64,000 nucleotides of DNA from a virus: IMG/VR virus record IMGVR_UViG_3300042304_001334, positions 1-64,000 of that record, one strand, 5' to 3'. The translations under genes and the position numbers were made by a program. Positions 1 through 64,000 of this stretch are shown piece after piece; positions within the stretch are counted from its first letter, which is position 1; every line of letters starts with the position of its first letter. Under the pieces are notes generated by a model that ran no database searches, was not told the origin of the DNA, and saw only the letters and a program-made list of their open reading frames with translations.

Positions 1-286
1 CTGTAACTTGCGAAGCCAACTGTGAGTATATTCTTGCCTGCAAATTGTTTATAAACGTGTTTAACGGTGTGTTTTGAGCCTGTGCTGTTGCTTGTTCAGC
101 CTTTGATACTGCAATGTCTTTTATTGTTTGTTTACGAGTTCTCGCCAAGTTTTCAATTGTCATTGCAGATGCAGAAAAGTTAGCTCCGTTGAAAGAAGAA
201 CTCTTGAAACTATGCACCATATCACTGCCATAAACATGACAGAATGGTGCCAATAATAATAATATAATATATGTTGCGAGTTTCAT
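1..286 (-). CDS. CsgF-like curli assembly protein, 3' end outside window
   Basis: The minus strand is open from an ATG at 286 to the window edge (95 codons seen). The product starts with a signal-peptide-like hydrophobic segment (MKLATYIILLLLAPF) followed by SFKSSSFNGANF, a Gln/Ala-rich stretch and PLNTFINNLQARIYSQLA. This order matches CsgF: a short F-x-F/N-rich N-terminus, then a hydrophobic L-x-x-F...LQ-x-x-L/I-x-S-x-L helix. CsgF binds the outer-membrane pore CsgG and gates curli secretion. CsgG homologues are known in T4-like marine phages, so a csgG gene just outside the window would be expected. The assignment rests on pattern similarity over a partial protein; the export or lysis role in a phage is inference. 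Confidence 0.55.
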   Translation of the reverse strand, partial: MKLATYIILLLLAPFCHVYGSDMVHSFKSSSFNGANFSASAMTIENLARTRKQTIKDIAVSKAEQATAQAQNTPLNTFINNLQARIYSQLASQVT

Positions 287-368
287 CGCAAATACATATT
301 ATATATACAACTCAAATCGTAAAAAACTTTTTATATATGTATATACAGCCGTATATATTATCCGAAGA

Positions 369-1394
369 TCATTCTTTATATTTTTCTAGAAAACGATTGC
401 TGATGGTCTTGAAACTCATACGACCTTTGAGAACATCGCTGTAAGTTTCACACATAGAACGCCAAACAATGCCTTCGGCGGGTGTACCATTGTCATAGTT
501 TAGATTGTTGGCAATATTAAGCAAATGATTAACATCTCTTGGACCAACAACACCGCCAAAATCAAGACGATATACAGTTGGAACCATATTTAACATATGC
601 TTTTCTGCAAAAGCAGAAAGTTCGGTATGAGAAAGATATTTACCTGTGTCTATATCAAATAGATTGAATAGATACAACTTAGATTCCGATAAACCAAGAC
701 GATTTGCTTGAATAGACGGACCTACAATTTCACCTTGAATAGAAAGATTGTGAGGTTCGCTGCGAAGAATTTCTTCAAGTTTCAACTTGCGCGCCATTCT
801 CCAATGAGCATTACCTTCTGTTTCCTTTAAGTCGAGGTTGCGAGAACAAACACCAAACTCATCATCGCGTCGGTATGCAGTAAAGCTTGTACCGTCCATT
901 TTGAGTGTGCCAACGAGCACAAGACCTTTGGATATAGCTTCATCAAGCACTTTTGGTTCGGATTGTAAACGAGTTTCATCGGTTTTATGTAAAAATGCTG
1001 GAAAATTTCCTTTAGCCATACCAGATAGATGTGCAGGCACAACAGGTTCGTATTTAGTAACACCAACAAGTGTTGTTACGTCTGTTCCTATTTCATATTC
1101 CCCAGTTGGAATAATAGACAACGGCATAGCCAAACCTTGGCTCAATTGTCCACGAAGTCGTATAGTTTTTATACGCAGTGGCTTATTTGGCTCTTTTCTT
1201 AGATGGTCATTCCATTGTGCGATAGGAAGAACACTATCTATTTCAAAAAAAACACAACGGTCCCCGACTTGAAATTCTGTCTTTTTTACTACAAGTTCCC
1301 ATCCAAGTACTTTTGCAAGTAAAATTGCATCAGCACCAACTATTGGGCTCAAAGAAAGTATGGTTTGTATAGAAGCTAGTTTGCGTTCACTCAT
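369..1394 (-). CDS. RNA ligase (Rnl5/DRB0094-like family)
   Basis: A 341-residue protein with the nucleotidyltransferase motif I KMDGTS near residue 165, where Lys would be adenylylated, and later motifs such as IQGEIVGPSIQANRLG (motif IIIa region) and EGIVWRS (motif IV). The first ~120 residues form a separate beta-rich domain (FEIDSVLPI...RIKTIRLRGQLSQGL) as in the RNA ligases with an N-terminal OB-like module, the Deinococcus DRB0094 type. It would seal nicked RNA, possibly repairing tRNA cut by host defence nucleases together with the kinase at 8936-9385. A good promoter (TTGACT-16-CATAGT) ends only 9 nt before its ATG, so the mRNA may be nearly leaderless. Confidence 0.85.
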   Translation of the reverse strand: MSERKLASIQTILSLSPIVGADAILLAKVLGWELVVKKTEFQVGDRCVFFEIDSVLPIAQWNDHLRKEPNKPLRIKTIRLRGQLSQGLAMPLSIIPTGEYEIGTDVTTLVGVTKYEPVVPAHLSGMAKGNFPAFLHKTDETRLQSEPKVLDEAISKGLVLVGTLKMDGTSFTAYRRDDEFGVCSRNLDLKETEGNAHWRMARKLKLEEILRSEPHNLSIQGEIVGPSIQANRLGLSESKLYLFNLFDIDTGKYLSHTELSAFAEKHMLNMVPTVYRLDFGGVVGPRDVNHLLNIANNLNYDNGTPAEGIVWRSMCETYSDVLKGRMSFKTISNRFLEKYKE

Positions 1395-1403
1395 AATGGC
1401 TAT

Positions 1404-1431
1404 ACTATGAACAAAAATAACAACAAGTCAA
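1404..1431 (-). promoter_or_regulatory. Sigma-70-like promoter of the RNA ligase gene
   Basis: Reading the minus strand: -35 TTGACT at 1431-1426, 16-nt spacer, -10 CATAGT at 1409-1404. The ATG begins at 1394, nine bases after the -10, leaving room for only a 2-4 nt leader. The same -35, spacer length and -10 recur before the AAA fragment at 23405. Confidence 0.6.
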
Positions 1432-1475
1432 GGACTTTTTATGGCTCTTGATATATATTTATTATACACAAACTT

Positions 1476-3098
1476 ATGAATCTAAACGAAATGCTTGAAC
1501 TGAGTGACTTTGAAATTGCCAAGTTGCTTGAAACCATGACTGGGCCTGAATTTTATAATCAACTTGTATCTCCAAAATTCAAGTCCAAAGACACATTTCC
1601 AGTCAAAGTTGCTTTTAAAGTTGACAACAAATCCATAGAAGTTGAAATTCCAGTCACATTGGAAATGGGCAATCTGCAAAACGAAGTGGCTGACTATATT
1701 AAAGCTCCACCAGAACTAAAACAAAAGTTGGACACATATGCATATTGGTATGACAATTTTAATAAGTTGATTTTCCAAAATATGGGAGAAACAGATGCTT
1801 GTTTATTTCTTGCTGCGTGTGCTTATTGTTCAGCCAACACTGCATTGGACCAAAATATATTAGAAGCTGCCAAGTTATACAAAGCGGTGGCCGCAGATTC
1901 CAAAACACCAGAAGGTATTGACATGCTGAACCAACTGTCTTCCAATGTAAAAAATAATATGGATACCAAGAGTTTAGAATATCTCATTAAGTTTCAAAAC
2001 AAAGGATCAAACTATGCTGACCTGTTGGCTCCAAAGAAAGATTATAAAGGTGGTAAAGTAACCCAAGGTGCTCGCAAAGGTCAAGATGACATTTTTAGTG
2101 AAATTACCGTTGCCAATGCAAAAATTCCAAACTTCAATCTGTTTGTGAAATATTATCTGGCTAATGGTACAAGTATCAACAAAGATAAACTATACAAAGA
2201 TTTACAAGGTGGAGTATTAAAAATTGGCGGAACAAAAATAAACTCTTTCTTTCTGAATCTTGTGTTTCCTGGTAAAAAATGGGAAGGTAAAATTGATCCG
2301 GCCACAGTTGACCGTTGGATGATACGTGTGTTTTTCGACAAGCCGTTGCAAAAGATGGTAGAAGAAGATTTATCCAATTGGATTGAATATCTGAGTGCCG
2401 AAGATAATGCCAGTAAAGAAATTGACGAAGCCACTGGAAAACCAAAGAAACCAAAACTTTCTCCAGAAGAAGCTGCTATTGCCAAAAAAGCTGCTCAACT
2501 AAAGAAGAAGCAAGACGGTATTGTAAATATAATCGTAATGAAACTGTTTGGCAGCGATGTGATACGTCAGAACTTGGTCAAAATTCTACACGAAGAAGCA
2601 CAAAAGGTTGGATTGACATCATATCAACTGCAAGCATTGGCTTGGGTCAATATTCGCATTCGTTATAAAGAACCAGCCGCTAAGTTTGCCAAGTTTGAGG
2701 ACGTTATGGATTATGCTCAAGATGCAGCAAAAAATATCATGAGTATAAATCCAGATACAAACTCTGTGATGAACACCATCAATATTCTGTCTTCTGGTCC
2801 ACGATTCAAGTTCAAAGATCCACAAACTGTTGTTGACACAATTGAAAACGCATCTAAATATGAAAAGGTTTATTATCTTCCACCAAAAATAAAGAAACCA
2901 GCAAAAAGTAAGGTAGACTACAAAAAAATGAAGGTCGCATTGATAGATGACAATAGTGCAGATATATACGACTTGAGTGTATCAAAGAAAAAACCAATAC
3001 ACACTGTTCAAGGAACTGATAGAAAATCTACATTGTCACAATCATTGAAATGGATTTTGAGTTATAATCCAACTCCCCAAGCTGCTCCAGCTGCATAA
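1476..3098 (+). CDS. Conserved phage protein of unknown function
   Basis: A 540-residue protein on the plus strand, opposite to its neighbours, starting at the first ATG after an AT-rich gap without a Shine-Dalgarno sequence. Recognisable stretches are TVDRWMIRVFF near residue 273 and LQALAWVNIRIRYK near residue 393, a spacing seen in an uncharacterised phage protein family with VDRW and Q-x-x-x-W signatures. A Lys/Ala-rich linker lies around residues 325-345 and the C-terminus ends in a Pro/Ala tail. No catalytic motif was identified. It is followed by a strong bidirectional terminator shared with the convergent gene at 3130. Confidence 0.7.
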   Translation: MNLNEMLELSDFEIAKLLETMTGPEFYNQLVSPKFKSKDTFPVKVAFKVDNKSIEVEIPVTLEMGNLQNEVADYIKAPPELKQKLDTYAYWYDNFNKLIFQNMGETDACLFLAACAYCSANTALDQNILEAAKLYKAVAADSKTPEGIDMLNQLSSNVKNNMDTKSLEYLIKFQNKGSNYADLLAPKKDYKGGKVTQGARKGQDDIFSEITVANAKIPNFNLFVKYYLANGTSINKDKLYKDLQGGVLKIGGTKINSFFLNLVFPGKKWEGKIDPATVDRWMIRVFFDKPLQKMVEEDLSNWIEYLSAEDNASKEIDEATGKPKKPKLSPEEAAIAKKAAQLKKKQDGIVNIIVMKLFGSDVIRQNLVKILHEEAQKVGLTSYQLQALAWVNIRIRYKEPAAKFAKFEDVMDYAQDAAKNIMSINPDTNSVMNTINILSSGPRFKFKDPQTVVDTIENASKYEKVYYLPPKIKKPAKSKVDYKKMKVALIDDNSADIYDLSVSKKKPIHTVQGTDRKSTLSQSLKWILSYNPTPQAAPAA

Positions 3099-3100
3099 TA

Positions 3101-3128
3101 AAAAAACCCACCTTTCGGTGGGTTTTTT
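3101..3128. terminator. Bidirectional intrinsic terminator
   Basis: Perfect stem AAAACCCACC / GGTGGGTTTT with a TTTC loop and A/T tracts on both sides, lying between two convergent genes. The same hairpin sequence occurs again at 54418-54445 after the tail sheath gene. Confidence 0.9.
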
Positions 3129-3129
3129 G

Positions 3130-3939
3130 TTATCCATTCCAACCTTTTGGTGGAGTGCAATAATTTCCAAATGCTTGTGGCATAGATCCAACCTTTGGTT
3201 TTGGATTTATATCCACTCCCATATCTTCAAGTGCATCAATACTGGCATAATACACTGTCATTTCTGTTAGCATGTCAGATTTTTCAAAATTAACTTTTTC
3301 TACGGATTGTTCAACTTTATTGCCCCAACCAGTTCCTGTGTCAAAGTTTGTTGATCTCAATACACCACCTGTTTTGGCTGTTGTATGTGAAGATAATGAT
3401 ATGTTCTGTGTATTGTTAAGGTATGATGATATATTGCCCGCAGCTCCTATATTTGGCACATACCAATCATTTGTTGATGTCAATGGTAATGTCGTTGTGG
3501 TGTATGATACTCCGGTATTTACATACGTCGGATAAATATATGGCAATGTTATTCGGTTTATCTTTTCACCAAATGCTCGCAATCCAATGACACCGCAGTT
3601 TGTTGCGTCTCCTTTGGTTTGTTGAACATAACTAGTTCCTTTACTTGTGAAGATAAAAGACGCGCAGTCTTTATCGCTTATTCTATAACCTTTTACATCA
3701 AGAGTACCATGTGCATCAATGATATATCCAGTATCACTTTCTGCTGCTGCCTTACCTGATATAACGTCCAATCCATCAACAGATACAACAGTCATTATTC
3801 TGTATGGATTATCGTTTTTAATCTTCACGGTATAATTAGTACCGCTGCGAGCTTCAATGAAGCTCATACCCTTGTGGGAGTATTCTTTACAAGCACGACC
3901 ATTTACTTGGACGTGCATACTTACGTTATGCATATTCAT
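3130..3939 (-). CDS. Conserved phage protein, beta-rich, unknown function
   Basis: A 269-residue protein. The N-terminal ~140 residues have a pattern I recognise as widespread in large phages and some bacteria: VNGRACKEYSHKGMSFIEAR, then KIKNDNPYRIMTVVSVDGLDV, GYIIDAHGTLDVKGYR and ASFIFTSKGTSYV, ending in GVIGLRAFGEK. The middle (about 150-200) is Thr/Ser/Asn rich. I know no biochemical function for this family; a secreted or virion-surface protein is possible but not shown. Expression is probably from the promoter at 3995-4022. Confidence 0.75.
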   Translation of the reverse strand: MNMHNVSMHVQVNGRACKEYSHKGMSFIEARSGTNYTVKIKNDNPYRIMTVVSVDGLDVISGKAAAESDTGYIIDAHGTLDVKGYRISDKDCASFIFTSKGTSYVQQTKGDATNCGVIGLRAFGEKINRITLPYIYPTYVNTGVSYTTTTLPLTSTNDWYVPNIGAAGNISSYLNNTQNISLSSHTTAKTGGVLRSTNFDTGTGWGNKVEQSVEKVNFEKSDMLTEMTVYYASIDALEDMGVDINPKPKVGSMPQAFGNYCTPPKGWNG

Positions 3940-3994
3940 ATTTCAACTTTTTGTTATTTAGTTACTAGCCGCACAATGCGGACTTCAATTTATA

Positions 3995-4022
3995 ACTATA
4001 AGTTAGAATATGTTATTGTCAA
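3995..4022 (-). promoter_or_regulatory. Sigma-70-like promoter upstream of 3130-3939
   Basis: Minus strand: -35 TTGACA (4022-4017), 16-nt spacer, -10 TATAGT (4000-3995), one mismatch from TATAAT. A leader of about 50 nt follows, holding a short hairpin (CCGCA-TTG-TGCGG, near 3969-3982). The promoter overlaps the end of the preceding gene at 4025 and would start a new transcript. Confidence 0.65.
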
Positions 4023-4024
4023 GT

Positions 4025-4243
4025 TCACAACCATTTCTTTACTTCAATATCGTTTTTATATCCACCGGCTTTAGCAGCTGCTTTGATTTCTTTTAATTTT
4101 TCACCCTTGATTTCTTCTGCCATTATGTTGATTGGATGCATGTCATAAAACTTTTTGTCATTTGTGAGATAATATCTTTCATCACCAACTTCAAGGCGAA
4201 CAGTTGTGTTGTCTGTGTAAAATACTGCGTCTGTAATTTTCAT
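4025..4243 (-). CDS. Small hypothetical protein
   Basis: A 72-residue protein whose ATG overlaps the TGA of the 2H phosphoesterase gene (ATGA), so translation is coupled. The N-terminal half looks like a small beta sheet (VRLEVGDERYYLTNDKKFYDM); the C-terminal half is Lys-rich and helical. No family recognised. It sits at the end of the clamp/clamp-loader operon, where T4 carries gene 62 and regA, but shows no likeness to either. Confidence 0.65.
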   Translation of the reverse strand: MKITDAVFYTDNTTVRLEVGDERYYLTNDKKFYDMHPINIMAEEIKGEKLKEIKAAAKAGGYKNDIEVKKWL

Positions 4244-4638
4244 TGTAATTCTTTTACTGCACCACTCAACTTTATTATTGTATCAATCGTTGTCCAATTT
4301 TCAATTTTATTGCTATCAAATGGTTTGCCTCCACCTTTAATATTTACAGCCAATGTGATATGCGGAATTTTATTCTTGCTATCAAATCCAACAACGCGAA
4401 CAGCAACAGCCTTGTCACTGATACCAATATGTGTCACATCCAGTTTATGAATAGTATCAATATATTGTTTCAAATGTTCTGGTAATGAACCCATAGATAT
4501 TGTCATATGATGATTATACATTTTCCATCCATTGTCTCTCACAAGCATAGGCAAACGCACACCATTCACTTTGATATCTTCAGCAAGTTTTTCCAGCTTG
4601 AGTTGGGATTTTTCGTCCAGTAATATTGCGGAATACAT
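4240..4638 (-). CDS. 2H phosphoesterase-like protein (possible cyclic-nucleotide or RNA 2',3' phosphodiesterase)
   Basis: A 132-residue protein with two H-x-T motifs, HMT at residues 44-46 (in YNHHMTISMG) and HIT at 93-95 (in IPHITLAVN), the paired catalytic signature of the 2H superfamily. Members cleave or open cyclic phosphodiesters: LigT-like RNA enzymes, AKAP7-like proteins, and the T4 anti-CBASS enzyme Acb1, also a small 2H protein. The length suits a single-domain 2H fold. It lies immediately behind the clamp-loader gene with a 6-nt gap. The substrate cannot be told from sequence: RNA end healing with the ligase at 369, or degradation of a defence signal, are both plausible. Confidence 0.7.
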   Translation of the reverse strand: MYSAILLDEKSQLKLEKLAEDIKVNGVRLPMLVRDNGWKMYNHHMTISMGSLPEHLKQYIDTIHKLDVTHIGISDKAVAVRVVGFDSKNKIPHITLAVNIKGGGKPFDSNKIENWTTIDTIIKLSGAVKELQ

Positions 4639-4644
4639 ATGTTT

Positions 4645-5598
4645 TTATTTAGTTGATCGTAGCAGTTTGATGATTGTACTCATAAAGCAGATTTCTTTAT
4701 CTACCACAGAAACATCTTGAAACTGACCATCTGCTATAATAATTATAGCATCTGCTACATTATTGGATGCATATTCTTCTACCTTCTCAAACAATATAGT
4801 ATAAAAATCAGAAAAACTCTTTATGCTGTTGTCTGCTAATAGTTGACGAATATCTGCAAATGCTTGTTTCTTATCATCATTCTTGAGCATTTCAATTATC
4901 TTGGCTTTTATATCACCTTCCAATACATCTTCACGTGCCAATGTCAATACTCCATCAACTACATTACGCTGCGCAGTATTGATAATAGCACGAATGTCTG
5001 GATAATGAGTATTCACAAGCAATATCACACCATCTTTGTCCATCTTTACATTTTCTTTCTTGAGAATATTTACAAGATTGGCAGCAACATCTTTCTTAGT
5101 TGGAGGATGAATAGCAAATGATTGACAGCGAGATTGAATAGGTTCAATGATGCGTTCATGATAATTACAAGTTAAAATGAATCTTGTATGCTCACTGAAT
5201 GTTTCCATTGTGTTTCTCAATCCTGCTTGAGCAGCAGGAGTAAAATAATCGGCTTCATCAAGCACAATAACCTTGAGCGGATTGAATCCAATGTTACAAG
5301 CAAAGTTCTTGATTTTGACACGAATTGTATCAATGCCGTTTTCATCCGACGCATTGATATAAAGCATATCACACTTTATGGAGTTTGTAATAAGTTTAGC
5401 AAGAGTCGTCTTGCCAGTGCCCGCGCTACCATATAACAGCAAATGAGGAATATCATTGGTTTCAATATATTGTTTTACTTTGGCTTTTAGAGTTTCATTA
5501 CCAACATAATCTTCCAGTTTATTGGGTCTATATCGTTCTGCCCAAATAGTGTGGTTATTGACAGATGGTTCGGATTTTTCTTCTTCTAAAAAGTTCAT
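4645..5598 (-). CDS. 44: Clamp loader ATPase subunit (T4 gp44/RFC-like)
   Basis: A 317-residue AAA+ protein with the RFC box (IWAERYRPNKLEDYVGN), Walker A GSAGTGKT at residues 57-64, Walker B VIVLDEAD at 109-116 and the SRC arginine-finger motif (IQSRCQSF) around 153-158. It loads the sliding clamp encoded just upstream (12-nt gap) onto primer-template DNA using ATP. In T4 gp44 works as a tetramer with one gp62; no gp62-like gene follows here. Length agrees with gp44 (319 residues). Confidence 0.93.
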   Translation of the reverse strand: MNFLEEEKSEPSVNNHTIWAERYRPNKLEDYVGNETLKAKVKQYIETNDIPHLLLYGSAGTGKTTLAKLITNSIKCDMLYINASDENGIDTIRVKIKNFACNIGFNPLKVIVLDEADYFTPAAQAGLRNTMETFSEHTRFILTCNYHERIIEPIQSRCQSFAIHPPTKKDVAANLVNILKKENVKMDKDGVILLVNTHYPDIRAIINTAQRNVVDGVLTLAREDVLEGDIKAKIIEMLKNDDKKQAFADIRQLLADNSIKSFSDFYTILFEKVEEYASNNVADAIIIIADGQFQDVSVVDKEICFMSTIIKLLRSTK

Positions 5599-5610
5599 GA
5601 TTGTTTATTT

Positions 5611-6339
5611 TTAAGATTTTGCGGTCTTGAGCAGATAATAATTGGCTTCATATTCTGGTGTCTTGAAGTTGATATGACTGATGCCCGCTGTGTTTATCTT
5701 ATATATCACGCCAGTTACATCACGGTTTCTGCTCAAGATTTCCTTGAAATAATTGGCATTGAAACTGATTTCTTTGGCTGGCTTATCTTTGCCCGCCACT
5801 GGCTTTACTTCCAATTTGATACGATTGGTGTTGTTGTCGCTGTCTCCCACAATCAACTCAACTTTGTCGCCTTTCTTGTTTAGACCCAATGTAAATGTAT
5901 TAACTTCTGGCAAAGCATTTTTGGCTTTGATGAAACGATCAATGAAAGCATCATCCAACTCAATCTCCAAATCAAATACACCAAGATTTGCCACAGTTGG
6001 TGTCTTGGGAATAACTGACATATTAGCCAGAATAATCAATGACTCTGTATTTTTATCCGCAACGGTCAAACTAACCGCACGATCATCTACTTTATTCACT
6101 GACATTTCTACTTCTTCATCCAAGATACTCAACATCTTCTTGAATTGAGCAGTATCATGAATACCATACTCACCTTTTTCCAAAGCAATGCCATTGAATG
6201 ATATATTGCCCGCCAATGTTTTATCTTCTGTAACAATATTGGTTTTGATGTTCTTGCCATCTGCTTCAAGCTTTACGCGCTCAACTGTTCCGTTAAGATT
6301 ATAAAGCTCTATGAACTTGATTAGATTTGATTTATTCAT
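5611..6339 (-). CDS. 45: DNA polymerase sliding clamp (T4 gp45-like)
   Basis: A 242-residue protein between the polymerase and clamp-loader genes, the conserved T4 order 43-45-44 seen in reverse transcription direction. Size (T4 gp45 is 228) and content fit: acidic beta-rich repeats, hydrophobic strand patterns (FDLEIELDDAFIDRF), and a C-terminal strand ending ANYYLLKTAKS. It would form the ring that tethers the polymerase and, in T4-type phages, activates late transcription. Upstream is the promoter at 6348-6379 with the -10 only 8-11 nt before the ATG. Confidence 0.85.
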   Translation of the reverse strand: MNKSNLIKFIELYNLNGTVERVKLEADGKNIKTNIVTEDKTLAGNISFNGIALEKGEYGIHDTAQFKKMLSILDEEVEMSVNKVDDRAVSLTVADKNTESLIILANMSVIPKTPTVANLGVFDLEIELDDAFIDRFIKAKNALPEVNTFTLGLNKKGDKVELIVGDSDNNTNRIKLEVKPVAGKDKPAKEISFNANYFKEILSRNRDVTGVIYKINTAGISHINFKTPEYEANYYLLKTAKS

Positions 6340-6347
6340 TGTAGGTT

Positions 6348-6379
6348 ATTATATTGTCTGTTTATTTGGTATTTGTCAA
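6348..6379 (-). promoter_or_regulatory. Promoter of the sliding clamp gene
   Basis: Minus strand: -35 TTGACA (6379-6374), 17 nt, then CAATATAAT (6356-6348). The hexamer may be CAATAT (17-nt spacer) or the perfect TATAAT (20-nt spacer, long). Either way the ATG at 6339 falls 8-11 nt behind it. The same TTGACA-17-CAATATAAT block precedes the polymerase gene. Confidence 0.5.
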
Positions 6380-6384
6380 TAGTA

Positions 6385-8895
6385 TTAGAAACTAAAAAAC
6401 TGTTCAATCGTTGCGTTATTTTCACTATACATATCCCATCTCATGGCAGTGTAAAAATCTGTTAGTTTGCCCTCAAGTTCAGCATCCCAAATCTTGGTGC
6501 GATGAATGTATTTATGAATAAAATCCATAATAACTTTGGGATCTTTGCCATCGTCCTTGAATGCTATGCCACTCAAACCAAATGGATTTTCTTTGAGATA
6601 TACCCACTTGATTTTACCACCATGTAAAATAGGTTCTGTATCATTTAGTTCATATTTACGTAGCATATCATTATATGCCAATGCTGCTTTACATTGAGCA
6701 GTTGATCCACCTTCAAAGTTAAATGGTTCGCGATGTTTTGGATCAAAGTTTATTTTGGCTTCTGTATTGGATATAAACTTGACCGATGTGTTCTTGGCAA
6801 TATCTTCCAGTTCAAAGTCTTTCATTGTATCTTTGAAAGTTACAATCTTGGCATTGACTATTTTGTTTGGAGTACCTTGAAGAATATCTGTCAAAATACC
6901 TTTCATGAAATCACGAAACTTCTTTGGATATGATGAACGAACAACATCAAGACCTTTGATTTCAATTTCATCCACGTCTTTACTTTCTTCCATGTTGTAT
7001 ACCTTACGCATAGCATAACGCTTTTTCACAACCCAAAAAGCAGATTGTGCTACAACATCGGCTGCGATTTTGATGCGATTGTCGGTGCTGTTGAACATAC
7101 GCACCATCATAACTTTATAGAAATCGTTAAGTTCATCTGACACGGTTCCAATGGTCTGAATCGCAAATGGTTTTACATCTTTAATATTTTCATGATCGGA
7201 CAAAGACTTTATGTCCAAATACAATGAGTCGGTGTCTATGTAAATAACATAATCTTTATCTTTGGTACTGCAACGCTTGTTGAACTTGCCATTCACATAC
7301 TTGGCACTGGTCTTGATGATTTCTTGACCAGTCAATGTCACCGCAGCAGCATTGTCCAAGTCGTAAAAACGAAATATGCTCAAACCCAGCACACCATACA
7401 ACGAGTTGAGCAAAATCTTTTGTACATGTTGACGACGCTTCCAAAAAACATATTGTTCTTTATCTTTGCGCGTACTGGCATCTTTCATCTTGGTTTTATA
7501 TTCTACACGCTCGGCAAACCATGTTTTGAGAATGTCTGGAATACAACCAAGTTTACTTTGGTCATATACAATACCATTGGCACTAACTGACAGATTATTA
7601 TCTACAATGATTTTACCAAAATCTTCGTAGGTATAAACTTCATTATCAAATGCGATTTTATCACCGGATTTTTTGACCAACTTTTCACTATCCCAATCTT
7701 TGATTATGCCCACTTTAGTTTCTGGACTAATGTTGAGACTCATGATCACAGATGGATACAGAGAATTGATGTCAGCAGAACATACCCAATCATAACGACC
7801 AGGCACAGGATCTTTTACATACGCACCCTCAAACCCAACATCGTCAGCCAAATCATCATCCCTATCCACAACGTCCAATTTCAATTTTTTGTTTGGAGCA
7901 ATCAATTTCTTACGACGCAGATATGTCAACAACGCACCTTCAAGAAACTTGGAAGACATACCAAACTCTTCATAACCCACATGACAAACATGACATATGC
8001 TCATTGCCAACTCAATAAATTGAAGTTGGTCATTCATCTTCTTGACCAGAATAATATCATGAAGATTATATTCGATGAACTTCTTTATATCACTCTTCAT
8101 GAGGTCGTTCAACGAACCTTCATATTGAATCTTACCAATTTTTAGTTCTTCTTTAGCAACTGTATCTAGTCGATAGTTGGTTAAATTCTTGCCGCTATAT
8201 TTCTTATATAATACAAGATAATCCAGTGCATTAACACCAGCAATGGTCATCTTATTTTTATATTTATTGAAATAACAAATATTGATTGGACTCAAAGCAT
8301 TTGCTGCTTCTTCACCCAATACTCTAACCAAACGAGCATGCAGATATGGAAAGTCAAATCCGTCAATGTTCCAGCCACTTACAATAGTTGGCTTAACTTC
8401 ATCCCACTTTTTTAAGAATGCAACAAGCAAATCTTCTTCATTTAGATATGGCAAAATGATGGTGTTGTCTTTATTTTCATTTTGTACCACACCATCTTTG
8501 TCCAATATAAAACAATAATATGTGTCTTTAATTTCATCAAGTAGAGCAATAGCAGTTACTTCTTTGATTGGATCTTCTATGTTTGGATAGCCACCAACTG
8601 AATCAACTTCGATATCAATATATGCTCTGCGATGATTTATACTAACTTCATCACTATCAGCATATGCATCAATAAGAACTCTGGTATCTACAGGTATATC
8701 AGAAGAAAATAAAGTAGGATCGCGAAAATTAAATTTTGTAATTCTTTCAAGACTATCACCAAAAATTGATTTATACTTTCCATTCCTAGATTTTCTATAA
8801 GCATATGGTTCGTCTTTGAACGATGTATAACCATGAATGTCATCCCAGAGGTGGATCGTAGAAGTTTTTCTATCGCAGTAAATGGATTGGTACAT
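6385..8895 (-). CDS. 43: Replicative family B DNA polymerase (T4 gp43-like)
   Basis: An 836-residue polymerase with an intact proofreading exonuclease: Exo I DIE at 94-96, Exo II GWNIDGFDFPY at 174-184 and Exo III YNLHD at 276-280. The polymerase motifs follow: motif A DINSLYPS (D375), motif B K493..LNSLYG, motif C YIDTDS (D554, D556). All catalytic residues are present and no intein interrupts it. It is slightly shorter than T4 gp43 (898). It replicates the phage genome with the clamp and loader encoded downstream in the same direction. Confidence 0.96.
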   Translation of the reverse strand: MYQSIYCDRKTSTIHLWDDIHGYTSFKDEPYAYRKSRNGKYKSIFGDSLERITKFNFRDPTLFSSDIPVDTRVLIDAYADSDEVSINHRRAYIDIEVDSVGGYPNIEDPIKEVTAIALLDEIKDTYYCFILDKDGVVQNENKDNTIILPYLNEEDLLVAFLKKWDEVKPTIVSGWNIDGFDFPYLHARLVRVLGEEAANALSPINICYFNKYKNKMTIAGVNALDYLVLYKKYSGKNLTNYRLDTVAKEELKIGKIQYEGSLNDLMKSDIKKFIEYNLHDIILVKKMNDQLQFIELAMSICHVCHVGYEEFGMSSKFLEGALLTYLRRKKLIAPNKKLKLDVVDRDDDLADDVGFEGAYVKDPVPGRYDWVCSADINSLYPSVIMSLNISPETKVGIIKDWDSEKLVKKSGDKIAFDNEVYTYEDFGKIIVDNNLSVSANGIVYDQSKLGCIPDILKTWFAERVEYKTKMKDASTRKDKEQYVFWKRRQHVQKILLNSLYGVLGLSIFRFYDLDNAAAVTLTGQEIIKTSAKYVNGKFNKRCSTKDKDYVIYIDTDSLYLDIKSLSDHENIKDVKPFAIQTIGTVSDELNDFYKVMMVRMFNSTDNRIKIAADVVAQSAFWVVKKRYAMRKVYNMEESKDVDEIEIKGLDVVRSSYPKKFRDFMKGILTDILQGTPNKIVNAKIVTFKDTMKDFELEDIAKNTSVKFISNTEAKINFDPKHREPFNFEGGSTAQCKAALAYNDMLRKYELNDTEPILHGGKIKWVYLKENPFGLSGIAFKDDGKDPKVIMDFIHKYIHRTKIWDAELEGKLTDFYTAMRWDMYSENNATIEQFFSF

Positions 8896-8900
8896 TGCAA

Positions 8901-8932
8901 ATTATATTGCCAGAACCAGCAAAGATTGTCAA
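8901..8932 (-). promoter_or_regulatory. Promoter of the DNA polymerase gene
   Basis: Minus strand: -35 TTGACA (8932-8927), 17 nt, CAATATAAT (8909-8901), then TTGCA and the ATG at 8895. The start codon is 5-8 nt after the -10, so the transcript would start almost on the AUG. Layout is the same as at the clamp gene. Confidence 0.5.
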
Positions 8933-8935
8933 TAA

Positions 8936-9385
8936 TCAAATCGTAACAACACTATCAAAACCTTCTGACTTGGTTGGACCAAACAACTTGCTGGCTTGTT
9001 TGTCAATGACCCATTCTGGTACTTTGCGTTCACGTTTGTTGTTTTGTGCTTTACAATCACTCACAGGAGTATCAATAAAATATGCTCTTATTTCAGCATT
9101 GTTTGATTTGCCAATATCAATCCAATCTTTGCGTTCTTTGATATTAAGACTTGTGGCATCAATAATAGTATTCTTACCTTGTGATAGATAATCATTTACA
9201 CGCTTTCTTGCAACCTCAAATACTCGTCCATTTTGACTTTGATCTTCGGCATTTCCAGTCAGTTCCACACGAATTGCATCAGTTTCCACCAACTCTGCTT
9301 TGAGTGATGTTTTCAAGCCATTTGCATAAGTACTTTTGCCCGATCCGCTGATGCCGACCATGACTGCTAATATAGGTTTGTTCAT
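8936..9385 (-). CDS. P-loop kinase (polynucleotide 5'-kinase / AAA_33 type)
   Basis: A 149-residue single-domain protein: Walker A GISGSGKST at residues 12-20, then ETDAIRVELTG (substrate-binding acidic residue as in T4 PseT), a helix, and TIIDATSLNIKERKDW, the usual Walker B-like and lid region of PNK-type kinases. It lacks the C-terminal phosphatase domain of T4 Pnkp. A role in 5'-phosphorylating RNA or DNA ends for the RNA ligase at 369-1394 is reasonable; a nucleotide or other small-molecule substrate cannot be excluded. Confidence 0.8.
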   Translation of the reverse strand: MNKPILAVMVGISGSGKSTYANGLKTSLKAELVETDAIRVELTGNAEDQSQNGRVFEVARKRVNDYLSQGKNTIIDATSLNIKERKDWIDIGKSNNAEIRAYFIDTPVSDCKAQNNKRERKVPEWVIDKQASKLFGPTKSEGFDSVVTI

Positions 9386-9391
9386 ACACTC

Positions 9392-9419
9392 AAATTATTC
9401 AGTTTTTTTATTTAGTCAA
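9392..9419 (-). promoter_or_regulatory. Candidate promoter of the kinase gene
   Basis: Minus strand: -35 TTGACT (9419-9414), 16-nt A-rich spacer, weak -10 TAATTT (9397-9392), and ATG six bases further at 9385. The -35 and spacing match the family; the -10 is poor, so it is a candidate only. Confidence 0.4.
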
Positions 9420-10207
9420 ATATTTTGAGCGGATTTTTTCAATTCCAACCTAATATTATTAAGCGCGTCTCGGTTGTCCGCGTGCCATTTTCTTGAACCA
9501 CCGTGTTTATGATCAAACTTATCCCAAATATCTTTTGGAATTTTTTCAAAGACTTCGCAACGATACGATTCCCAAAAAAGTTGCCACGAGACATCGGCCA
9601 ATACATTCAACGTCGTTGGTGCAACAATTTGCCCTGTTTTGGGGTCTACCTTATGGGCGATTGCCAAATTCATGATATTTGTTGATGGTGTTGCTGAGAA
9701 TCGCAAATCCATATTGCCGAAAGATAGTTTGCGGTCGTTTATGAATTTTCTCTCAAATAACAGAATCCACGATGCTGTTCTAGGTAAACAAAACCGATAG
9801 TTTCCGTCCTTTGCGTAATGATCGAAATGTGGAGCAAAATGTCTGTCATCAATTCTTCCGAACACTTTATTACTTGTGGTGTTTATTGTATTTTCTATCC
9901 ATTCAAATACGCCTTTATCTAACACTTTAACGTCAGAATCCAAATGCAATACCCAATCGGCAGTGGAATACTTCAACAATTCTTCAATTGCTTGACTATG
10001 TGTAAGTATTCTACCGTCGTCAATCAAATTGAATCCAAGTTCATTTTTTCTGGAATGTAGGTATTCTTTTGTACCGTCGAGTTCCGATGCTTTACTGTCA
10101 TATACACGTACCTTCCAATTGGGCCTCAATGGAAACCATGTTTCCAGACATTCTTTCACAATCGGTAAGTTGCCGTAGGTAGCACTGATAATATCAATAG
10201 TTTTCAT
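9416..10207 (-). CDS. Family 2-like glycosyltransferase (GT-A fold)
   Basis: A 263-residue protein. It begins with the GT-A opening strand (IDIISATYGNLPIVKECLETW) and has the metal/nucleotide-sugar D-x-D motif in WVLHLDSDVKVL near residue 97. A later HFDHYAKDGNYRF segment may form the acceptor side. It transfers a sugar from an activated donor; the acceptor is unknown. It is the last gene of the first glycosylation cluster (transcribed 14.4 to 9.4 kb) and ends 30 nt before the kinase gene. Confidence 0.8.
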   Translation of the reverse strand: MKTIDIISATYGNLPIVKECLETWFPLRPNWKVRVYDSKASELDGTKEYLHSRKNELGFNLIDDGRILTHSQAIEELLKYSTADWVLHLDSDVKVLDKGVFEWIENTINTTSNKVFGRIDDRHFAPHFDHYAKDGNYRFCLPRTASWILLFERKFINDRKLSFGNMDLRFSATPSTNIMNLAIAHKVDPKTGQIVAPTTLNVLADVSWQLFWESYRCEVFEKIPKDIWDKFDHKHGGSRKWHADNRDALNNIRLELKKSAQNI

Positions 10208-10230
10208 ATATAATTTTTAATTTTATTTGG

Positions 10231-10983
10231 CTAAATATTATGAGACTTCTGACGTATTTTTTTAATTTTGTTGTTTCCGTGTATTGTCAGTTTGACGGGA
10301 TACTTATTGTTCTGGTTCAAAATGAATTTTGCGATGTCCGTATCAAGCAAATAGCAGTTTGGTATTATACAATGCCCACCTATCTTACCGTCGCGATGGT
10401 TCAAGACATATTTGCTATATTGCGGAAATCCCAACTTCTTGTATCCCTCATTATATGTTTGATTGCACTTGGTATATACCACATCAAAGTCCAAATCGTG
10501 CTTTTTGCAATAAGTCCATATCTCTTTTTCGGCAATGACGTTTAGTCCATACAAGGTTGTGCAATATAGTTTCATAACTTCCAGTGTTTCACGTTTATCA
10601 ACTTCTTCAATCGGTATGCCTACATGGGTGAAGTAATTTTTGAGATATCTATTTTTTGGTGCAAAATATTTTACAAACGTCTTCAAACTTTCTTCCAAAT
10701 GTGGATGTACGCCTCTTACTGGAGAATAATATGCATTACATTTATTGGAAGTTCCAATGGGAACTGTCGAATGAATAATGGTGTATTTTGGCTTGTACCA
10801 TTTTTGATACTTCTTTACTTCTCGCACAAACTTTTTGCTGTATGGGAAGCATACGTGCATAACATGTGCCGATTGTATATCTGGTATCAATTCCACGTCC
10901 CTAACGTATACTTCGTATTTTTTACTCAACACCTTCTCAAGAGATTTTCCTATTTCTCCATAGCCAATTATTAAAGTTTTCAT
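10231..10983 (-). CDS. UDP-glucose/GDP-mannose dehydrogenase-like protein
   Basis: A 250-residue protein with a Rossmann start (MKTLIIGYGEIGKSLEKVL), HSTVPIGTSNK as in nucleotide-sugar dehydrogenases, and KIGGHCIIPNCY near residue 200, which matches the GGHCIPVDP loop carrying the catalytic Cys. It is much shorter than the usual 390-450 residues: the C-terminal UDP-binding domain is missing. It could make a uronic-acid-type donor for the neighbouring glycosyltransferases, or be a reduced variant with another sugar substrate. Confidence 0.7.
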   Translation of the reverse strand: MKTLIIGYGEIGKSLEKVLSKKYEVYVRDVELIPDIQSAHVMHVCFPYSKKFVREVKKYQKWYKPKYTIIHSTVPIGTSNKCNAYYSPVRGVHPHLEESLKTFVKYFAPKNRYLKNYFTHVGIPIEEVDKRETLEVMKLYCTTLYGLNVIAEKEIWTYCKKHDLDFDVVYTKCNQTYNEGYKKLGFPQYSKYVLNHRDGKIGGHCIIPNCYLLDTDIAKFILNQNNKYPVKLTIHGNNKIKKIRQKSHNI

Positions 10984-11053
10984 AATATTTTTTAGATGCG
11001 CGACGTATATACTCTACTAATATTTTATTTTTTTCTTGGGATTAAAATTTTGT

Positions 11054-11686
11054 TCACATCTTTATATCAGTAGGCCCGATCTTTTTGTCATTGGACTTTA
11101 TTTTTGACAATTTATTATTGTCATGAATGATCAATTTAACAAATCCAGTCCCCAAACTGAACACATTGGGGACTATGATTGGGAACTTCGAGTGTTGTTC
11201 TTGAAGAATATTCTTTGATACATTTTTTTGACACAATGATAAAAACATGGATGTGGATGTTGGCTTATATGTTCCGGAAAAATATTCTACCATAGTATAA
11301 AAATTTAACTTCGTCGGCTGCGCATGAATAAGAAATTCATCGTGGTTTTTTATTTCCCTATCATACATATCGTGTATTGCTTCTATGTAATTTGGATACA
11401 TGAAATCGTCACAATCATGTCTGGTTTGAATATTGTATTTTTCTCTCACGACATACTCTTTAAATCCGGTCAATTTCAAGTCCAAATCTACATCACTTCC
11501 ACTAAATTGTTCTCGTATTAACTCTAGGTGATGTGGAAGTTCTTTGTTTGTGTGTATAAATAATTTAAAGTCTTTGCACGATTGGTTTATAACGGATGGT
11601 ATATATGCTCGTTTCATCACTTCAAAATATTTTTGAAACAAAAACTCGTCTTTAAAATTACATCTCGTTATTATGATGTGTTTCAT
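11054..11686 (-). CDS. Putative rhamnosyltransferase-like glycosyltransferase
   Basis: A 210-residue protein starting HIIITRCNFKDEFLFQKYF, then YIPSVINQSCKDFKLFIHTN and the QTRHDCDDFMYPNY motif near residue 85. This order (ITRFN, Q-x-x-x-DF, R-x-D-x-DD) is typical of the putative rhamnosyl transferase family (PF11316-like, GT-A). The R-D-C-D-D cluster would bind metal and the sugar nucleotide. It is shorter than most family members. Gaps on both sides are 60-70 nt, consistent with one operon. Confidence 0.7.
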   Translation of the reverse strand: MKHIIITRCNFKDEFLFQKYFEVMKRAYIPSVINQSCKDFKLFIHTNKELPHHLELIREQFSGSDVDLDLKLTGFKEYVVREKYNIQTRHDCDDFMYPNYIEAIHDMYDREIKNHDEFLIHAQPTKLNFYTMVEYFSGTYKPTSTSMFLSLCQKNVSKNILQEQHSKFPIIVPNVFSLGTGFVKLIIHDNNKLSKIKSNDKKIGPTDIKM

Positions 11687-11746
11687 ATATTTTTGTTTTG
11701 GTTGGTAATAAACGTCTCTAATCGGTTTTTTATAAATTATAATTTT

Positions 11747-12853
11747 TCATTGCAACGATTCTTTTTTTCTAAAGGTTAAATATTTTTTCCAATCGGATAG
11801 AAAGGCGTCTTCGTCGCGATTCTCAAAATATCCCAGTATTTGATCGTAAGTTGACTTTTTTGATATTCCTCGCAATTCTATTATTCTATTATTATTTAGA
11901 ATGACATTTGTATTCAAATCTATTCTCTCTAATATTTTATGGCGAGTGTTGTAACCTCTGTTGTCTCTGTCTCCATGCCATTCATGAATAAATGACCCAC
12001 TTATATAAGAAACATCTTCCGGTTTAATGTAAGACATTATTTTTTTCTTCCAATTAATATATTCCAAAAATGTCGAATTTTCTCCGATATTTAAATGTTC
12101 ATACGACGCACCAGAAAAATCAAATCCAAATATCGTATAAATAAACACAGTATCTCCTCCACCCATTATTGCGTATGGATACAATCCGCCCCATTTCCAC
12201 AAATTTCTATTAGCCCCCCATGCGCCACCGGGATGTCCCGGATGATGATACCAATCCACCATCGAAACTTTACCATGCATAGACATCAAACTGGGATGAA
12301 TTCTGTCTATCCTTCCAAAACGATCTGTACCGATTCCTTTATCATACATCTGAACCAATTTAAATGTGTTCAATTTTTCAGATGTATCATTGTACCAATT
12401 CGTATTCGTAAAAGAAAAGTCCGGGTCAATCCATGCTATTTTTTTGTATTTTGTTGGGACTAATTTTTCTGCCAGATTTATACACGCTTCTTTTTGAAAA
12501 CATATATTTTTTTTATCAACTCGGATATGCTTCCAACCGACTCTGCCTGTGGTCTCGAATCTATCATTCAATGATAGTTCCACTCCATATACAGGATATC
12601 CCAATATATCCATCTGCCGTAGAAATCTATTAAAATTTCTCGTTGGATTCATAAATCCACACCAATTAAAATAACATGTAATGATCGCCATATCTTTTTC
12701 TTCACTATATCCGTGGGTATTATCCGTCTGTGGGTTCATTGTTGGTAAAATTACAGTGATATCTTCTTCAGAGATTTGACTACACAAATCCAATTCCAAA
12801 TTTGGTCGAATAGGATATTGATGAATGTCTTCATTAAATTCGTAATCATTCAT
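11747..12853 (-). CDS. Glycosyltransferase-like protein (GT-A type)
   Basis: A 368-residue protein. After ~55 residues of leader, DMAIITCYFNWCGF starts a GT-A-like domain; KIAWIDPDFSFTN near residue 142 carries the D-x-D, and GGAWGANRNLWKWGGLYPYAIMGGGDT holds the Gly-rich acceptor loop. FIHEWHGDRDNRGYNTRH near residue 290 has His/Asp residues typical of the catalytic end of polypeptide-GalNAc-like GT2 enzymes. The start codon overlaps the end of the preceding GT2 gene by 4 nt. Likely acts in the same glycan pathway. Confidence 0.75.
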   Translation of the reverse strand: MNDYEFNEDIHQYPIRPNLELDLCSQISEEDITVILPTMNPQTDNTHGYSEEKDMAIITCYFNWCGFMNPTRNFNRFLRQMDILGYPVYGVELSLNDRFETTGRVGWKHIRVDKKNICFQKEACINLAEKLVPTKYKKIAWIDPDFSFTNTNWYNDTSEKLNTFKLVQMYDKGIGTDRFGRIDRIHPSLMSMHGKVSMVDWYHHPGHPGGAWGANRNLWKWGGLYPYAIMGGGDTVFIYTIFGFDFSGASYEHLNIGENSTFLEYINWKKKIMSYIKPEDVSYISGSFIHEWHGDRDNRGYNTRHKILERIDLNTNVILNNNRIIELRGISKKSTYDQILGYFENRDEDAFLSDWKKYLTFRKKESLQ

Positions 12854-13614
12854 ACAACTATTAAATTAGAAACAAATACTTCTGGTTTGTTTGGGTTTTT
12901 CCATTTCTGGTTTATTCGGTTTTCAATTATGATTTTTCCATATCTGCTTCTCAACTTGGAATTTAATCCTGTTTCTGGTAGTCTTGTAATATTATTATTA
13001 TGATATCTTCTATAAAAGAGTGGAACATCCATATGTTGTATATTATTGCCTTGCCCTTCGTATCTTTCCGCAAACTCGGCATCTGCTCCACATTTCCACC
13101 CAAAAAATCCATTCATTTCGTAAAACTTATTCTTTTTTATCAAGAATGATGCATGAGCATATATCTTGGATAATGATAGTTTATCTTGGGTTTTATATCC
13201 ATTCTCATTTTCAAAATTATAAAATTTGAATTTAAGCAATTCTTTGCCCTCAAAATTTTCCATCAATATTTGTATTGTATTGGCCATCATGATATCATCA
13301 GAATCGAAAAATAGAAGATTATCATATTTTGCTTTGTTGGCAATAGAATTCCGAATTATATAAGGTCCAACATTCTTTGGAAAATAATATATTTTTATAT
13401 TCTTATTTTTAAACAATGTGTTTGAATCAACTAGCTGAAGAGTTTTGTAGCAGTTGTCTATACCAATTAGTATTTCATATTTGCAACATTTGTTTGATGA
13501 TGAAACTATTGAATGTATGCACTCTTCCAAAAAATGCACATTATTATATGTTGGAATCAATATAGAAACTTTATGTGATATATCATCAGATATATTTTGT
13601 AACCATTTTATCAT
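12850..13614 (-). CDS. Family 2 glycosyltransferase
   Basis: A 254-residue GT2 enzyme: KVSILIPTYNNVHFLEECI at the N-terminus, EILIGIDNC, and LLFFDSDDIMMANTI near residue 98 with the D-x-D metal site; AHASFLIKKNKFYEMNGF and GADAEFAERYE follow as the acceptor/catalytic region. The gene begins 12 nt after the Thr/Pro-rich protein and overlaps the next glycosyltransferase by 4 nt, so all belong to one transcript. Confidence 0.88.
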   Translation of the reverse strand: MIKWLQNISDDISHKVSILIPTYNNVHFLEECIHSIVSSSNKCCKYEILIGIDNCYKTLQLVDSNTLFKNKNIKIYYFPKNVGPYIIRNSIANKAKYDNLLFFDSDDIMMANTIQILMENFEGKELLKFKFYNFENENGYKTQDKLSLSKIYAHASFLIKKNKFYEMNGFFGWKCGADAEFAERYEGQGNNIQHMDVPLFYRRYHNNNITRLPETGLNSKLRSRYGKIIIENRINQKWKNPNKPEVFVSNLIVV

Positions 13615-13625
13615 ATATTTAAAAA

Positions 13626-14381
13626 TTATACAGACCAGTTGATTGTTGGCGTTGCCGTGATTGTAGGCGTGACTGTTGGCGTTGCCGTGATTGTAGGCGT
13701 GACTGTTGGCGTAATGGATTTGGTTGGGGTTGCCGTGACTGTTGGCGTAATGGTTGTTGTCGGCGTTTTTGTAATTGTTGGAGTTGGAGTCGTTGGCGTT
13801 TTTGTAATTGTTTGAGTCGGAGTTCTGGTAGGAAATGCGGTCGGGGTTGGAGTGGCTGTGTATGGATTTAATTGAGTCGAAGTTGTTGTCGGGGTTGCCG
13901 TCATTGTCCTGGTGGGCGTGTGCGTAGGAGTATTTGTTGGCGTAATGGACGTTGTTATTGTTAATGAAGGAGACGTAGTTGGTGTTTGCGTTAGTACGAA
14001 TGTTGCAGTAACAGTTGGAGTAACAGTTGGAGTAACAGTTGCCGTGGGCGTTGTTGTTGGAGTTGGACTAAATTGAGGATAAAATGGGCTTTTTTTACTC
14101 AATAGTTTCCATCCTGTATTATAGACTTGCTCTGTGGTCTTTACATACAAGTATGTTCCCAACTCTATGTTTTCCAGCAATTCGATATCTTGTGCTGTAC
14201 GCATTGAAAATGGTCCATAAAAATAGGAGAAATAAACGTCGTCCCATCCAATAGCATCTGAGCCAGAGTTGTTGATCTTATAAAAAGAACCAGTTTTAAA
14301 GAATAACGCATTTAATGGAGCATTTAATATACCTTCTGGATTTCCGTCTGGTGGGGGTGCTTTGTTTATTACAAGACTCAT
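13626..14381 (-). CDS. Thr/Pro-rich mucin-like protein with small N-terminal domain
   Basis: A 251-residue protein. Residues 1-~100 form a folded domain ([61 protein letters not shown]). From ~105 to the end it is a nearly pure TPTxTxTPT repeat, rich in potential O-glycosylation sites. At the DNA level the 3' end carries an exact 30-bp tandem duplication (13651-13680 = 13681-13710). It stands at the head of the glycosyltransferase genes and is a plausible substrate for them. Probably a virion surface or fibre component; this is inference. Confidence 0.8.
13651..13710. repeat. Exact 30-bp tandem duplication in the Thr/Pro-rich gene
   Basis: The 30-base unit at 13651-13680 is repeated without change at 13681-13710 and encodes two copies of a TPT-type decapeptide. 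Shorter, imperfect 12-18-bp units (GTTGGAGTAACA type) continue to about 14060. Such recent duplications let the repeat change length by slippage. Confidence 0.9.
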
Positions 14382-14641
14382 ATGTGCGTGCTTATAATTA
14401 TCACTTTGTCATCAAAAAATTCGTATATATCACCATCAAACTGATATAGTTGTGTCAATTTGTTCCATTTACCACAATGTGGACAATTTATGGCTCTACG
14501 CTTTTCATTTGAAGTTTTGAATAAATGTTGAATTCTAAATGATAAATTGCAGTTTCCACAAAGAATACTTGGTTTATGGTCTGACCCAGAGAAATATCTT
14601 CCCATACATATTTCATCATGATTGACATATATCTTAATCAT
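14378..14641 (-). CDS. Small zinc-ribbon protein
   Basis: An 87-residue protein with two Cys pairs, LCGNC and NCPHCGKW about 27 residues apart, the pattern of a zinc ribbon. The N-terminus also has ICMGRYF. Its TGA overlaps the ATG of the Thr/Pro-rich gene, and its own ATG overlaps the upstream membrane protein by 8 nt, so the three are co-translated. Function unknown; zinc ribbons of this size can bind nucleic acid or only stabilise a fold. Confidence 0.75.
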
Positions 14642-14843
14642 AACTTTTGAAAATCTTCGTTTTTTGAATTTTGTTAGATTGTCTGTTATTCACAAGTTCA
14701 ATTAATGTTTTATTAAAAAACTCGGCCAATGAATGAACAATCATCCCTACGATTGCCAAAATTGCAAATACAACAATTGAAAAGAAAATAAACTGAACAA
14801 TTGTTGACCAGCTTTTGATAATTTCCACAATATCGGTATACAT
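14634..14843 (-). CDS. Small single-span membrane protein
   Basis: A 69-residue protein with one clear hydrophobic segment (about residues 16-38, IVQFIFFSIVVFAILAIVGM) followed by a basic, Lys/Asn-rich tail, predicting the C-terminus in the cytoplasm. Small size and one span would be compatible with a holin or other lysis or exclusion protein, but no specific family is recognised and no endolysin lies next to it. Confidence 0.65.
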   Translation of the reverse strand: MYTDIVEIIKSWSTIVQFIFFSIVVFAILAIVGMIVHSLAEFFNKTLIELVNNRQSNKIQKTKIFKSYD

Positions 14844-14903
14844 GATTCTGAAACCATTATATGCTTAAAATGTATATTAGCCAGCCTTTTTCGTTTTGAT
14901 GTG

Positions 14904-15560
14904 TTATTTTTTACTTTCTTCAACGATCTTGGTTTTTTTTGTGGAGTCTATATCAAATTTCGTAAGATATTTTAATGCTGTTTTTTTCCAAATTTCATTT
15001 TCATTTTTTCTATCAAAACACCATAATATATATTTTTCACGTTTGTTGGATCTAACTTGTTCATCCATTTCTCTTAAAAATGCAAATATCTTCTGCCTAT
15101 TTTCTCCCCATAAAGAAGATCCCATGTGTGAATCATACAAAAAATGCAGATTTTTTCCGGTTGGTCCAAGAGAGAACCAATAAATTTGATCCATAGCCGA
15201 TTCTGGAAATCCTCTTGGGGCTGATAATTTTACATGGACCGAGTTGTCGTCGGAATTATTTATTGCATCTACAATACCTCCGCGCAAATATCCGGCTGGT
15301 GGCTGCATATTTTCTTTCCAACCATTGGATGCATTTTTTATCATCCAATACACTTTAAATTTTTTTCGTTTATTCTCTTTTGCTTTTTTTATTTCTTCAT
15401 TCAATTTTCCCAAAATTATCGCGATACTGCCGTACTTTATAGGATCTCCCATACCAGAGTCATACATTGCAAATGTAGTATTTTTTATTACTTCAAAAAT
15501 GAAAAATACAGTATCATTTATAGAAGTAGGCTGTTTGAATCTTAATATTTTTGCGCTCAT
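14904..15560 (-). CDS. Hypothetical protein
   Basis: A 218-residue protein without recognisable family. It alternates aromatic-rich strands (IYWFSLGPTGKNLHFLYDS, KYILWCFDRK) with charged helices (LNEEIKKAKENKRKKFK). It contains GDPIKYGSIAI and LSAPRGFPESAMDQ. Cytoplasmic composition, no signal peptide. It begins directly downstream of the terminator at 15573, so it probably has its own start of transcription within the AT-rich sequence there. Confidence 0.65.
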   Translation of the reverse strand: MSAKILRFKQPTSINDTVFFIFEVIKNTTFAMYDSGMGDPIKYGSIAIILGKLNEEIKKAKENKRKKFKVYWMIKNASNGWKENMQPPAGYLRGGIVDAINNSDDNSVHVKLSAPRGFPESAMDQIYWFSLGPTGKNLHFLYDSHMGSSLWGENRQKIFAFLREMDEQVRSNKREKYILWCFDRKNENEIWKKTALKYLTKFDIDSTKKTKIVEESKK

Positions 15561-15572
15561 ATATATAAATAG

Positions 15573-15606
15573 AAAATCCGCCGAGCTTTTAACTCGGCGG
15601 ATTTTT
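15573..15606. terminator. Intrinsic terminator after 15628-15999
   Basis: Stem AAAATCCGCCGAG / CTCGGCGGATTTT with a 7-nt loop; on the minus strand the hairpin ends in TTTT after the stop of the gene at 15628. It closes the rIIA-rIIB-15628 transcript. Confidence 0.9.
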
Positions 15607-15627
15607 CACATGATCGTCGTTGATCTA

Positions 15628-15999
15628 TTAACTCACGTGGGCAGTTTCGCTCGCGGGTTGAACCACAGATTTGTTCTTATTGTCGGTCGTCACTTCAGCA
15701 ACCGAAATGGTTGTCAGCGTATCGCTGGCGGCAATAACACCAGCAGCTTTTGCGGCTTCAAGCAATTCCTTGCTAGGATTTGCGCGAGAGAATACAAGCT
15801 TTGGGCGACCAATAGCTGGCTTGATTTTTCCAATGACCATAACATCTTTGTTTTCAACAGCCTGCTTTACACGAAAGCGAAGGGTGATATTGACTGCATC
15901 TGGATACTTACCTTGAATGTCCTCAATTGTAAAGTGGCTTGTGGGCCATTCAATGATGAACGAGTTTTTCTTACTTGTCTTATTTGTTTTATTTGACAT
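15628..15999 (-). CDS. Hypothetical protein downstream of rIIB
   Basis: A 123-residue protein: a Lys/Thr/Asn-rich start (SNKTNKTSKK), then a compact domain (FIIEWPTSHFTIEDIQGKYPDAVNITLRFRVKQAV, GKIKPAIGRPKLVFSRANPS) and a Thr/Ser/Ala tail. The FTIEDIQGKYP...RFRVKQAVENKDV segment is suggestive of a small helix-turn-helix or winged fold, which would fit a regulatory DNA-binding protein, but the likeness is weak. It follows rIIB by 48 nt and ends at a strong terminator, so it is the last gene of that operon. Confidence 0.65.
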   Translation of the reverse strand: MSNKTNKTSKKNSFIIEWPTSHFTIEDIQGKYPDAVNITLRFRVKQAVENKDVMVIGKIKPAIGRPKLVFSRANPSKELLEAAKAAGVIAASDTLTTISVAEVTTDNKNKSVVQPASETAHVS

Positions 16000-16047
16000 A
16001 TATTTTATTAGTTAGTTGATTTATTTATTTTATTTCTGGCAAACTTT

Positions 16048-17271
16048 TTATCGCACGTGATCGTTAAATCCGTCCGAATAACCATCACGATGCTCATCGC
16101 TGGCATCGGTGGTTAGATTGGTCTGATATGGAAGATCATATCTGGCATCGTGTTCTCCTTGAATATAACCATCAGTATATTCATCATCGTCAGCATCTTC
16201 GTCGTCCGGAATATCCGAATCGGCTTGGTTTGTGCGTTGATTATAACCGTCATTATAACCAATACGATAAGAGTTTTCTCGGCTATAGTCACGACTGGTT
16301 CCATATTGCATGTCGCCGTTGATGTCAGACTCACCAAGTTCATAACCTTCGCTATAAGCTTCTGCATTCCATGGTGAGGTTGTGTCAACCTTTGATGTGG
16401 TTGAGGATTTGCTATCACAAGAGCAATCATCTTCACATGCACCATCGGTGGGTTCTTGATTATAATCCCAATCAGTATTGATCTCTTCGGCGTTGCTTGT
16501 ATAAACAACCTTGTCCAACTCCTTGACAACATCAAGGATTTCGGATGCAACGGTATATTCACACACACGCATCTTGGTGTGACCCTCATATTTCGGAACG
16601 CTCACAACATCCTTGGGGTTGACCTTGACGATCAACAAACGGTTTCCGTTCGCAGAACGGACTTCGCCTTTAACAAAGTGACCATAGCCAACAACATAAT
16701 CAAGAGCACCAACATGCAGACCCTTGCTGCAATCAATACCATAGTTGTCATCAACCATATTGCGAGGCATAGAAACAACCGAACCAACGCTATTCAAGAA
16801 CTTGCCAGAGTAAATGTCGGTATAATCGCTGCGAACCGCTTTATATGCCAAAAAACAACCATCGTCTGTGATAGGAAGACCATAGTTCTCAAGGAACCAA
16901 TATGTTTCACTCACGCCGCGAGCAGAAGGATTCTGCATAAGATTTTCAAGAAATTTGACCATATGATCAAACTTGAAACCTTCGCTCATCATTTTGATGA
17001 TGCGGTCGGTTAGAGTATTATGAACAACAAAACCACCATACAAGATTTGACCATTCTCAATCTTTACGCGATTACCAGTGTATTGAGATACAGCTTTGGC
17101 AACATTGACAAGATTTTCAATTTTGTTGAAATCTCCTGCTTTGATGCTGTCGATGATTTTATTATAGTTGCGGTGGTCTGGTGCCACAGTCAAACACTCG
17201 TTCTTTAGATAGAGCGTGACGGAGCCGTTGGTCTTGATGACATACGGAATGCTGTTTTGTGTGTTACTCAT
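16048..17271 (-). CDS. rIIB: rIIB-like lysis-inhibition/exclusion protein
   Basis: A 407-residue protein resembling the RIIB family of T4-like phages: VTLYLKNECLTVAPDHRNYNKIIDSI at the N-terminus, TDRIIKMMSEGFKFDHMVKFLENLMQNPS and the well-conserved GCFLAYKAVRSDYTDIYSGKF block, then DCSKGLHVGALDYVVGY and VCEYTV. T4 RIIB (312 residues) acts at the membrane with RIIA. Here the C-terminal ~120 residues are an acidic extension with YxxGYxDG repeats (YRIGYNDGYNQ, YTDGYIQGEHDARY, HRDGYSDGFNDHVR). It lies 70 nt after rIIA and has its own promoter. Confidence 0.85.
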   Translation of the reverse strand: MSNTQNSIPYVIKTNGSVTLYLKNECLTVAPDHRNYNKIIDSIKAGDFNKIENLVNVAKAVSQYTGNRVKIENGQILYGGFVVHNTLTDRIIKMMSEGFKFDHMVKFLENLMQNPSARGVSETYWFLENYGLPITDDGCFLAYKAVRSDYTDIYSGKFLNSVGSVVSMPRNMVDDNYGIDCSKGLHVGALDYVVGYGHFVKGEVRSANGNRLLIVKVNPKDVVSVPKYEGHTKMRVCEYTVASEILDVVKELDKVVYTSNAEEINTDWDYNQEPTDGACEDDCSCDSKSSTTSKVDTTSPWNAEAYSEGYELGESDINGDMQYGTSRDYSRENSYRIGYNDGYNQRTNQADSDIPDDEDADDDEYTDGYIQGEHDARYDLPYQTNLTTDASDEHRDGYSDGFNDHVR

Positions 17272-17306
17272 ATTATTTTTTATTAGTTAATCTATTCAAT
17301 GATGCT

Positions 17307-17335
17307 ATATTATGTGGATTATTTATTAATGTCAA
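17307..17335 (-). promoter_or_regulatory. Candidate promoter of rIIB
   Basis: Minus strand: -35 TTGACA (17335-17330), 17 nt, -10 TAATAT (17312-17307, four of six matches). Leader of about 30 nt to the ATG at 17271. It lies in the 70-nt gap between rIIA and rIIB. Confidence 0.45.
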
Positions 17336-17341
17336 TATATT

Positions 17342-19531
17342 TTAGCTATTTTCGTCAATAAAGTTGATGATTTTATAAATTGGTGCAGAAACTGTGGAGT
17401 AGTGTTCTCCAATGTCCAGCACACCAAGATACTTTTCAGTCAACATTTTCTTGAACTCAGTTGGATCAATATCCAACTCGGTATGTTTATTTGCTTTGAT
17501 GTCAAACAGTTCCAAGAACTTGACATTGTTGGAACTATCTTTGAGCAGTTCGCTATAAGATTTTACAAATGTTTGGAACTTTTTGCGAGTGTCAATGTTT
17601 GTAATATTGCTCACGATTTGCGGACAGCGAGTAAGCTTGTTATAAATACCACTGGCTGTTTCAAACTTAGCACGACTTTGCATGCGATACAAATCTTGTT
17701 CATGTTTGGCTTTGTCAGCATGCACAGCCTTCTTTACAACATCAAAAATATTGATCCATTTACCAATCTTGAGCAAGTTTTTGTTCTTTACATTGATACC
17801 ATAAATCATGGTTTCAGAACCATTGAGCTTGTTGTCTACAAACAATTTTAATGCTTCAGACATATGATCTTCAATATTCTTGCCATTGTTCCAAACAGGA
17901 TCGGCATAAAAGAAATCAACATAATAATATGTACCAGCAGAATCAAATGTAGCGGCTTTTTTACCCCAATAAACATATGCTCCATTATGGTGCTTCTTTG
18001 TTGGCTTGATAAACTCACTGATATCTGCATAGAAAATTTCGTCAGTACCAGCGGTCTTTTTTTGACGAGGTGTTGGCGGAGGTTTGGGCAGAGACTCAAT
18101 ATTGGTGACAATATTTTTGTTCCAACCAAAATAATTCATATGCTTATTGAATGTATCATTGTTCTTGGATTCATCTGTGATGATATAACAAGTGGGAAAT
18201 ACACCAGTGGCATACTTTGTACGCAAATGATATCGCAGCCGAGCACTCTTGATTGCGGAAAGATTTGTATAAAAAATATCTACACCACGGTTTTCAGAAT
18301 ACGTAGTATAATTTGAAGTGCGCTTGAAACGACCATTGGCGCTATCAAGCATATACACCGTAAATCCACCACCAACATTGGTTGTTGGGTCAAATGCTCC
18401 AGTTGCTTTATGCACAGTATTGATATTTTCACTGCCATGCGTTACAATCAATCCATTATACTTGATTGGAATATCACCAATGATATTACGAATATGGCTA
18501 TATTGACTTTGGTAGCCATTATATTTTGCGTATAGATGCATAGCTTCCCAACGACTCTTGGGAGTTTCAATGCTCTTATATACCATTTCTTTTAGTTCGT
18601 CAACGGCGGTTCGTAGTACAGAAATAATAGCCAATGTGGTGGCATTGTTGTCTTCATACTGAAGCTGTTCTTTGTTGGGCGCAACTTCCAGTTCACCAAT
18701 ATCAAAGAAAAAGTCAAAATTGCCATAGTTCAAAGCTTGTTCAAGCTTGTAAACATCGTTATTGGGAACATTGCGCAAGGCATTACGCAAAGCACTGGCG
18801 TTGATAGGATAGCAATAGTTGCCCATGAACGCATTGCATCCACGGTTATAATAGCCGCCATCATTCTTGCGCATAGACCAACGCTTGCCAGTATAGATAT
18901 ACTCGCGTGGCTTGTATTCAATATTGGCACCAACAATGGTTGGACGATAACGAAACGGTTCATATGCACGAACAATCTTGTCTTGCCACATACCAATGTC
19001 ACCAATCTTTACACCAAACTTGATTTCTACACCGTTATGTTCATTAGAATCTTGCGTAACAACATGCAGAATGCTGGGAGAACCAGATTCATCAATAAAG
19101 CAGTTGTAAACATGCTTCTTACCCTTATAGAAAGAAGTTACATTGAAGTTATCAGTATAATTGAATGGAGTCTTGCTGCCCAGTCCCATGCAACCATCAC
19201 TGTCATTATCAGCAGTCTTTGTGGATTCAAAATATGTAGTATAGATAGTGTCAATAGCTTCTGGAGTCAAACCAGTGCCAAAGTCGCGAACACTGAACCA
19301 CGGCTCCAGTGTGTTGGGTGCATGAACCTCAAACATCTTTTCAGTGTTCTTGGCCTTGACATGACTGTCCCATGCATTGGCACCAAGTTCACGCGGAATG
19401 GCGAGAATTGGTTCGCTATAAAAACCAGACAAAATCTTGAACGCCTTGGCAGACGCCTTGATCTTGAAACGAGTCGGTGCAGAAAGAATATTGCTGATGA
19501 CTGGTGAGGATTTTTCTTGTGTGATAATCAT
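17342..19531 (-). CDS. rIIA: rIIA-like protein with GHKL ATPase domain
   Basis: A 729-residue protein with the GHKL ATP-binding (Bergerat) fold at the N-terminus: ELGANAWDSH (E48, N52, D55), DFGTG (83-87) and GCMGLGSKTPF (113-123). The arrangement and the rIIB gene behind it identify RIIA, which in T4 is a membrane-associated protein needed to overcome lambda Rex exclusion and to tune lysis. Length matches T4 RIIA (725). The C-terminal half lacks known motifs. Confidence 0.92.
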   Translation of the reverse strand: MIITQEKSSPVISNILSAPTRFKIKASAKAFKILSGFYSEPILAIPRELGANAWDSHVKAKNTEKMFEVHAPNTLEPWFSVRDFGTGLTPEAIDTIYTTYFESTKTADNDSDGCMGLGSKTPFNYTDNFNVTSFYKGKKHVYNCFIDESGSPSILHVVTQDSNEHNGVEIKFGVKIGDIGMWQDKIVRAYEPFRYRPTIVGANIEYKPREYIYTGKRWSMRKNDGGYYNRGCNAFMGNYCYPINASALRNALRNVPNNDVYKLEQALNYGNFDFFFDIGELEVAPNKEQLQYEDNNATTLAIISVLRTAVDELKEMVYKSIETPKSRWEAMHLYAKYNGYQSQYSHIRNIIGDIPIKYNGLIVTHGSENINTVHKATGAFDPTTNVGGGFTVYMLDSANGRFKRTSNYTTYSENRGVDIFYTNLSAIKSARLRYHLRTKYATGVFPTCYIITDESKNNDTFNKHMNYFGWNKNIVTNIESLPKPPPTPRQKKTAGTDEIFYADISEFIKPTKKHHNGAYVYWGKKAATFDSAGTYYYVDFFYADPVWNNGKNIEDHMSEALKLFVDNKLNGSETMIYGINVKNKNLLKIGKWINIFDVVKKAVHADKAKHEQDLYRMQSRAKFETASGIYNKLTRCPQIVSNITNIDTRKKFQTFVKSYSELLKDSSNNVKFLELFDIKANKHTELDIDPTEFKKMLTEKYLGVLDIGEHYSTVSAPIYKIINFIDENS

Positions 19532-19554
19532 GTGTTTTTTATTACTATGCTATT

Positions 19555-19582
19555 AGTATGCCGACATAATATATAAAGTCAA
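19555..19582 (-). promoter_or_regulatory. Promoter of rIIA
   Basis: Minus strand: -35 TTGACT (19582-19577), 16 nt, -10 CATACT (19560-19555). A second CATAGT lies at 19549-19544, 12 nt before the ATG, but without a -35 at proper distance. Confidence 0.5.
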
Positions 19583-19601
19583 GACGTTTTGATAAAAAGT
19601 A

Positions 19602-21614
19602 TCAACTTTCTTTGGAAAGAAACATTTTATTCAATGTATGAGCAATCTGCACAACATTCTGAACATCAATAAATTGTGCATCTTTGCCATACATTGTACG
19701 AAACAAGTTGGAATTTTTATCAGAAAGTTTGCTGTTTGTATTATTACATTCAACAAAATAGCTCAAAACAGATACGCCAATTTCACGAATTTTATTGATT
19801 TGCTTCTTTGTGTGTTCTGCTGCGACGTTTCCATAATAACTCACACCAAATGCAGGTTCGCCATCAGACAGATTTACAAAATAACTATCCATTTCATGTG
19901 TAGAAGCAGGAATATGCTTGATAATTGCCTGAAATGCAAGTCCTTCTGGAGTAGAACCATGTGGAAATAACAATGGAAATAATTGAACAATCTTATTGAA
20001 CTTGTCTTTGCGCGAATCATATGCCAAAACAATATAAGGAGTTTCATATCCACCACGATCTTTAGAAACTCCACTTCTAAATGAAATACTTAAAGTTACA
20101 TTATTGATCATACTAACAGCCTTGGCAATTGCAACAAGTGTTGTCATTGTTTTTTCCCACTTTGTTTCCATTGAAGAAGAAGCATCCACAGTTACATGCA
20201 AATGAGCATTCTTATATTTGTCTGTGGTAGTTTGGTAAAACAAATTTTCTCCTTGAAATCCAATAGATGCCAACAAACGTTTATCAATCTTACCTTTTTG
20301 TAGGCGAGTAAATTTTGTGGTTTTTACTTCACTACGAATTTGCAATTTTCTACCAAGCATGGTTCCGATAATAATTCCCTGCTGTACTCCTCGCATAGAA
20401 GCGGGATTTCCAGTTTCGCGAGAAAACTTACTGGTGTAAGGAAATTCCGATGTCATCATGAGTTCACGAGTCATGTTTTTTACCACAATACAATCAACCT
20501 TTGGTACAGTTTCATCTCCCACCTGTACAATATCAACGGAGCTTTGTTCAAGGATTTGAAGTTTTTTGATTGTGTCTTTATCAAATGTAGATTGCTTAAC
20601 TTCGCGTGAGACAATTTGTTCTTGTTTATCAATGAGTTTATCGACCTTTTTCTTTTCGGCGTTGGACAAATCTTTGGACGGATTTTCATCCGGTGTTTCA
20701 TCAACATCGTCTTGAATAGGATTTGCAGAAGACGGAGTTCCGCCCAATACATCATCAACATCGTCGTTGGAATCTGACTGTTCTGATTTATCATCGGATG
20801 GTTCATCGCCACCAGATTGCTTATCTTGATTGTCTTTATTTTTGTCTTGTTGCTTGGGATTTTCTTTTTCTTCCACAACACTCTTGAGTATTTCTTCTGT
20901 GATTTGATACGCAAGTTCCAGACGGTCCTTGGGATTTGATAGTTCAGTCCTCAGAATATTATTCAAATCCAACAATTCGCCAATCTTACGCAAAGCTGGT
21001 AGAGCATCCAAGTCAGTATTAACATTGGTGATATTGGTAAAACGAAATTTATAGTTTTTGACAGTGGTATTTCTATAAGCATCGGACTTCAATGCTTCAC
21101 CAATTTCAGGCAGATTGAAATAACGGTCATATAATGCTTGATAATATCCACGATAGCCCGGTGCACTTTCATATGCACATGCATCAATATATCTATCTTC
21201 AACTACATTGAGAATATATTTCGCCAATCCACTAATATAGTTTTGATCAAAATGACCTTTTGCAGCGGCAGTCAAACTGCGAGGAATTTTTCCCCACATG
21301 GTTTTTACCAAGTCAAAATCGCTTTTGACAATATGCATAGCTTCGTGCAACGACAATCCAACTGTGGGGTCAAATTCACCCTTGGTCAATTCACCACCAA
21401 TGTAAATAACTTTACCATCAGTCATGGATGTTGAGTTCTCGGCGAAACGAACAGGAATGTTCTTTCCAGTAAGAATATATACAAAGTTGCCAATAGCACG
21501 GCGATATGCCGAAAGTTTGAGCAACGCAATCGTGGAACTGGTGTCAAACTTTTGAGTATTGAAATCGTCGCCAAGCCAAAACTTGGAATGATCTGCTAAA
21601 ATTTTTGTTTTCAT
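19602..21614 (-). CDS. CobT-like protein with vWA domain and HExxH motif
   Basis: A 670-residue protein. Residues 86-96 (GLSLHEAMHIV) hold a zinc-metallopeptidase HExxH motif, with ED at 139-140 as a possible third ligand region. Residues ~245-330 are a very acidic, Asp/Ser/Lys-rich linker, as in CobT. The C-terminal vWA domain has the MIDAS D-x-S-x-S (DASSS, 477-481) and a downstream LSDGEP. MoxR/CobS-type AAA ATPases pair with such vWA proteins; the partner gene ends at this ATG (TAATG overlap). The pair likely forms a chaperone-like or remodelling machine; its target in the phage cycle is unknown. Confidence 0.85.
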   Translation of the reverse strand: MKTKILADHSKFWLGDDFNTQKFDTSSTIALLKLSAYRRAIGNFVYILTGKNIPVRFAENSTSMTDGKVIYIGGELTKGEFDPTVGLSLHEAMHIVKSDFDLVKTMWGKIPRSLTAAAKGHFDQNYISGLAKYILNVVEDRYIDACAYESAPGYRGYYQALYDRYFNLPEIGEALKSDAYRNTTVKNYKFRFTNITNVNTDLDALPALRKIGELLDLNNILRTELSNPKDRLELAYQITEEILKSVVEEKENPKQQDKNKDNQDKQSGGDEPSDDKSEQSDSNDDVDDVLGGTPSSANPIQDDVDETPDENPSKDLSNAEKKKVDKLIDKQEQIVSREVKQSTFDKDTIKKLQILEQSSVDIVQVGDETVPKVDCIVVKNMTRELMMTSEFPYTSKFSRETGNPASMRGVQQGIIIGTMLGRKLQIRSEVKTTKFTRLQKGKIDKRLLASIGFQGENLFYQTTTDKYKNAHLHVTVDASSSMETKWEKTMTTLVAIAKAVSMINNVTLSISFRSGVSKDRGGYETPYIVLAYDSRKDKFNKIVQLFPLLFPHGSTPEGLAFQAIIKHIPASTHEMDSYFVNLSDGEPAFGVSYYGNVAAEHTKKQINKIREIGVSVLSYFVECNNTNSKLSDKNSNLFRTMYGKDAQFIDVQNVVQIAHTLNKMFLSKES

Positions 21615-22387
21615 TAGAACGGGGGCAAATCGTCTTTGTTCTGGTTGTTTGTGTTGAACACTTTGTTCAATGGATCGGATTTGACCGCAACATGTTTTTG
21701 TACAACTTGTTTGACCATTGTGCGTTCACTGTCCAAACCACCGTCGTCTGGATAGTCTGGGTAAATGACCATTTCAGCCAACTCTACCAAGCTAAATCCA
21801 TCCACGGTAAGTTCAGCCATTTCTACAACAGAACGAGTAGAAACAAAACGACTCAACTTTCCTTGCTTTGTAAACTCACGAGTTGTAGCAGCAATTTGTG
21901 CAATCTTGTCCATGAGATTCATATCAGCGTCAGGACAAACCACCTTTATCAACTTCAGTTCTTCTTCGGAAGAAAGAATATCAACTTCAATCTTAACCGT
22001 GAAACGATCAGTCAAAGCTTTGTCCATGACTCGTGTAGCTGTATAATCATTGCCAATGTTTGCCGTGGCGATGAAACACACTCCGTCCGCGACCTTGACG
22101 ACCTTTCCACCCCACTCATCTAATCGCAAATATCTTTGATTGTCGAGGACGGGCATCAATATATTCACGGCGTCGTGGTTGGCTCGACTCAATTCATCCA
22201 GAATGATTATTGATCCGGTGGTAGAAATGGCTTTTACAAACGGGGATTCTTGAAAGAATGTTCCGGTTTCTTTGGACAACTGGGTATTTCCTATAATCGT
22301 GGCACGAGCATCTTGGGTGCTTCCGAGATTTACCACAAATAATGGTTTAGTTCTGTTGTAAGTTACTTTGTATTTTTTGTTTTTCAT
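21614..22387 (-). CDS. MoxR/CobS-like AAA ATPase, C-terminal fragment
   Basis: Carries the part of the AAA domain after Walker A: KPLFVVNLGSTQDARATIIGNT, Walker B SIIILDELSRA, a sensor region (ATANIGNDYTATRVMDKALTDRF) and the lid. It has no P-loop; that lies in the separate ORF at 23106-23405. The GIY-YIG gene sits between and overlaps the 5' end of this ORF by 41 nt from the ATG chosen (an earlier in-frame ATG exists at 22420). Either a group I intron is spliced out, or the two halves are made separately and assemble. Conserved homology starts near residue 13, so upstream residues are not native. Confidence 0.8.
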   Translation of the reverse strand: MKNKKYKVTYNRTKPLFVVNLGSTQDARATIIGNTQLSKETGTFFQESPFVKAISTTGSIIILDELSRANHDAVNILMPVLDNQRYLRLDEWGGKVVKVADGVCFIATANIGNDYTATRVMDKALTDRFTVKIEVDILSSEEELKLIKVVCPDADMNLMDKIAQIAATTREFTKQGKLSRFVSTRSVVEMAELTVDGFSLVELAEMVIYPDYPDDGGLDSERTMVKQVVQKHVAVKSDPLNKVFNTNNQNKDDLPPF

Positions 22388-23066
22388 TTCTGTATTTTTC
22401 CCATCTTTTTTTTGCTGCATCGGATTGTTTTTTCTTTATTTCTTCTTTTGTGAGTGGAACTTTTATTCCATACTTTTTTATTTTTTGTTCTCTATATTTC
22501 GCCCATCTTTCTTTGGTTGCCTCTCCTATATTTTTCTTTCCTTCTTCTGTTAGAAACGACGTTCCCATTCTTGCCTCACTTATCTTCTTGCGGGTTTCTT
22601 CGGAATAAACTTTTCCTGTGTTGGCGTCTTTCACTCTTTTTCGTTGATATTCGGACTGAGTTCTTCCGAACATTGGATTTGTTTCTCCTTGGTTGTGCTC
22701 TGTTATTTTCTTTCTGTATTCTTCGTTTGTTTCATACGCCATCCTCACGGCTGCACTAATCTTTTTTCTTGTTTCTTCTTTCGTCGTAACCTTTGGACGC
22801 AAACCGCTATCTCTTTGTATATTATATGATTTTTTGTCATTTATGGCATCATATTTGTCTATCCAGTATATCTCTCTCTCCAAAAGTTTTCCCAAATCGG
22901 TTCCACCCACTACTTCTATTGTTTGTTTTGTAAAGTTTTTCTTTCCGTATTTTTTGATTGCCGCCTTTATCGCCCTCCCCGAGCCATAGTAGTTTAGATT
23001 ATTGGCTGCGTCTTTTCCGATGTAATAACGTTGATTTAGAGTATTTATGGTTTTATATATTATCAT
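22347..23066 (-). CDS. GIY-YIG homing endonuclease (SegA/intron-encoded type)
   Basis: A 239-residue protein with an N-terminal GIY-YIG nuclease domain: MIIYKTINTLNQRYYIGKD, with YIG at residues 15-17, and LEREIYWIDKYD holding the conserved Glu. C-terminal to it are Lys/Arg-rich NUMOD3-type DNA-binding helices (GETNPMFGRTQS, SEETRKKISEARMG, KERWAKYREQKIKK). Such enzymes cut a cognate allele lacking the insertion and spread by homing. The gene splits the CobS-like ATPase, its stop codon lying inside the start of the downstream fragment. A palindrome (ACTAATA-AG-TATTAGT, near 23070-23086) lies just before its ATG and could hide the start in an mRNA hairpin. Confidence 0.92.
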   Translation of the reverse strand: MIIYKTINTLNQRYYIGKDAANNLNYYGSGRAIKAAIKKYGKKNFTKQTIEVVGGTDLGKLLEREIYWIDKYDAINDKKSYNIQRDSGLRPKVTTKEETRKKISAAVRMAYETNEEYRKKITEHNQGETNPMFGRTQSEYQRKRVKDANTGKVYSEETRKKISEARMGTSFLTEEGKKNIGEATKERWAKYREQKIKKYGIKVPLTKEEIKKKQSDAAKKRWEKYRNEKQKIQSNLQQN

Positions 23067-23105
23067 ACTACTAATAAGTATTAGTTGGTAGGATATTCCA
23101 CGCTA

Positions 23106-23405
23106 TTATTCTACTATTTCCGTTTTTATAATATGTACGTTAGGATCGTTTTTAAGCAAATTTAGTTGTTCTTCCGTCACCTCTTCTGTCACCTCTTCCT
23201 TCAAGGCTTCGGCCAGACATCGACATGCCAATGTCTTGCCTTGACCGGCTGGTCCAAGCAACAGAATATTTTTGCCACGCAAAGCACTGCGTACAAGATA
23301 CTTCCATTTCAATTCGCCCATAAACAGCTTTTCGGGCTTGAGTGAATAGCAAGTATCAATGATGTCTTTGACTTCGTTGATTGAATATTTCTTTGTTTTA
23401 CTCAT
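23106..23405 (-). CDS. MoxR/CobS-like AAA ATPase, N-terminal fragment
   Basis: A 99-residue fragment (from the second ATG) with LRGKNILLLGPAGQGKT, i.e. Walker A, followed by LACRCLAEALK, where homology to intact CobS-like phage proteins stops. It then runs into 30 odd residues (EEVTEEVTEEQLNLL...) before a stop. The rest of the ATPase resumes at 22357 after the endonuclease gene. I chose the ATG at 23405 because it lies exactly 7 nt behind a -10 hexamer; an ATG six bases earlier would fall before the transcription start. Confidence 0.8.
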   Translation of the reverse strand: MSKTKKYSINEVKDIIDTCYSLKPEKLFMGELKWKYLVRSALRGKNILLLGPAGQGKTLACRCLAEALKEEVTEEVTEEQLNLLKNDPNVHIIKTEIVE

Positions 23406-23412
23406 GTCCATA

Positions 23413-23440
23413 ACTATGACTTCTTTTTATAGAAAGTCAA
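23413..23440 (-). promoter_or_regulatory. Promoter of the split AAA gene (leaderless)
   Basis: Minus strand: -35 TTGACT (23440-23435), 16 nt, -10 CATAGT (23418-23413), 7 nt, ATG at 23405. Hexamers and spacing are identical to those of the RNA ligase promoter; transcription would begin at the AUG. Confidence 0.6.
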
Positions 23441-23452
23441 GTACCATATCAT

Positions 23453-23483
23453 AAAAAACCCCACTTTTTATATAGTGGGGATT
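23453..23483 (-). terminator. Intrinsic terminator after 23500-24390
   Basis: Stem CCCCACT / AGTGGGG with a TATAT-type loop, followed on the minus strand by TTTTTT. It separates the 25.1-23.5 kb genes from the promoter of the AAA gene. Confidence 0.85.
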
Positions 23484-23499
23484 TGATAGTGTGAATATA

Positions 23500-24390
23500 T
23501 CACCACTTTCTACAGCTCCAATATCTTGCCGATGTTCTATCTTTTGCCGTAGAACATTTATGTCTTGCTCTGAAACTCTTTCTACGCTTTGGATTGCTCT
23601 TTTTGATACGCATGTTTGGATCACCAAAATTTACTTTCTTTACATTACCTGTCGTTGGGTTCTTAACAAACACTTTAAATTTTTTTACATCGCCACGCAT
23701 TGGTTTACCAAGTTTTACTTTGCGACCACGATATTCTGCTTCTTCTAATGTAGCATCAGCATTCATATCACCATACATTTCATAAAATTCATCACCTTCG
23801 CATGTATGTTCATCACCTTCTGGAATCATATCCCATTTGGTTGATTCATATGTTTCTTCCAAATCTTTTTCTCCCATGTTGAACTTTGACTTTGGATTGG
23901 TATGGCACCACTTACACTGTTCAAGTTCGGGATCGCCGGTGTATTTATCCTGTACTACATACCACCCTTGATTTTCGCAATGAGGACAATCTTCTCCTTC
24001 GTTTTCTTCAACCTCGCCCATAAATGCAAATCTTTTAAATTCTGCATTTTGTGCAGCAATTGCTTCGGCGTTCTTTTTTAACCATTGATCATATGCCCAA
24101 CTTCCTTTGAATTGCTTGTCAAACCCCGCAACTGCGACTGTTGGGGAACTGAGGGCTTGTTTATAATAAACTGCCTTTTCTGCATTTTTTTTCTTTAGAG
24201 CATTGCGCAGTTCACGGCGTAATCCATCTCCAAAATCTTCCTCCTCATTCACAGGTACACAATTTGGAACTTCTTTACCACCCTTGTTCTTTGTACCATA
24301 TGCTTTATAGCCTTTCCAACATGGATTTTCCATTTTTTTAACTTCTTCCACAACTTCACGAATAATAGACTTTAGTTCAGATTTTTTCAT
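23500..24390 (-). CDS. Putative virion protein with capsid-targeting-like N-terminus and Cys-rich C-terminal domain
   Basis: A 296-residue protein in modules. Residues 1-20 (MKKSELKSIIREVVEEVKK) are shared with other proteins of this phage. Next is NPCWKGYKAYGTKNKGGKEV PNCVP, a short domain common in marine phage and giant-virus proteins. Around 140-160 is a Cys4 zinc-ribbon-like CPHCENQGW...CKWCH. The last ~55 residues (VNFGDPNMRIKKSNPKRRKS, FRARHKCSTAKDRTSARYWS) form a basic domain often found in T4-like structural or head-assembly proteins. Together these suggest a head-packaged DNA-contacting protein; function is not known. Confidence 0.75.
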   Translation of the reverse strand: MKKSELKSIIREVVEEVKKMENPCWKGYKAYGTKNKGGKEVPNCVPVNEEEDFGDGLRRELRNALKKKNAEKAVYYKQALSSPTVAVAGFDKQFKGSWAYDQWLKKNAEAIAAQNAEFKRFAFMGEVEENEGEDCPHCENQGWYVVQDKYTGDPELEQCKWCHTNPKSKFNMGEKDLEETYESTKWDMIPEGDEHTCEGDEFYEMYGDMNADATLEEAEYRGRKVKLGKPMRGDVKKFKVFVKNPTTGNVKKVNFGDPNMRIKKSNPKRRKSFRARHKCSTAKDRTSARYWSCRKW

Positions 24391-24393
24391 AGG

Positions 24394-25107
24394 TTATTTC
24401 TTTTCTTTTAGAGCAGGTGTATCTTTTAGTTTGGTTGTCAGCTTGTCTGAACTTTCCATATCTTTATCTGTCTTGAGATGTGCAGTTGTGGCATCAGCCT
24501 TGGCTTTTAGTTTCAACACACGATCAATAATCTTCTCAATCTTATCTACCATTTCTCCACCCATTGATGCAGATACATCTTTATTGATTGGACCATTTTC
24601 TTTGTCTGCTTTAACATCCGCTTTTTCAGTATTGTCATCTGCAATATCAATCTGCAATTCTTCATCAACATCGTCCATAGTATCTTCCAACTTCATGTCA
24701 TCATCTCTGTCGGCTGTCTTCAGTCCAAATCCTTTTAGACTTTTGTCATATGCTTTTTGAACATATGTCTTTTCACTATCTTTGGCATGTTTCTTTACAA
24801 GTTCCATAGCAGCTTCAAGTGAAACACCACGAGCAATCTTGCGTTCAGATTCATTGGTCACAGACACAACATCATAGTTGTCTTCTGCGTTCTTGCTCAA
24901 CTCAACCTTTTGATTGTCATCACATCCAGCAGTTTTGCCAGTTCCAATGATGCTGCCAGCATTATTTTTACCCATTGCCTTGCCCAAGGCATCAGAACCT
25001 TTTTTGTCGGCATTATCTACGTGTACTTGTACACCAAATTGATTGTTGGCAATTTCTTGTAATACTAATTTCTTGATGGCTTTTTTGATAAGATCTCTGT
25101 TGTTCAT
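24394..25107 (-). CDS. Acidic/Lys-rich protein, possible head core component
   Basis: A 237-residue, highly charged protein (NNRDLIKKAIKKLVLQEIANN at the start, containing an L-Q-E site), with alternating Asp/Glu and Lys runs, a predicted mainly helical or disordered middle (DRDDDMKLEDTMDDVDEELQ) and a helical Lys-rich end. No enzyme motif. Composition and the N-terminal segment resemble prohead core or internal proteins of T4-like phages, but this is inference. Four nt separate it from the next gene, which has the same type of N-terminus. Confidence 0.6.
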   Translation of the reverse strand: MNNRDLIKKAIKKLVLQEIANNQFGVQVHVDNADKKGSDALGKAMGKNNAGSIIGTGKTAGCDDNQKVELSKNAEDNYDVVSVTNESERKIARGVSLEAAMELVKKHAKDSEKTYVQKAYDKSLKGFGLKTADRDDDMKLEDTMDDVDEELQIDIADDNTEKADVKADKENGPINKDVSASMGGEMVDKIEKIIDRVLKLKAKADATTAHLKTDKDMESSDKLTTKLKDTPALKEKK

Positions 25108-25146
25108 AGTGTATATATGCGTTTAGTATATAAATAGTTAGGTGCA

Positions 25147-25174
25147 CAAAAAAACCGCCAATAACATGGCGGTT
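25147..25174 (-). terminator. Intrinsic terminator after nrdA
   Basis: Stem AAACCGCC / GGCGGTTT with loop AATAACAT; on the minus strand followed by a run of T. It closes the nrdB-nrdA transcript 20 nt after the nrdA stop. Confidence 0.9.
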
Positions 25175-25193
25175 TGTGTTGTTTTTATAATAT

Positions 25194-26843
25194 TTAAGCC
25201 TCACAACTCTTACAATCAAGGATACTTCGTCCAAGTTCTTGGGCTGGGTTTGTGCCACGTTGATAATATAGGCACTTTATACCCTGTTCCCAAGCGAATA
25301 TAATCAATTGATTGACTTCTTTGACCGAAGTCTTGGGATGTATCTGTAAGTTTATACTTTGCCCCTGATCAATAAACTTTTGACGAGCAGCCGCCTGTAT
25401 TACAATCTCCTTTTGACTGATTTCACCAAATGTCTTGAACACTTCTTTTTCATGATCACTCAAAAATTCAAGGTGTTGTACAGAACCACCCTTGTGCAGA
25501 ATACTCTTCCATACTTCTTGAGTGTTCTTGCTATGCTTTTCCAATACATTTTCAAGATATGGATTGCGATAAGTGAACTTACCTTTAGCCAAATCTTTTG
25601 TATAATAATTGCTGTTTAGCGGTTCAACAGAAGGAGATACTTGACCCAGAATAAATGAACTGCTTGTGGTTGGTGCGATTGCCATTGTGGTGACGTTTCT
25701 CAACCCATACCCCTTCAACAATGCTGGTTCACCATATTCTTCTGCCATTTCTTTGCTTGCAGCAATACTCTTGTCGCGAATAACACGATGAATTTGAGTA
25801 TTGAGAAGTTTGGCTTCTAGACTTTCAAACGCAATCATTTTGCTTTGCAGATATGAATGCCAACCAAGAACTCCAATACCAAGTGCTCTTTGATTTTTAG
25901 CAAAGTTATGAGCAGCCTTGAGAAACGGAATATTTTCAGTTGCATGAATATAATCTTCCATCACAGCATCAAGAAAGTATGTTAATGTTTCAACAGCGTC
26001 AGTTGTCTTCCAATCATCATAATGAAGCAAGTTCATAGATGATAAATTGCAAACAAATGTTTCATCTGCTGACGAACTCAAGCAAATTTCGCTACAAAGA
26101 TTAGAAGCATGTATCTTCATCTTTTTGTCTTTGTATACTTGAGGAGCGTTATTGTTTACATTGTCGCTGAAAAAGATATATGGATAACCACTTTCAAAAC
26201 GCTTTTTGAGCACTTTTGCCCAGATTGATCGAGCATCTTTGTCTCCATCAATCATCTTCTTCATGAACTTGTTGTTGACACAAACACCAATACTCAAATC
26301 TTGAATAGCATGACCTTCTTCACGAATGCCAAGAAATTCCAGAATATCCGGATGATCTATTGGCAAATATGCAGCAAATGAACCTCTACGAACATTTGAT
26401 TGTGAAACAACTCTGGTCACGCTGTCAAACATTTCCATGAAATGAACAGGACCGGAACTGGACCCACCAACGCTGATTGGTGTGCCTCTGGCTCGCAGTT
26501 CTCCAAAATATCCAGACGTTCCAGCACCATACTTTGTGAGCATACCTACTTCAGCAGTCTTTTCTAGAATAGAATTCATTGTGTCAGACACATATGAACC
26601 ATTGCATGAAATAGACAATCCTCGACCATTGCCAAAATTTGCCCACACTGGGGATGATAAACTATACCATCCCTTGTGCATATAAGACTCAAACTTTTCA
26701 GCAAATCCTTTTTTCTTTAGAATTTTTTCAGCAGCCTTTGATATTTCAAGAATTCGTTCCTCGGGTGTTTGACCCTTGGGTAGATATCCTCTTTCAAGAA
26801 ATGTTACGCTATCTTTGTTTAACCAATAAATGTCTTTGCTCAT
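25194..26843 (-). CDS. nrdA: Ribonucleotide reductase class I alpha subunit, compact form
   Basis: A 549-residue catalytic subunit. Present: SISCNGSYV (first redox Cys), the catalytic SNLCSEI (N-x-C-x-E thiyl-radical site), FVCNLSSMNL (second redox Cys), GIGVLGWHSYL, the KCLYYQRG Tyr pair of the radical-transfer path, and a C-terminal CKSC that would receive electrons from thioredoxin or glutaredoxin. It is about 200 residues shorter than typical NrdA: the N-terminal ATP-cone is absent, so overall activity should not be switched off by dATP in the usual way. It makes dNTPs for phage replication with NrdB, which starts 5 nt upstream of it. Confidence 0.95.
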   Translation of the reverse strand: MSKDIYWLNKDSVTFLERGYLPKGQTPEERILEISKAAEKILKKKGFAEKFESYMHKGWYSLSSPVWANFGNGRGLSISCNGSYVSDTMNSILEKTAEVGMLTKYGAGTSGYFGELRARGTPISVGGSSSGPVHFMEMFDSVTRVVSQSNVRRGSFAAYLPIDHPDILEFLGIREEGHAIQDLSIGVCVNNKFMKKMIDGDKDARSIWAKVLKKRFESGYPYIFFSDNVNNNAPQVYKDKKMKIHASNLCSEICLSSSADETFVCNLSSMNLLHYDDWKTTDAVETLTYFLDAVMEDYIHATENIPFLKAAHNFAKNQRALGIGVLGWHSYLQSKMIAFESLEAKLLNTQIHRVIRDKSIAASKEMAEEYGEPALLKGYGLRNVTTMAIAPTTSSSFILGQVSPSVEPLNSNYYTKDLAKGKFTYRNPYLENVLEKHSKNTQEVWKSILHKGGSVQHLEFLSDHEKEVFKTFGEISQKEIVIQAAARQKFIDQGQSINLQIHPKTSVKEVNQLIIFAWEQGIKCLYYQRGTNPAQELGRSILDCKSCEA

Positions 26844-26848
26844 ATATA

Positions 26849-27823
26849 TTAAAATAGATCGTCGAATGTGATAGACTGTGTTTTCTTAGAGTACTCTACA
26901 GGACGCTTGTGAAAGAAATCAGTCATAGTATTGCCCATTACATCTTCATCCATCCACATAGTCAAATCAATAATTTCTTGAGACACATTAAAAATCTTTT
27001 TGAATCCAATCATTTCTAGTGAATCATTTAATCTTTTTTGTACATATCCTTTGAGAATATCTGCACTGATTCTTGAATCTTTATAGTCACCAATCATCCA
27101 ATCAATGATTTTGGATTCGGCGTCGTAGGATTCTTTGGCTTCGTGCAGAATGCGTGCTTCCAATTCAGCGTCAAATAATTCTGGCAGTTCTTGTCGAATT
27201 GTATTTACGATCTTAACGCCAGCAAGACCATGCAATGTTTCTTCTTTGGCTGTATATGCAACTTGTTGTGCAGTGTCTTTGAGTAGACCCTTGTAGCGAT
27301 TAAACCAATTGATGATATAAAACTGACTAAATAATGACACGTTCTCTACATACAGTGTGAATAGAATAAGCGAGTATACAAATTGTTTTTTATCATTTTC
27401 ATAGTTCTTATCAAGATACTTGCGTAAATACTTGATTCGTCCTTGAATAATATCCAACTTTAGATTTTCTTCAAATATATCCTGCAATTGTAGCACATCC
27501 AATAGTTTTTCGTATGCATTATTGTGAATAACTTCAATGTTTCCCATAGTAATACCCAAATCAGATAATGCTGGATGTGGAAGTGTGTCACCCAACTTTG
27601 TCCAAAACTTCTTTACAGAAATTTCAATTTGACCAATAGCACTCAATGTGTTCTTGATGATGAGCTGTTCTTGTAGAGTCATCTCAGTCTTGTATTGTTG
27701 CAAGTCAGATGTAAATGTGAACTCGTTTGGAGTCCAATGTCCCGCCCACATTGCGTCTATATATTCTTGTGCCCAAGGATAGCGATTCGGTTTGCGTGCA
27801 ATTTGTTCGTCGAAAATAGTCAT
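26849..27823 (-). CDS. nrdB: Ribonucleotide reductase class I beta subunit
   Basis: A 324-residue ferritin-like protein. The metal-ligand helices are visible: GQIEISVKKFW, GNIEVIHNNAYEKLL (E, H and the radical Tyr position), YTAKEETLHGLAG (E-E-x-x-H) and a later E/H helix (ILHEAKESYDAE). It houses the metal centre and tyrosyl radical needed by NrdA. Length is slightly under the usual 340-390. Gene order nrdB-nrdA in one transcript. Confidence 0.94.
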   Translation of the reverse strand: MTIFDEQIARKPNRYPWAQEYIDAMWAGHWTPNEFTFTSDLQQYKTEMTLQEQLIIKNTLSAIGQIEISVKKFWTKLGDTLPHPALSDLGITMGNIEVIHNNAYEKLLDVLQLQDIFEENLKLDIIQGRIKYLRKYLDKNYENDKKQFVYSLILFTLYVENVSLFSQFYIINWFNRYKGLLKDTAQQVAYTAKEETLHGLAGVKIVNTIRQELPELFDAELEARILHEAKESYDAESKIIDWMIGDYKDSRISADILKGYVQKRLNDSLEMIGFKKIFNVSQEIIDLTMWMDEDVMGNTMTDFFHKRPVEYSKKTQSITFDDLF

Positions 27824-27909
27824 AAAGGTTAATTTTTGTTTGGGTGTTGTGTGGTGAATAAATACATTTTATAAAAAATAAATTTGTAAAAAAATTTTAA
27901 AATATTTTC

Positions 27910-29307
27910 TTACAAATTGGTGTTTTCGCCATTTTGCTTTTGGCGACCACTGTTCCATTTATTTTTCAACATGTTCTTTACACTGTTATCATCACCTTCC
28001 ATTGTTGATTGAATTGCCATAGATTCTTTGGATTTGGCGTCATACAAATCAATTTGACCAGTGCTGGTGTTCATATTGGCATACAAGGTAATACCATCCG
28101 GTCCAAATCTATTTTTGATAACATGACAACGAGCAGTGTTGTTGGCTTTGTCTGTTGTATTACGGGCAACACTCAACACAAAGTCGGCAGTCATGATCTT
28201 GCGATATGAATCGGCGATGTTATGGGCTTGAACAACATCTTCTTGACCACCGCCGCGATTGGTTTGTGAAGCAGTCCATACTGGAATTTGTAGTTCACCC
28301 GCAGCTTGTCGAAGTTCTTCGTATATACCGCCAGCCTCACTATAACTGTTGCTGTTGGTTTCTTTTTCAAGTGGTCGCAGAATGTCGGCATAATCAACCA
28401 CCATTTCATCAATATGAATTCCTTCCAATGCTTGAATACGTTCAATATGAAACTTCAATGATTGAGCACTTACTGTCTTCAACGGAAAATACTTTACAAA
28501 AAGTTTTCCTTTGATGTCTTTGATTTTTTCTTCAACGTCAGATTGACGATGTTTAATTTCTTGAAACTCAATTCCTGTAAAACAACAATCATAACGAAGA
28601 CCAACATAGTTTTCATTTAGTTCCAGTGTGAAGTGAGCAATATTCTTTCCCGATTTCATTGCTCTGGCTCCGAGACTGCACAACAACCACGATTTTCCAA
28701 TGCCCGCTGGAGCCACAATAATACCAAGTTCACCAGGTCCAAGACCGCCATCCATAAGGCTGTCAATGACTTCCCAACCAGTAGAAATTGTCTTGCGGCA
28801 CATTTCACTCATACGACCAGCAACTTCTTTATGGTAGTTGTGACCAAGATTGCGTTCCATACCAGCCTTCATTGCCTTATCAACCAACCCCTTGATTTTA
28901 TCATATTCACCAGTTTTTAGATGATCAACTGATTCAATAATAGCACTCTTCAACTTTTGATTCTTACAGAATTCAAGAAATTGTTCACGAACAAACTGCA
29001 AATCTTTTTCACTGATTTTTGTGTAAACTTGTGTTAGTTGCTGTACCACAGAAGATTTGAATGCATCATTTTCAATAGTGTCAATACGAACCTTGAATAC
29101 TTGCGGTGTTGGCAAGTCTTTGTATTGAATATGATATTGAATAATTTCTTTGAGAATCCATTGATGGGCTTCGTTTTCAAACGCATCCACATCAATAATG
29201 TCGCATATTCTTTCAAGAAATACTTTGTCAGTTAAAATACTTGCTACAATTTTTACTTGAAATTCCAAGCCAAATTTATGTAGATTGTCGATGATTACTG
29301 GTGCCAT
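27910..29307 (-). CDS. 41: Replicative DNA helicase, DnaB/T4 gp41-like
   Basis: A 465-residue hexameric-helicase protein. The N-terminal ~160 residues are the helical primase-interacting domain; the RecA-like core has Walker A VAPAGIGKSW around residue 210, Walker B MVVDYADIL near 302, and ASQTNRGGGQ near 347 with the DnaB H4-like Gln and Arg/Gly residues. It unwinds DNA 5'-3' at the fork. No gp61 primase is seen in the window. The C-terminus is Asn/Lys-rich. Confidence 0.9.
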   Translation of the reverse strand: MAPVIIDNLHKFGLEFQVKIVASILTDKVFLERICDIIDVDAFENEAHQWILKEIIQYHIQYKDLPTPQVFKVRIDTIENDAFKSSVVQQLTQVYTKISEKDLQFVREQFLEFCKNQKLKSAIIESVDHLKTGEYDKIKGLVDKAMKAGMERNLGHNYHKEVAGRMSEMCRKTISTGWEVIDSLMDGGLGPGELGIIVAPAGIGKSWLLCSLGARAMKSGKNIAHFTLELNENYVGLRYDCCFTGIEFQEIKHRQSDVEEKIKDIKGKLFVKYFPLKTVSAQSLKFHIERIQALEGIHIDEMVVDYADILRPLEKETNSNSYSEAGGIYEELRQAAGELQIPVWTASQTNRGGGQEDVVQAHNIADSYRKIMTADFVLSVARNTTDKANNTARCHVIKNRFGPDGITLYANMNTSTGQIDLYDAKSKESMAIQSTMEGDDNSVKNMLKNKWNSGRQKQNGENTNL

Positions 29308-29324
29308 AATAGTTATTTGTTAAT

Positions 29325-29353
29325 ACGATATTTCGTATTTGTTATTTAGTCAA
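29325..29353 (-). promoter_or_regulatory. Candidate promoter of the helicase gene
   Basis: Minus strand: -35 TTGACT (29353-29348), 17 nt, -10 TATCGT (29330-29325). About 17 nt remain to the ATG at 29307. The -35 is embedded in TTGACTAAATAA, identical to the sequence before the kinase gene. Confidence 0.4.
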
Positions 29354-29373
29354 TTGTTAATTAGAATGTAAAA

Positions 29374-30438
29374 TTAAGAAGTGGCCAACACCGATAAAGG
29401 ATAGAACACTTCTTGCAACCACACATGAAAATTTGGTATACTTGTATGCATACCATATGTGGTTAGTTTCTGAATAAACCGAAACTTATTGAAATCATAT
29501 ATGCGTTGTACCGATTCGTCAATCTTCATTTGCAGTGACGGTGCAAAACTCGGTTCTTTCAGTTGCATCAGCGTATAGTTACGTTGTACAATTTCCGAAT
29601 TTTCAATAACTGTGGCATATACTTTAGACTCATTGATACAATCTTTGGCTCGAAGTAGAATATTTTCCACAGAAGTCTCGGTTGATTCAACCAGCATAGG
29701 AAATCTTTTGATTGCAGTTTTTAATCCAATGCCGCTTACACCATCAATATTATCAGAAGAATCTCCTTCTAATATACGATAATAGATAAAGTTGCTGGGA
29801 TGAATACCATATTCATTGATTACATCCTGTACTCCATAAATCTTTTTCTTGATTGGACTCCAAATTTGTACACGATCATTTACCAGTTGTAGAAAATCTT
29901 TATCAGCACTCATAATAGTGATTCTACTATCTTTATACATCTGTGTGGCAATATATCCAATTGTGTCATCTGCTTCAATATAATCAATTGATACAATGCT
30001 CACTGGCAGTTCTTGTAGAAAAGATACAAGTTTGCCCATTTGTTCTACAACTGATTTTTGTTCAGTATTTCCGTCGCTCATATCTTCATATGCACGATTA
30101 AGCCGTTTCATAACCTTTCTGCCATCTTTATATTGTGGATATAACTTTCTGCGACGTTCACTGCCACCTTTGCCGTCAAATACAACAATGACTCTGGTTG
30201 GACGCAACAGTTTGATAGCATAACCCAAACTACTCAAAAACCCAGACACGCCACCAACATGCTCACCATTATCACTCAAAGTTGGCACTACGGTCCAACA
30301 ACGAATAAAATTGTTGGTTCCATCAACCACAAGAATATCACTATTTTTTTCTTTCTTTGTGTTTACAGGCAATGAAGCGTGTTCAGATTTTATCTGGGAG
30401 AATATTGATGTGAATTTCTTTTTTGTTGGATCTTGCAT
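29374..30438 (-). CDS. rnh: RNase H / 5'-3' exonuclease (FEN family, T4 Rnh-like)
   Basis: A 354-residue FEN-like nuclease. Acidic metal-site residues are visible in VVDGTNNFIRCW (near 35), VVFDGKGGSERRRKLYPQYK (near 85), SIDYIEADDTIGYIA (near 155), MSADKDFLQLV (near 180) and the helix-hairpin-helix region LEGDSSDNIDGVSGIGLKTA (near 230). It removes RNA primers from lagging-strand fragments. T4 Rnh has 305 residues. The gene starts directly at the stop of the upstream gene (TAAATG). Confidence 0.92.
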   Translation of the reverse strand: MQDPTKKKFTSIFSQIKSEHASLPVNTKKEKNSDILVVDGTNNFIRCWTVVPTLSDNGEHVGGVSGFLSSLGYAIKLLRPTRVIVVFDGKGGSERRRKLYPQYKDGRKVMKRLNRAYEDMSDGNTEQKSVVEQMGKLVSFLQELPVSIVSIDYIEADDTIGYIATQMYKDSRITIMSADKDFLQLVNDRVQIWSPIKKKIYGVQDVINEYGIHPSNFIYYRILEGDSSDNIDGVSGIGLKTAIKRFPMLVESTETSVENILLRAKDCINESKVYATVIENSEIVQRNYTLMQLKEPSFAPSLQMKIDESVQRIYDFNKFRFIQKLTTYGMHTSIPNFHVWLQEVFYPLSVLATS

Positions 30439-30795
30439 TTACTTTGTTTGTTCCAGTATGGCGTTGAAGAATCTTTGCATGTTGTGTAGATATGATAATC
30501 CACCAACTTCTTTTATACCGCCGTCATCTACTTTACAAAATGTTGATCCCATCAGTTCATTTCCTTTGAATCGTATTTCACAAAGCATAACAGTGCGAAG
30601 TGCTACATTGTCATGTTTTGTAAAACGAACAAGTTGCTCATCATATCTAAGACTGCATTTATTTGTAGTCAAATATACATTATCTCCATATCCAGTTTTA
30701 TGAATTTCAATCTTCTTTTCTTTGCACCATTTCTGAAATTCTTCTGGTTCAGCGGGTGTAAAATTTGATGTAATATATTTATTTTTTGTTGCCAT
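30439..30795 (-). CDS. Hypothetical protein in the replication operon
   Basis: A 118-residue protein, one base from the 5' nuclease gene. Segments such as AEPEEFQKWCKEKKIEIHKTG and VALRTVMLCEIRFKGNELMGS suggest a small alpha/beta fold. No catalytic signature. Position between uvsX and rnh suggests a replication or recombination accessory protein. Confidence 0.65.
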   Translation of the reverse strand: MATKNKYITSNFTPAEPEEFQKWCKEKKIEIHKTGYGDNVYLTTNKCSLRYDEQLVRFTKHDNVALRTVMLCEIRFKGNELMGSTFCKVDDGGIKEVGGLSYLHNMQRFFNAILEQTK

Positions 30796-30799
30796 AATA

Positions 30800-31036
30800 T
30801 TATTCGGATGCTGGACCCCAGTTTCCTTCCATCAACTCCCGCTTTGCTTGTTCAATGCATTGCTGCAAAGAATATGTGGGACCGCCTTTATCTTGTTCTC
30901 TCCAAAGCCAACGCCCATAATCTTTAATGTCAGCCGAATATGTTTTAAAAACTTCTTCTTCAGTCATCTTTTCAAAACTCTCATAACTCAATTCTTCGAG
31001 AGGAATTTTTTTATTGTTTTCTTTTTTTGTTGCCAT
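30800..31036 (-). CDS. Small hypothetical protein in the replication operon
   Basis: A 78-residue, highly charged, mostly helical protein (ELSYESFEKMTEEEVFKTYSADIKDYGRWLWREQD) with no recognised family. Start context AATATTATGGCA is the same as at several neighbouring genes and has no Shine-Dalgarno. It overlaps nothing and is followed by the next gene after 4 nt. Confidence 0.6.
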   Translation of the reverse strand: MATKKENNKKIPLEELSYESFEKMTEEEVFKTYSADIKDYGRWLWREQDKGGPTYSLQQCIEQAKRELMEGNWGPASE

Positions 31037-31054
31037 AATATTTTATTTGAGAAC

Positions 31055-31080
31055 CGTGTGGAGGTATTTCACTCCACACG
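31055..31080. other. Nine-base-pair hairpin between uvsX and the next gene
   Basis: Perfect inverted repeat CGTGTGGAG / CTCCACACG with an 8-nt loop in the 54-nt gap after uvsX. No T-run follows on either strand, so it is not a normal terminator; it could protect or process the polycistronic mRNA. Confidence 0.55.
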
Positions 31081-31090
31081 ATTAATTTCT

Positions 31091-32323
31091 TTAATCTTCC
31101 ATTCCTTCTGCTTCCGAATCATATGAAATATCATCTGCCATTTCACTATTTGGTGCCTTGTATTTCATTACGAATTGCTCGCAAATCTTAGAATACAAGT
31201 ATTCTTTACATTCGGGGCGATCAACAAGCAACTTTGGCAAGTCTCTCTTTTCAAACACAACGGTTTCTGGTTCTTTACCAACAACCTCCATGATGAATTG
31301 AAGATTCTTTGCTTTCTTGTCTTCTTCTTTTTCTTCTTCTAATTGCTTCTTGGTTTTTTTCTCACCCGCAACTTTCACTTTCTTGGCGTTGGTAACAACA
31401 TCCCATTCAATCAGTTTTTCCAACCAATTTCCATAGTTGTCAATGCCACGGTCAAAGTAGATATCAAACTCAACAGAACGCATTGGTGGTCCCATGCGAT
31501 TTTTGATAACCGTGCATTTGGTTTTGATACCAATTGCTTGCTTGTCGTTGTTTTTGATTTGACCGATACTCTTTAGACGCAAACGCAACGAGGCGTGGAA
31601 AGCAAGAGCCTTGCCACCACTGGTTGTGTATGGATCGCCCAATCCAACAAAGCCAACCTTTTGGCGAAGTTGATTGGTGAAAGCCAAACAAATACGCTGT
31701 TTGGCAATCAGCCCTGTGATCTTTCTCATTGCTTTGCTGATTGCGATGGCTTTGCCAGTGGCATAACCATCAGCACCGTGGTCGCTTGCCATTTCCTTTT
31801 TTGTGGAAGCAGCAGCAACCGAGTCAACAAGAATTGTAACAAGACGATTCTTGCTGCTCTTGCGAACATAGCCGATGATTTCTTCGATTTTATCAAAAAT
31901 ATCTTCGACAGTATCAACATTGATATACAACATTTTTGGTACATCAACTCCAATCGCAGTCAAGAATTCGGTTGAAACAGATGTTTCTGTATCAATGAAG
32001 ACTGCCATACCTCCCTTGCGCTGTGTTTCTGCAAGCAAATGAGCACCCATTAAACTTTTTCCAGATGCTTCAAGACCAGTTAGTTCAGTAATTCGACCAA
32101 CAGGCAACCCCGCGTTTGGACGATTGGCAATAGCCAAGTCAACCAAACTATTTCCGCTAGAAACCCAATCAACTATTTGAGAAGGATCGTCTTCGGCATC
32201 GAGAAAGAAAGCAACTTTACCGTCACTGTTCTTGTTGATAGACTCAGCCAATGCTTCTGCCAGTTCATCTCGACCGGAGGTAATTTCAACTTCTACGGAT
32301 TTTTTCTTTTTTTCTTTTTCCAT
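31091..32323 (-). CDS. uvsX: RecA/UvsX-like recombinase
   Basis: A 410-residue RecA-fold protein with Walker A GLEASGKS at 83-90, AVFIDTETSVS, Walker B RLVTILVDSVAA near 160, and LAFTNQLRQKVGF-YTTSGGKAL, the L1/L2 DNA-binding region. It forms filaments on ssDNA for strand exchange and recombination-dependent replication. It lies right behind ssb, its natural partner. The Lys/Glu-rich segment near residue 320 is an insert relative to the core; the C-terminus is acidic, as in RecA. Confidence 0.94.
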   Translation of the reverse strand: MEKEKKKKSVEVEITSGRDELAEALAESINKNSDGKVAFFLDAEDDPSQIVDWVSSGNSLVDLAIANRPNAGLPVGRITELTGLEASGKSLMGAHLLAETQRKGGMAVFIDTETSVSTEFLTAIGVDVPKMLYINVDTVEDIFDKIEEIIGYVRKSSKNRLVTILVDSVAAASTKKEMASDHGADGYATGKAIAISKAMRKITGLIAKQRICLAFTNQLRQKVGFVGLGDPYTTSGGKALAFHASLRLRLKSIGQIKNNDKQAIGIKTKCTVIKNRMGPPMRSVEFDIYFDRGIDNYGNWLEKLIEWDVVTNAKKVKVAGEKKTKKQLEEEKEEDKKAKNLQFIMEVVGKEPETVVFEKRDLPKLLVDRPECKEYLYSKICEQFVMKYKAPNSEMADDISYDSEAEGMED

Positions 32324-32346
32324 AATAATTATTATTTTTGAAAGTT

Positions 32347-32385
32347 AAAAAGGGTGTACCATTGTGTACAAAAGTACACCCTTTT
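32347..32385. terminator. Intrinsic terminator after ssb
   Basis: Stem AAAAGGGTGTAC / GTACACCCTTTT with T-runs on both strands; an inner alternative GTGTAC-AAAA-GTACAC is also possible. It follows the ssb stop on the minus strand and partly isolates uvsX from ssb transcription. Confidence 0.88.
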
Positions 32386-32416
32386 ATAATTTAGTTTATT
32401 GATTGATCAACGCTTA

Positions 32417-33235
32417 TTAGGCGTTGTTGAACAAATCATTAAACTCATCAGCAATTGCCTTGGTGCTGGCAGGAGTCTTGACAGAAGCCTTGGCGGTTGC
32501 ACTCATAACCGGCTTTGCGGCAGGTTCTTCCGAGGCAGTGTCGGTTGTTTCTGGTGCAGAATCACCGTCTGGATTTGCTTCTGAGGCATTGAGCCAAGTA
32601 TCCATAACAGATGCCAGTTCATCATAAGTCAATTCAGGAAACAGGTCTGTGACGTTCTTCTGATTTTTGACCTTTTCCTTGACCGCACCATCATTCACAT
32701 CAAACGCAACAGTTGCGTTTGGCTTGACGCGAATTGTAGTTTCTGGAAATGACTTTCCGGTTTCTTCTGCGGTTTTGAATTCCACAGTAATATCTCGACC
32801 AGATTTTAGGTCAGTAATATCACCATAGTCAGGATCAGCAATGATGGCAAGAATTTCTTGATATACTTGCTTGCCCATACCCCAGAATTTCACACCTTCA
32901 GATTCTTGACCGCGAACAAGAATGGGAACATATGTACGAAGTTTTGGTTCCAAAGCCCGTCCCTGTTTCCATTCTTCTTTGCTGCCAGTCTTCTTGAGCT
33001 TGCTGGCAAACTCAACGATTGGATCTGGACGACCAAACGAAGATGGAGACAAATATGTCTTGCCATTCATGTTGTAATGAAAAAGCAATTCAATGAACGG
33101 ATTTTCAGGATTGTGTGAGTAAGGAACAATACGGATCGTTTGTTTACCTTGCGGTTTCCACAATGAAGTGGATTTTGTTGTGTTGCTCTTGAGAGAATCA
33201 AGACGCGATTTAATTTTTGATAGGTCCAATGCCAT
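32417..33235 (-). CDS. 32: Single-stranded DNA-binding protein (T4 gp32-like)
   Basis: A 272-residue protein: a basic N-terminus (LDLSKIKSRLDSLKSNTTKS) like the gp32 LAST/B region, a core with KQTIRIVPYSHNPENPFIELLFHY and FWGMGKQVYQEILAIIADPDYGDIT, which is the gp32-type OB core pattern, and an acidic Ser/Thr/Ala tail ending EFNDLFNNA for partner binding. There is no Cys in the protein, so the zinc-binding loop of T4 gp32 is missing. A long structured leader precedes it. Confidence 0.88.
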   Translation of the reverse strand: MALDLSKIKSRLDSLKSNTTKSTSLWKPQGKQTIRIVPYSHNPENPFIELLFHYNMNGKTYLSPSSFGRPDPIVEFASKLKKTGSKEEWKQGRALEPKLRTYVPILVRGQESEGVKFWGMGKQVYQEILAIIADPDYGDITDLKSGRDITVEFKTAEETGKSFPETTIRVKPNATVAFDVNDGAVKEKVKNQKNVTDLFPELTYDELASVMDTWLNASEANPDGDSAPETTDTASEEPAAKPVMSATAKASVKTPASTKAIADEFNDLFNNA

Positions 33236-33435
33236 AATTTTTTATTTGTTAATGTTTAATCTTGTTTGACCAATTTGAAATGCATCAACTAGGTCAAGGT
33301 TGATACAATGCATCAACAAATGACAATGGTCAATCTATAATAAGCAATATGCTCATTTTTTAATCGTTAATTAGTCATTTGTTAATTCAAATATAAGTAT
33401 AAATTCATAGGTTAAATACCTAGAAAATTTAGTAA
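33236..33435 (-). promoter_or_regulatory. Structured leader / regulatory gap upstream of ssb
   Basis: A 200-nt gap without a gene. It holds a 7-bp outer inverted repeat (TTGACCA 33266-33272 with TGGTCAA 33327-33333). Inside, ATCAAC (33284-33289) and a second ATCAAC (33312-33317), both part of an 11-bp direct repeat AATGCATCAAC, compete for pairing with GTTGAT (33299-33304). These mutually exclusive stems would suit autogenous control of ssb translation, as the gene 32 leader pseudoknot does in T4. No protein-binding evidence is available. Confidence 0.5.
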
Positions 33436-33831
33436 TTATATTTTAACAATTTTGACTAATTTTGTTGGCGTGATTTTGACTTTTCCGTCACGCGATGTGA
33501 TAAAACAGCTACGATAATTGTTCCAAGATATTTGATGCGAAGATGACATTACTCCATTATTCTCAAGTTTGATCAACTCATTCAAAGCATTGATACTGTA
33601 AATAATGTTATATTCTTTTTTACGATGCACACTCATGGTATGTGGATAAAACTCACTGCCATTCTTTACTACATTATAAGTCAAAAATATATCGTCAATA
33701 TTGTCTCCACTTTGTAATACATACACTTTATTGTCTACGATTTGATAATAGCTGCTTAATGCAGTTATTTCATTTTCGTAAGTTTGATATTTTGCAAACG
33801 TACACAACAGTTGTGCATTATATTCTGGCAT
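33436..33831 (-). CDS. Hypothetical protein
   Basis: A 131-residue protein beginning with a helical segment (YNAQLLCTFAKYQTYENEITALSSYY) followed by beta-rich sequence (QIVDNKVYVLQSGDNIDDIFLTYNVV) and a basic C-terminus (KVKITPTKLVKIVKI). No family recognised. It is downstream of the Pro/Ser-rich gene by 5 nt and may be co-transcribed with the 33.8-37.7 kb genes. Confidence 0.6.
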   Translation of the reverse strand: MPEYNAQLLCTFAKYQTYENEITALSSYYQIVDNKVYVLQSGDNIDDIFLTYNVVKNGSEFYPHTMSVHRKKEYNIIYSINALNELIKLENNGVMSSSHQISWNNYRSCFITSRDGKVKITPTKLVKIVKI

Positions 33832-33836
33832 CTGTG

Positions 33837-34712
33837 TTATGCTTTTGGAATAATTTTTTCGGCAAAGATTTTGTATTCTTCGCGATCATTATTTCGTATC
33901 GGAACAACTTCACCGGACAGTCCTACCACAGCGACCGGATTGCCTTCGCCGTCTTTATATTCTCCATATGGAGTAGATGTCCATCCACGTTGAATTGCAA
34001 ATTTTGTTGAAACCGCTGCGTATTGTGCGGGTGGAGTTGTAACCACAGGAACGTCTATCGCAGGAGTTTCTGCCGACTTTGTAGATACGAAATCCGCATC
34101 TGTCGGAGAATCTGATTTTTTTGATACAGGTGCTGTTGGTTCTTTTGATGCGACGGTTGACGCGGCGGGCGATCTTGGTGGTGCCGCTAGGTCGGGTTTT
34201 TTTGTCAGTGCATCCAATCTTGCAGATCTTGTAGATGAACTCGATGGTTGTGGTGAACCCTGTGGTTTGGTGGAGGTGGGGTCCGCAATTGGTGATAATT
34301 TTTTGCTTGGTGATTTGGCAATTGCTGGTTCTTCTTGCTGTGTGGTAGATGCCACCTGCTGTGTTTGTCTCTTTTGCTTACCCCGTTTTTTGTAATACAA
34401 ATTCATTCCACCTTTTCCGCGAGTTGGATCAGAAGAAAAATGTGTGCCTTTTTTTAGTGCTTTTTGTTTATACTCGGTGGATGGAAATGTCACCAACCAT
34501 CCATCCTTATTGTATGCTTGACGTTCGGGATATTTACCTTCATCCATGAATTTTTTAACAAATTTATTTACAATTTGCTCATCCTCACACACATCATAAA
34601 TTGCTTCCGCGACAACTTGTAAATGATCTGAATTTCTTAAATCTACCACACCGTCATGTATTCTGGGATCTAAAGACGCTTCCGTTATTATATTGTATAT
34701 GAGATCGTTCAT
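33837..34712 (-). CDS. Putative head-packaged protein with long Pro/Ser/Thr linker
   Basis: A 291-residue protein. Residues 1-~110 form a helical domain (NDLIYNIITEASLDPRIHDG; EQIVNKFVKKFMDEGKYPERQAY) with an I-T-E site at the N-terminus like a T4 prohead protease site. Residues ~115-225 are low-complexity Pro/Ser/Thr/Ala (KSPSKKLSPIADPTSTKPQG and similar). The last ~65 residues are a small domain with WTSTPYGEYKDGEGNPVAVVG. The architecture suggests a structural or internal virion protein; no enzymatic motif. Confidence 0.6.
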   Translation of the reverse strand: MNDLIYNIITEASLDPRIHDGVVDLRNSDHLQVVAEAIYDVCEDEQIVNKFVKKFMDEGKYPERQAYNKDGWLVTFPSTEYKQKALKKGTHFSSDPTRGKGGMNLYYKKRGKQKRQTQQVASTTQQEEPAIAKSPSKKLSPIADPTSTKPQGSPQPSSSSTRSARLDALTKKPDLAAPPRSPAASTVASKEPTAPVSKKSDSPTDADFVSTKSAETPAIDVPVVTTPPAQYAAVSTKFAIQRGWTSTPYGEYKDGEGNPVAVVGLSGEVVPIRNNDREEYKIFAEKIIPKA

Positions 34713-34726
34713 GATTTTTTTTGTTT

Positions 34727-36265
34727 TTATGCAGTCGTTGTTGCTGCGGCTGCACCCACATCGCCTGCGGCTTGTGATTTGCTTCTGCCCATTCCGGGTA
34801 CATACATGTATAATTTTCCAAATCCAAGTGCTACAAACTCCAGTGTTTTGATCTTGGACTCATCGTACAACACTGCGTCGTTGGTTCCCTTCTTTTTATT
34901 AATGATGATCATTCTCTTGTACTTTCCTATTACAAGATTTATAACTTCGTCCTGTACTCTTTTTTCATCCCAATTCTCTCTAAAGAAAGCCAGCTTCATT
35001 GCCTTGTCTGCGATTGCGTCATCGCCTTCTTCGTCCTTGGGAGATATCGGCACATTCAATGTAGTTTCTTCTCCCTGTGTGGAATCTATTGCTGCACTTA
35101 GTTCAGGTACTTTGTCGTCGGGTACTTTAAATTCACGGTGTTTATTTCCAATGTCAATTTCCACCGATCCAATTGATTTTTTTTCTTTGTTTTCTGGATT
35201 ATTTTTTCTTTGAATTATCTTCTCGGATATTAAAAAAATTGAATCTAGTAAAAATTTTGAAACTTCGCCTACTTTTGGATCTTTAAAAAATGAATTGATT
35301 GCAGTTTCGTGTTTTTCCAAATTTGAATCCGTTCCAATGTCAGGATACAACCCCCCATTACTTATGCCTTTGTCGTTCAATACCTTGAGCATGAAGTCTT
35401 TCATTTTTGGCGTTTTGTTTACAGCAAGAGCAAGTTCATGTATTGCAATATTAAACTTTGAATTTGAAAACCCAGTCAAAGTCGGCGCACTTATTGCAAT
35501 TGTGGCACCTGTCACTTCTTTGACTTCCACCCCGCCTTGTTTATCTGCAAGTTCAGCAAACAAAATATCCATTTCAGTTCCGCCACCAGACCTTGCGCCT
35601 TTCAGAATAAAAACAATAGGTATTTCTCCACGGCCACCGCCAGCAAATTTAACATCATCAATTGCATTGATCAATGATTGAAATTCTGGGTATTTAGTTC
35701 CCTTGTATATTTCAATGGCTTCTTCAATCGTTGGTATACTATCATACATGGATTTGTATTTTTTTACCAAAGATTGGTTTGGAAAAGTTTCAAATACTCT
35801 TTTCAATTTTTGTACATTTGCTATAGACACCGATTTACGATTTCTCAACGATTTTAATTTTTCATCTTTCTCGGCTTTTACCAAAGCATCGCTCTGATTT
35901 TCTTTATTTCCTATCTTATAAGTCTTATCTGGAAATTCGCGTGGACCTTTATATATGGATTTATCTGGATATTTGTTTTGTTCCGGGTGTCCAACTGATA
36001 TAAAATGCAGTATCTTTTTGCGGTCCTTTGGATCAATTACTTTAAAAATATAATCACGGTCATCACCATATACTTTGGGTTCTTCACCCTCGGTAAACAC
36101 CGGGGCCGTGACTTCTCCAATTTCAGATTCAGACAATCCATACTCAAGTAGCATATCTTCAAATATTTCTGCATTCTCCGGTGTGCTATAACCACCAACC
36201 AATCCATCATGCGAACGCATTGCCCACTCATTCAAAATGTCGTTTATGATTTTGTTTTTGTCCAT
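34727..36265 (-). CDS. Putative virion protein with PD-(D/E)xK nuclease-like core
   Basis: A 512-residue protein. The N-terminus (DKNKIINDILNEWAMRSHDG) has the L-N-E/W-A-x-R signature seen at the start of many T4-like marine phage proteins. Residues 70-95 (DYIFKVIDPKDRKKILHFIS) form a second small domain. In the centre, GEIPIVFIL (E214), GTEMDILFAELA (D233) and GGVEVKEV (E247-V-K249) follow the E...D...ExK order of PD-(D/E)xK nucleases. The C-terminus is Ala/Thr rich. A packaged nuclease acting on host or competitor DNA is possible; activity is not proven. Confidence 0.55.
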   Translation of the reverse strand: MDKNKIINDILNEWAMRSHDGLVGGYSTPENAEIFEDMLLEYGLSESEIGEVTAPVFTEGEEPKVYGDDRDYIFKVIDPKDRKKILHFISVGHPEQNKYPDKSIYKGPREFPDKTYKIGNKENQSDALVKAEKDEKLKSLRNRKSVSIANVQKLKRVFETFPNQSLVKKYKSMYDSIPTIEEAIEIYKGTKYPEFQSLINAIDDVKFAGGGRGEIPIVFILKGARSGGGTEMDILFAELADKQGGVEVKEVTGATIAISAPTLTGFSNSKFNIAIHELALAVNKTPKMKDFMLKVLNDKGISNGGLYPDIGTDSNLEKHETAINSFFKDPKVGEVSKFLLDSIFLISEKIIQRKNNPENKEKKSIGSVEIDIGNKHREFKVPDDKVPELSAAIDSTQGEETTLNVPISPKDEEGDDAIADKAMKLAFFRENWDEKRVQDEVINLVIGKYKRMIIINKKKGTNDAVLYDESKIKTLEFVALGFGKLYMYVPGMGRSKSQAAGDVGAAAATTTA

Positions 36266-36328
36266 GGTATATAAATATTCATATATACCACAAAACCGCC
36301 TATGATATATACAACTATATTATAAATA

Positions 36329-37696
36329 TCAAGCAAGATCAATATGCTTCATATCTTTGTAATTTTTACCAATATATACTTTGACCGGAAACTTGTCGCG
36401 TTCCATGATACTTTTTAGTCTTTTTATAGTATCCATCTTGTCGTCTTTGTGCATATCAAACAATATGCTGTCATATGTATATAGCACAGTCTTACTTTTC
36501 TTGTTTTTTAGGTATTCTAATAGATCACCTAAAACATCTACTGCCATCTCGGTTTCAAATGCTTGTAATATATAATTAAACAATTTGCTTGGATTGGCTT
36601 GTGGAATATGACAAGTCTTGATTTTTCTTTTATATTTGGGAGTTTCAATATATCCATTCTCATTATAGAACTTCCATCTATGGTCAATATACTCTTGAAT
36701 CTTGGCAAAGTATGGTATGTGCAGCCATTTCTTATCAAACCCTCCATAGATCTGTGGAAAGGTATATGCTTTGGCTACTGCAATATCTTCTTCATTGGCT
36801 GCTTTCTTATTAAAATAATACTTGGATAGATAAGCATATGGATTTTCATTCTTTTCCATATGAAAGTTGACCAAATGAGCAATAAGACGAGGATGAAAAG
36901 CATTATAATCCATCATAACAAGCATACCATCATTGCCATGTCTACTCACAAAACATGTTCTGCTATCATCGCTTTTATTTAAAGCAGCATAATTTACACT
37001 TGCAAAACGATTGCTTGGTCTGCCTGTTGAAGTCAACAAGTTATATTGTGTATATACCAGATTGTTTTTTACATGCTTGGTTTGTTCATTACCAAATTCT
37101 TCAGTAAAATCCTCATTCACGCATATGCCATTGGCTTCAAGTTCTGCAAAACAGTTTGTGGTGGTATTGTTTACAAACTTAAATCCATCTTCTTTTATAA
37201 TACTTGTGTCTAGTTCATCAATACCTTTTATTTTTTCCATGAATGAGCGAGCATGCTTTAGCAATGGCACACACATGTTTACATCTGGTACATTTCTAAA
37301 ATTATTTTCAACAAACTTGTGAGCATTGGTATTATAGTCAGTATCATCAATTTTACCGTCGCTCAAATACTTTATCAAATTAACATCCACAAAATCATAA
37401 TCTTCGCCCATCAATTGCACCATATTCTTTTTGTCTATAACAAACTTGTTGCGAATACTGATTTTCAATGCTTCTTTGATTTTATACAAAGATTCTGGTG
37501 GAGTCGAACCTTCATTGTGTTTTATTGGCACGCACCAATATGATTTTGATATCAAAAAGTAAAAGAACAAAACACTAACTTCATTATTTGCAATATGCTT
37601 TTCTGCGTCCATATACACTGCATCTATCACCATAATATCTGATGTGATATGAGACATCAACAATTCCAAGTCAAAATCTGTTTCTACAATTTGCAC
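36329..37696 (-). CDS. Family A DNA polymerase-like protein, shortened and divergent
   Basis: A 455-residue protein resembling the palm/fingers of DNA polymerase I. QYNLLTSTGRPSNRFASVNY (217-236) matches the TGR...pNLQN region; motif A is MMDYNAFHPRLIAHL (D263); AKAYTFPQIYGG (307-319) is motif B with K309/Y317; motif C is LYTYDSILFDM (405-415), where the usual HDE reads YDS, keeping the Asp (409). There is no 5' nuclease and no clear 3'-5' exonuclease. The phage also has a complete family B polymerase, so this one likely has a special role such as repair or terminal DNA synthesis, or is inactive. Confidence 0.7.
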   Translation of the reverse strand: MQIVETDFDLELLMSHITSDIMVIDAVYMDAEKHIANNEVSVLFFYFLISKSYWCVPIKHNEGSTPPESLYKIKEALKISIRNKFVIDKKNMVQLMGEDYDFVDVNLIKYLSDGKIDDTDYNTNAHKFVENNFRNVPDVNMCVPLLKHARSFMEKIKGIDELDTSIIKEDGFKFVNNTTTNCFAELEANGICVNEDFTEEFGNEQTKHVKNNLVYTQYNLLTSTGRPSNRFASVNYAALNKSDDSRTCFVSRHGNDGMLVMMDYNAFHPRLIAHLVNFHMEKNENPYAYLSKYYFNKKAANEEDIAVAKAYTFPQIYGGFDKKWLHIPYFAKIQEYIDHRWKFYNENGYIETPKYKRKIKTCHIPQANPSKLFNYILQAFETEMAVDVLGDLLEYLKNKKSKTVLYTYDSILFDMHKDDKMDTIKRLKSIMERDKFPVKVYIGKNYKDMKHIDLA

Positions 37697-37738
37697 ATAT
37701 TCACGTTGAATGAAATTTGTGCGTTTGTCAAACAGATA

Positions 37739-38128
37739 TCAACGACCCTGCCAATATTCCAAAAGATTGTTCAAAGTGCGAGATAGATCAACTTCATCTT
37801 CTCGCATCACTCTGTCAATTTCGGATCTATTTTGATCCATCACACCGGCATTGTTCATAATACCGTTTAAAAATACGTCATGTTTCTGGCCTGAGATTTT
37901 CCATTTGATACTTGTAATTTTATACAACGGACTTGTGTTTTGAGATGCAGTAGTATTTTTTATTTCAATAACCAAATTTTCATTTATTTTTTTGGCAAAA
38001 TATCTAACAATATATCCATTCTCATAATCTTTGCTAGTTGGTGCTGGTTTATATCTTGCCATTATTGTTAATGTGCCAACTCCATCAAATTCTCCATATG
38101 AATTTTTTAATGTATCGTTGTATATCAT
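37739..38128 (-). CDS. Hypothetical tail/baseplate protein
   Basis: A 129-residue protein. I take the ATG at 38128 because it overlaps the TGA of the upstream gene (ATGA); an upstream start at 38173 would overlap that gene by 49 nt. It is beta-rich (GTLTIMARYKP, YIVRYFAKKINENLVIEIKN, YKITSIKWKISG) with a C-terminal acidic helix. Translational coupling to the 787-residue protein suggests a baseplate role. No family recognised. Confidence 0.6.
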   Translation of the reverse strand: MIYNDTLKNSYGEFDGVGTLTIMARYKPAPTSKDYENGYIVRYFAKKINENLVIEIKNTTASQNTSPLYKITSIKWKISGQKHDVFLNGIMNNAGVMDQNRSEIDRVMREDEVDLSRTLNNLLEYWQGR

Positions 38129-40488
38129 AACACTGTGAGTGGTCTCACTTGCGCCACTATAGTTGTTGTCCAATTCTTGTCTTCTATAGATTGTTTAGTG
38201 TCTGATACCTGCCACACCGCATTGGAATAATTATATGTTTCCGGTGCATGGTCTATAGTAAATTGTGATAAAAAATTCATTCCGGATATTCCAAGAAGTT
38301 CCAAAGTCAAAGTTGTGTTTGGCATTATTGCGTTGTTCTGATACACAGCTTTTGTGTCGGGTATAGATAATACATAATTCATGAATTGCTTTTCTGGTTC
38401 GCATATATAATATTTTTGTAGTTTGCCAGAGAGATCTTTTTTGTAATAAATACAATCTTTGAATTTCTCTTCGGACCTTTCCAATTGCTTTTTCTTAAGC
38501 GCAGCTGCTTCTTCTTTTTGCTGTTGAGCAAGTTCTTGAAGTTCCTGTGCATTCGGCTGTTGTTGCTTGCCGGGTGTTATGTCTGATGCGACTGCACTTG
38601 ACAAATTTCCTTTTTCATACAACCGATCACCGTCGGAATATCTACTTTCTATGGGATCAGCCTTAACGTTTTTTGTCTGAGTTGATCCATCTCTATCATT
38701 GCCAGGATTTGCGCTTTGCATTACCAATTGGCTCATCATCTCAGAACTTACTTTGACATCAAATGAAATAGATTTTATTGAATTGTTATTTACAGATCCC
38801 AATGAAATTCTTGGAAGTCTGGCAGCGTCACTAACAGTTGATATTGCTGGTAAATTTTCATCATATACAGAATATTTTTCATTTCCATATTCAGCCGGAA
38901 TAAGTTTCAGCTGACATATTTGACACAATGCTTCGTTGATGTCCTGCAAAAGTTGTTCAATTAATTTTAACAACGAATCATTTTTTTCTACCAATGATAC
39001 AAAATGGTCCGACTTTATAAATATATCTTTTAAATATCCCCAATATCCAGACTTTAATGCCTGTGAAAATTCGGGCTCTACATCTTCATATATATCAGTA
39101 TATACATCAACATCTTCATATACTGGAAAAGATTTTCCGTATGGATTTATAACCGACTTTAAATCATCAAATTTTATTGAATCTAGTTTATATTCATCTG
39201 TTATTCTTTCGGATCTTTGCTTGAAAAGATTGGTATATGTCGCATCTTCGACTGTTGCAGTTGTTGCTGCGGTATCTTTGAATATAAATCTTGGGGCGTA
39301 TTGATTGGGAACAAGAATATTTTTTCCAACCGATTTTATGAAGGGACTTGATGCTATTTTTGTTTCAGATATGTCAAAGTTTCGTATTTTTCCATTGCAT
39401 GGGTCGGACATTGTGACTTCAAAAAAAGAATTAATAATGTTTGCCACCAAATCCATTCTTAGCCACATTCCCGGTTTGTTGGATGAACTATCGTCATTTT
39501 TTATTCTAAAAATAGTTTCTTTTATGTTATCTCTATAATATGTTTGGTATCCTTCATCATCATATGCTTTTTCGCCAATGTTTAGGTCGCTTCGCATTTT
39601 TACCATTTTTGGTTTGTCCGAATCAATATTTTTTAAATCTCGACTAACAAATTCCTTGAAATTTTTTATTGGTAGTTGGTTATTTCCATCCTTGATTGTT
39701 ACGGTTTTATTATTGAGTTGTTCACCTTCAACAAGTCGGCTGGCATTTATTATGGTCGTTGAACAATCATATCCACCGGCTTCATTCATTTTTATTGTAT
39801 AATCAACTACAAATCCTATACCAGCATCATAGTTTCCATTTGATGATTTTAAATATTCCAATGTATATGACGGATCGGTGAACATCTTATTTATCCAATC
39901 CAAATCTGTTAGATCAACTAGCGAATTTGTATCGTAATTACTCCATCCCCATTCAACCAAACATGTTATTCTGGGTGTAAGGAAGTATGGTGTGAGATAG
40001 TTCAATTGTGCAAGTGAATGACACTTCCAATTAATCGTTACTTTTCTGCATGCGTTTGGAAAACCTGCGTTTGACCCTGCCATCTCGCAAGTGACCGAAT
40101 CCACGCTTGGCGGTGGGCGGTGTGAAAAATCGGATCTGTTTATGAATTTTTTATCTCTACCTTCTGACACAGACGTGTCGGTTTTTATTTTATGTGGTAA
40201 ACCCCGCGCATCTACTCCTATAGTATTTTTTTTATCAGGTGTAAATCCAAAACTTTCCTCAAAGTCGTATACTCCACCCAAAACAAATCCGTCAAGTTTA
40301 CTTGCACCTTCCAATTTTGATTTTCCGTTTGAAAAAAATCGCACCCACGCAGTTCTTGGTCCACTATATGGACCTTCGTCTGCAAGTATGTTGATATCAT
40401 ACTCTTGTCCTCTGCGTTGCATTTCTTCATATACCCAAGTTGGTAATGGATGTAATCCCCACGGTACTACGGAAATAATGTCACTCAT
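38125..40488 (-). CDS. Large baseplate/tail structural protein
   Basis: A 787-residue protein with a beta-rich N-terminal half, including VTCEMAGSNAGFPNACRKVT, INWKCHSLAQLNYLTPYFLT and LVEWGW, which look like a hub-type barrel as in gp27/VgrG-like proteins. Residues ~640-690 contain a Gln/Lys-rich coiled coil (AQELQELAQQQKEEAAALKK). The C-terminus ends in a strand-rich domain (TLTLELLGISGMNFLSQFTI). Its neighbours, a LysM-like protein and a tail-tube-junction-like protein, place it in the baseplate. The exact T4 counterpart is uncertain. Confidence 0.7.
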   Translation of the reverse strand: MSDIISVVPWGLHPLPTWVYEEMQRRGQEYDINILADEGPYSGPRTAWVRFFSNGKSKLEGASKLDGFVLGGVYDFEESFGFTPDKKNTIGVDARGLPHKIKTDTSVSEGRDKKFINRSDFSHRPPPSVDSVTCEMAGSNAGFPNACRKVTINWKCHSLAQLNYLTPYFLTPRITCLVEWGWSNYDTNSLVDLTDLDWINKMFTDPSYTLEYLKSSNGNYDAGIGFVVDYTIKMNEAGGYDCSTTIINASRLVEGEQLNNKTVTIKDGNNQLPIKNFKEFVSRDLKNIDSDKPKMVKMRSDLNIGEKAYDDEGYQTYYRDNIKETIFRIKNDDSSSNKPGMWLRMDLVANIINSFFEVTMSDPCNGKIRNFDISETKIASSPFIKSVGKNILVPNQYAPRFIFKDTAATTATVEDATYTNLFKQRSERITDEYKLDSIKFDDLKSVINPYGKSFPVYEDVDVYTDIYEDVEPEFSQALKSGYWGYLKDIFIKSDHFVSLVEKNDSLLKLIEQLLQDINEALCQICQLKLIPAEYGNEKYSVYDENLPAISTVSDAARLPRISLGSVNNNSIKSISFDVKVSSEMMSQLVMQSANPGNDRDGSTQTKNVKADPIESRYSDGDRLYEKGNLSSAVASDITPGKQQQPNAQELQELAQQQKEEAAALKKKQLERSEEKFKDCIYYKKDLSGKLQKYYICEPEKQFMNYVLSIPDTKAVYQNNAIMPNTTLTLELLGISGMNFLSQFTIDHAPETYNYSNAVWQVSDTKQSIEDKNWTTTIVAQVRPLTVL

Positions 40489-40493
40489 AACTA

Positions 40494-40811
40494 TTATATG
40501 CTATTTTCTCTATTAAAATTATTTACAATTAAATTTATGTTCTGCGGTATTCTTACTTGCTGGCCTGTGGGTGCTTTTAATGTTGCCTTTATGCCATTGG
40601 CTTGAGCAATTACCCACCATAGCGTACTGTCTTTATAAAACTTATATGCAAGACTGTCAAGATAATCCGTATCACTTGCTATTATATATATGTCATCAAA
40701 TCCTATTGGAATTTTTGGATATCGAGTGGTTTTGTATACGCGTTTACCATCGTATCTTTTGGATATATTATTATTTTGTGTATATCTATTCATTTTGCTT
40801 TTTATATTCAA
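40494..40811 (-). CDS. LysM-like baseplate wedge protein (gp53-like)
   Basis: A 105-residue protein. Residues ~40-75 (IYIIASDTDYLDSLAYKFYK, DSTLWWVIAQANGI) form a LysM-like module as in T4 gp53 and tail protein X families, ending with the typical hydrophobic turn QQVRIPQNINLIV. The N-terminal ~35 residues are basic. It overlaps the upstream 645-residue gene by 4 nt, so they are coupled. Confidence 0.75.
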   Translation of the reverse strand: MNIKSKMNRYTQNNNISKRYDGKRVYKTTRYPKIPIGFDDIYIIASDTDYLDSLAYKFYKDSTLWWVIAQANGIKATLKAPTGQQVRIPQNINLIVNNFNRENSI

Positions 40812-42745
40812 CTGGCTACAAAATCTCCGCTTCCCATCTTCATTTCCCAGTCATTTTCGCGTTCCTTTGGACCAAAATGATTTTCGTTGGTAATTGACTG
40901 TTTTCTTTCAATCAATGCAAGTTGCACAGTCACGTCTATAATATTGGGAAGTTGCTTGGAAGTTGCGTCGATTGTGAGTTCTTTAGTTTTACCAAAAAAA
41001 TATTTATAAGTATCATCTCTTAATGTTTCCCAAGTAGCATCATCTGGTATTGATATGGCCACGTTTCTTAATATGGCTGGCTGGTCATCATATAAATCTC
41101 CAATTCTAAAACGTATCATAGGTGGAACTATAAATTGACTTTCTCTTCCAGAAGTGTCTATATAATTATCTCCCAATCCAAGACCATTTGCAAATTCATT
41201 CACTGCTGTGGTATCTTCGTTTGTAACTGTGGCTTTGCCTGTATAACCGCTTGGTCGGGTCAGTCCCACAAGATAATTTATTCTTTTCCACATAGGAACA
41301 AGTTCTCGTATGCTATTGGCATATACTTTGAAAGTGAAAGTTGCATCGCGAGAAAATCCCTTGTATATATAAAGATTATCTGCTCTGCCCATATATTTTA
41401 CCGTTTCCCAATCCGCTGTATTGTTGTCTGTTATACTAGAAATTGTTGCTCTGAAAGGTATATATATCTCGTTGACCAAATCGTAAAAATAAAAAAATAT
41501 GAGATCTCTGGATTGATCGCTATCATTTAAATACATATCTCGTTTGTTTTTTGTTGGCAAAAGTGAATTGTATTCATCTTGCTCACCTATTTCGTTTATA
41601 TCCGTGTTTGCTTTTGCAAAGCTGCGATTATCTATCTTGATCTCATCTACAACTCCTCCATTTTCTTTGAGATAATCCAAGAATGGACCAGACAACACAG
41701 TAGATTTTTCAACAACATCTGCTTTGCTATTTTCTGGATATATTGCAGCATAATTGTTGTATTCGTGAACCCCTATGTCCAGATTTGTAGTATATCTTTC
41801 AGCAGATGCTCTAAATTGAGCAGTACCGGTTGTTTCATTGGCCGGTTTTAGGTTTCTAACCATTCTTTTATAAATACTTATTATATTTGTTTTGCTTCCT
41901 GCACCAACAAAAAACGGCGACATTATTGTTGTTCCGGAATTTGCATCTACTCCCACGGCTTGCGACTGTATCGTATTGGTCTGGGATGTGGAGTTTTGAA
42001 TGAAAGCGCCAATAGTTTGATTTTTAATTGCATCAGGTGATGCGTAATATGAATATTTTGAGTTTGGGTCTATACTGTCTGGGTAGTATTTATGGAACGC
42101 AGACACCGGTATCAACTTAGATGGTATATTTCCTGCAAATGTGGCAGTGTCATTATAGAATAAATTGGAACTGTTGGCTGTGCTATATGCTCCAAGGTTA
42201 TTATTTCCATCATCTTTAAAAAAATGATATGCTCCATCATATTTTGACTGGCGTTCACTTCCATTAGAATACTCCGGTCTATATTCCCATTGAATAATAC
42301 CTGTTCCGGAGGTACCATAATTATTAAAACTTGGATCTGACCATATTCTCGAGAAATTAACATATCCATCCATCGCAGTTTTGTATCTCAATGAACCATA
42401 CTTGGCGTCTCCTTTAAGCAAAACAAAGTTTGCAAATGGACCAGTTGCAGTTCCTTGAATTTTACCATTGTCCAATTGTAATCCATTATATTTAGCAGAA
42501 CTTAGTTTGGCTGTCTGATAATTGAGAGGTATATTTCTATCTATACCAATGCGAGCAGTCAAATCTGACGGAAGATCATTCTTGGTTAAATAATCTGGAT
42601 TAAATATTTTATCTTCTCTCGCATAATATATGTTTCTTCTATCATCATTGGTTAATCTTTTTATTGGATAAATACCATCTGATGGAGTCGTTAATACATT
42701 AAGTATGAATTTTCCAATAGACTTTAATGCGGTGTTGAGTGACAT
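40808..42745 (-). CDS. Tail/baseplate structural protein (tail tube junction type)
   Basis: A 645-residue protein. The C-terminal ~230 residues contain a pattern I recognise in T4-like marine phages: YDLVNEIYIPFRATISSITD, WETVKYMGRADNLYIYKGF, RDATFTFKVYANSIRELVPM, WKRINYLVGLTRPSGY, and RIGDLYDDQPAILRNVAISI. This resembles the baseplate-tail tube connecting proteins (gp48/gp54 group) with a LysM/tube-like fold. The N-terminal half is Asn/Ser/Tyr rich without known motif. It follows the tape measure gene by 12 nt. Confidence 0.7.
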   Translation of the reverse strand: MSLNTALKSIGKFILNVLTTPSDGIYPIKRLTNDDRRNIYYAREDKIFNPDYLTKNDLPSDLTARIGIDRNIPLNYQTAKLSSAKYNGLQLDNGKIQGTATGPFANFVLLKGDAKYGSLRYKTAMDGYVNFSRIWSDPSFNNYGTSGTGIIQWEYRPEYSNGSERQSKYDGAYHFFKDDGNNNLGAYSTANSSNLFYNDTATFAGNIPSKLIPVSAFHKYYPDSIDPNSKYSYYASPDAIKNQTIGAFIQNSTSQTNTIQSQAVGVDANSGTTIMSPFFVGAGSKTNIISIYKRMVRNLKPANETTGTAQFRASAERYTTNLDIGVHEYNNYAAIYPENSKADVVEKSTVLSGPFLDYLKENGGVVDEIKIDNRSFAKANTDINEIGEQDEYNSLLPTKNKRDMYLNDSDQSRDLIFFYFYDLVNEIYIPFRATISSITDNNTADWETVKYMGRADNLYIYKGFSRDATFTFKVYANSIRELVPMWKRINYLVGLTRPSGYTGKATVTNEDTTAVNEFANGLGLGDNYIDTSGRESQFIVPPMIRFRIGDLYDDQPAILRNVAISIPDDATWETLRDDTYKYFFGKTKELTIDATSKQLPNIIDVTVQLALIERKQSITNENHFGPKERENDWEMKMGSGDFVAS

Positions 42746-42757
42746 ATTCTATAAATA

Positions 42758-45700
42758 TTATGATACCCTTGCAAGCGCCTTTGACACCAACGTTCCATCC
42801 ATGTGTACAGCAACTGCACCACCCGTCAGTAGGTTTATTAGCTCATCAAGCTTTGATATCATCGCATCAGAATTATTATTAACATTAACTACAGGTGTTG
42901 CACCACCGGCTGCGCCGCCAAGTGAGGATATTGCATCTGTTAATTTATCTATACTCATCTTGAGTTCATCCATATTTACGATTTCAACCATATGATTGAT
43001 CTTACTTTCTACTATTGATTTTGCTTCAATAGCAGCCTTTGATGCGTCTTTTCCTCCAAAAAATCTACCAATTAATGGAATGCTACTTACAAATTCCATA
43101 ACTTTTTTGAATGCTGAAGAAAGCGTGTTGAAAATTGTTCCACCCATTGATTTTATTGCATCCACAATCATACGCGCTATGCCAACGTTTTTTCCAAATA
43201 TTCCAGACACAAAATTCATAACTTTTTTGAACGGACTTGATAGCGCATCAAATATCATTGAACCAACAGATGTAAGTCCGTCAACTAGCATAAGTCCAAT
43301 TCCGGATGGGGATTCTCCAGCAAGTTGGGAATCGCTTTTAAACCAACCAAGAAATTTTTTGAATGGCCATTTAAGCACATCAAACACTATGTTTTTAATA
43401 CTGCTAAGTCCATCAACAATCTTATCGGTGAATCCGTCGCCAAATAACTTTCTTGAAATCCATTCCCCAATATCCACAAACACCGAAAGAAATACATCAT
43501 ACAATACCGCCGGAATTGCCACCAGTGCCTTTAGTATTTTTTCACCGGGATTTAAACTGTCGTCGTTCCATAGGTCAATAAATTTGCTGCCAAGTTTATA
43601 TATTGCTTCCAAACCACTGATGACCCAGCCTATAAATGGTACTTTTTTTATTCCAATAGAGAAAATTTTTAAAAATTTTGTTCCAAATTTTCCAAGGAAT
43701 GTGAATAATCTTGCAAAAACTCCACCACCACTGGCAATTCCACCAAAAAATCGAGACACCGCTGTGCCCATATTCTTAAATATAGAAATTATGGTTCCAC
43801 CAAATTCCATGATTTTTGGTCCCAGAATTGATCCAAAAAGATTTTTAATTGATGTAAAAAATATAGAAAATGCATCACCGATGGGTTTTAGTATGGTTTT
43901 TAATGCGGAAACCCTTCCTCCGACATAACCAAAAAACGCAGAAACGCTTCTGCCAATACCAGAGAACATACCAGCACCAGAAAACGCACTGGACAATGCG
44001 GTTTTTAATGCGGAAACCCTTCCTCCGACATAACCAAAAAACGCAGAAACGCTTCTGCCAATACCAGTACCAGAAAACACATTGGAGACTGCAGTTCCAA
44101 TATTTTTGAATGCTGTCCAAATTTGACCAACTCTCAAACTCATGAGTCTAAAATATGCGTTAGTGCGTCCAAGTGTTCCTGTAAAAAAACTCCACCAAAG
44201 ATATATTTTTGCTATTCCGCCCGCTAATTCTCCTAGTTTTTCCATCCATTTGGCGGCGCTTTCTGTGAATTTTGCCACCCCAGCCATCGCCTTTTCCATT
44301 GACATGGCGCTATTGTTTCCGGATCTCAAGGAGCTTCCAATGATATCAAATGGTTTCAACATTCCTTTCACAAATGAAGAAATTAATTTTATTGGTATTA
44401 TAAGCAGTCTAACCGCCGTTATTATAATAGGCATTATAATATTTGCAATTGGAAGCAATGCGTCTGATATATCGGTCCAAATTTGTTTGAAAGAATTTGT
44501 AAGTTTGTTTAATTCGGTCTGACGCATCTGTCTCTTTACAAGTTCTTCTCCTTGCTTTACAAGATCATTTGTTCCAGCCTTTTCATCCTCTCTTAGTTTT
44601 TTCTGCATCGCCATATATTCTTTAAACATTTCTGGGCGTTCTTTTTCTAATGCAGCTAATATTTTTGTCTGATTTTGCTGTTGAATAATTTCGTCAACTG
44701 TCATATGAGCCGCCTTTGCAACTTCTTCTTGTTGTAGAATATCCAACTTATTAAAATCTCCAAGTTTTGAAATTTCTTTCAATGCAAGTTGTCTTGATTT
44801 TACAATGTCTTTTTCAAATGCAGCTCTTCTGGCAGCTTGGAAGTTTAGAGACTTTCCAACCATGGCTGATGCTGTTAATTCAGATGTTATTGAATCTTGA
44901 AAATTTAAAAATCCCCTAGATGACTTTGATAAAGAATTGATGGTTGTTCCAAGTCTTCTGGCTTCAACCGCAGCTCTCATCAAAGCTAAAGGACTTTTTG
45001 ATAAGAATTTTAAAGAGTCTTCGGATGCTTCTGCAATATCCTTCATTACCATAGCAGGAGCAACTCCTCCCATTTCAGCAAGTCGTGCAGCTGCGCCCAT
45101 CATTTGAGTGGCAGTAATTCCAGACGATTTTGATATTGAAGTAAAAATGCTTCTTATCTTGGCAGAATCTTCAACCGATATTCCTAAATTTGCTGCCATT
45201 TGAGCAGTATCTTTTACCATATCTTTGGTTACTATACCAATTACTTGAAATTGATTGGTTAATGCAGATGCTGCTCCATATGCTTCATCCAATCCAACTC
45301 CAATCTGAGCCATTTCAGCATTTACTTCTCTTGCAGAATTATTCAACTCTCTTGTTTGAGAAACTAAAAATCCGGTTTTAATTCTAAATTCTCCGGCTGC
45401 TTTATCCAATTCTTTCCAGCGTTCTAATGAAGCTTGCAATAATGCCAGCCATGCAGTCAATCCACCTTTGGCAACATCCATTACCAATGATTTTATTTTT
45501 CCAAATTCTTTTGATTCTTCAGTGAGTGGTTTTATTAATGCTTCATGAAGTTTGCCCACTTTTTCTGCAAGTTCTTTTCTGTCTGTTTCTGTTCTATATA
45601 TCTTTTCACCAAGGATTAAATTTGCTTTAAGTTTGGTTTCTTGTCGTTGCAATGCAACTAAAATATTATCGCGCATCTCACTTTGAAGCTTTGTATTTTG

Positions 45701-46147
45701 TGTTATCTGTCTTTCTAGTTCAAGAGATTTATCTACCAACATCATAAGCCTCGTTCTCGCACCCTCTTTTTCAACACCTTCACTTTTGTCATCACTTAAA
45801 ATATTTCTCTGTGCCTGTATTCTATCGTTTGTGAGTGTTTTTTCTTGGTCTAAAAATTTAAGCTTTTCTTTAATTTTTTCGGTTTCTCTGCCCAACAGGT
45901 TTGATTGTCGTTTTTTGTTCTCACTGATTTGTTTTTCAATACTTTCATTAAATTGTTTGCTACGCTGCATTCCAGATTCTGCCGATTGCAATGCTTTTGT
46001 TGCATCAAGCCAAACATTTGTTTGTTTTGCCGATTTCTGTATTTCTTCTGTTATACCTCTAAAAGTACGCGAAATATCCTCGGCAGATTCTTTAATCGCT
46101 TCGAGTTTATCGTATGTTTCGTCAGTTATGGTGGGTTCATCAGCCAT
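42758..46147 (-). CDS. Tail tape measure protein
   Basis: An 1129-residue protein: a long N-terminal coiled coil (residues ~1-210, rich in Lys/Glu/Gln), a helical mid region (SAREVNAEMAQIGVGLDEAY, MMGAAARLAEMGGVAPAMVM), several hydrophobic membrane-like segments between ~560 and 950 (IANIIMPIIITAVRLLIIPI), and a Ser/Ala/Gly-rich end. This is the classic layout of tape measures, which set tail length and help DNA entry. Around residues 690-750 an internal 35-residue unit (GIGRSVSAFFGYVGGRVSAL) is duplicated. At about 1.5 angstrom per residue the tail would be near 170 nm. Confidence 0.9.
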   Translation of the reverse strand: MADEPTITDETYDKLEAIKESAEDISRTFRGITEEIQKSAKQTNVWLDATKALQSAESGMQRSKQFNESIEKQISENKKRQSNLLGRETEKIKEKLKFLDQEKTLTNDRIQAQRNILSDDKSEGVEKEGARTRLMMLVDKSLELERQITQNTKLQSEMRDNILVALQRQETKLKANLILGEKIYRTETDRKELAEKVGKLHEALIKPLTEESKEFGKIKSLVMDVAKGGLTAWLALLQASLERWKELDKAAGEFRIKTGFLVSQTRELNNSAREVNAEMAQIGVGLDEAYGAASALTNQFQVIGIVTKDMVKDTAQMAANLGISVEDSAKIRSIFTSISKSSGITATQMMGAAARLAEMGGVAPAMVMKDIAEASEDSLKFLSKSPLALMRAAVEARRLGTTINSLSKSSRGFLNFQDSITSELTASAMVGKSLNFQAARRAAFEKDIVKSRQLALKEISKLGDFNKLDILQQEEVAKAAHMTVDEIIQQQNQTKILAALEKERPEMFKEYMAMQKKLREDEKAGTNDLVKQGEELVKRQMRQTELNKLTNSFKQIWTDISDALLPIANIIMPIIITAVRLLIIPIKLISSFVKGMLKPFDIIGSSLRSGNNSAMSMEKAMAGVAKFTESAAKWMEKLGELAGGIAKIYLWWSFFTGTLGRTNAYFRLMSLRVGQIWTAFKNIGTAVSNVFSGTGIGRSVSAFFGYVGGRVSALKTALSSAFSGAGMFSGIGRSVSAFFGYVGGRVSALKTILKPIGDAFSIFFTSIKNLFGSILGPKIMEFGGTIISIFKNMGTAVSRFFGGIASGGGVFARLFTFLGKFGTKFLKIFSIGIKKVPFIGWVISGLEAIYKLGSKFIDLWNDDSLNPGEKILKALVAIPAVLYDVFLSVFVDIGEWISRKLFGDGFTDKIVDGLSSIKNIVFDVLKWPFKKFLGWFKSDSQLAGESPSGIGLMLVDGLTSVGSMIFDALSSPFKKVMNFVSGIFGKNVGIARMIVDAIKSMGGTIFNTLSSAFKKVMEFVSSIPLIGRFFGGKDASKAAIEAKSIVESKINHMVEIVNMDELKMSIDKLTDAISSLGGAAGGATPVVNVNNNSDAMISKLDELINLLTGGAVAVHMDGTLVSKALARVS
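43895..44067. repeat. 68-bp direct repeat inside the tape measure gene
   Basis: The 68 bases at 43895-43962 recur unchanged at 44000-44067, period 105 bp (35 codons, frame kept). Both copies encode the same SVSAFFGYVGGRV segment. An exact copy means a recent in-frame duplication that lengthened the protein. Confidence 0.9.
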
Positions 46148-46203
46148 GTTATATGATATTTATTATATCTTATATAAGTATATAATAACCGACATTTTTA
46201 CCA

Positions 46204-46440
46204 TTATCGTATAGCTGGACGATGTATTTTTCCAGTAGAATTTTGTCCATTCTCAGAAGACTTGTGCTGATCAGCCTCGTTCTTTTTGGTGTCTGCCAGC
46301 TTTTTTATATAAAATCTTCGCAAATATACAGGCAGAGTATATGCCTCAGAATGACTGAATGCGCCGTTACTATAATAACAGAGGTTAAATACCTCTTCGT
46401 GCAGAGCTATTTTATACTCCAGAGGAAGGCCAAAAGAAGT
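46204..46440 (-). CDS. Frameshift-dependent tail assembly protein extension (gp51-like)
   Basis: An open frame of 78 codons, not starting with any normal start codon, in the +1 frame relative to the end of the gp26-like gene. It reads SFGLPLEYKIALHEEVFNLC, then YYSNGAFSHSEAYTLPVYLR, RFYIKKLADTKKNE, clearly protein-like and similar to the small conserved baseplate/assembly proteins next to gp26 in T4-like phages (E-x-x-F-x-L-x-Y-Y-x-N-G, Y-x-[ML]-P-x-[YW]-L-R-x-F-Y). A +1 slip at TTC TTT TGG (46438-46430; Phe tRNA re-pairing on UUU) would join it to the gp26-like protein. Alternatives: start at AUA (46410, behind GGAG) or CTG, or a sequencing indel. Confidence 0.65.
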   Translation of the reverse strand, partial: TSFGLPLEYKIALHEEVFNLCYYSNGAFSHSEAYTLPVYLRRFYIKKLADTKKNEADQHKSSENGQNSTGKIHRPAIR

Positions 46441-47263
46441 CTACACCCAATGGCAATGCCATCCGCTCGTTGTGTCCGCACGCGGTACATGTAAAATCAA
46501 ATGTCATGTCCATGTCTGGAGTATTTTGTCTTATATATTTACGAAAAGATATGCTGTCTTTGGCAAGCATATTATCCACAAACTTTTTAATCAATCCTCT
46601 ATCATTGTTTCCATCAATTGCTATAATGGTGTATTTTAAACGCGTGGTCATTTCTGGTGCGTTTGTTTTTGATAGTTTCGCCAAACCTTTCAATTCAGCA
46701 TCAATATCATTTTCATCTTTGTGAGTAAGAAGTCTGTATGTAAGATTCTTTTTAGATATTGGCAGTTCAAAATTAAATGCATTTTCACCTTTTGTATGTT
46801 TGGTAAAATCAAATTCTTTGAACTTTACATCTCCAAGATTAATTTCTACTTCATTTTCTTCTCCGCATTTTGGACATGTAATTTTTGCAGAATATTTATC
46901 TCCATACGCCAATCTACGTGCTGCAACTAATATAGCATTTTTGTCACCAACCACAATATCATCAAGTTTAACATTTGGAGTAACAATGATTGCTTTCAAC
47001 AATTCATCAAGTACAACTCCCTTTTTAATAAGATTTTGGTTGGTAAGAATATCTTCTTCTCTTGCGGTCATGTGTTTCAATTGAATGCGACCTGATGACA
47101 ATGGAGAAGATAATGGATAAAAATAGCCTTCTGATGGAATGTCTATATATTCAACTGGAAAATCCAACTTTGTTTCGGCTGGCGTGACTGCCTGTTGGTT
47201 TTGTGTATGCACTGATGTTGAAACAGGTGCTGCTTGTCTTGATACTGGTATTGTATTATCCAT
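46412..47263 (-). CDS. T4 gp26-like baseplate/tail assembly protein with zinc ribbon
   Basis: A 283-residue protein with a disordered Pro/Gln N-terminus, then VEYIDIPSEGYFYPLSSPLS, GRIQLKHMTAREEDILTNQN, the hallmark of the T4 baseplate protein family (PF12322-like). Cys pairs CPKCGEENE (near 133) and CTACGHNE (near 264) would form a zinc ribbon. It ends MALPLGVDFFWPSSGV. Its position just before the tape measure, with an overlapping +1 frame, is that of the frameshifting tail assembly chaperones of other phages. Confidence 0.82.
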   Translation of the reverse strand: MDNTIPVSRQAAPVSTSVHTQNQQAVTPAETKLDFPVEYIDIPSEGYFYPLSSPLSSGRIQLKHMTAREEDILTNQNLIKKGVVLDELLKAIIVTPNVKLDDIVVGDKNAILVAARRLAYGDKYSAKITCPKCGEENEVEINLGDVKFKEFDFTKHTKGENAFNFELPISKKNLTYRLLTHKDENDIDAELKGLAKLSKTNAPEMTTRLKYTIIAIDGNNDRGLIKKFVDNMLAKDSISFRKYIRQNTPDMDMTFDFTCTACGHNERMALPLGVDFFWPSSGV

Positions 47264-47337
47264 ATTTATATAACGGTTGTTTGTTATATATATGAACTAC
47301 AAAAAGTTTTGTGTATATATAAAAACTAAGATATTAT

Positions 47338-48324
47338 TTATATCTTTTTCTTTGAGTCTGATTCAACTGCTTTCTTTTTGTTTGCAGTAATCAATTGAAT
47401 AACACCCATCAATAATATAGAACCAGCCGCTATTGCTCCTATAATCCACATAGGAACAGTGGTTGCCATATATGCAAGACCCAGAAATGTGATGCCAGAA
47501 AAAATCATATTGAAGCTTTTGAACAACACACCAAGAATCACAAACAATATTCCAATACCACCCAACAATCTAACCAACCATACCATAAGTTCTTGTTGTT
47601 GTGCTTCTTTTAATAAACGAACTTGATCAACTGCGTCAGCACGAATGCGATCAACTTCTATTTTCTTTTCGGCTTCTATTTTTTCAATTGCAATACGATT
47701 AGCTTCTTTTAGTTGCGACTTTTCTTTTTCTTTTTGAACAATTATTGCTTCAGCATCATCCAATTGAGCTTTTTGATTCACAGCCAATTCAATTGTTGCT
47801 TTGTATTTTATATACAATCCATCTATACTTTTTTGAAGAGATTCTTTAATAATTTTTTCTTCAGCAACTTCTTTTTGAATTTCTGATTTTTTAGCGTCAG
47901 TTAGAACATCTGTACGCATCATTATTTCTTTTGAACGTAGATGTGCAATGGTGGTATTAATGTCTACTTTTTTCTTTTCTTGAGTTACATGATATACACC
48001 ATAGTTTATTTCTGATATCTTAGCGAAATTCTCAAGGTCTTTTTCGCGAAGATCATTATATGCCTTTTGTGTTTCTGCCTTTAACTTGGCATATTCAGCC
48101 TCCATATTTTTTTTGTCATCTGCTGCTTTTTTTTCCGCTATTTCTGCCCTTTCCATTGCTTCTTTTGCTGACTGCGCTGCAACAACTGCCGCCACATTTA
48201 CTTCTGGTTCTTTTGCTATTTGTTCGGATTTTTCCGGTTTCTTTCCAAAACTAGGCATCTTTGGTATACTTGGACATCCTGTCAATAGAAACAGAGCCAG
48301 AAATGATATGACTAGTTTTTTCAT
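47338..48324 (-). CDS. Phage lipoprotein with coiled coil and membrane C-terminus
   Basis: A 328-residue protein. The start at 48324 is chosen because MKKLVISFLALFLLTGCPS is a perfect lipoprotein signal with lipobox LTGC; the longer upstream frame overlaps the preceding gene. Residues ~55-225 are a long Ala/Lys/Glu coiled coil (AMERAEIAEKKAADDKKNME), followed by three hydrophobic spans (VWLVRLLGGIGILFVILGVL, MIFSGITFLGLAYMATTVPM, WIIGAIAAGSILLMGVIQLI) and a Lys-rich tail. It could act in lysis (spanin-like), superinfection exclusion or export. No specific family recognised. Confidence 0.75.
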   Translation of the reverse strand: MKKLVISFLALFLLTGCPSIPKMPSFGKKPEKSEQIAKEPEVNVAAVVAAQSAKEAMERAEIAEKKAADDKKNMEAEYAKLKAETQKAYNDLREKDLENFAKISEINYGVYHVTQEKKKVDINTTIAHLRSKEIMMRTDVLTDAKKSEIQKEVAEEKIIKESLQKSIDGLYIKYKATIELAVNQKAQLDDAEAIIVQKEKEKSQLKEANRIAIEKIEAEKKIEVDRIRADAVDQVRLLKEAQQQELMVWLVRLLGGIGILFVILGVLFKSFNMIFSGITFLGLAYMATTVPMWIIGAIAAGSILLMGVIQLITANKKKAVESDSKKKI

Positions 48325-48328
48325 GATA

Positions 48329-49396
48329 TTATTTGATTGCTTGTTTTGCTCGTTTTGCTGCTTGTAGTTTCTTAATAATAAAGGCACGCTGTGCAGCTTT
48401 TCTTTTTTCTTCTGAAGATGACATAGCAGCAAGATCGCTTTCTGGAGCGTCGTCTAGTTGATTGTCTGTGTCAGCAGAAAGTTCTTTTCTCAATTCATCT
48501 GCGGTTTTCTTGACAAACGCTGGATCTAGATTGAGAGATACTTCTTCTTCGCTTGCACTTGAAGACAATTGTTGCATGATATCGCTGTCTGTTGTGTTGG
48601 GAGCAGCGGTCAAAATATTTTCAATTGCACCACGAGTTGCTGTATCAAAGTCAGATCCACCGACACTTGAAACTGGTGCAACTTTCTTTGGACGACCCAT
48701 ACCAGCAATTCCTTTTGGAATATATGGTCCTTTTGGAGCTTCGGTTGGTGTGCCATCTGGAATGGTCTTGTGACCTTTGACTGCCCAGCCGGTTGGAGAA
48801 CTTGAATCTTGCACTTTAAACTTGCTGCCCACAGCACCTTTAACACGAATTTCTTCAATGTCCGATTCTGCAATAGCTTCGCGAATCATTCCCAAGATGT
48901 CTTCTTTGAGACTGCCCATATTTTTTGATGTGGATGGTTTTTTGAATCCAGATAATCTTTTGGTTTCGTCAATACGTTTTTGCTTTGCTGCAACAACTTC
49001 TTGAATAATTACTTTTAGTAGTGCTTTTAGTTCAGATTTTTTCATGGTAGTTTTGTTTTCTTGTAAATTATTTTCGCTGATTTTTGTATTTGGCATATCA
49101 GATTCAATCCACTTCTTTACTTTTTCAATCATATCTGAAGATTTCCAGTTAATTTCATATGGACTTATGTTCACGTCATGTTCTTTACCGTCCGGTCCTT
49201 TGACATAATGAAACAACTTGATATTGTCTTCTTCACGATCTTCATCTGCCCAAAATTTATATGGTCCTTTGCTAGTTTGAATCATAACAGAATTGTCAAA
49301 CAACTCATTCAAATCAGTAGCATGTGTGTCTTGTGGCAATGGATGTTGATCTTGTAGCATTTCTTTGATCAAATCCTTTAGTTCAGATTTTTTCAT
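48329..49396 (-). CDS. Putative internal head protein with repeated targeting motif
   Basis: A 355-residue, mostly helical and charged protein. It begins KKSELKDLIKEMLQDQ, and the same motif occurs again near residue 119 (MKKSELKALLKVIIQEV), with a third related helix near 165 (SLKEDILGMIREAIAESD). This suggests a fusion of two formerly separate proteins or internal processing sites (I-K-E, I-Q-E, I-R-E) for a gp21-like protease. The middle has a KFKVQDSSSPTGWAVKGH segment; the C-terminus is Ala/Lys-rich. Likely prohead core or injected protein; inference. Confidence 0.6.
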   Translation of the reverse strand: MKKSELKDLIKEMLQDQHPLPQDTHATDLNELFDNSVMIQTSKGPYKFWADEDREEDNIKLFHYVKGPDGKEHDVNISPYEINWKSSDMIEKVKKWIESDMPNTKISENNLQENKTTMKKSELKALLKVIIQEVVAAKQKRIDETKRLSGFKKPSTSKNMGSLKEDILGMIREAIAESDIEEIRVKGAVGSKFKVQDSSSPTGWAVKGHKTIPDGTPTEAPKGPYIPKGIAGMGRPKKVAPVSSVGGSDFDTATRGAIENILTAAPNTTDSDIMQQLSSSASEEEVSLNLDPAFVKKTADELRKELSADTDNQLDDAPESDLAAMSSSEEKRKAAQRAFIIKKLQAAKRAKQAIK

Positions 49397-49399
49397 AAT

Positions 49400-49903
49400 T
49401 TATTGTTTATCTTTTATAGCATTTATTCTGTCAATGACTTGACCTTGCTTCTTTGACAAACTTGCTTTTTTACGTTCAAGTCCTTCTATTTTTCTTTGAA
49501 CTGGTGCATGCAGTTTGACTATATCAGCGTCAATTTTGCGAATATCATTCGTGATTTTATCCAAAGCAGCTTGATATATTGCCAATGATTTTTTGTCTGA
49601 ATCAGTCATACCAGATTCTGGAGCAGATACTCCAACCTCGGCTGCACCAACTTCACCAATTTCCTGAATAGTTTCATTTTGTTCAACTGAATCTGTATTT
49701 ACACTAAAATACAAAACGCCGTTGTTTTCATAAATTTCTACAATTTCCAAATTGTGTGAACCGGCGTGAGTCATTATCTTCACATCTTTTATAGAATTTT
49801 CACCAACAATTTTATTCACAGCATCAGCGTTCTGACCAATATTTTCATTCAGTTTACGCTGAACAATTTCTTTGATAAGATTTCTTAGTTCAAATTTTTT
49901 CAT
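49400..49903 (-). CDS. Putative internal head protein with coiled coil
   Basis: A 167-residue protein starting KKFELRNLIKEIVQRKLNEN, the shared targeting-like segment with I-K-E. A small beta-rich domain (SIKDVKIMTHAGSHNLEIVE, VLYFSVNTDS) follows; the last 60 residues form a coiled coil (QAALDKITNDIRKIDADIVK). It lies 3 nt from its downstream neighbour and overlaps its upstream neighbour by 4 nt, all three with the same N-terminal type. Confidence 0.6.
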   Translation of the reverse strand: MKKFELRNLIKEIVQRKLNENIGQNADAVNKIVGENSIKDVKIMTHAGSHNLEIVEIYENNGVLYFSVNTDSVEQNETIQEIGEVGAAEVGVSAPESGMTDSDKKSLAIYQAALDKITNDIRKIDADIVKLHAPVQRKIEGLERKKASLSKKQGQVIDRINAIKDKQ

Positions 49904-50265
49904 TTGCCGTGCATTTTTAATATTTCAGCAGCAGCGGCTTTTGCTTTTTTAGCCAATTCAACTTCACGCTTTTCTTCTGGATTATTCATGTCTGTTTCAT
50001 CATGTTCTTCATTCATTCCTTTAGCTTCCCAAGCAGCCCACATTTCACAAACACGCTGATTACCTTCATTTTTAGAATTATGCATCTTCCACATTGTTGC
50101 ATAAGCTTTTTGTGGAACATCTTTGTATCTACTCAACAATTTCTTTTTAAGAGCAGCTGGAAAATTTGGTGGAGTTCCTTCTTGTAGATTGGTTTCAGCC
50201 ACTCCCAATCCAATTGCTTCTTTTACTATTTGTCTTACCAGTTGTTTTAGTTGATCTTTATTCAT
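49900..50265 (-). CDS. Small conserved phage protein with targeting-like N-terminus
   Basis: A 121-residue protein: NKDQLKQLVRQIVKEAIGLG at the start, then PNFPAALKKKLLSRYKDVPQ, KAYATMWKMHNSKNEG and VCEMWAAWEAKGM. The YATMWKxHN...EMWxAWE module is common in T4-like phage proteins of unknown function. The C-terminal third is a Lys/Ala helix. It is the first gene of a three-gene operon with its own promoter. Confidence 0.65.
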   Translation of the reverse strand: MNKDQLKQLVRQIVKEAIGLGVAETNLQEGTPPNFPAALKKKLLSRYKDVPQKAYATMWKMHNSKNEGNQRVCEMWAAWEAKGMNEEHDETDMNNPEEKREVELAKKAKAAAAEILKMHGK

Positions 50266-50383
50266 AGATTTTCTATTCTTATTTTTAAGTATATATAAAT
50301 ATCAATAAGTTTATAAAAAAAGTGTATTTAAGTTACACAGTGTTTGCATTTATTGTGTGATTTGTGTGGCTTGGAATCAAGAT

Positions 50384-50411
50384 TGTATAGTCAGATATGA
50401 ACAGATGTCAA
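50384..50411 (-). promoter_or_regulatory. Sigma-70-like promoter of the 50265-48329 operon
   Basis: Minus strand: -35 TTGACA (50411-50406), 16 nt, -10 TATACA (50389-50384). A leader of about 110 nt follows, including an AT-rich part. The 249-nt gap 50266-50514 otherwise holds only the terminator at 50458. Confidence 0.55.
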
Positions 50412-50457
50412 GATCAAAATGCTCAACTACATGTTATTATAACAATATATAAAAAAG

Positions 50458-50483
50458 AAAACCACCGATTATTCGGTGGTTTT
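50458..50483 (-). terminator. Intrinsic terminator after the tail tube gene
   Basis: Stem AAAACCACCGA / TCGGTGGTTTT, 4-nt loop, followed on the minus strand by a T-rich run (TTTTCTTTTTT). Confidence 0.9.
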
Positions 50484-50514
50484 CAGGTGTAGAATTAAAC
50501 TTTGACTTATTATA

Positions 50515-51012
50515 TTAAAATTGCAGAATACAATAGTCCATGCTCAGTGTGACACTTATTGTCAACGCATCTCCTGCACTTGACCAATCCAGCGCAGTTG
50601 CATTGAAATCAACTTGTGAAGGAAACGCACCCTTGATGTCCCACTTTTCAACAATATCTCCAACAGGACCAAGAACTTGAATTTGTACGTCCTTCTTGTA
50701 CATGTCGGCATACCCGTTGCGACCAGTGACAGATTCATGTGCCAGACGCACCCATTCCATGCATGCTTGAGCAGCAGACGGAACGATTGGATCATACAAA
50801 GTGATATTAATGTCCTGCCATTCACTCTTGCCTTTCAACTTGCGCTTCAAATTGATATGATCCATTGTTATAACACCAACGTTGATATTGGGACGACCGG
50901 CTGCTTTTATAGTATACGCGGGTATACCGTCGATATTCATTATGAAACGATTGGCCACTTTTGGCTCAAATGCTGTAAAGAAAATTTGATTTTGGTCTAT
51001 TAGTTCTGCCAT
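50515..51012 (-). CDS. 19: Tail tube protein (T4 gp19-like)
   Basis: A 165-residue protein matching gp19-type tube subunits: ANRFIMNIDGIPAYTIKAAG, a loop with KLKGKSEWQDINITLYDPIV, ACMEWVRLAHESVTGRNGYA, and a final strand pair (GDALTISVTLSMDYCILQF). Length agrees with T4 gp19 (163). It forms the inner tail tube through which DNA passes. It stands alone between two terminators/leader regions, so is transcribed separately, as expected for an abundant protein. Confidence 0.93.
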   Translation of the reverse strand: MAELIDQNQIFFTAFEPKVANRFIMNIDGIPAYTIKAAGRPNINVGVITMDHINLKRKLKGKSEWQDINITLYDPIVPSAAQACMEWVRLAHESVTGRNGYADMYKKDVQIQVLGPVGDIVEKWDIKGAFPSQVDFNATALDWSSAGDALTISVTLSMDYCILQF

Positions 51013-51126
51013 AATATTGGGTGTTTAATTGTTTGTTCTTTGATTATAAATATACAATAAAATATAAAATAGTTTAATTATTATCAAAATTATTTAATCT
51101 TATAATAAGATAATGTTGGGAATTTT

Positions 51127-51603
51127 ATGAATGGTGTTGACATATTAATAAACGGTGTTCATTGTGCAATTATGACTATATTCAATATAGAAAGATCTTT
51201 TACAGAAAAAGCCAAGCGTCGTTGGAATAAAATCTTTATTGCTGTAGATGTGCATGATGTTATATTAGAAGCCAAATATAATCTAAATAATGATGGTGCG
51301 GATTATATGCCCAATGCAGTAAAAGTGTTGCAGCAATGGAGCAAGCGTGAAGATATATCTTTGATATTATGGACAAGTAGTCATGTCTTACCTGCCAGTA
51401 AAGTATTGGATAATCTTGAAAAACATAATGTATATTTCAAACATGTAAATTGCAATCCAGAATGTCCAAATGATGCATTGTGTGACTTTAGCAAAAAGTT
51501 TTATGCCAATGTAATTTTAGATGACAAGGCGGGATTTTCAGGAAACGACGATTGGTTTTTAATTGAAAAAGAATTGAAACGAATTGGAGAATGGAAAGAA
51601 TAA
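51127..51603 (+). CDS. HAD-like hydrolase/phosphatase
   Basis: A 158-residue plus-strand protein. FIAVDVHDVILE near residue 40 is the HAD motif I (D-x-H-D instead of D-x-D-G), ISLILWTSSH near 80 gives motif II (Thr/Ser), and FYANVILDDKAGF near 130 gives the acidic motif IV (DD). It would remove a phosphate from a small or nucleic acid substrate, as the phosphatase half of T4 PseT does; this could complement the kinase-only protein at 8936. A second ATG at 51172 is another possible start. TATAAATA, the T4 late promoter core, lies at 51045-51052 on this strand. Confidence 0.65.
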   Translation: MNGVDILINGVHCAIMTIFNIERSFTEKAKRRWNKIFIAVDVHDVILEAKYNLNNDGADYMPNAVKVLQQWSKREDISLILWTSSHVLPASKVLDNLEKHNVYFKHVNCNPECPNDALCDFSKKFYANVILDDKAGFSGNDDWFLIEKELKRIGEWKE

Positions 51604-51696
51604 TTTAATATAGTACAAATAGTATTGACTATACCAATCAAATGTATAACAATAAATATTGTCAACTAATAACGGTTGATGCAACAAAAGAAAAAT

Positions 51697-51912
51697 ATGA
51701 AAAAGTATATCCTATTAGCACTAGCATCAGTATTGTCAGTTGTAGCCGCAGAAAAGAAAGAACGCCCGCCGCTGACTGATGAGCAAAAAGCAATCGTCGC
51801 AAAGTATGACACAAACAAGGATGGTAAATTGGACAAAGAAGAACGAGCAAAGATTACACCAGAAGATGCAGCAAAGTTGCCGCCTCCTGCCGCTGGTAAA
51901 AAGAAGCAATAA
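51697..51912 (+). CDS. Small secreted EF-hand protein
   Basis: A 71-residue protein. From the ATG at 51697 it starts MKKYILLALASVLSVVAAEK, a signal peptide with A-x-A-type cleavage. Then PPLTDEQKAIVAKYDTNKDG and KLDKEERAKITPEDA: an EF-hand loop D-x-N-x-D-G-x-L-x-x-x-E that should bind calcium. Such short DEQKAxxxKYDxNKDGKLDxEE proteins are common in Verrucomicrobia/Planctomycetes-type bacteria. It is followed by its own terminator and stands alone on the plus strand, like a moron gene taken from a host. Earlier in-frame starts (51676 TTG, 51679 ATG) would spoil the signal peptide. Confidence 0.75.
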   Translation: MKKYILLALASVLSVVAAEKKERPPLTDEQKAIVAKYDTNKDGKLDKEERAKITPEDAAKLPPPAAGKKKQ

Positions 51913-51935
51913 GTTCGTGAAGCAATAATTCACTT

Positions 51936-51969
51936 AAAAAAGAAGCCCCGAGAAATCGGGGCTTTTTTA
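51936..51969. terminator. Bidirectional intrinsic terminator
   Basis: Stem AAGCCCCGA / TCGGGGCTT with a GAAA tetraloop, A-run before and T-run after. It serves the plus-strand EF-hand gene and the convergent gene at 51974. Confidence 0.93.
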
Positions 51970-51973
51970 TTTC

Positions 51974-53719
51974 TTACTTTGAAAGTTTAGAAGCTATTCT
52001 TGCTATATCGCTATACACAGCATCATCATCTTTTTTGTATCTCGATGATATATCTTCAATATAAGGGTTTATGTCTGGATATATACCAAACTCAATTGCA
52101 TACGATAATATTTGTTTTGCCGCGTTTTCAATTTCTCGTTCATACCCATCGTTGTTCATGGCAATTTCTTTTACAGCCTTTGGAACGGTTGCATATCTAC
52201 CAAATAAGAAAATATAAGTCAGAACATCGGAAGGACCAAACCCACTAACTGCTCTATATGCATCCTTTAATGTGGCACCGGCTTCCAAAGTATCGTCAAT
52301 CAGCAATACATTTGCTCCTTTTATTTTCTTGATCAAGTCAATAGAGTACCCTTCCGCAACAGTGTAAAACATGCTATAATACATTCTATTGGTAGCACCG
52401 ACTTTTTTGATTTCAAATTCTTCTTCTCCGTGATTTTTTTTCTTAGACTCTAAATCTCGAATGACATATTCAAAATATGACAGATCTTTTTTTAGGCTCT
52501 TGGCTCGTTTGTACTGATGCCAAAATACGGGTGACAATTGTACGTTTTTCCATTTGTCTTTTTTCAAAAATCCTTCCAATACCACTGCATTTGGAACATA
52601 TCGTTTAACTTCATTTGCAACGACGTAATTTAATTTGCTTTTTGATCCAAAAGGAATGATTACACTTATCTTTGATGCATCATACACTTCGGAGTTGAAC
52701 AATCTTTCGACGGATATTTTAACCAAATTTCTTACAATCGATTTGCTGCCAGCACCGTGCTCTGGGTGCTTGACTGCATGGCGCAAATTTACAAGAGCAG
52801 TTTCCATATAATCATCGTCGCCGGCGTCTTTCATCGCCTGCACTGCTTTTGGCATGACCCTGAATGCAGCGTAAACTTTCATTCCATGTACTGTAAAAAA
52901 TTTACGTGCATCATCGTCGTCGGTAGGAACCAATCCAAATTCACCCTCATCTTCGTCGGCCATCCAAGTCACAGATTTTCCATCCGGCGAAGATATACCG
53001 TCGTCAATTTTCTCTAATTCATTCACGCTCATCTTTTTATCATAGTTCTTGGCTATATTGTCTTTGATTTTATCCAAATATCCATGAGCACGAATAATCT
53101 TGAATACTATATTTTCTTCACTCAATTCGCCGCCACTATCCAAACCAGATTGACGATACTTATAAAGCTTGTCCAACAGACTCTTTAGAGCAGTTTCATC
53201 ATGTTTTGACAATAGTGTTGTTATCTTCTTTTTGTATTCTTTATACTTCTTTTTTATAAGTTCTTTGTTGAAAGTTGGACTTTCTTTAACAGGTTCTTGA
53301 ATCCAATCATTTTTATATACACTATATGAACTGGCTGAAGTAGGTACATGTGCTGTGTCTTGAACATATATTTCAACATCATGACCTTTCATGGTAATAT
53401 TATGTTTGTTGTTCCAACCCACTTTTATAGCATCAAATAATGTTTGAGCATCATCTGCTGTCATATCTAAATCTTTAAAATCTGTGACAACATGCAAGTC
53501 AATGTCACTATAATCTGTCCAATTATAATTGGTGATGCTGCCAATGACAACAATATCATATATTTTTATATGTATATTATTTTCTTTCTTGAGATTGGCC
53601 ACAAAATCTTGCGCGATTTTTAATAATCCTTTGCGCACTATATCATCAAGTTTGGCACCATCTTCATTGATGTTCCAAAGTTTTGGACAAAGATTATTGC
53701 GATATAAAGGATATTTCAT
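51974..53719 (-). CDS. Nucleotidyltransferase-phosphoribosyltransferase fusion protein
   Basis: Start at 53719 (MKYPLYRNNLCPKLWNINED); the frame is open for 50 more codons but these overlap the HAD gene. A Pol-beta-type nucleotidyltransferase domain has VVIGSITNYNWTDYSDIDLH (G60-S61...D72-x-D74) and a third acidic strand GHDVEIYVQD. A helical region follows (~190-310). In the C-terminal third, ANVLLIDDTLEAGATLKDAY (about 469-488) is a PRPP-binding loop of phosphoribosyltransferases. The 581-residue combination is unusual. Possible roles include nucleotide salvage or modification of a host molecule; the reaction is unknown. Confidence 0.65.
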   Translation of the reverse strand: MKYPLYRNNLCPKLWNINEDGAKLDDIVRKGLLKIAQDFVANLKKENNIHIKIYDIVVIGSITNYNWTDYSDIDLHVVTDFKDLDMTADDAQTLFDAIKVGWNNKHNITMKGHDVEIYVQDTAHVPTSASSYSVYKNDWIQEPVKESPTFNKELIKKKYKEYKKKITTLLSKHDETALKSLLDKLYKYRQSGLDSGGELSEENIVFKIIRAHGYLDKIKDNIAKNYDKKMSVNELEKIDDGISSPDGKSVTWMADEDEGEFGLVPTDDDDARKFFTVHGMKVYAAFRVMPKAVQAMKDAGDDDYMETALVNLRHAVKHPEHGAGSKSIVRNLVKISVERLFNSEVYDASKISVIIPFGSKSKLNYVVANEVKRYVPNAVVLEGFLKKDKWKNVQLSPVFWHQYKRAKSLKKDLSYFEYVIRDLESKKKNHGEEEFEIKKVGATNRMYYSMFYTVAEGYSIDLIKKIKGANVLLIDDTLEAGATLKDAYRAVSGFGPSDVLTYIFLFGRYATVPKAVKEIAMNNDGYEREIENAAKQILSYAIEFGIYPDINPYIEDISSRYKKDDDAVYSDIARIASKLSK

Positions 53720-53789
53720 TTTTTTAAAGCCATAACGTCGGTGATATGAAACTGTTCTTTTATCAAAATAGATCTCAGTTTTAAATTGC

Positions 53790-54380
53790 TCATATTGAGA
53801 GTATATCTCTAATTTTTTGTATACTGCTCGCTGTGTCTGTGTGATGAATGGCAATGTTGCCAGACACATTTTCCCATGCTGTTATGTTATCCGGCCTGCC
53901 GTCTTCTACGTCACCGGGACCGGTGTCATCCAACAACACATTCATAACATTCGGAATTTTTGTAGCATAGTTTGATTTCAAATAACCAGAGGTTGCAATT
54001 CTTACCTCAACCGTTGAATCAATATATTTTCTTATCCAAGCTTCTTTTTGTTTTTTAACATTGGAACCTTGTCCCGCGCTTAGTATTATGGGCGTCGGAT
54101 TTTTAAAATTATCTTTTACAAAGTCCCACAAAATTTTTGCGTCTGGTAGAGGATCTAGATTCAACCAAAAATTTGGATTTTTTTCTACAACATCCCAAAA
54201 AGCATTTTTTCCATTTTTTTTAGAATATTCTTTTGGTGTCATTGTTGTTATTTTTTTGAACCCACCATCCAAATCAACGAGAACTCCGTCCATATCTACG
54301 TATAATTGAATTTTTAATGGATTTTCACCATCTTCTTTGGCCACCGCTTCTTTCAAGATATTCTTCAGTAATATATGCAT
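53790..54380 (-). CDS. HAD-family 5'(3')-deoxyribonucleotidase-like protein with targeting-like N-terminus
   Basis: A 196-residue protein. YVDMDGVLVDLDGGF (D29-x-D31) is HAD motif I of the nucleotidase group; PTPIILSAGQGSNVKKQKEA supplies motif II and the Lys; MNVLLDDTGPGDVEDGRPDN gives the acidic motif IV. The first ~18 residues (MHILLKNILKEAVAKEDGEN) precede the catalytic domain and contain L-K-E, like the putative capsid-targeting segments elsewhere. It would dephosphorylate nucleotides or another phosphorylated substrate; it sits beside the nucleotidyltransferase-PRTase gene. Confidence 0.75.
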   Translation of the reverse strand: MHILLKNILKEAVAKEDGENPLKIQLYVDMDGVLVDLDGGFKKITTMTPKEYSKKNGKNAFWDVVEKNPNFWLNLDPLPDAKILWDFVKDNFKNPTPIILSAGQGSNVKKQKEAWIRKYIDSTVEVRIATSGYLKSNYATKIPNVMNVLLDDTGPGDVEDGRPDNITAWENVSGNIAIHHTDTASSIQKIRDILSI

Positions 54381-54417
54381 ATCTTATAAATATATCAATA
54401 CTACTCAATATATCAAT

Positions 54418-54445
54418 AAAAAAACCCACCTTTCGGTGGGTTTTT
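54418..54445 (-). terminator. Intrinsic terminator after the tail sheath gene
   Basis: Stem AAAACCCACC / GGTGGGTTTT with TTTC loop; followed on the minus strand by a T-run. Same hairpin as at 3101-3128. Confidence 0.92.
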
Positions 54446-54467
54446 GAGTTTAATTTTTTATACTATA

Positions 54468-57400
54468 TTAGGCGCCAGGAAAAGTAGCACCCGTTGGTAG
54501 TACATTGAAATCAAGTACAATGAATTCCGCAGTGCGTGTTGGCTGGATGAATATTTGACCATACAATATACCACGATCAACTATATCTGGAGTATTGTTA
54601 CTATCATCCATAACTACTTTGAATGAATAGATACCGGAACGTTGTTGTACGCTCTCCAAGTATGGATTTACAATATTCAAGAAACGTTGGCGTGTCGTGC
54701 TGACGTTTTGTTCAAACACCAGATAGCGACTTGACGACGCAATGAACTTCTTCAATGCAATCAACAAACGACGTACATTGATGCGATCCAAAGCGGAAGG
54801 CTGACGTTGCAGTGTCTTTTGACCCCACGCCACAACACCTTGTCCTGGAAACGCAGCAATTGGATTGATGCGACCTTCATATAGAGTATCGCGTTCGGTG
54901 TGAGACAATCTGTCAGCCACCGATATGGCAGTTGCAATACCGCCACGGTTTAGACCGGCAGGAGCAAACCATTCAGCCGCTACCTTGTCGTTTGAAGCAT
55001 ATACACCCATCATAACAACCGACGGAGGAACTGTCATTATCTTGTTGCTGTTTGATTCGCTGATCTTGACCCAAGGATAATACGATGCTGCATAATTTGT
55101 ATCAAATTCACCGGCCAAATCAACAACATTTTGAATAGCAGCCGCACCAGCTGTTTGATTTGGTGCAATGTCCATGATATAAAACGCATCACCACGGCGT
55201 TCACATACATCAACGATTGATGTTGCGACGTATGAATGATCGTCATAATTGATACCAGGTGCAACCACGAGATTGAAATCAAACTCGTCGGCATTGCTCA
55301 ATGCAGAAATAGCTTGTCTATACGCATAAGTCCCACGACTTGTTGATGTAGAACAATCTAGTCCTTGTTGATTTGTTGGAAGAATATCATCTCCGATAAG
55401 AATTGGCATTGATGGAGATTGACCATCAAATCCACCTTGGAAACCAAGAATGAAACGACGTTTCTTAACATTCAAGGATTCTTGGGAAGCAACATATAGT
55501 GGAGATATTCCGCAGTCATTTTCCAGATCAAATGCTACATTTGAATTAACAGATGCGCCTTGTGGAACTGGTGCGAAATATTGCTTGTTGTCAAGTTCAG
55601 GTCCAACCGACGATCCGTTTGGATATAATCCCGCTAATTCTGCATCTGCTTGACCAGGTGCTGGATTAAATACCACACCTGATGCATAACGACCAACTTG
55701 TAGGGTATATACAGATGCACTACAATATTGCATTGCTGCTAATTTACCAAGACGAGCATAATCTCCACCGATTGGTGATGTATATGGACCAAATCCAAAT
55801 GGAATTGAACCGACTGGCCATGGTGATGTTGCTGTTTCAACGCGAATATATTTACTCTTTTGTGGAAAAGTTCCATTTTCAATTATTTTACCATTGAAGT
55901 CTATATAGTTGTATGTATCACCAATTCGACGAGCAATAAAGTTTGGACTGTCTGGATCAATATTCAAATTATCGTAACGTTCTAAATAATTTGGTTTTAG
56001 ATCAGTATCTCCATAGCCACGTAACCCAAGAGTAAATGATCCGTACTTTGTGCCTGATATTGATCCTGGACTGCGAACATTGCTGATTTCAACTTTATAC
56101 ATCAAGTTTGATGTGGTACCATCGCTCAAAGTATGAACCTTGAATAGATCATAAGCCTGCGCGTCAGCTGTGTTATATCCAGCGATTGCCTGCGAACGAA
56201 TATAAGGAGTATATGCGTTTGTTAGGTCATATGTTGATGTTCCATCGGCTGGTAATATACCATCTTGGAAATCCATAGCATCGCGGAAACTAACAGAAAT
56301 CTTCCAACTTCCAGATTCCAACATTTCGGTTATTATTTGCTTTGTTTTGTGTTTGAAGTTTACATATGTATACGCCGCTTCTTTCTTTTGAAGAGCAGCT
56401 ACTGGATAGTATCCAGCCACTGGATCTGTACCAAATACATTTGTGATATACTTGTTGGAATTTTCATCAAGCGAGAACTGATATGTTCCATATGATGAAC
56501 TTGCGGTGTTTCCTTCGGTATCTGTGTAAATGGTATTCAGGTCCAATGAAAAATCAGCAGTAATTGATTCTGCGGACGATGTGTGTAACAAAGAACCGCT
56601 GAATCCGTATAAGTTTTGTCCTGTATCATATGCTGTGTTGGCAAGAACTGCAAGAAGAACGCTGTCGCTTCCAGTTGCATATGAAGAGCTTTCACAACCA
56701 TCTTCAGTCAAACCAACGCCCGGTTGAAATCCATTTGGATTAAACGGACCATATGAACCAGTTAGAATTCCGGAAATTTCCAGAACAAAATCACAAGCTC
56801 CGTTTACTCTGGAAATTGTCAATTCAGACAGTCTTGTATTATTCCAAGGAGACGATCCACTGACAAGGAACGGAGTATTATTGATAGACGCAGTTGCGCG
56901 GAAATAATCCAAACATCCGTCAGAACCAGTCACCGCACCATAAAGATTTGTTGATGAACTTAAAAACGTTCTGAGTTGAAGTGTTCCGATAACATTTGAT
57001 TCATTCATATAATATCCACTTTCAAATGTTGCATTTACGCTTCCTGTGATATTAAATTGACTATTAACAACAGAATTTGGATAAATTGTACCGGACAACA
57101 ACGATCCAGAAACAATTGAATTCTCTTGAAAACGAGAATATTGTCCAGCAATTGCAGTGACAAACAATGCTTTTTTCTGTTCGTAGCCAGACAATCCACC
57201 GACGCGAACGACGGTGACTTGACCTTGCTGACGAATATATTGTTGTGCAGTAATTGGACCATACAATGTACCATCGGTATCGCCGAAGATATTAGCTAAG
57301 TCCGCCTCGCTGGTAACTACGGTTGGTGAAAACCCCGGTCCTTTTGGGAACGGGGCGACTACCACGCCGCCGATTGCTGCCACACCCTGTGCAAGAAACG

Positions 57401-57482
57401 ATTGATCAATTTCTCTGGTGAATACACCAGGTGAAACGATACGTTCTGAAGGGCTATAATTTCCATTTTGTTCGATTGCCAT
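54468..57482 (-). CDS. 18: Tail sheath protein (T4 gp18-like)
   Basis: A 1004-residue protein. The N-terminus has the sheath signature SPGVFTREIDQSFLAQGVAA, GGVVVAPFPKGPGFSP. The C-terminal ~350 residues show the conserved core: RGTYAYRQAISALSNADEFD, FNLVVAPGINYDDHSY, ERRGDAFYIMDIAPNQT, VAAEWFAPAGLNRGGIA, NPIAAFPGQGVVAWGQKTLQ, and LIALKKFIASSSRYLVFEQN. It polymerises around the tail tube and contracts on infection. It is much longer than T4 gp18 (659); the extra length is a Ser/Thr/Gly-rich, variable insertion between ~120 and ~520, probably exposed outer domains. AGGAG occurs 14 nt before the ATG, one of the few Shine-Dalgarno-like sites here. Confidence 0.94.
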   Translation of the reverse strand: MAIEQNGNYSPSERIVSPGVFTREIDQSFLAQGVAAIGGVVVAPFPKGPGFSPTVVTSEADLANIFGDTDGTLYGPITAQQYIRQQGQVTVVRVGGLSGYEQKKALFVTAIAGQYSRFQENSIVSGSLLSGTIYPNSVVNSQFNITGSVNATFESGYYMNESNVIGTLQLRTFLSSSTNLYGAVTGSDGCLDYFRATASINNTPFLVSGSSPWNNTRLSELTISRVNGACDFVLEISGILTGSYGPFNPNGFQPGVGLTEDGCESSSYATGSDSVLLAVLANTAYDTGQNLYGFSGSLLHTSSAESITADFSLDLNTIYTDTEGNTASSSYGTYQFSLDENSNKYITNVFGTDPVAGYYPVAALQKKEAAYTYVNFKHKTKQIITEMLESGSWKISVSFRDAMDFQDGILPADGTSTYDLTNAYTPYIRSQAIAGYNTADAQAYDLFKVHTLSDGTTSNLMYKVEISNVRSPGSISGTKYGSFTLGLRGYGDTDLKPNYLERYDNLNIDPDSPNFIARRIGDTYNYIDFNGKIIENGTFPQKSKYIRVETATSPWPVGSIPFGFGPYTSPIGGDYARLGKLAAMQYCSASVYTLQVGRYASGVVFNPAPGQADAELAGLYPNGSSVGPELDNKQYFAPVPQGASVNSNVAFDLENDCGISPLYVASQESLNVKKRRFILGFQGGFDGQSPSMPILIGDDILPTNQQGLDCSTSTSRGTYAYRQAISALSNADEFDFNLVVAPGINYDDHSYVATSIVDVCERRGDAFYIMDIAPNQTAGAAAIQNVVDLAGEFDTNYAASYYPWVKISESNSNKIMTVPPSVVMMGVYASNDKVAAEWFAPAGLNRGGIATAISVADRLSHTERDTLYEGRINPIAAFPGQGVVAWGQKTLQRQPSALDRINVRRLLIALKKFIASSSRYLVFEQNVSTTRQRFLNIVNPYLESVQQRSGIYSFKVVMDDSNNTPDIVDRGILYGQIFIQPTRTAEFIVLDFNVLPTGATFPGA

Positions 57483-57546
57483 ATATTAATTTTTTACTCC
57501 TGTATAAAAGTTGCAAATATAAATATGACCGGAGAAATTGAAACAA

Positions 57547-57575
57547 TAAAAAATCCTCCAAATTAATGGAGGATT
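57547..57575 (-). terminator. Intrinsic terminator after 57602-57985
   Basis: Stem AATCCTCCA / TGGAGGATT, 6-nt loop, then a T-run on the minus strand. It isolates the sheath gene from upstream transcription. Confidence 0.88.
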
Positions 57576-57601
57576 ATAGTATTATAGTATTTTTACAAAT
57601 A

Positions 57602-57985
57602 TCAACGTTTTGGAGTAAATATGCCTGTATTAACATCAAAAGTGCCTTCTCCATACTTGGCAACAATCTTGTCCAAAAATAATTTTTCTTGTGCCTCAAT
57701 GGCAGTCAATCTTTCTAATGTTCGTTTTTCGTTCTTGTTTATTTCGCGCTTTTGCATTTCAACTTGACCAAGTGCAATGGTCAATTGATCATATACTTCA
57801 CGAATATTATTCATTTCAGACAGTTCGTTTTGATCAAATACGACAGGTCCAAGATTTTGAGAAGGAATATTAAAATTTGGAATATTTTGATTGGCGGCGC
57901 TTTGAGGAAATTGCATTCCTGTGTTGGGCTGCGATGGCATTCCAAAATTTGATTGAGGTGCTTGAGCTGGTTGATTTAGTTCCAT
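57602..57985 (-). CDS. Small coiled-coil phage protein
   Basis: A 127-residue protein with a Gln/Asn/Pro-rich, probably unstructured start (PAQAPQSNFGMPSQPNTGMQ), then a coiled coil (ELSEMNNIREVYDQLTIALG, EMQKREINKNEKRTLERLTA) and a short end (GEGTFDVNTGIFTPKR). I recall similar small proteins near tail sheath or head genes of T4-like marine phages. No enzymatic motif; a structural or assembly helper is likely. Confidence 0.65.
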   Translation of the reverse strand: MELNQPAQAPQSNFGMPSQPNTGMQFPQSAANQNIPNFNIPSQNLGPVVFDQNELSEMNNIREVYDQLTIALGQVEMQKREINKNEKRTLERLTAIEAQEKLFLDKIVAKYGEGTFDVNTGIFTPKR

Positions 57986-58065
57986 ATAGTTTTATAACAT
58001 TTATTGTTGAATTGTTTCATTCATATATATGGATTAAAAATTGTAAAATGTTGTTATAATAACTA

Positions 58066-59337
58066 TCACACACTTAAATTGTGTTTATTTATATATTCGA
58101 TCATGTATTTTTTCTTGGCGACTGGACCCGGACCAAATCCAGCAAAGTGGATAACAACGGAATTTTCATCATGAAATTTATATTCCGTAGAAATATTAAC
58201 ATTATTCCAAAAATCTGATGGAGGAGGTTTAGTAAAATTACTCTTAGAAGCTCCAGAAACTATCAATCTTTTTTGTTTCAATTCGGAAGTTAATTTATGA
58301 TTGTAAAATCTTGCCGCACCAGAAGAGTCACTTGTTTCGTCAGTCTCACCCGTGCCAGACGATCCACTTGTTCCCGCTGTGCCGTCTGGGTCTCCGAAGA
58401 AATCGAAAAAATTAAAATTTCTACGTTCTCCCTTCCAATAAATTCCTACGACACATATTAATTTGTTGACACCGTCACTTGAAAGAAGCTTTACAAGATC
58501 GCGAAATACAAAATAATAATTCATAAACGATTGTTCGTAAAAATATGGACCTGGCCAAGCACTTGCAAGCCATCTAACGTTGTCAAAATGCATACGCATT
58601 TTTAACGAATTTATCATAAAAAACTGACCAGCATTAAACGGCATAATTTTGGAGCGATTGCTGTAAAAAAAATTCGCATCTTTATCCGAAATATGCATTA
58701 TTCCAAAAGGAATAAGTGTAAGAGTTTGCATTCTTGTAAATTCGGAACGTGACACATAAAGAGTGTTTGATGCAAATTGCTGATTGAATATTTTGTTCAA
58801 GTCCATAACACATAAAGAATCAATGTCCAAAAACAAAATTTTTCTATACTGATTTATATTTTCGTAATCAAAAATATTTAATTTTTTCATCGACGCATCC
58901 GGACCATCCTCGACAGGTGGTAAAATCATATAATTTACATTGAAAAATGAAAGAACCGACAAAGAAGATATTTTTTCTTTTGTCTCGGAGTCCGTTATTA
59001 ACAATAAATCAAAGTCAATCAATTGCGTGTTTGATACTATGCTATTCAAACACATGTTTAATATGTCGATATAGTCGTCGTTCAAAAATGCCGAAAAGTA
59101 TAAAAGATTTTTTTTTCCATAAATTTCGTCGGTTATTGATTCTGCGAGTTCATATCTCTTGTTCAAATGCTCAACGATAAGATCTTTATCACATTCTATA
59201 TTTTTGTATAAACAAGATTTATTTACTCTGACAGTATTTTTTAAATTTTCTAATAAACTCAAATTGTAGGTGCTTGTAGAACACCCTCGCAACTTTATGT
59301 TGTTTATTATAACCGTTTTTTGATTTGAATCTATCAT
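58066..59337 (-). CDS. Glycosyltransferase, GT8-like, with low-complexity insert
   Basis: A 423-residue protein. NLLYFSAFLNDDYIDILNMC begins the GT-A domain, RKILFLDIDSLCVMDL near 190 has the D-x-D metal motif, and PFNAGQFFMINSLKMRMHFD and WPGPYFYEQSFMNYYF follow as in GT8-like enzymes. About residues 315-345 contain a Gly/Ser/Thr-rich insert (GTAGTSGSSGTGETDETSDS), of the type usually seen in phage fibres. The C-terminus has SVVIHFAGFGPGP (metal-binding His). It is a paralogue of the gene at 59959, with the sulfotransferase between them. Confidence 0.82.
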   Translation of the reverse strand: MIDSNQKTVIINNIKLRGCSTSTYNLSLLENLKNTVRVNKSCLYKNIECDKDLIVEHLNKRYELAESITDEIYGKKNLLYFSAFLNDDYIDILNMCLNSIVSNTQLIDFDLLLITDSETKEKISSLSVLSFFNVNYMILPPVEDGPDASMKKLNIFDYENINQYRKILFLDIDSLCVMDLNKIFNQQFASNTLYVSRSEFTRMQTLTLIPFGIMHISDKDANFFYSNRSKIMPFNAGQFFMINSLKMRMHFDNVRWLASAWPGPYFYEQSFMNYYFVFRDLVKLLSSDGVNKLICVVGIYWKGERRNFNFFDFFGDPDGTAGTSGSSGTGETDETSDSSGAARFYNHKLTSELKQKRLIVSGASKSNFTKPPPSDFWNNVNISTEYKFHDENSVVIHFAGFGPGPVAKKKYMIEYINKHNLSV

Positions 59338-59342
59338 ATGCT

Positions 59343-59981
59343 CTATAATTCCGAGCTATAGCCAAAATTATCAAAGTCTTCTTTATAAAAGTTATATATT
59401 GTATTTTTTGTTTCTGGTGTGAAAAAATCTTGATATGGAGTAGCATCCGAACTTTTGTTTGACCATAAATAATTTTTATACTCAACCGATGTTTTACTTG
59501 TGAGCATTTCCCAACAAGGAGTCATATTTTCAAACTTGAAGATTTCAATATTCGACGCAATTGCACCAGATTCATTTTTTAAAAATATAGATTGCGTTTC
59601 TAAGTGCCCATCAAACATTTTAATTCTTTTGGTTACATCTGTGTTTAATTTTTCAATAAAAGATTCAAATGTACCGGGATCATGTTCCGGTTTTTTTGTT
59701 TTTAAAAACAAATTTTTTCTGTATTTATATTCCGACACAAATCTTGAATATGGATTTCTTACAACGGAGAATGTGTAAAAATTTTCCCAATTTATAGCCA
59801 ACTCACTTTTCAATTCACAATATGTAAAATGTTGTGGAGTTTTGAGTTGCCCCGTTTTCAATCTTGATTTAAAATCATAATATTCTTGTGGAGTGCATGT
59901 ACCCAACATTTTTTCAATTGTTGTACCCGCACATTTTGGAATATGAATGAATACTGTTTTATATGTGTAACTTATAGGCAT
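59343..59981 (-). CDS. Sulfotransferase family 2-like protein
   Basis: A 212-residue protein. KTVFIHIPKCAGTTIEKML (residues 8-26) is the 5'-phosphosulfate-binding loop of carbohydrate sulfotransferases (IPKCAGTT), and FSVVRNPYSRFVSEYKYRK near 72-90 is the 3'-phosphate (PAPS) binding motif. It would move sulfate from PAPS to a sugar, here most simply the product of the flanking glycosyltransferases. It overlaps the upstream glycosyltransferase by 23 nt and ends 5 nt before the next. No PAPS synthesis gene is present in the window, so the donor must come from the host. Confidence 0.88.
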   Translation of the reverse strand: MPISYTYKTVFIHIPKCAGTTIEKMLGTCTPQEYYDFKSRLKTGQLKTPQHFTYCELKSELAINWENFYTFSVVRNPYSRFVSEYKYRKNLFLKTKKPEHDPGTFESFIEKLNTDVTKRIKMFDGHLETQSIFLKNESGAIASNIEIFKFENMTPCWEMLTSKTSVEYKNYLWSNKSSDATPYQDFFTPETKNTIYNFYKEDFDNFGYSSEL

Positions 59982-61125
59982 TTGTATAAAGATTTATAAA
60001 TGATTTTTTATTAAAACTGTTTGGAAGTTTGGCTGCGAAATGTATTGCAACTGTACGGTCTCCATGCATTTGAACCAGATTTTTTACTATTCCATCGACA
60101 CTATTAGCGTTCGTCTTCAATTCTTTTTTTAAGAAATTGCTCAATGTAGCTCCACTCACTTGTAATTTGGACTCAACATTTTTATTGTTTTCATTGTATG
60201 TAACAGCAACCAACTGCTGCTCAATCATTGGCATATCCGGCATATTCGGTATATCATCTGGAAAAAGTTTGAATTTTACACTCAATAAACTTGTAAGTGA
60301 CTTTAGTGCAAAATAATAATTCATGAACGATTGTTCGTAAAAATATTCACCCGTCCACACATTTTTCAACCATATTACATTATTAAAATGATTTTTCATT
60401 CTTGAAGAATTTAAAAACAAAAATTGACCCGCATTGAATGCTGTAATATTTGGGTTTTCATTCATAGTCATTGCGTCCAATTCACTCAAGTGCATAATCC
60501 CGTGTGTAACAGATGTCAAAAGATTGGAAGTACTTGTTGGGGTATAACAAATATAAAGTTTTTCCGGCACCAATTCTTTCTGAAAAATTATATTCAAGTC
60601 GCTTATACAGATAATGTCAGCATCAAAAAATAATATTTTTGAATAATCATATATTTTTTTGTAATCAAATATGTTCAATTTTTTCAATGAAGCGAGTGGA
60701 CCGGTGTCAACCTTTTCCGATAGCAGCATATAATCCACATTAAACTTGGATATAATGTCAAATGCTTCTATCTTCACCTTTGTTGCAGCGTCTGTTATAA
60801 ACAATATATCAAAATTTACAGTTGGTGTGTTTGAAATAATGCTTTTTAGGCACATATATAACAGATCAACATATTCATCACTTAAAAATATTGAAAAATA
60901 CAAAAGATTTTTTCCTCCACTATAAACAATATCTTCTTCGTTTTTTACACTCAAGTATTTTTGATGCACATGATGAAGTATCAAATCTTTTTCTCCGTTG
61001 GAGTCATTATAAAATTTCATTCGGTTCTTAGTCATCAACGACCGTAATTTTGAAAGCTGATACTTATTATTTTCCGACGCCGGTGACGCCTCTGCTATTA
61101 TTTTTTGAATATTTTCGTCGATCAT
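59959..61125 (-). CDS. Glycosyltransferase, GT8-like
   Basis: A 388-residue paralogue of the protein at 58066. NLLYFSIFLSDEYVDLLYMC, SKILFFDADIICISDL (D-x-D), AFNAGQFLFLNSSRMKNHFN, WTGEYFYEQSFMNYYFAL and TVAIHFAAKLPNSFNKKSFI appear in the same order. It lacks the Gly/Ser insert. The N-terminus (IDENIQKIIAEASPASENN) has an I-A-E-A segment like T4 capsid-targeting peptides; this may be chance. The 4-nt gap to the upstream GT2 gene shows an operon. Confidence 0.85.
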   Translation of the reverse strand: MIDENIQKIIAEASPASENNKYQLSKLRSLMTKNRMKFYNDSNGEKDLILHHVHQKYLSVKNEEDIVYSGGKNLLYFSIFLSDEYVDLLYMCLKSIISNTPTVNFDILFITDAATKVKIEAFDIISKFNVDYMLLSEKVDTGPLASLKKLNIFDYKKIYDYSKILFFDADIICISDLNIIFQKELVPEKLYICYTPTSTSNLLTSVTHGIMHLSELDAMTMNENPNITAFNAGQFLFLNSSRMKNHFNNVIWLKNVWTGEYFYEQSFMNYYFALKSLTSLLSVKFKLFPDDIPNMPDMPMIEQQLVAVTYNENNKNVESKLQVSGATLSNFLKKELKTNANSVDGIVKNLVQMHGDRTVAIHFAAKLPNSFNKKSFINLYTNAYKLHI

Positions 61126-61128
61126 ATA

Positions 61129-61905
61129 TTATGCGAGTTCTGGAATAATGCTCCAAAGTTTTTTCCAATCTATCATTTTATCTCTGTTTGCTTCAAATTG
61201 CATATGCATGGCTAAACTTGGCATTGGGGTAAATAGTTGAACTTTTTCATTTGACCACACGTGATTTATTGTAGTAGCTTCACATACATCAGCATCTTTG
61301 GTATAGTTGTTTGCAAACTTTTCAAAATGCTGCCATCCACGATTTATAACACCGGGCGTGGTAAAAAAAGTGCAAGTTGTATAATAATTCGTTCTCCAAT
61401 GACGACTATTGTGTTGAACTATATTAGATGGTTGCATATATTTCAATAAATAGTTGTCTGGGTCATCAAATGGGTGAACTGCAACATCTTTTGTACCGTT
61501 AAATTGAGAAAATGCATACTTATAAAAATGCTCCATTTCAGCTATTGCGTTTGGAAAATGTAGATAATCGTCTTCAACACAATATACCATTGTTTTTTCA
61601 CTGTCTCTGGCAAGTTCAAAATATTGAAGCGTAGCTTCGTTATAATCTCGCTTTTCACGCACAATCAATTCAGATGGATGCTTATATGATTGAAGTATTT
61701 TTTGGATTGCATTTATGCAATCTTCACTGCTGGCGTCATCAATTATTGTTATTTTCGTGCCATTATCACGACCAGAAACTGAACATAAGATGCTGGAAAG
61801 GCATTTTAATATAAGTGTCTTTTTATCTGTTCTACAAAATCTTTCATTGTTGCTGCCATGAACAGATTCTCCATCGCACGTTTTTATAATAATTTCTAAG
61901 CTCAT
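61129..61905 (-). CDS. Family 2-like glycosyltransferase
   Basis: A 258-residue protein from the ATG at 61905 (SLEIIIKTCDGESVHGSNNE); an ATG at 61923 is possible and a TTG further up is unlikely. KITIIDDASSEDCINAIQKI and MVYCVEDDYLHFPNAIAEME give the GT-A strand and the acidic E-D-D metal site. HSRHWRTNYYTTCTFFTTPG is a probable acceptor-binding region. First gene of the minus-strand glycan operon, divergent from the plus-strand glycosyltransferase at 61985 with an 80-nt gap between. Confidence 0.8.
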   Translation of the reverse strand: MSLEIIIKTCDGESVHGSNNERFCRTDKKTLILKCLSSILCSVSGRDNGTKITIIDDASSEDCINAIQKILQSYKHPSELIVREKRDYNEATLQYFELARDSEKTMVYCVEDDYLHFPNAIAEMEHFYKYAFSQFNGTKDVAVHPFDDPDNYLLKYMQPSNIVQHNSRHWRTNYYTTCTFFTTPGVINRGWQHFEKFANNYTKDADVCEATTINHVWSNEKVQLFTPMPSLAMHMQFEANRDKMIDWKKLWSIIPELA

Positions 61906-61984
61906 AGATATATATCTGATCATATATATCAAATGTTGTCAATTCTAAATTATTATTGACATTCGTAGCCAATAATACCACCAT

Positions 61985-63001
61985 ATGATCATGTTTCAAG
62001 AAAATGATAAAGGATTGGATCAAGCACTGGAATATTCTATACACGGAAAGTCCGACGGAAAAAGCATTTTGATGTCGCTAAACCAAGATGATCCAAGGGT
62101 GAGATTTAACCTTGGTTGGTATAATATGCAAGATGGTAGATTATATGAAGGACAAAAAAATCTTGAATATGGAAGATTATTGAATGTTTTTGGTGGGGCA
62201 AAAAATATAAATGCTCCAATATATGACGGAAGTTCATTGGTTGGAAAAACACTTTTATTTCATGGAGAAGGTGGATATGGAGATGAAATAATCAATATAA
62301 GATTTGCAAAAAATTTTCATGAACTTGGTGCAAAAGTGATAGTTGGATGCAGCAAAGAGCTTTTTCCATTATTTGAAAATCTACCATATATTCATGCCAT
62401 GGTTGATAGAGATGTTTGCAATAAAGTATATCATCATTGTTGGGTGCCATCTATGTCTTCAACAATGCATCTAAAGATGGAATATTCAAATTTAAGCAGC
62501 GAGCCGTATTTGAATATATTCAACAAACGATGGGTTCCAAAAAATAAATCAAAATTTAAAGTTGGATTAAGATGGAGCGGAAATCCAAAATTTGAACATG
62601 AGCAGCACAGAAAATTTCCAACTCAAAAAATGCTGGATATTGCAAAAATAGAAGGAGCAACATACTATAGTTTGCAGCGAGACAATGATTTGATGGAAAA
62701 CATTCCGTGTATAGATATGATATATGAAATGAAAAACTGGAAAGATACAGCAGAAATAATATCCAGCATGGATCTGATCATAACATCATGCACAAGCATT
62801 GCACATTTGTCGGCTGCAATGGGAAAAGATACTTGGGTAATACCGCCAATACTTCCGTATTATATATGGGCACTACCGCAAAATACATCACCTTGGTACA
62901 AAAATGTCAAATTGTATAGACAAACAGAATATGGAAACTGGGATGATCCGTTTGAAAAAATAAAGACAGATCTAAAATCTATACTGGCTAATATTAGTTA
63001 G
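61985..63001 (+). CDS. GT-B glycosyltransferase (GT9/TPR-linked type)
   Basis: A 338-residue plus-strand protein. Residues ~45-75 (DPRVRFNLGWYNMQDGRLYE, GQKNLEYGR) look like a single TPR-like repeat. Then LLFHGEGGYGDEIINIRFAK, VGLRWSGNPKFEHEQHRKFP and DLIITSCTSIAHLSAAMGKD, TWVI are the classic blocks of heptosyltransferase-like (GT9) enzymes often found with TPRs. It would add a sugar to a protein or glycan. It overlaps the convergent gene at 62994 by 8 nt. Plus-strand orientation separates it from the adjoining operon. Confidence 0.83.
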   Translation: MIMFQENDKGLDQALEYSIHGKSDGKSILMSLNQDDPRVRFNLGWYNMQDGRLYEGQKNLEYGRLLNVFGGAKNINAPIYDGSSLVGKTLLFHGEGGYGDEIINIRFAKNFHELGAKVIVGCSKELFPLFENLPYIHAMVDRDVCNKVYHHCWVPSMSSTMHLKMEYSNLSSEPYLNIFNKRWVPKNKSKFKVGLRWSGNPKFEHEQHRKFPTQKMLDIAKIEGATYYSLQRDNDLMENIPCIDMIYEMKNWKDTAEIISSMDLIITSCTSIAHLSAAMGKDTWVIPPILPYYIWALPQNTSPWYKNVKLYRQTEYGNWDDPFEKIKTDLKSILANIS

Positions 63002-63623
63002 TCAGATTCAGCAATGGATCTGTTGGTTTTTCTAAAAGATTTTCTTTATTTTTTAAAGCCAATAAAAGAGTATTGTCTTCTAGTAATATTGTGCCTTCTG
63101 GGACCAATCCAACTGATTTTAACATTTCTAATGTTTGAGGATTGCTCATTGCGTTCAATAGCTTTGCTGGACTTGGTCGGCCATTTGCAATAATTTCAGA
63201 TTGCAACTCGCGACCAACAGTTACAGTAAATTCGAGGTTGGCATTGGCTTCAAACATTTGATCATCTGTATAGCCGGGTATGCGAGTCTTTTCACAAACA
63301 ACATATAGTTCTGCTATTAGATTTTCTAGTATTTTGATTTCATTACGATTTAGTTCAAATGCATGTTTTTGATCATCTAGATGTGATTCTAATTCTAGTA
63401 TCTCGGCCTCTAGATTCAATAATATATGTGGTAGCGCAGGTACTGTCAGCAGATGCTTATATTCAGCAAGTTTTGCTTTGTATTTTAGTTCAGCACATTT
63501 TTCCAATACTGCTGCTCGTTTGCGTCCTACCAAAAACCCTTGCAGGGTCTTGAGTTTCTCCCATGGAGTACTACCAATGACTTGGTATTTATAATTGAAT
63601 TCAGAATTTAAGTTTGATGCCAT
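62994..63623 (-). CDS. Conserved phage protein next to fibre gene
   Basis: A 209-residue, mainly helical protein. NYKYQVIGSTPWEKLKTLQG, FLVGRKRAAVLEKCAELKYK, LLNLEAEILELESHLDDQKH, AFELNRNEIKILENLIAELY and IPGYTDDQMFEANANLEFTV are blocks I recognise from cyanophage and other marine T4-like phages, where the protein is uncharacterised. It ends with a Leu/Asn-rich tail. Placed right behind the fibre-like gene (29-nt gap), it could be a fibre assembly or structural protein. Confidence 0.7.
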   Translation of the reverse strand: MASNLNSEFNYKYQVIGSTPWEKLKTLQGFLVGRKRAAVLEKCAELKYKAKLAEYKHLLTVPALPHILLNLEAEILELESHLDDQKHAFELNRNEIKILENLIAELYVVCEKTRIPGYTDDQMFEANANLEFTVTVGRELQSEIIANGRPSPAKLLNAMSNPQTLEMLKSVGLVPEGTILLEDNTLLLALKNKENLLEKPTDPLLNLTN

Positions 63624-63652
63624 AATATTTTATAACCTATTGTTTTTGTTTT

Positions 63653-64000
63653 TTAAGATCGTCCATAACTTGCAGCGGCTAAACTATATCTTGCTGTACC
63701 AACACCGGTTGTGTCAGTTGCTACAACTCCCACATTGTTTACAAGATTTGTCATTGAAAGATATGTACTAACAACTCCATATCCAAATATAGCTCTGTCC
63801 TCTCCGTAACCTGCCGCTGCTAGGGAATTTCTTGCCGTGCCAACGCCTGTTGTATCAGTTGCTACAACACCAGTATTACTTACAAGATTTGTCATTGAAA
63901 CATTACCCGCGCTACTAACGCCATATCCAAATATAGCTTTGTTGCTTCCATAACCAGCCGCCGCTGGCAGATATCTAGCCGTTCCAACACCAGTTGTATT
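63653..64000 (-). CDS. Repetitive fibre-like protein, 5' end outside window
   Basis: 115 C-terminal residues are visible, in one frame to the window edge. They consist of a 47-residue repeat: TNLVSNTGVVATDTTGVGTA, RNSLAAAGYG, EDRAIFGYG and so on, with two full and one partial copy. This KAIFGYG...NLVSNTGVV...GVGTAR...LAAAGYG repeat is known from marine phage and environmental sequences and recalls a beta-propeller or RCC1-like blade. A receptor-binding or virion decoration role is likely. The protein ends YGRS. Confidence 0.8.
   Translation of the reverse strand, partial: NTTGVGTARYLPAAAGYGSNKAIFGYGVSSAGNVSMTNLVSNTGVVATDTTGVGTARNSLAAAGYGEDRAIFGYGVVSTYLSMTNLVNNVGVVATDTTGVGTARYSLAAASYGRS
63660..64000. 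repeat. Array of ~141-bp coding repeats
   Basis: The 47-codon unit of the fibre-like gene is repeated in the last 340 bases and runs off the window. Copies differ by scattered substitutions, so the array is older than the exact duplications in the tape measure and Thr/Pro genes. Confidence 0.8.

Follow-up and report, generated by a model that had tools for sequence, protein, structure and literature searches.

Eight open reading frames (ORFs) of an environmental phage share a short N-terminal segment, or tag, which is probably a divergent capsid-targeting sequence (CTS) that would be cut by the prohead protease gp21. The window, i.e., the whole stretch of DNA analysed, comprises 64,000 bases of IMG/VR record IMGVR_UViG_3300042304_001334 (full record 68,032 bases). 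Comparison of the predicted proteins establishes a family of such tags, their modularity, their residue pattern, and a link to records that bear gp21. The head-targeting reading, proposed in the initial annotation, is borne out in part: it is favoured by the spacing of T4 IPII and IPIII, by glutamate at the predicted cut position, by an excess of the S77 protease (gp21) over controls, by some tagged genes that adjoin gp21, and by T4-type tags on the same bodies and on several virion proteins of cyanophage S-CREM2, whereas a search of the window's own record found no gp21 and the fuller consensus is found in only about five of the eight proteins.

The source is a T4-like phage. The gene order ssDNA-binding protein, recombinase, exonuclease, helicase, ribonucleotide reductase (assigned by eye) is the one annotated in Flavobacterium phage immuto, and T4-like relatives were found for the tail sheath, phage Mel-JY01 providing the best match. 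A close relative, the 297,258-base virus record G001, encodes proteins 97% identical to those of window ORFs 34727 and 53790, the other tagged proteins being about 82-96% identical over aligned parts. The initial annotation had proposed a search for further tagged proteins and a gp21-like protease. G001 has both, encoding the S77 protease and gp23, and is used here as a stand-in for the head genes of the window phage; the S77 protease gave no match in the 68,032-base window record, nor in the 14 control genomes of the family.

All eight ORFs listed in the initial annotation are present with tag-like starts, each on the minus strand. The consensus is strong in ORF 23500-24390 (296 aa; tag MKKSELKSIIRE at 24355-24390, profile score 26.2), ORF 48329-49396 (355 aa; MKKSELKDLIKE at 49361-49396, 26.4), ORF 49400-49903 (167 aa; MKKFELRNLIKE at 49868-49903, 26.0), and ORF 49900-50265 (121 aa; MNKDQLKQLVRQIVKE at 50218-50265, 21.9). 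ORF 24394-25107 (237 aa) has a weaker tag, MNNRDLIKKAIKKLVLQE at 25054-25107, with a score of 12.9 and a spacing that does not fit the T4 type. The fuller consensus is thus seen in about five, and three show a looser motif only: ORF 33837-34712 (291 aa; MNDLIYNIITE at 34680-34712, score 4.3), ORF 34727-36265 (512 aa; MDKNKIINDILNE at 36227-36265, score outside the best eight of the 60 window proteins), and the HAD 5'-nucleotidase ORF 53790-54380 (196 aa; MHILLKNILKE at 54348-54380, score 9.3). The loose pattern hydrophobic-xx-hydrophobic-hydrophobic-x-E occurs within the first 24 residues of seven of the eight, V being allowed for I/L; 24394 falls outside it, though its tag ends in LVLQE. Window protein 30800, absent from the earlier list, scores 11.0. 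In the 33837 family, the relative in IMG/VR locus L016 starts with MKTINEFISTVITE, resembling T4 ipI; its start MKTINEFISTVITEA is close to the ipI sequence MKTFKEFTSTTTPVSTITEA.

ORF 48329-49396 carries a second, internal tag, MKKSELKALLKVIIQE, at residues 118-133 (48998-49045, minus strand). The second half of this protein is a separate tagged ORF in IMG/VR loci L166, L125, L086, L099, and L027, the called ORF in L027 beginning 13 residues before the tag. Internal tag-like segments were also observed in longer proteins of L040 (12931-14307), L188, L125, L099, and L086. In the related minus-strand ORFs 58066-59337 and 59959-61125 (48% identity), a tag-like start is found on 59959 only; it was treated as chance, the paralogue being without one.

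The bodies behind the tags are diverse. The assignment of 53790 as a HAD nucleotidase holds (PHROG 2643, E 1.6e-17; the top structural matches are HAD proteins), with a below-cut-off Pfam match to NT5C; the structure model is confident for the body (pLDDT about 90) and not for the tag helix (about 60). The initial description of 34727 as PD-(D/E)xK-like found no backing in PHROG or Pfam matches, and its AlphaFold model, with a mean pLDDT of 44, was too poor to be used. The zinc ribbon ascribed to 23500 is represented only by a below-cut-off Pfam match (E 0.067). Other matches below the Pfam cut-off are SNaCT8 for 49400 (E 9.4e-5) and heme lyase for 49900 (E 0.004), and 33837 has a weak PHROG match to a baseplate wedge (E 0.0073). 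The C-terminal 85 residues of ORF 23500-24390 constitute a PHROG 7595 module, with tblastn matches in most of 30 matching phage records, small Pelagibacter and Roseobacter phages being among the carriers; in Synechococcus phage B23 the match lay at the tag end of this protein, not in the C-terminal module.

A profile built from six immuto start sequences was used with a threshold score of at least 12. It picks 5 of the 60 window proteins vs. 1 of 347 internal Met-anchored segments (p 0.0003), and 11 of 393 ORF N-termini of G001 vs. 1 of 1224 such internal segments (p 1.5e-6), the two counts not being independent because G001 holds homologues of the window proteins. Over all internal windows of G001 the figure is 5/5594; one of the G001 matches, 175687, is not tag-like in appearance. 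The immuto scaffold-like start, which lay outside the training set, is picked as well. Of the 60 window N-termini, eight fit the loose pattern, namely the seven above and 59959, vs. 72 of 2022 internal windows (p 0.0013). A similar loose pattern is not significantly enriched in G001 (19/368 first starts vs. 42/1243 internal Met, p 0.12), so that in this genome it is the fuller consensus that carries the enrichment. The strong tag, as judged by the profile, was found in 0/243 proteins of Mel-JY01, 0/65 of Melnitz (39.8 kb), 0/95 of S-CBWM1 (50 kb), and 1/231 of S-CREM2, which means that it is not general among these phages; Mel-JY01 has an annotated prohead protease, yet lacks the strong tag.

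Across environmental phages the MKKSELKxLIKE-type motif, searched in back-translated form as MKK-S-like-[EQ]-LKxLI-x-E, is present in at least 120 stretches of IMG/VR. One order-permuted codon control gave no matches in IMG/VR, and 84,980 cellular genomes yielded two motif matches, by eye a transposase start and a short phage-like contig. In 121 of 133 motif matches, the reading frame upstream reaches a stop codon without passing another Met. The 148 distinct tagged proteins fall into 106 k-mer body clusters. Among 86 representatives, 39 Pfam families were matched at E of 0.01 or below, each of the 25 listed matching one member; in the PHROG scan of the same representatives, one of the 25 families listed matched two. 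Among the Pfam families matched are a serine/alpha-beta hydrolase, Gp88, and, weakly, an ADP-ribosyltransferase; T4 Alt, which the latter brings to mind, is described as an ADP-ribosyltransferase of the head (PMC9026906). A tblastn search with the 22-residue tag consensus found no match. In the literature searched, from which subscription journals were mostly absent, no paper naming a KKSELK motif was found; the string matches concerned S100B and brain or immune topics.

These results bear on the idea that the starts have no common function, being lysine-rich products of A-rich gene starts combined with ordinary amphipathic helices, or copies of a DNA cassette spread by duplication. Lysine-rich protein starts are common, and in G001 the loose pattern by itself shows no significant enrichment. 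However, the permuted control is absent from IMG/VR, only two matches came from cellular genomes, and the 153 tags have 140 different first-36-base strings, which indicates selection on the protein rather than on the DNA. We consider this explanation very improbable.

The residue pattern agrees with that of known T4 tags. T4 ipII and ipIII start with MKTYQEFIAE, and gp24 with MAKINELLRE. L6, L9, I10, and E12 of the tag reproduce the spacing of YQEFIAE in ipII/ipIII and of INELLRE in gp24, shifted by two; T4's own ipI, gp22, and gp67 lie outside this spacing. According to the part of PMC9026906 consulted, residues 4 and 7 of ipIII direct targeting, 8 and 10 direct processing, and gp21 cuts after L/I-x-E. 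The glutamate positions were counted in 75 distinct tags from 61 body clusters, drawn from 80 listed of at least 120 loci without E being demanded. E12 is present in 48 of the 61 clusters, E16 in 49% and E20 in 46%, vs. 10%, 15%, and 5% for E at the exposed positions 8, 15, and 19; the favoured positions are those two after a hydrophobic residue. By tags, E12 occurs in 56 of 75, and 15 of the other 19 combine a hydrophobic residue 14 with E16. At least one (I/L/V)xE site lies within residues 8-24 in 72 of the 75 tags (shuffles: mean 50.8, maximum 62), with 2.04 sites per tag vs. 0.96 after shuffling. In 18 aligned gp23-like sequences from these phages, T4 not being among them, [LI][ILV]xE stands at a shared place in 15, and in 13 it is followed by A or S (by eye); this place is near the expected propeptide end and the T4 cut region.

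Like T4 IPII and IPIII, the tags are N-terminal, about 10-20 residues long, of the form hydrophobic-xx-hydrophobic-I/L-x-E, and attached to unrelated bodies. They differ in the consensus (MKKSELKxLIKE rather than MKTYQEFIAE), in the frequent extra (I/L/V)xE at 16 and 20, in the far larger number of body families, and in being known here from sequence only. Giant phages of the SPN3US and phiKZ type belong to a different phage group; a likeness to the propeptides of their head proteins would lie in cleavage by a prohead protease as the head is assembled, which is reported for those proteins.

On the basis of this pattern, we propose the following sequence of events. During prohead formation, the N-terminal helix would dock on the scaffold core through its hydrophobic residues, L6 and L9 among them, and the attached protein would thereby be enclosed by the shell. 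A gp21-type protease would then cut after (I/L)xE, usually at E12 and sometimes at E16 or E20, freeing the body in the head. More speculatively, the freed body might leave the head together with the DNA.

The link to the protease was examined in the records themselves. The first start pattern gave 56 loci in records of at least 30 kb, of which 50 entered the count, L103 (identical to G001 and S77-positive) being taken separately and L078, L081, L137, L141, and L164 being left out. The 28 controls were records of at least 30 kb among 80 listed of at least 120 loci with another start pattern. S77 is present in 25 of the 50 tag-bearing records, some of which are relatives of the window, vs. 4 of 28 controls (p 0.0014), the S77-negative tag records possibly being fragments; counted by tagged body cluster, the figure is 27/54. 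Of the 25 tag records lacking an S77 match, none gave a match to HK97 portal or to HK97 capsid (0/25 each), which carries little weight for fragments, and 6/25 matched a tail sheath.

All 29 tagged genes in the 25 S77 records lie on the gp21 strand. Nine of them are within 2 kb of gp21, compared with about 2.2 for a rough null model in which gp21 sits mid-contig, and eight are more than 10 kb away. The nine are not independent of one another and by eye represent about four families, five being of one family just behind gp21 and those of L060 and L153 forming one cluster; the gp21-adjacent protein of L088 had no tblastn match in isolates. The G001 genes run as follows: portal-like 271499, 273510, tagged 274387, 275106, gp21, two genes, 278426, a scaffold-like gene, and gp23, the names other than gp21 and gp23 having been given by position and by eye; 275106 is tag-like from an internal Met, and 278426 has a weak tag (score 5.9). 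This recalls T4, where gp67 and gp68 lie between portal and gp21. In immuto, many tags occur just before and among the terminase, portal, protease, and gp23 genes. The immuto scaffold was assigned by its position between protease and gp23, the record label being DNA polymerase phi-like. Proteins near the head genes of immuto, at 103806, 117631, and 118632, have another start in common, roughly F-[DN]-L-[KR]-x-FL-x-ENKLT.

Such an arrangement would also suit scaffold core components, comparable to T4 gp67, gp68, and gp22, that use the helix as a core-assembly segment and are chopped at maturation instead of being kept or injected. Some tagged genes, in G001 next to gp21 and the scaffold-like gene and in other records next to gp21, agree with this, as do the small size of many tagged proteins and the roughly two (I/L/V)xE sites per tag. 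The immuto scaffold-like start resembles the tag, and gp24 offers INELLRE. The Pfam and PHROG scans of the tested proteins (first 25 families listed) revealed no homology of the tagged bodies to gp22, gp67, gp68, or gp24. However, some tagged bodies are enzymes, namely the nucleotidase, a serine/alpha-beta hydrolase, and the protein at G001 283739, which by eye is lysozyme-like. We regard a purely scaffolding role as unlikely.

The neighbourhood of tail genes has to be weighed as well. ORFs 48329-50265 sit among them, tag-like proteins adjoin baseplate genes in immuto and Mel-JY01, and 33837 has its weak match to a baseplate wedge; the helix might accordingly dock proteins to the tail, the baseplate, or a host target, the glutamates merely suiting a helix. 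The fact that the gp21 neighbours comprise fewer families than genes, together with the 33837 match, led us to weight this explanation up and the head-targeting reading down. It is still rather unlikely, given that E is favoured at 12, 16, and 20 and not at 8, 15, and 19, that S77 is commoner in tag records than in controls, and that T4-type tags occur on the same bodies.

Some enzyme bodies do carry, depending on the phage, a KKSELK-type tag, a T4-type tag, or none, as read from their predicted N-termini. The nucleotidases are tagged in the window and in several IMG/VR relatives, and N-terminally extended in immuto and Melnitz; those of Cr30, Atu_ph07, and Phosso are without the extension, and that of L081 nearly so, with the tag absent. 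Among the NMNAT-like enzymes, those of S-CREM2, S-SM2, and Melnitz have T4-type tags and those of IMG/VR L028, L030, L031, and L033 show tag-like starts, whereas there is no tag in RaK2 and GAP32 and a different N-terminus in S-CBWM1.

The virion proteome of S-CREM2, with 52 proteins listed in the part of PMC10665884 consulted, supports a T4-type tag in a related lineage, which is indirect for KKSELK. The virion SAM hydrolase, kinase, cytidylyltransferase, gp13, and gp136 have F..FL.E-type tag starts; gp12 has FASFMAEA near its start, outside the regex window, and gp15 does not fit. The ORF caller recovered 50 of the 52 proteins, 145 and 174 being lost. The T4-type motif, written after sight of the S-CREM2 N-termini, occurs in 5/50 virion proteins vs. 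2/195 other ORF calls (p 0.0045), and a looser motif in 7/50 vs. 11/195 (p 0.0496). The S-CBWM1 NMNAT, reported in virions in the available portions of PMC10665884 and PMC9602691, is without such a tag. The literature search found no virion proteome for a phage with a KKSELK-type tag.

The packing of various proteins by means of CTSs has already been suggested for T4-like phages (PMC9026906). More tentatively, we see some possibility that the present tag is a swappable head-import code, widespread in environmental phages of the T4 superfamily and exchangeable with the T4-type tag, that would load enzymes and host-takeover proteins as a large, variable cargo; the internal tags of window 48329, G001 50931, and L188 would then mark polyproteins cut by the prohead protease. 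If head targeting is correct, a 12-residue start would predict which unknown proteins of uncultured phages travel in the head and so would probably be the first to act in the host. The presence of NMNAT, SAM hydrolase, and kinases in cyanophage virion proteomes could then be viewed in this light, several of these enzymes having a T4-type tag in S-CREM2; in the sections consulted of PMC10665884 and PMC9602691, the authors could not exclude carry-over of such enzymes.

Further features of the window were noted beside the tagged genes. At 21614-23411 (minus strand) an AAA ATPase gene seems by eye to be split into two parts that enclose a GIY-YIG endonuclease-like ORF (22347-23066); the Rfam gathering scan gave no match in the window and thus no intron match in this region. 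Two ORFs, 47338-48324 (minus strand) and 51676-51912 (plus strand), appear by eye to be signal-peptide-like, one of the two being lipoprotein-like with membrane segments and one having an EF-hand-like stretch.

What the first reader, a model, noticed from the sequence alone, without database searches (positions are those of the whole stretch)
46204..46441. Hidden conserved ORF in the +1 frame of the gp26-like gene: likely programmed frameshift before the tape measure
A 78-codon frame with clearly protein-like sequence starts inside the last codons of the gp26-like gene and ends just before the tape measure gene. It has no standard start codon and is shifted +1. UUC UUU UGG near the overlap allows a Phe tRNA to re-pair on UUU after a +1 slip. 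The layout (chaperone, overlapping frame, tape measure) parallels lambda G/GT. An AUA codon six nt after GGAG is another possible start.
Basis: partly seen in the sequence, partly recalled or inferred. Interest (0 to 1): 0.7.

Follow-up and report, generated by a model that had tools for sequence, protein, structure and literature searches.

The report
Forward ribosome slip makes tail chaperone
In a large family of contractile-tailed phages, ribosomes appear to skip one base near the end of a tail-chaperone gene to make a second, longer chaperone just before the tail-length ruler gene; the skip site is conserved in over 100 lineages and usually sits right behind a small RNA hairpin that probably helps it work.

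Summary
The 78-codon frame lacks a start codon and begins two codons before its homology. In 208 fetched loci with the gp26-like (PF12322) gene, 180 (122 non-redundant) have the same overlapping +1 frame. The slip site is YUU followed by UGG, UAC or CGC in almost all of them. The phase of nucleotide conservation switches by +1 at the site. Ka/Ks of the hidden frame is 0.01-0.13. In three lineages the slip arrangement is gone and a second gene encodes the same two domains fused in frame (RSFFGL, EIFGI), with the junction a +1 slip predicts (VDFFGL). Best reading: short (TAC-N) and long (TAC-NC) tail assembly chaperones, as in lambda G/GT, but made by +1 slippage in the T4 gp26 family, where T4 itself uses two genes. 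New here: a hairpin just upstream of the slip site in most lineages (mean -6.9 kcal/mol; well below synonymous recodings), resembling designed upstream hairpins shown to stimulate +1 shifting on 70S ribosomes. Its function is inferred, and in the window it lies further upstream than usual.

The parts
46412..47263 (-). gp26-like gene = short tail assembly chaperone (TAC-N), 283 aa
   Evidence: PF12322 T4_baseplate 63.5 bits against cutoff 24.5; PHROG 150 baseplate hub
46207..46431 (-). TAC-C domain coding part in frame +1 (GGC CTT CCT...; GLPLEYKIALHEEVF...), read after the slip; stop at 46204-46206
   Evidence: homologs in 180 loci; Ka/Ks 0.01-0.13
46429..46438 (-). slip site UUC UUU U GGC: P-site Phe codon UUU (46435-46433) re-pairs on UUU, skipping one U
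   Evidence: P-site codon UUU 110 or CUU 10 of 122 non-redundant loci
46441..46443 (-). TAG that closes the +1 frame two codons before the homology; excludes upstream initiation in that frame
   Evidence: sequence
46447..46465 (-). upstream hairpin (stem GAUGGC/GCCAUU plus an outer C-G pair), -9.3 kcal/mol; its 3' edge is 12-14 nt before the P-site codon, further away than in most relatives
   Evidence: for this one sequence z = -1.2 to -1.3, not significant alone
46412..46414 (-). TAA stop that ends the short form six codons after the P-site codon
   Evidence: sequence
42758..46147 (-). tape measure protein gene, 1129 aa
   Evidence: PHROG 58, E 9e-4; position
50515..51012 (-). tail tube gene (gp19-like) upstream in the same tail cluster
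   Evidence: PF06841; PHROG 4542, E 1e-25

Best explanation
The gp26-like gene and the hidden frame encode two forms of one tail assembly chaperone. Most ribosomes finish the gp26-like frame and make the short form (TAC-N). A fraction, with peptidyl-tRNA-Phe on UUU (46435-46433) and UGG in the A site, move one base forward; the tRNA re-pairs on the overlapping UUU and translation continues GGC CUU CCU..., adding 75 residues to give the long form (TAC-NC, junction ...VDFFGLPLEYK...). By analogy with lambda G/GT, the shared part coats the tape measure and the rare C-terminal domain recruits the tube subunit. A hairpin directly upstream of the site, present in most relatives, probably refolds behind the ribosome and favours forward slippage. 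Shown by sequence: frames, conservation, slip-site constraint, selection, natural fusions, excess of predicted structure. Inferred: that slippage happens and at what rate, that the hairpin stimulates it, and the chaperone role.
For: (1) 180/208 loci, 122 non-redundant, share the +1 overlap. (2) P-site codon is UUU or CUU in 120/122; the P-site Phe codon is never UUC, although 23% of Phe codons elsewhere in these genes are, and the neighbouring Phe codon is UUC in 11. (3) 64/122 have no ATG/GTG/TTG in the +1 frame before the homology. (4) Conservation phase flips at the site: information by 0-frame codon position 0.60/0.88/0.18 before and 0.39/0.53/0.99 after; in the 150 nt downstream there are 0 stops in +1 against 606 in frame 0. 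(5) In-frame fused paralogs align without a gap across the predicted junction. (6) The lineages with fused paralogs nest inside the frameshift clade, one as sister of a frameshift lineage at 100/99 support. (7) The same +1 arrangement is seen in Bacillus SP-15, Listeria LIS04, Streptococcus SagM-GXN1, Rhodothermus RM378 and Streptomyces BRock and pSt2308. (8) A model of a natural fusion best matches PDB 3klu, B. subtilis YqbN, Z 6.2; that YqbN is in a tail chaperone family is my own knowledge.
Against: No protein or ribosome-profiling data. No known +1 stimulator (stop or rare codon in the A site, E-site-adjacent Shine-Dalgarno) is present. The slip-site Ts are also constrained because the +1 frame would read Phe there. 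58/122 loci do have a possible start codon in the open +1 stretch. Fixed-column covariation of the hairpin was inconclusive, and in the window itself the hairpin lies further upstream than usual.
Confidence: 0.91

Rival explanations
1. The hidden frame is a separate small gene, started at a non-AUG codon (AUA or other) or by reinitiation after the gp26-like stop.
For: A purine-rich GGAG precedes an AUA; in 58 of 122 lineages an ATG/GTG/TTG exists in the open +1 stretch; Mel-JY01 is annotated with such a start.
Against: Conserved residues lie upstream of the AUA, right from the slip site; 64 of 122 lineages have no canonical start there and the window has only two codons; no +1-phase conservation upstream of the site; paralogs carry the domain fused to the N-domain.
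Confidence: 0.05
2. The shift is -2 instead of +1 (same resulting frame, one extra residue).
For: Same frame; -2 slips are known in some tail chaperone genes (own knowledge: Mu-like phages).
Against: In the window a -2 slip would put tRNA-Phe on UCU (middle-base mismatch), while +1 re-pairing is good in every lineage; natural fusions align without an extra residue.
Confidence: 0.03
3. Transcriptional slippage on a T run makes a mixture of mRNAs.
For: Many relatives have runs of seven T.
Against: The window has only four T and the CUU lineages only three, shorter than runs known to cause polymerase slippage (own knowledge); the pattern is conserved without the long run.
Confidence: 0.01
4. Assembly or sequencing indel that splits one gene.
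For: One contig (L059) has the frames joined by loss of one T.
Against: L059 also has another homopolymer indel upstream; 180 loci from independent assemblies share the same split, including isolates.
Confidence: 0.005

Closest known systems
Lambda gpG/gpGT and other frameshifted tail assembly chaperones
   Same: Two overlapping frames between tail tube and tape measure genes; [quoted passage not shown] short form plus rarer long form (PMC5009743).
   Different: Protein family is PF12322 (T4 gp26), the slip is +1 on YUU instead of -1, and the predicted RNA structure is upstream of the site.
T4 gp26 and gp51
   Same: T4 gp51 and gp26 both show weak similarity to the family profile (gp51 E 4e-5, gp26 0.0035).
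   Different: T4 uses two separate genes. Vladimirov et al. 2022 (Virology 566:9, not readable here) is cited for T4-like phages carrying a short and a fused long gene (PMC10885494). The window has one gene with a slip.
E. coli prfB (RF2) and influenza PA-X +1 frameshift sites
   Same: P-site tRNA on CUU or UUU re-pairs one base forward; UUU_CGU of PA-X (PMC3498833, title) is also the site in phage SagM-GXN1.
   Different: No stop or rare codon in the A site; usual A-site codon is UGG or UAC; no adjacent Shine-Dalgarno.
Synthetic upstream hairpins that stimulate +1 shifting on 70S ribosomes (PMC6321510)
   Same: Hairpin just upstream of a CUU/UUU site; effect there grew with hairpin stability.
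   Different: [quoted passage not shown] here the hairpin is natural, shorter, and untested.
Vandenendeviridae/Andersonviridae tail chaperone locus (PMC12846349)
   Same: Conserved slip at the end of TAC-N in myoviruses, TAC-C frame missed by annotation.
   Different: -1 slip at GTTTTT.

Membership tests
PF12322 / T4 gp26-like family (TAC-N) | profile match above the curated cutoff | tested here: met
   63.5 bits against 24.5
Frameshifted tail assembly chaperone (G/GT type) | two overlapping frames directly upstream of the tape measure gene, tail tube gene upstream | tested here: met
Frameshifted tail assembly chaperone (G/GT type) | conserved slippery sequence at the overlap | tested here: met
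   UUU or CUU in the P site in 120 of 122 lineages as counted; L122 also has it when read by eye and L003 fits one codon earlier
Frameshifted tail assembly chaperone (G/GT type) | minor fusion protein made at a set ratio and needed for tail assembly | not testable with these tools
   needs proteomics or genetics
Frameshifted tail assembly chaperone (G/GT type) | -1 slip (usual, not universal, direction) | tested here: not met
   frame is +1 in 180 loci; distant relatives XacN1, PA5oct, Phosso look -1
T4 gp51 (separate long form) | own gene encoding N- and C-domains in one frame | tested here: not met
   no second gp26-like gene in the 68-kb record, which may be a fragment; found in L053, L055, L133
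T4 gp51 (separate long form) | C-domain homologous to the hidden frame | tested here: inconclusive
   profile against gp51 C-terminus E 0.27
DUF6760 (PF20546) | profile match above the cutoff | tested here: not met
   15.8 bits against 27, but DUF6760 is the C-part of fused PF12322 genes in two bacterial clusters
P-site-slippage +1 frameshift sites (prfB, PA-X type) | P-site codon can re-pair one base forward | tested here: met
   UUU to UUU/UUC or CUU to UUU
P-site-slippage +1 frameshift sites (prfB, PA-X type) | slow A-site codon (stop or rare) | tested here: inconclusive
   A site is UGG 92, UAC 23, CGC 3 of 122, never a true stop; host tRNA supply unknown
YqbN/XkdN-like tail chaperone fold | same N-domain fold | tested here: inconclusive
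   3klu Z 6.2, rmsd 3.7 over 81 residues, model mean pLDDT 69

The most novel reading that the evidence does not exclude
These phages carry a natural class of +1 frameshift signal with no stop or rare codon and no Shine-Dalgarno: a YUU-U slip site pushed forward by a hairpin that refolds at the mRNA exit side of the ribosome. The system has been converted at least twice into the T4-like two-gene arrangement by duplication and fusion.
Probability: 0.5. Interest if true: 0.72.

Novelty: new variant of a known kind. Interest (0 to 1): 0.58.

Why it matters
T4 was listed as the exception to the tail chaperone frameshift rule (PMC5009743). Here the T4 gp26 family itself mostly uses a frameshift, in the +1 direction, and close relatives of the window show the step from slip to duplicated, fused gene. 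That gives a concrete, testable origin for the T4 arrangement. The upstream hairpin offers many natural sequences for testing how mRNA structure behind the ribosome moves it forward. Practically, the long chaperone is missing or truncated in the annotated records examined, so annotation of these phages can be corrected.

Tried and rejected
Downstream stimulatory structure: folding z of +5..+70 only slightly below controls. E-site-adjacent Shine-Dalgarno: not conserved; GGAG-like cores lie 20-37 nt upstream, too far, and probably reflect Glu/Gly/Arg codons plus hairpin pairing. Fixed-column covariation: z of up to 5 at the hairpin but up to 9 in control regions because of relatedness, so inconclusive. 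Reading the window's fusion with the four-letter code TTTT=F breaks at other TTT-T codons, and the structure tool does not accept that code, so I modelled a natural fusion instead. DUF6760 in 14 control genomes: nothing. PDB sequence search: no relative. tRNA genes in the window: none. The Vladimirov 2022 paper is not held, so whether it already reports frameshifts in some T4-like phages could not be checked; two citing papers hint that it may.

Full report
Observation. The minus-strand gene 47263-46412 matches PF12322 (T4 gp26-like) well above the cutoff and lies in a tail cluster with a gp19-like tube gene and a tape measure gene. A stop-to-stop frame of 78 codons (46440-46204) overlaps its end in frame +1. 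The frame is closed upstream by TAG at 46443-46441, so only two codons precede its homology and none can be a normal start. The same junction occurs identically in two other metagenome contigs and almost identically in a 297-kb contig.

Relatives. Searches with the hidden frame, the gp26-like protein and a profile brought in loci from IMG/VR, bacterial MAGs and phage records (the last found at least 598 relatives and kept 80). Of 208 loci with a gp26-like domain, 180 have the C-domain in an overlapping +1 frame, 11 have it fused in frame to a gp26-like domain (one of these, L059, is an indel-bearing contig), 2 have it in the other frame, and 15 are truncated or too distant for the profile. By eye, several of the last also have a +1 frame (SP-15, LIS04, SagM-GXN1, RM378, BRock, pSt2308) or a -1 frame at T-TTT-TTY (XacN1, PA5oct, Phosso). 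Homology of their C-parts to the family is weak to fair.

Slip site. In 122 non-redundant loci the codon in the P site is UUU (110) or CUU (10); the two other rows are L003 (UUU CUA, one codon earlier) and L122, a profile-offset row that reads UUU UUC by eye; two further rows (L124, and L206 with GCU UUU UGG) also have UUU before UGG when read by eye. The next codon is UGG (92), UAC (23) or CGC (3). The P-site Phe codon is never UUC although UUC is 23% of Phe codons elsewhere in the same genes, while the preceding Phe codon is UUC in 11. These counts are not corrected for kinship, and part of the constraint could come from the +1 frame. Re-pairing by +1 works in all: UUU to UUU, UUU to UUC, or CUU to UUU.

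Frame switch. Mean information per nucleotide by 0-frame codon position is 0.60/0.88/0.18 in the 45 nt before the site and 0.39/0.53/0.99 in 12-57 nt after it; in the 150 nt downstream there are no stops in +1 against 606 in frame 0 (the absence of +1 stops is partly by construction). There is no +1-phase conservation before the site, so the hidden frame is not translated there. Ka/Ks of the part beyond the gp26 stop is 0.01 to 0.13 in the pairs where Ks is measurable.

Natural fusions. Relatives L053/L113, L133 and L055 carry a first gp26-like gene without a C-domain frame and a second, diverged copy fused in frame to it. The fused copies align without a gap to the product of a +1 slip...RSFFGLTPNYK...EIFGIGPESK and ...VDIFGIKPESK against ...VDFFGLPLEYK. 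L053/L113 and L055 have lost the slip site itself by synonymous changes (TTC TTC TGG CCA/CCG); L133 keeps TTC TTT TGG CCT but has no C-domain frame. On the tree, L055's first copy is sister to the frameshift lineage L056 (100/99), and the L053/L113/L133 first copies fall next to the window's own group with moderate support. This suggests two independent conversions from slip to duplication, much like T4 gp26/gp51; other reconstructions are not excluded. Three bacterial chromosomal clusters that look like contractile injection systems (sheath, gp19 tube, then this gene) carry one fused gene; in two of them the C-part matches Pfam DUF6760.

Hairpin. Folding 24-nt windows across 116 non-redundant loci gives a mean energy of -5.3 kcal/mol at -24..0 relative to the P-site codon, against -0.6 to -2.1 for windows lying within -150 to -18. 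Synonymous recodings of -27..-3 fold worse (mean z -1.97; 64 of 116 individually at 5%), whereas the two most distant control blocks give z of 0. In 30 nt (-32..-2) 92% of loci reach -3 kcal/mol, usually 6-9 pairs with a 4-5 nt loop and a 3' edge at -3 to -10. Sequences differ: ACGGUC-CCUAU-GACCGU, UAUCCC-GUUU-GGGAUA, AUACCG-UUGU-CGGUAU. Chimeras of one lineage's 5' arm with another's 3' arm fold worse (-4.9 against -6.9; 0 of 60 shuffles as low), by about 2 kcal/mol against at most 0.9 in control regions. Dinucleotide shuffles give z -1.02 against about -0.2 in the flanking windows and about -0.6 further downstream. In the window's clade L045 and L051 differ by a double synonymous A-U to U-A change in the stem. 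The non-frameshift first copies have weaker or displaced hairpins (-0.4 to -5.4), while their frameshift relatives L056, L045 and L052 have -11.6, -7.1 and -8.2 in slightly longer windows. Against this, fixed-column covariation is inconclusive, several distant phages lack a clear hairpin, and the window's own stem ends 12-14 nt before the site. Designed upstream hairpins stimulate +1 shifting at CUUUGA on 70S ribosomes in proportion to stability (PMC6321510), which makes a stimulator the natural guess.

Function. TAC role follows from family, position and the lambda G/GT precedent (PMC5009743). A model of the natural fusion L055 (mean pLDDT 69) matches BFVD gp51-like and gp26-like baseplate proteins and, as best PDB chain, 3klu (YqbN, Z 6.2). 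By my own knowledge YqbN belongs to the XkdN tail chaperone family; Z 6.2 alone is not decisive.

Known or new. Tail chaperone frameshifts are a known kind. Atkins et al. 2016 state that they are widely conserved except in T4. A paper citing Vladimirov et al. 2022 says that some T4-like phages carry a short gene and a fused long gene instead, and another cites it for polyT -1 signals in T4-like phages. I could not read that paper, so priority for the frameshift in this family is open. The +1 direction with YUU-U, the upstream hairpin and the slip-to-duplication relatives were not found in the literature that I could search.

Noticed in passing
L100, L107, L108 (XacN1, PA5oct, Phosso): In these jumbo phages the frame after the gp26-like gene is -1 at T-TTT-TTY, so the direction of the slip seems to differ within one protein family.
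   Followed up: partly
L212, L214, L216 (genomes G201, G034, G268): Bacterial contractile-injection-like clusters have PF12322 as a single gene with a C-terminal part; in two of them that part matches DUF6760, so DUF6760 may be the C-terminal domain of tail chaperones in general.
   Followed up: partly
L002, L004, L099, L103: Public phage records annotate the C-domain frame as a truncated or wrongly started small gene, or not at all.
   Followed up: yes
window 42758-46147: Tape measure protein contains two near-identical copies of GIGRSVSAFFGYVGGRVSALKT, seen in the translation only.
   Followed up: no
window 51676-51912 (+): Small signal-peptide-like protein with a weak EF-hand match (NKDGKLDKEE), next to the tail genes on the other strand.
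   Followed up: no
window 51974-53869 (-): 631-aa protein combining a weak nucleotidyltransferase-like match and a phosphoribosyltransferase domain at the cutoff.
   Followed up: no
L055 between 3792 and 4689: A further open reading frame that looks like an endonuclease-type (possibly homing) gene lies between the two duplicated chaperone genes (translation only).
   Followed up: no
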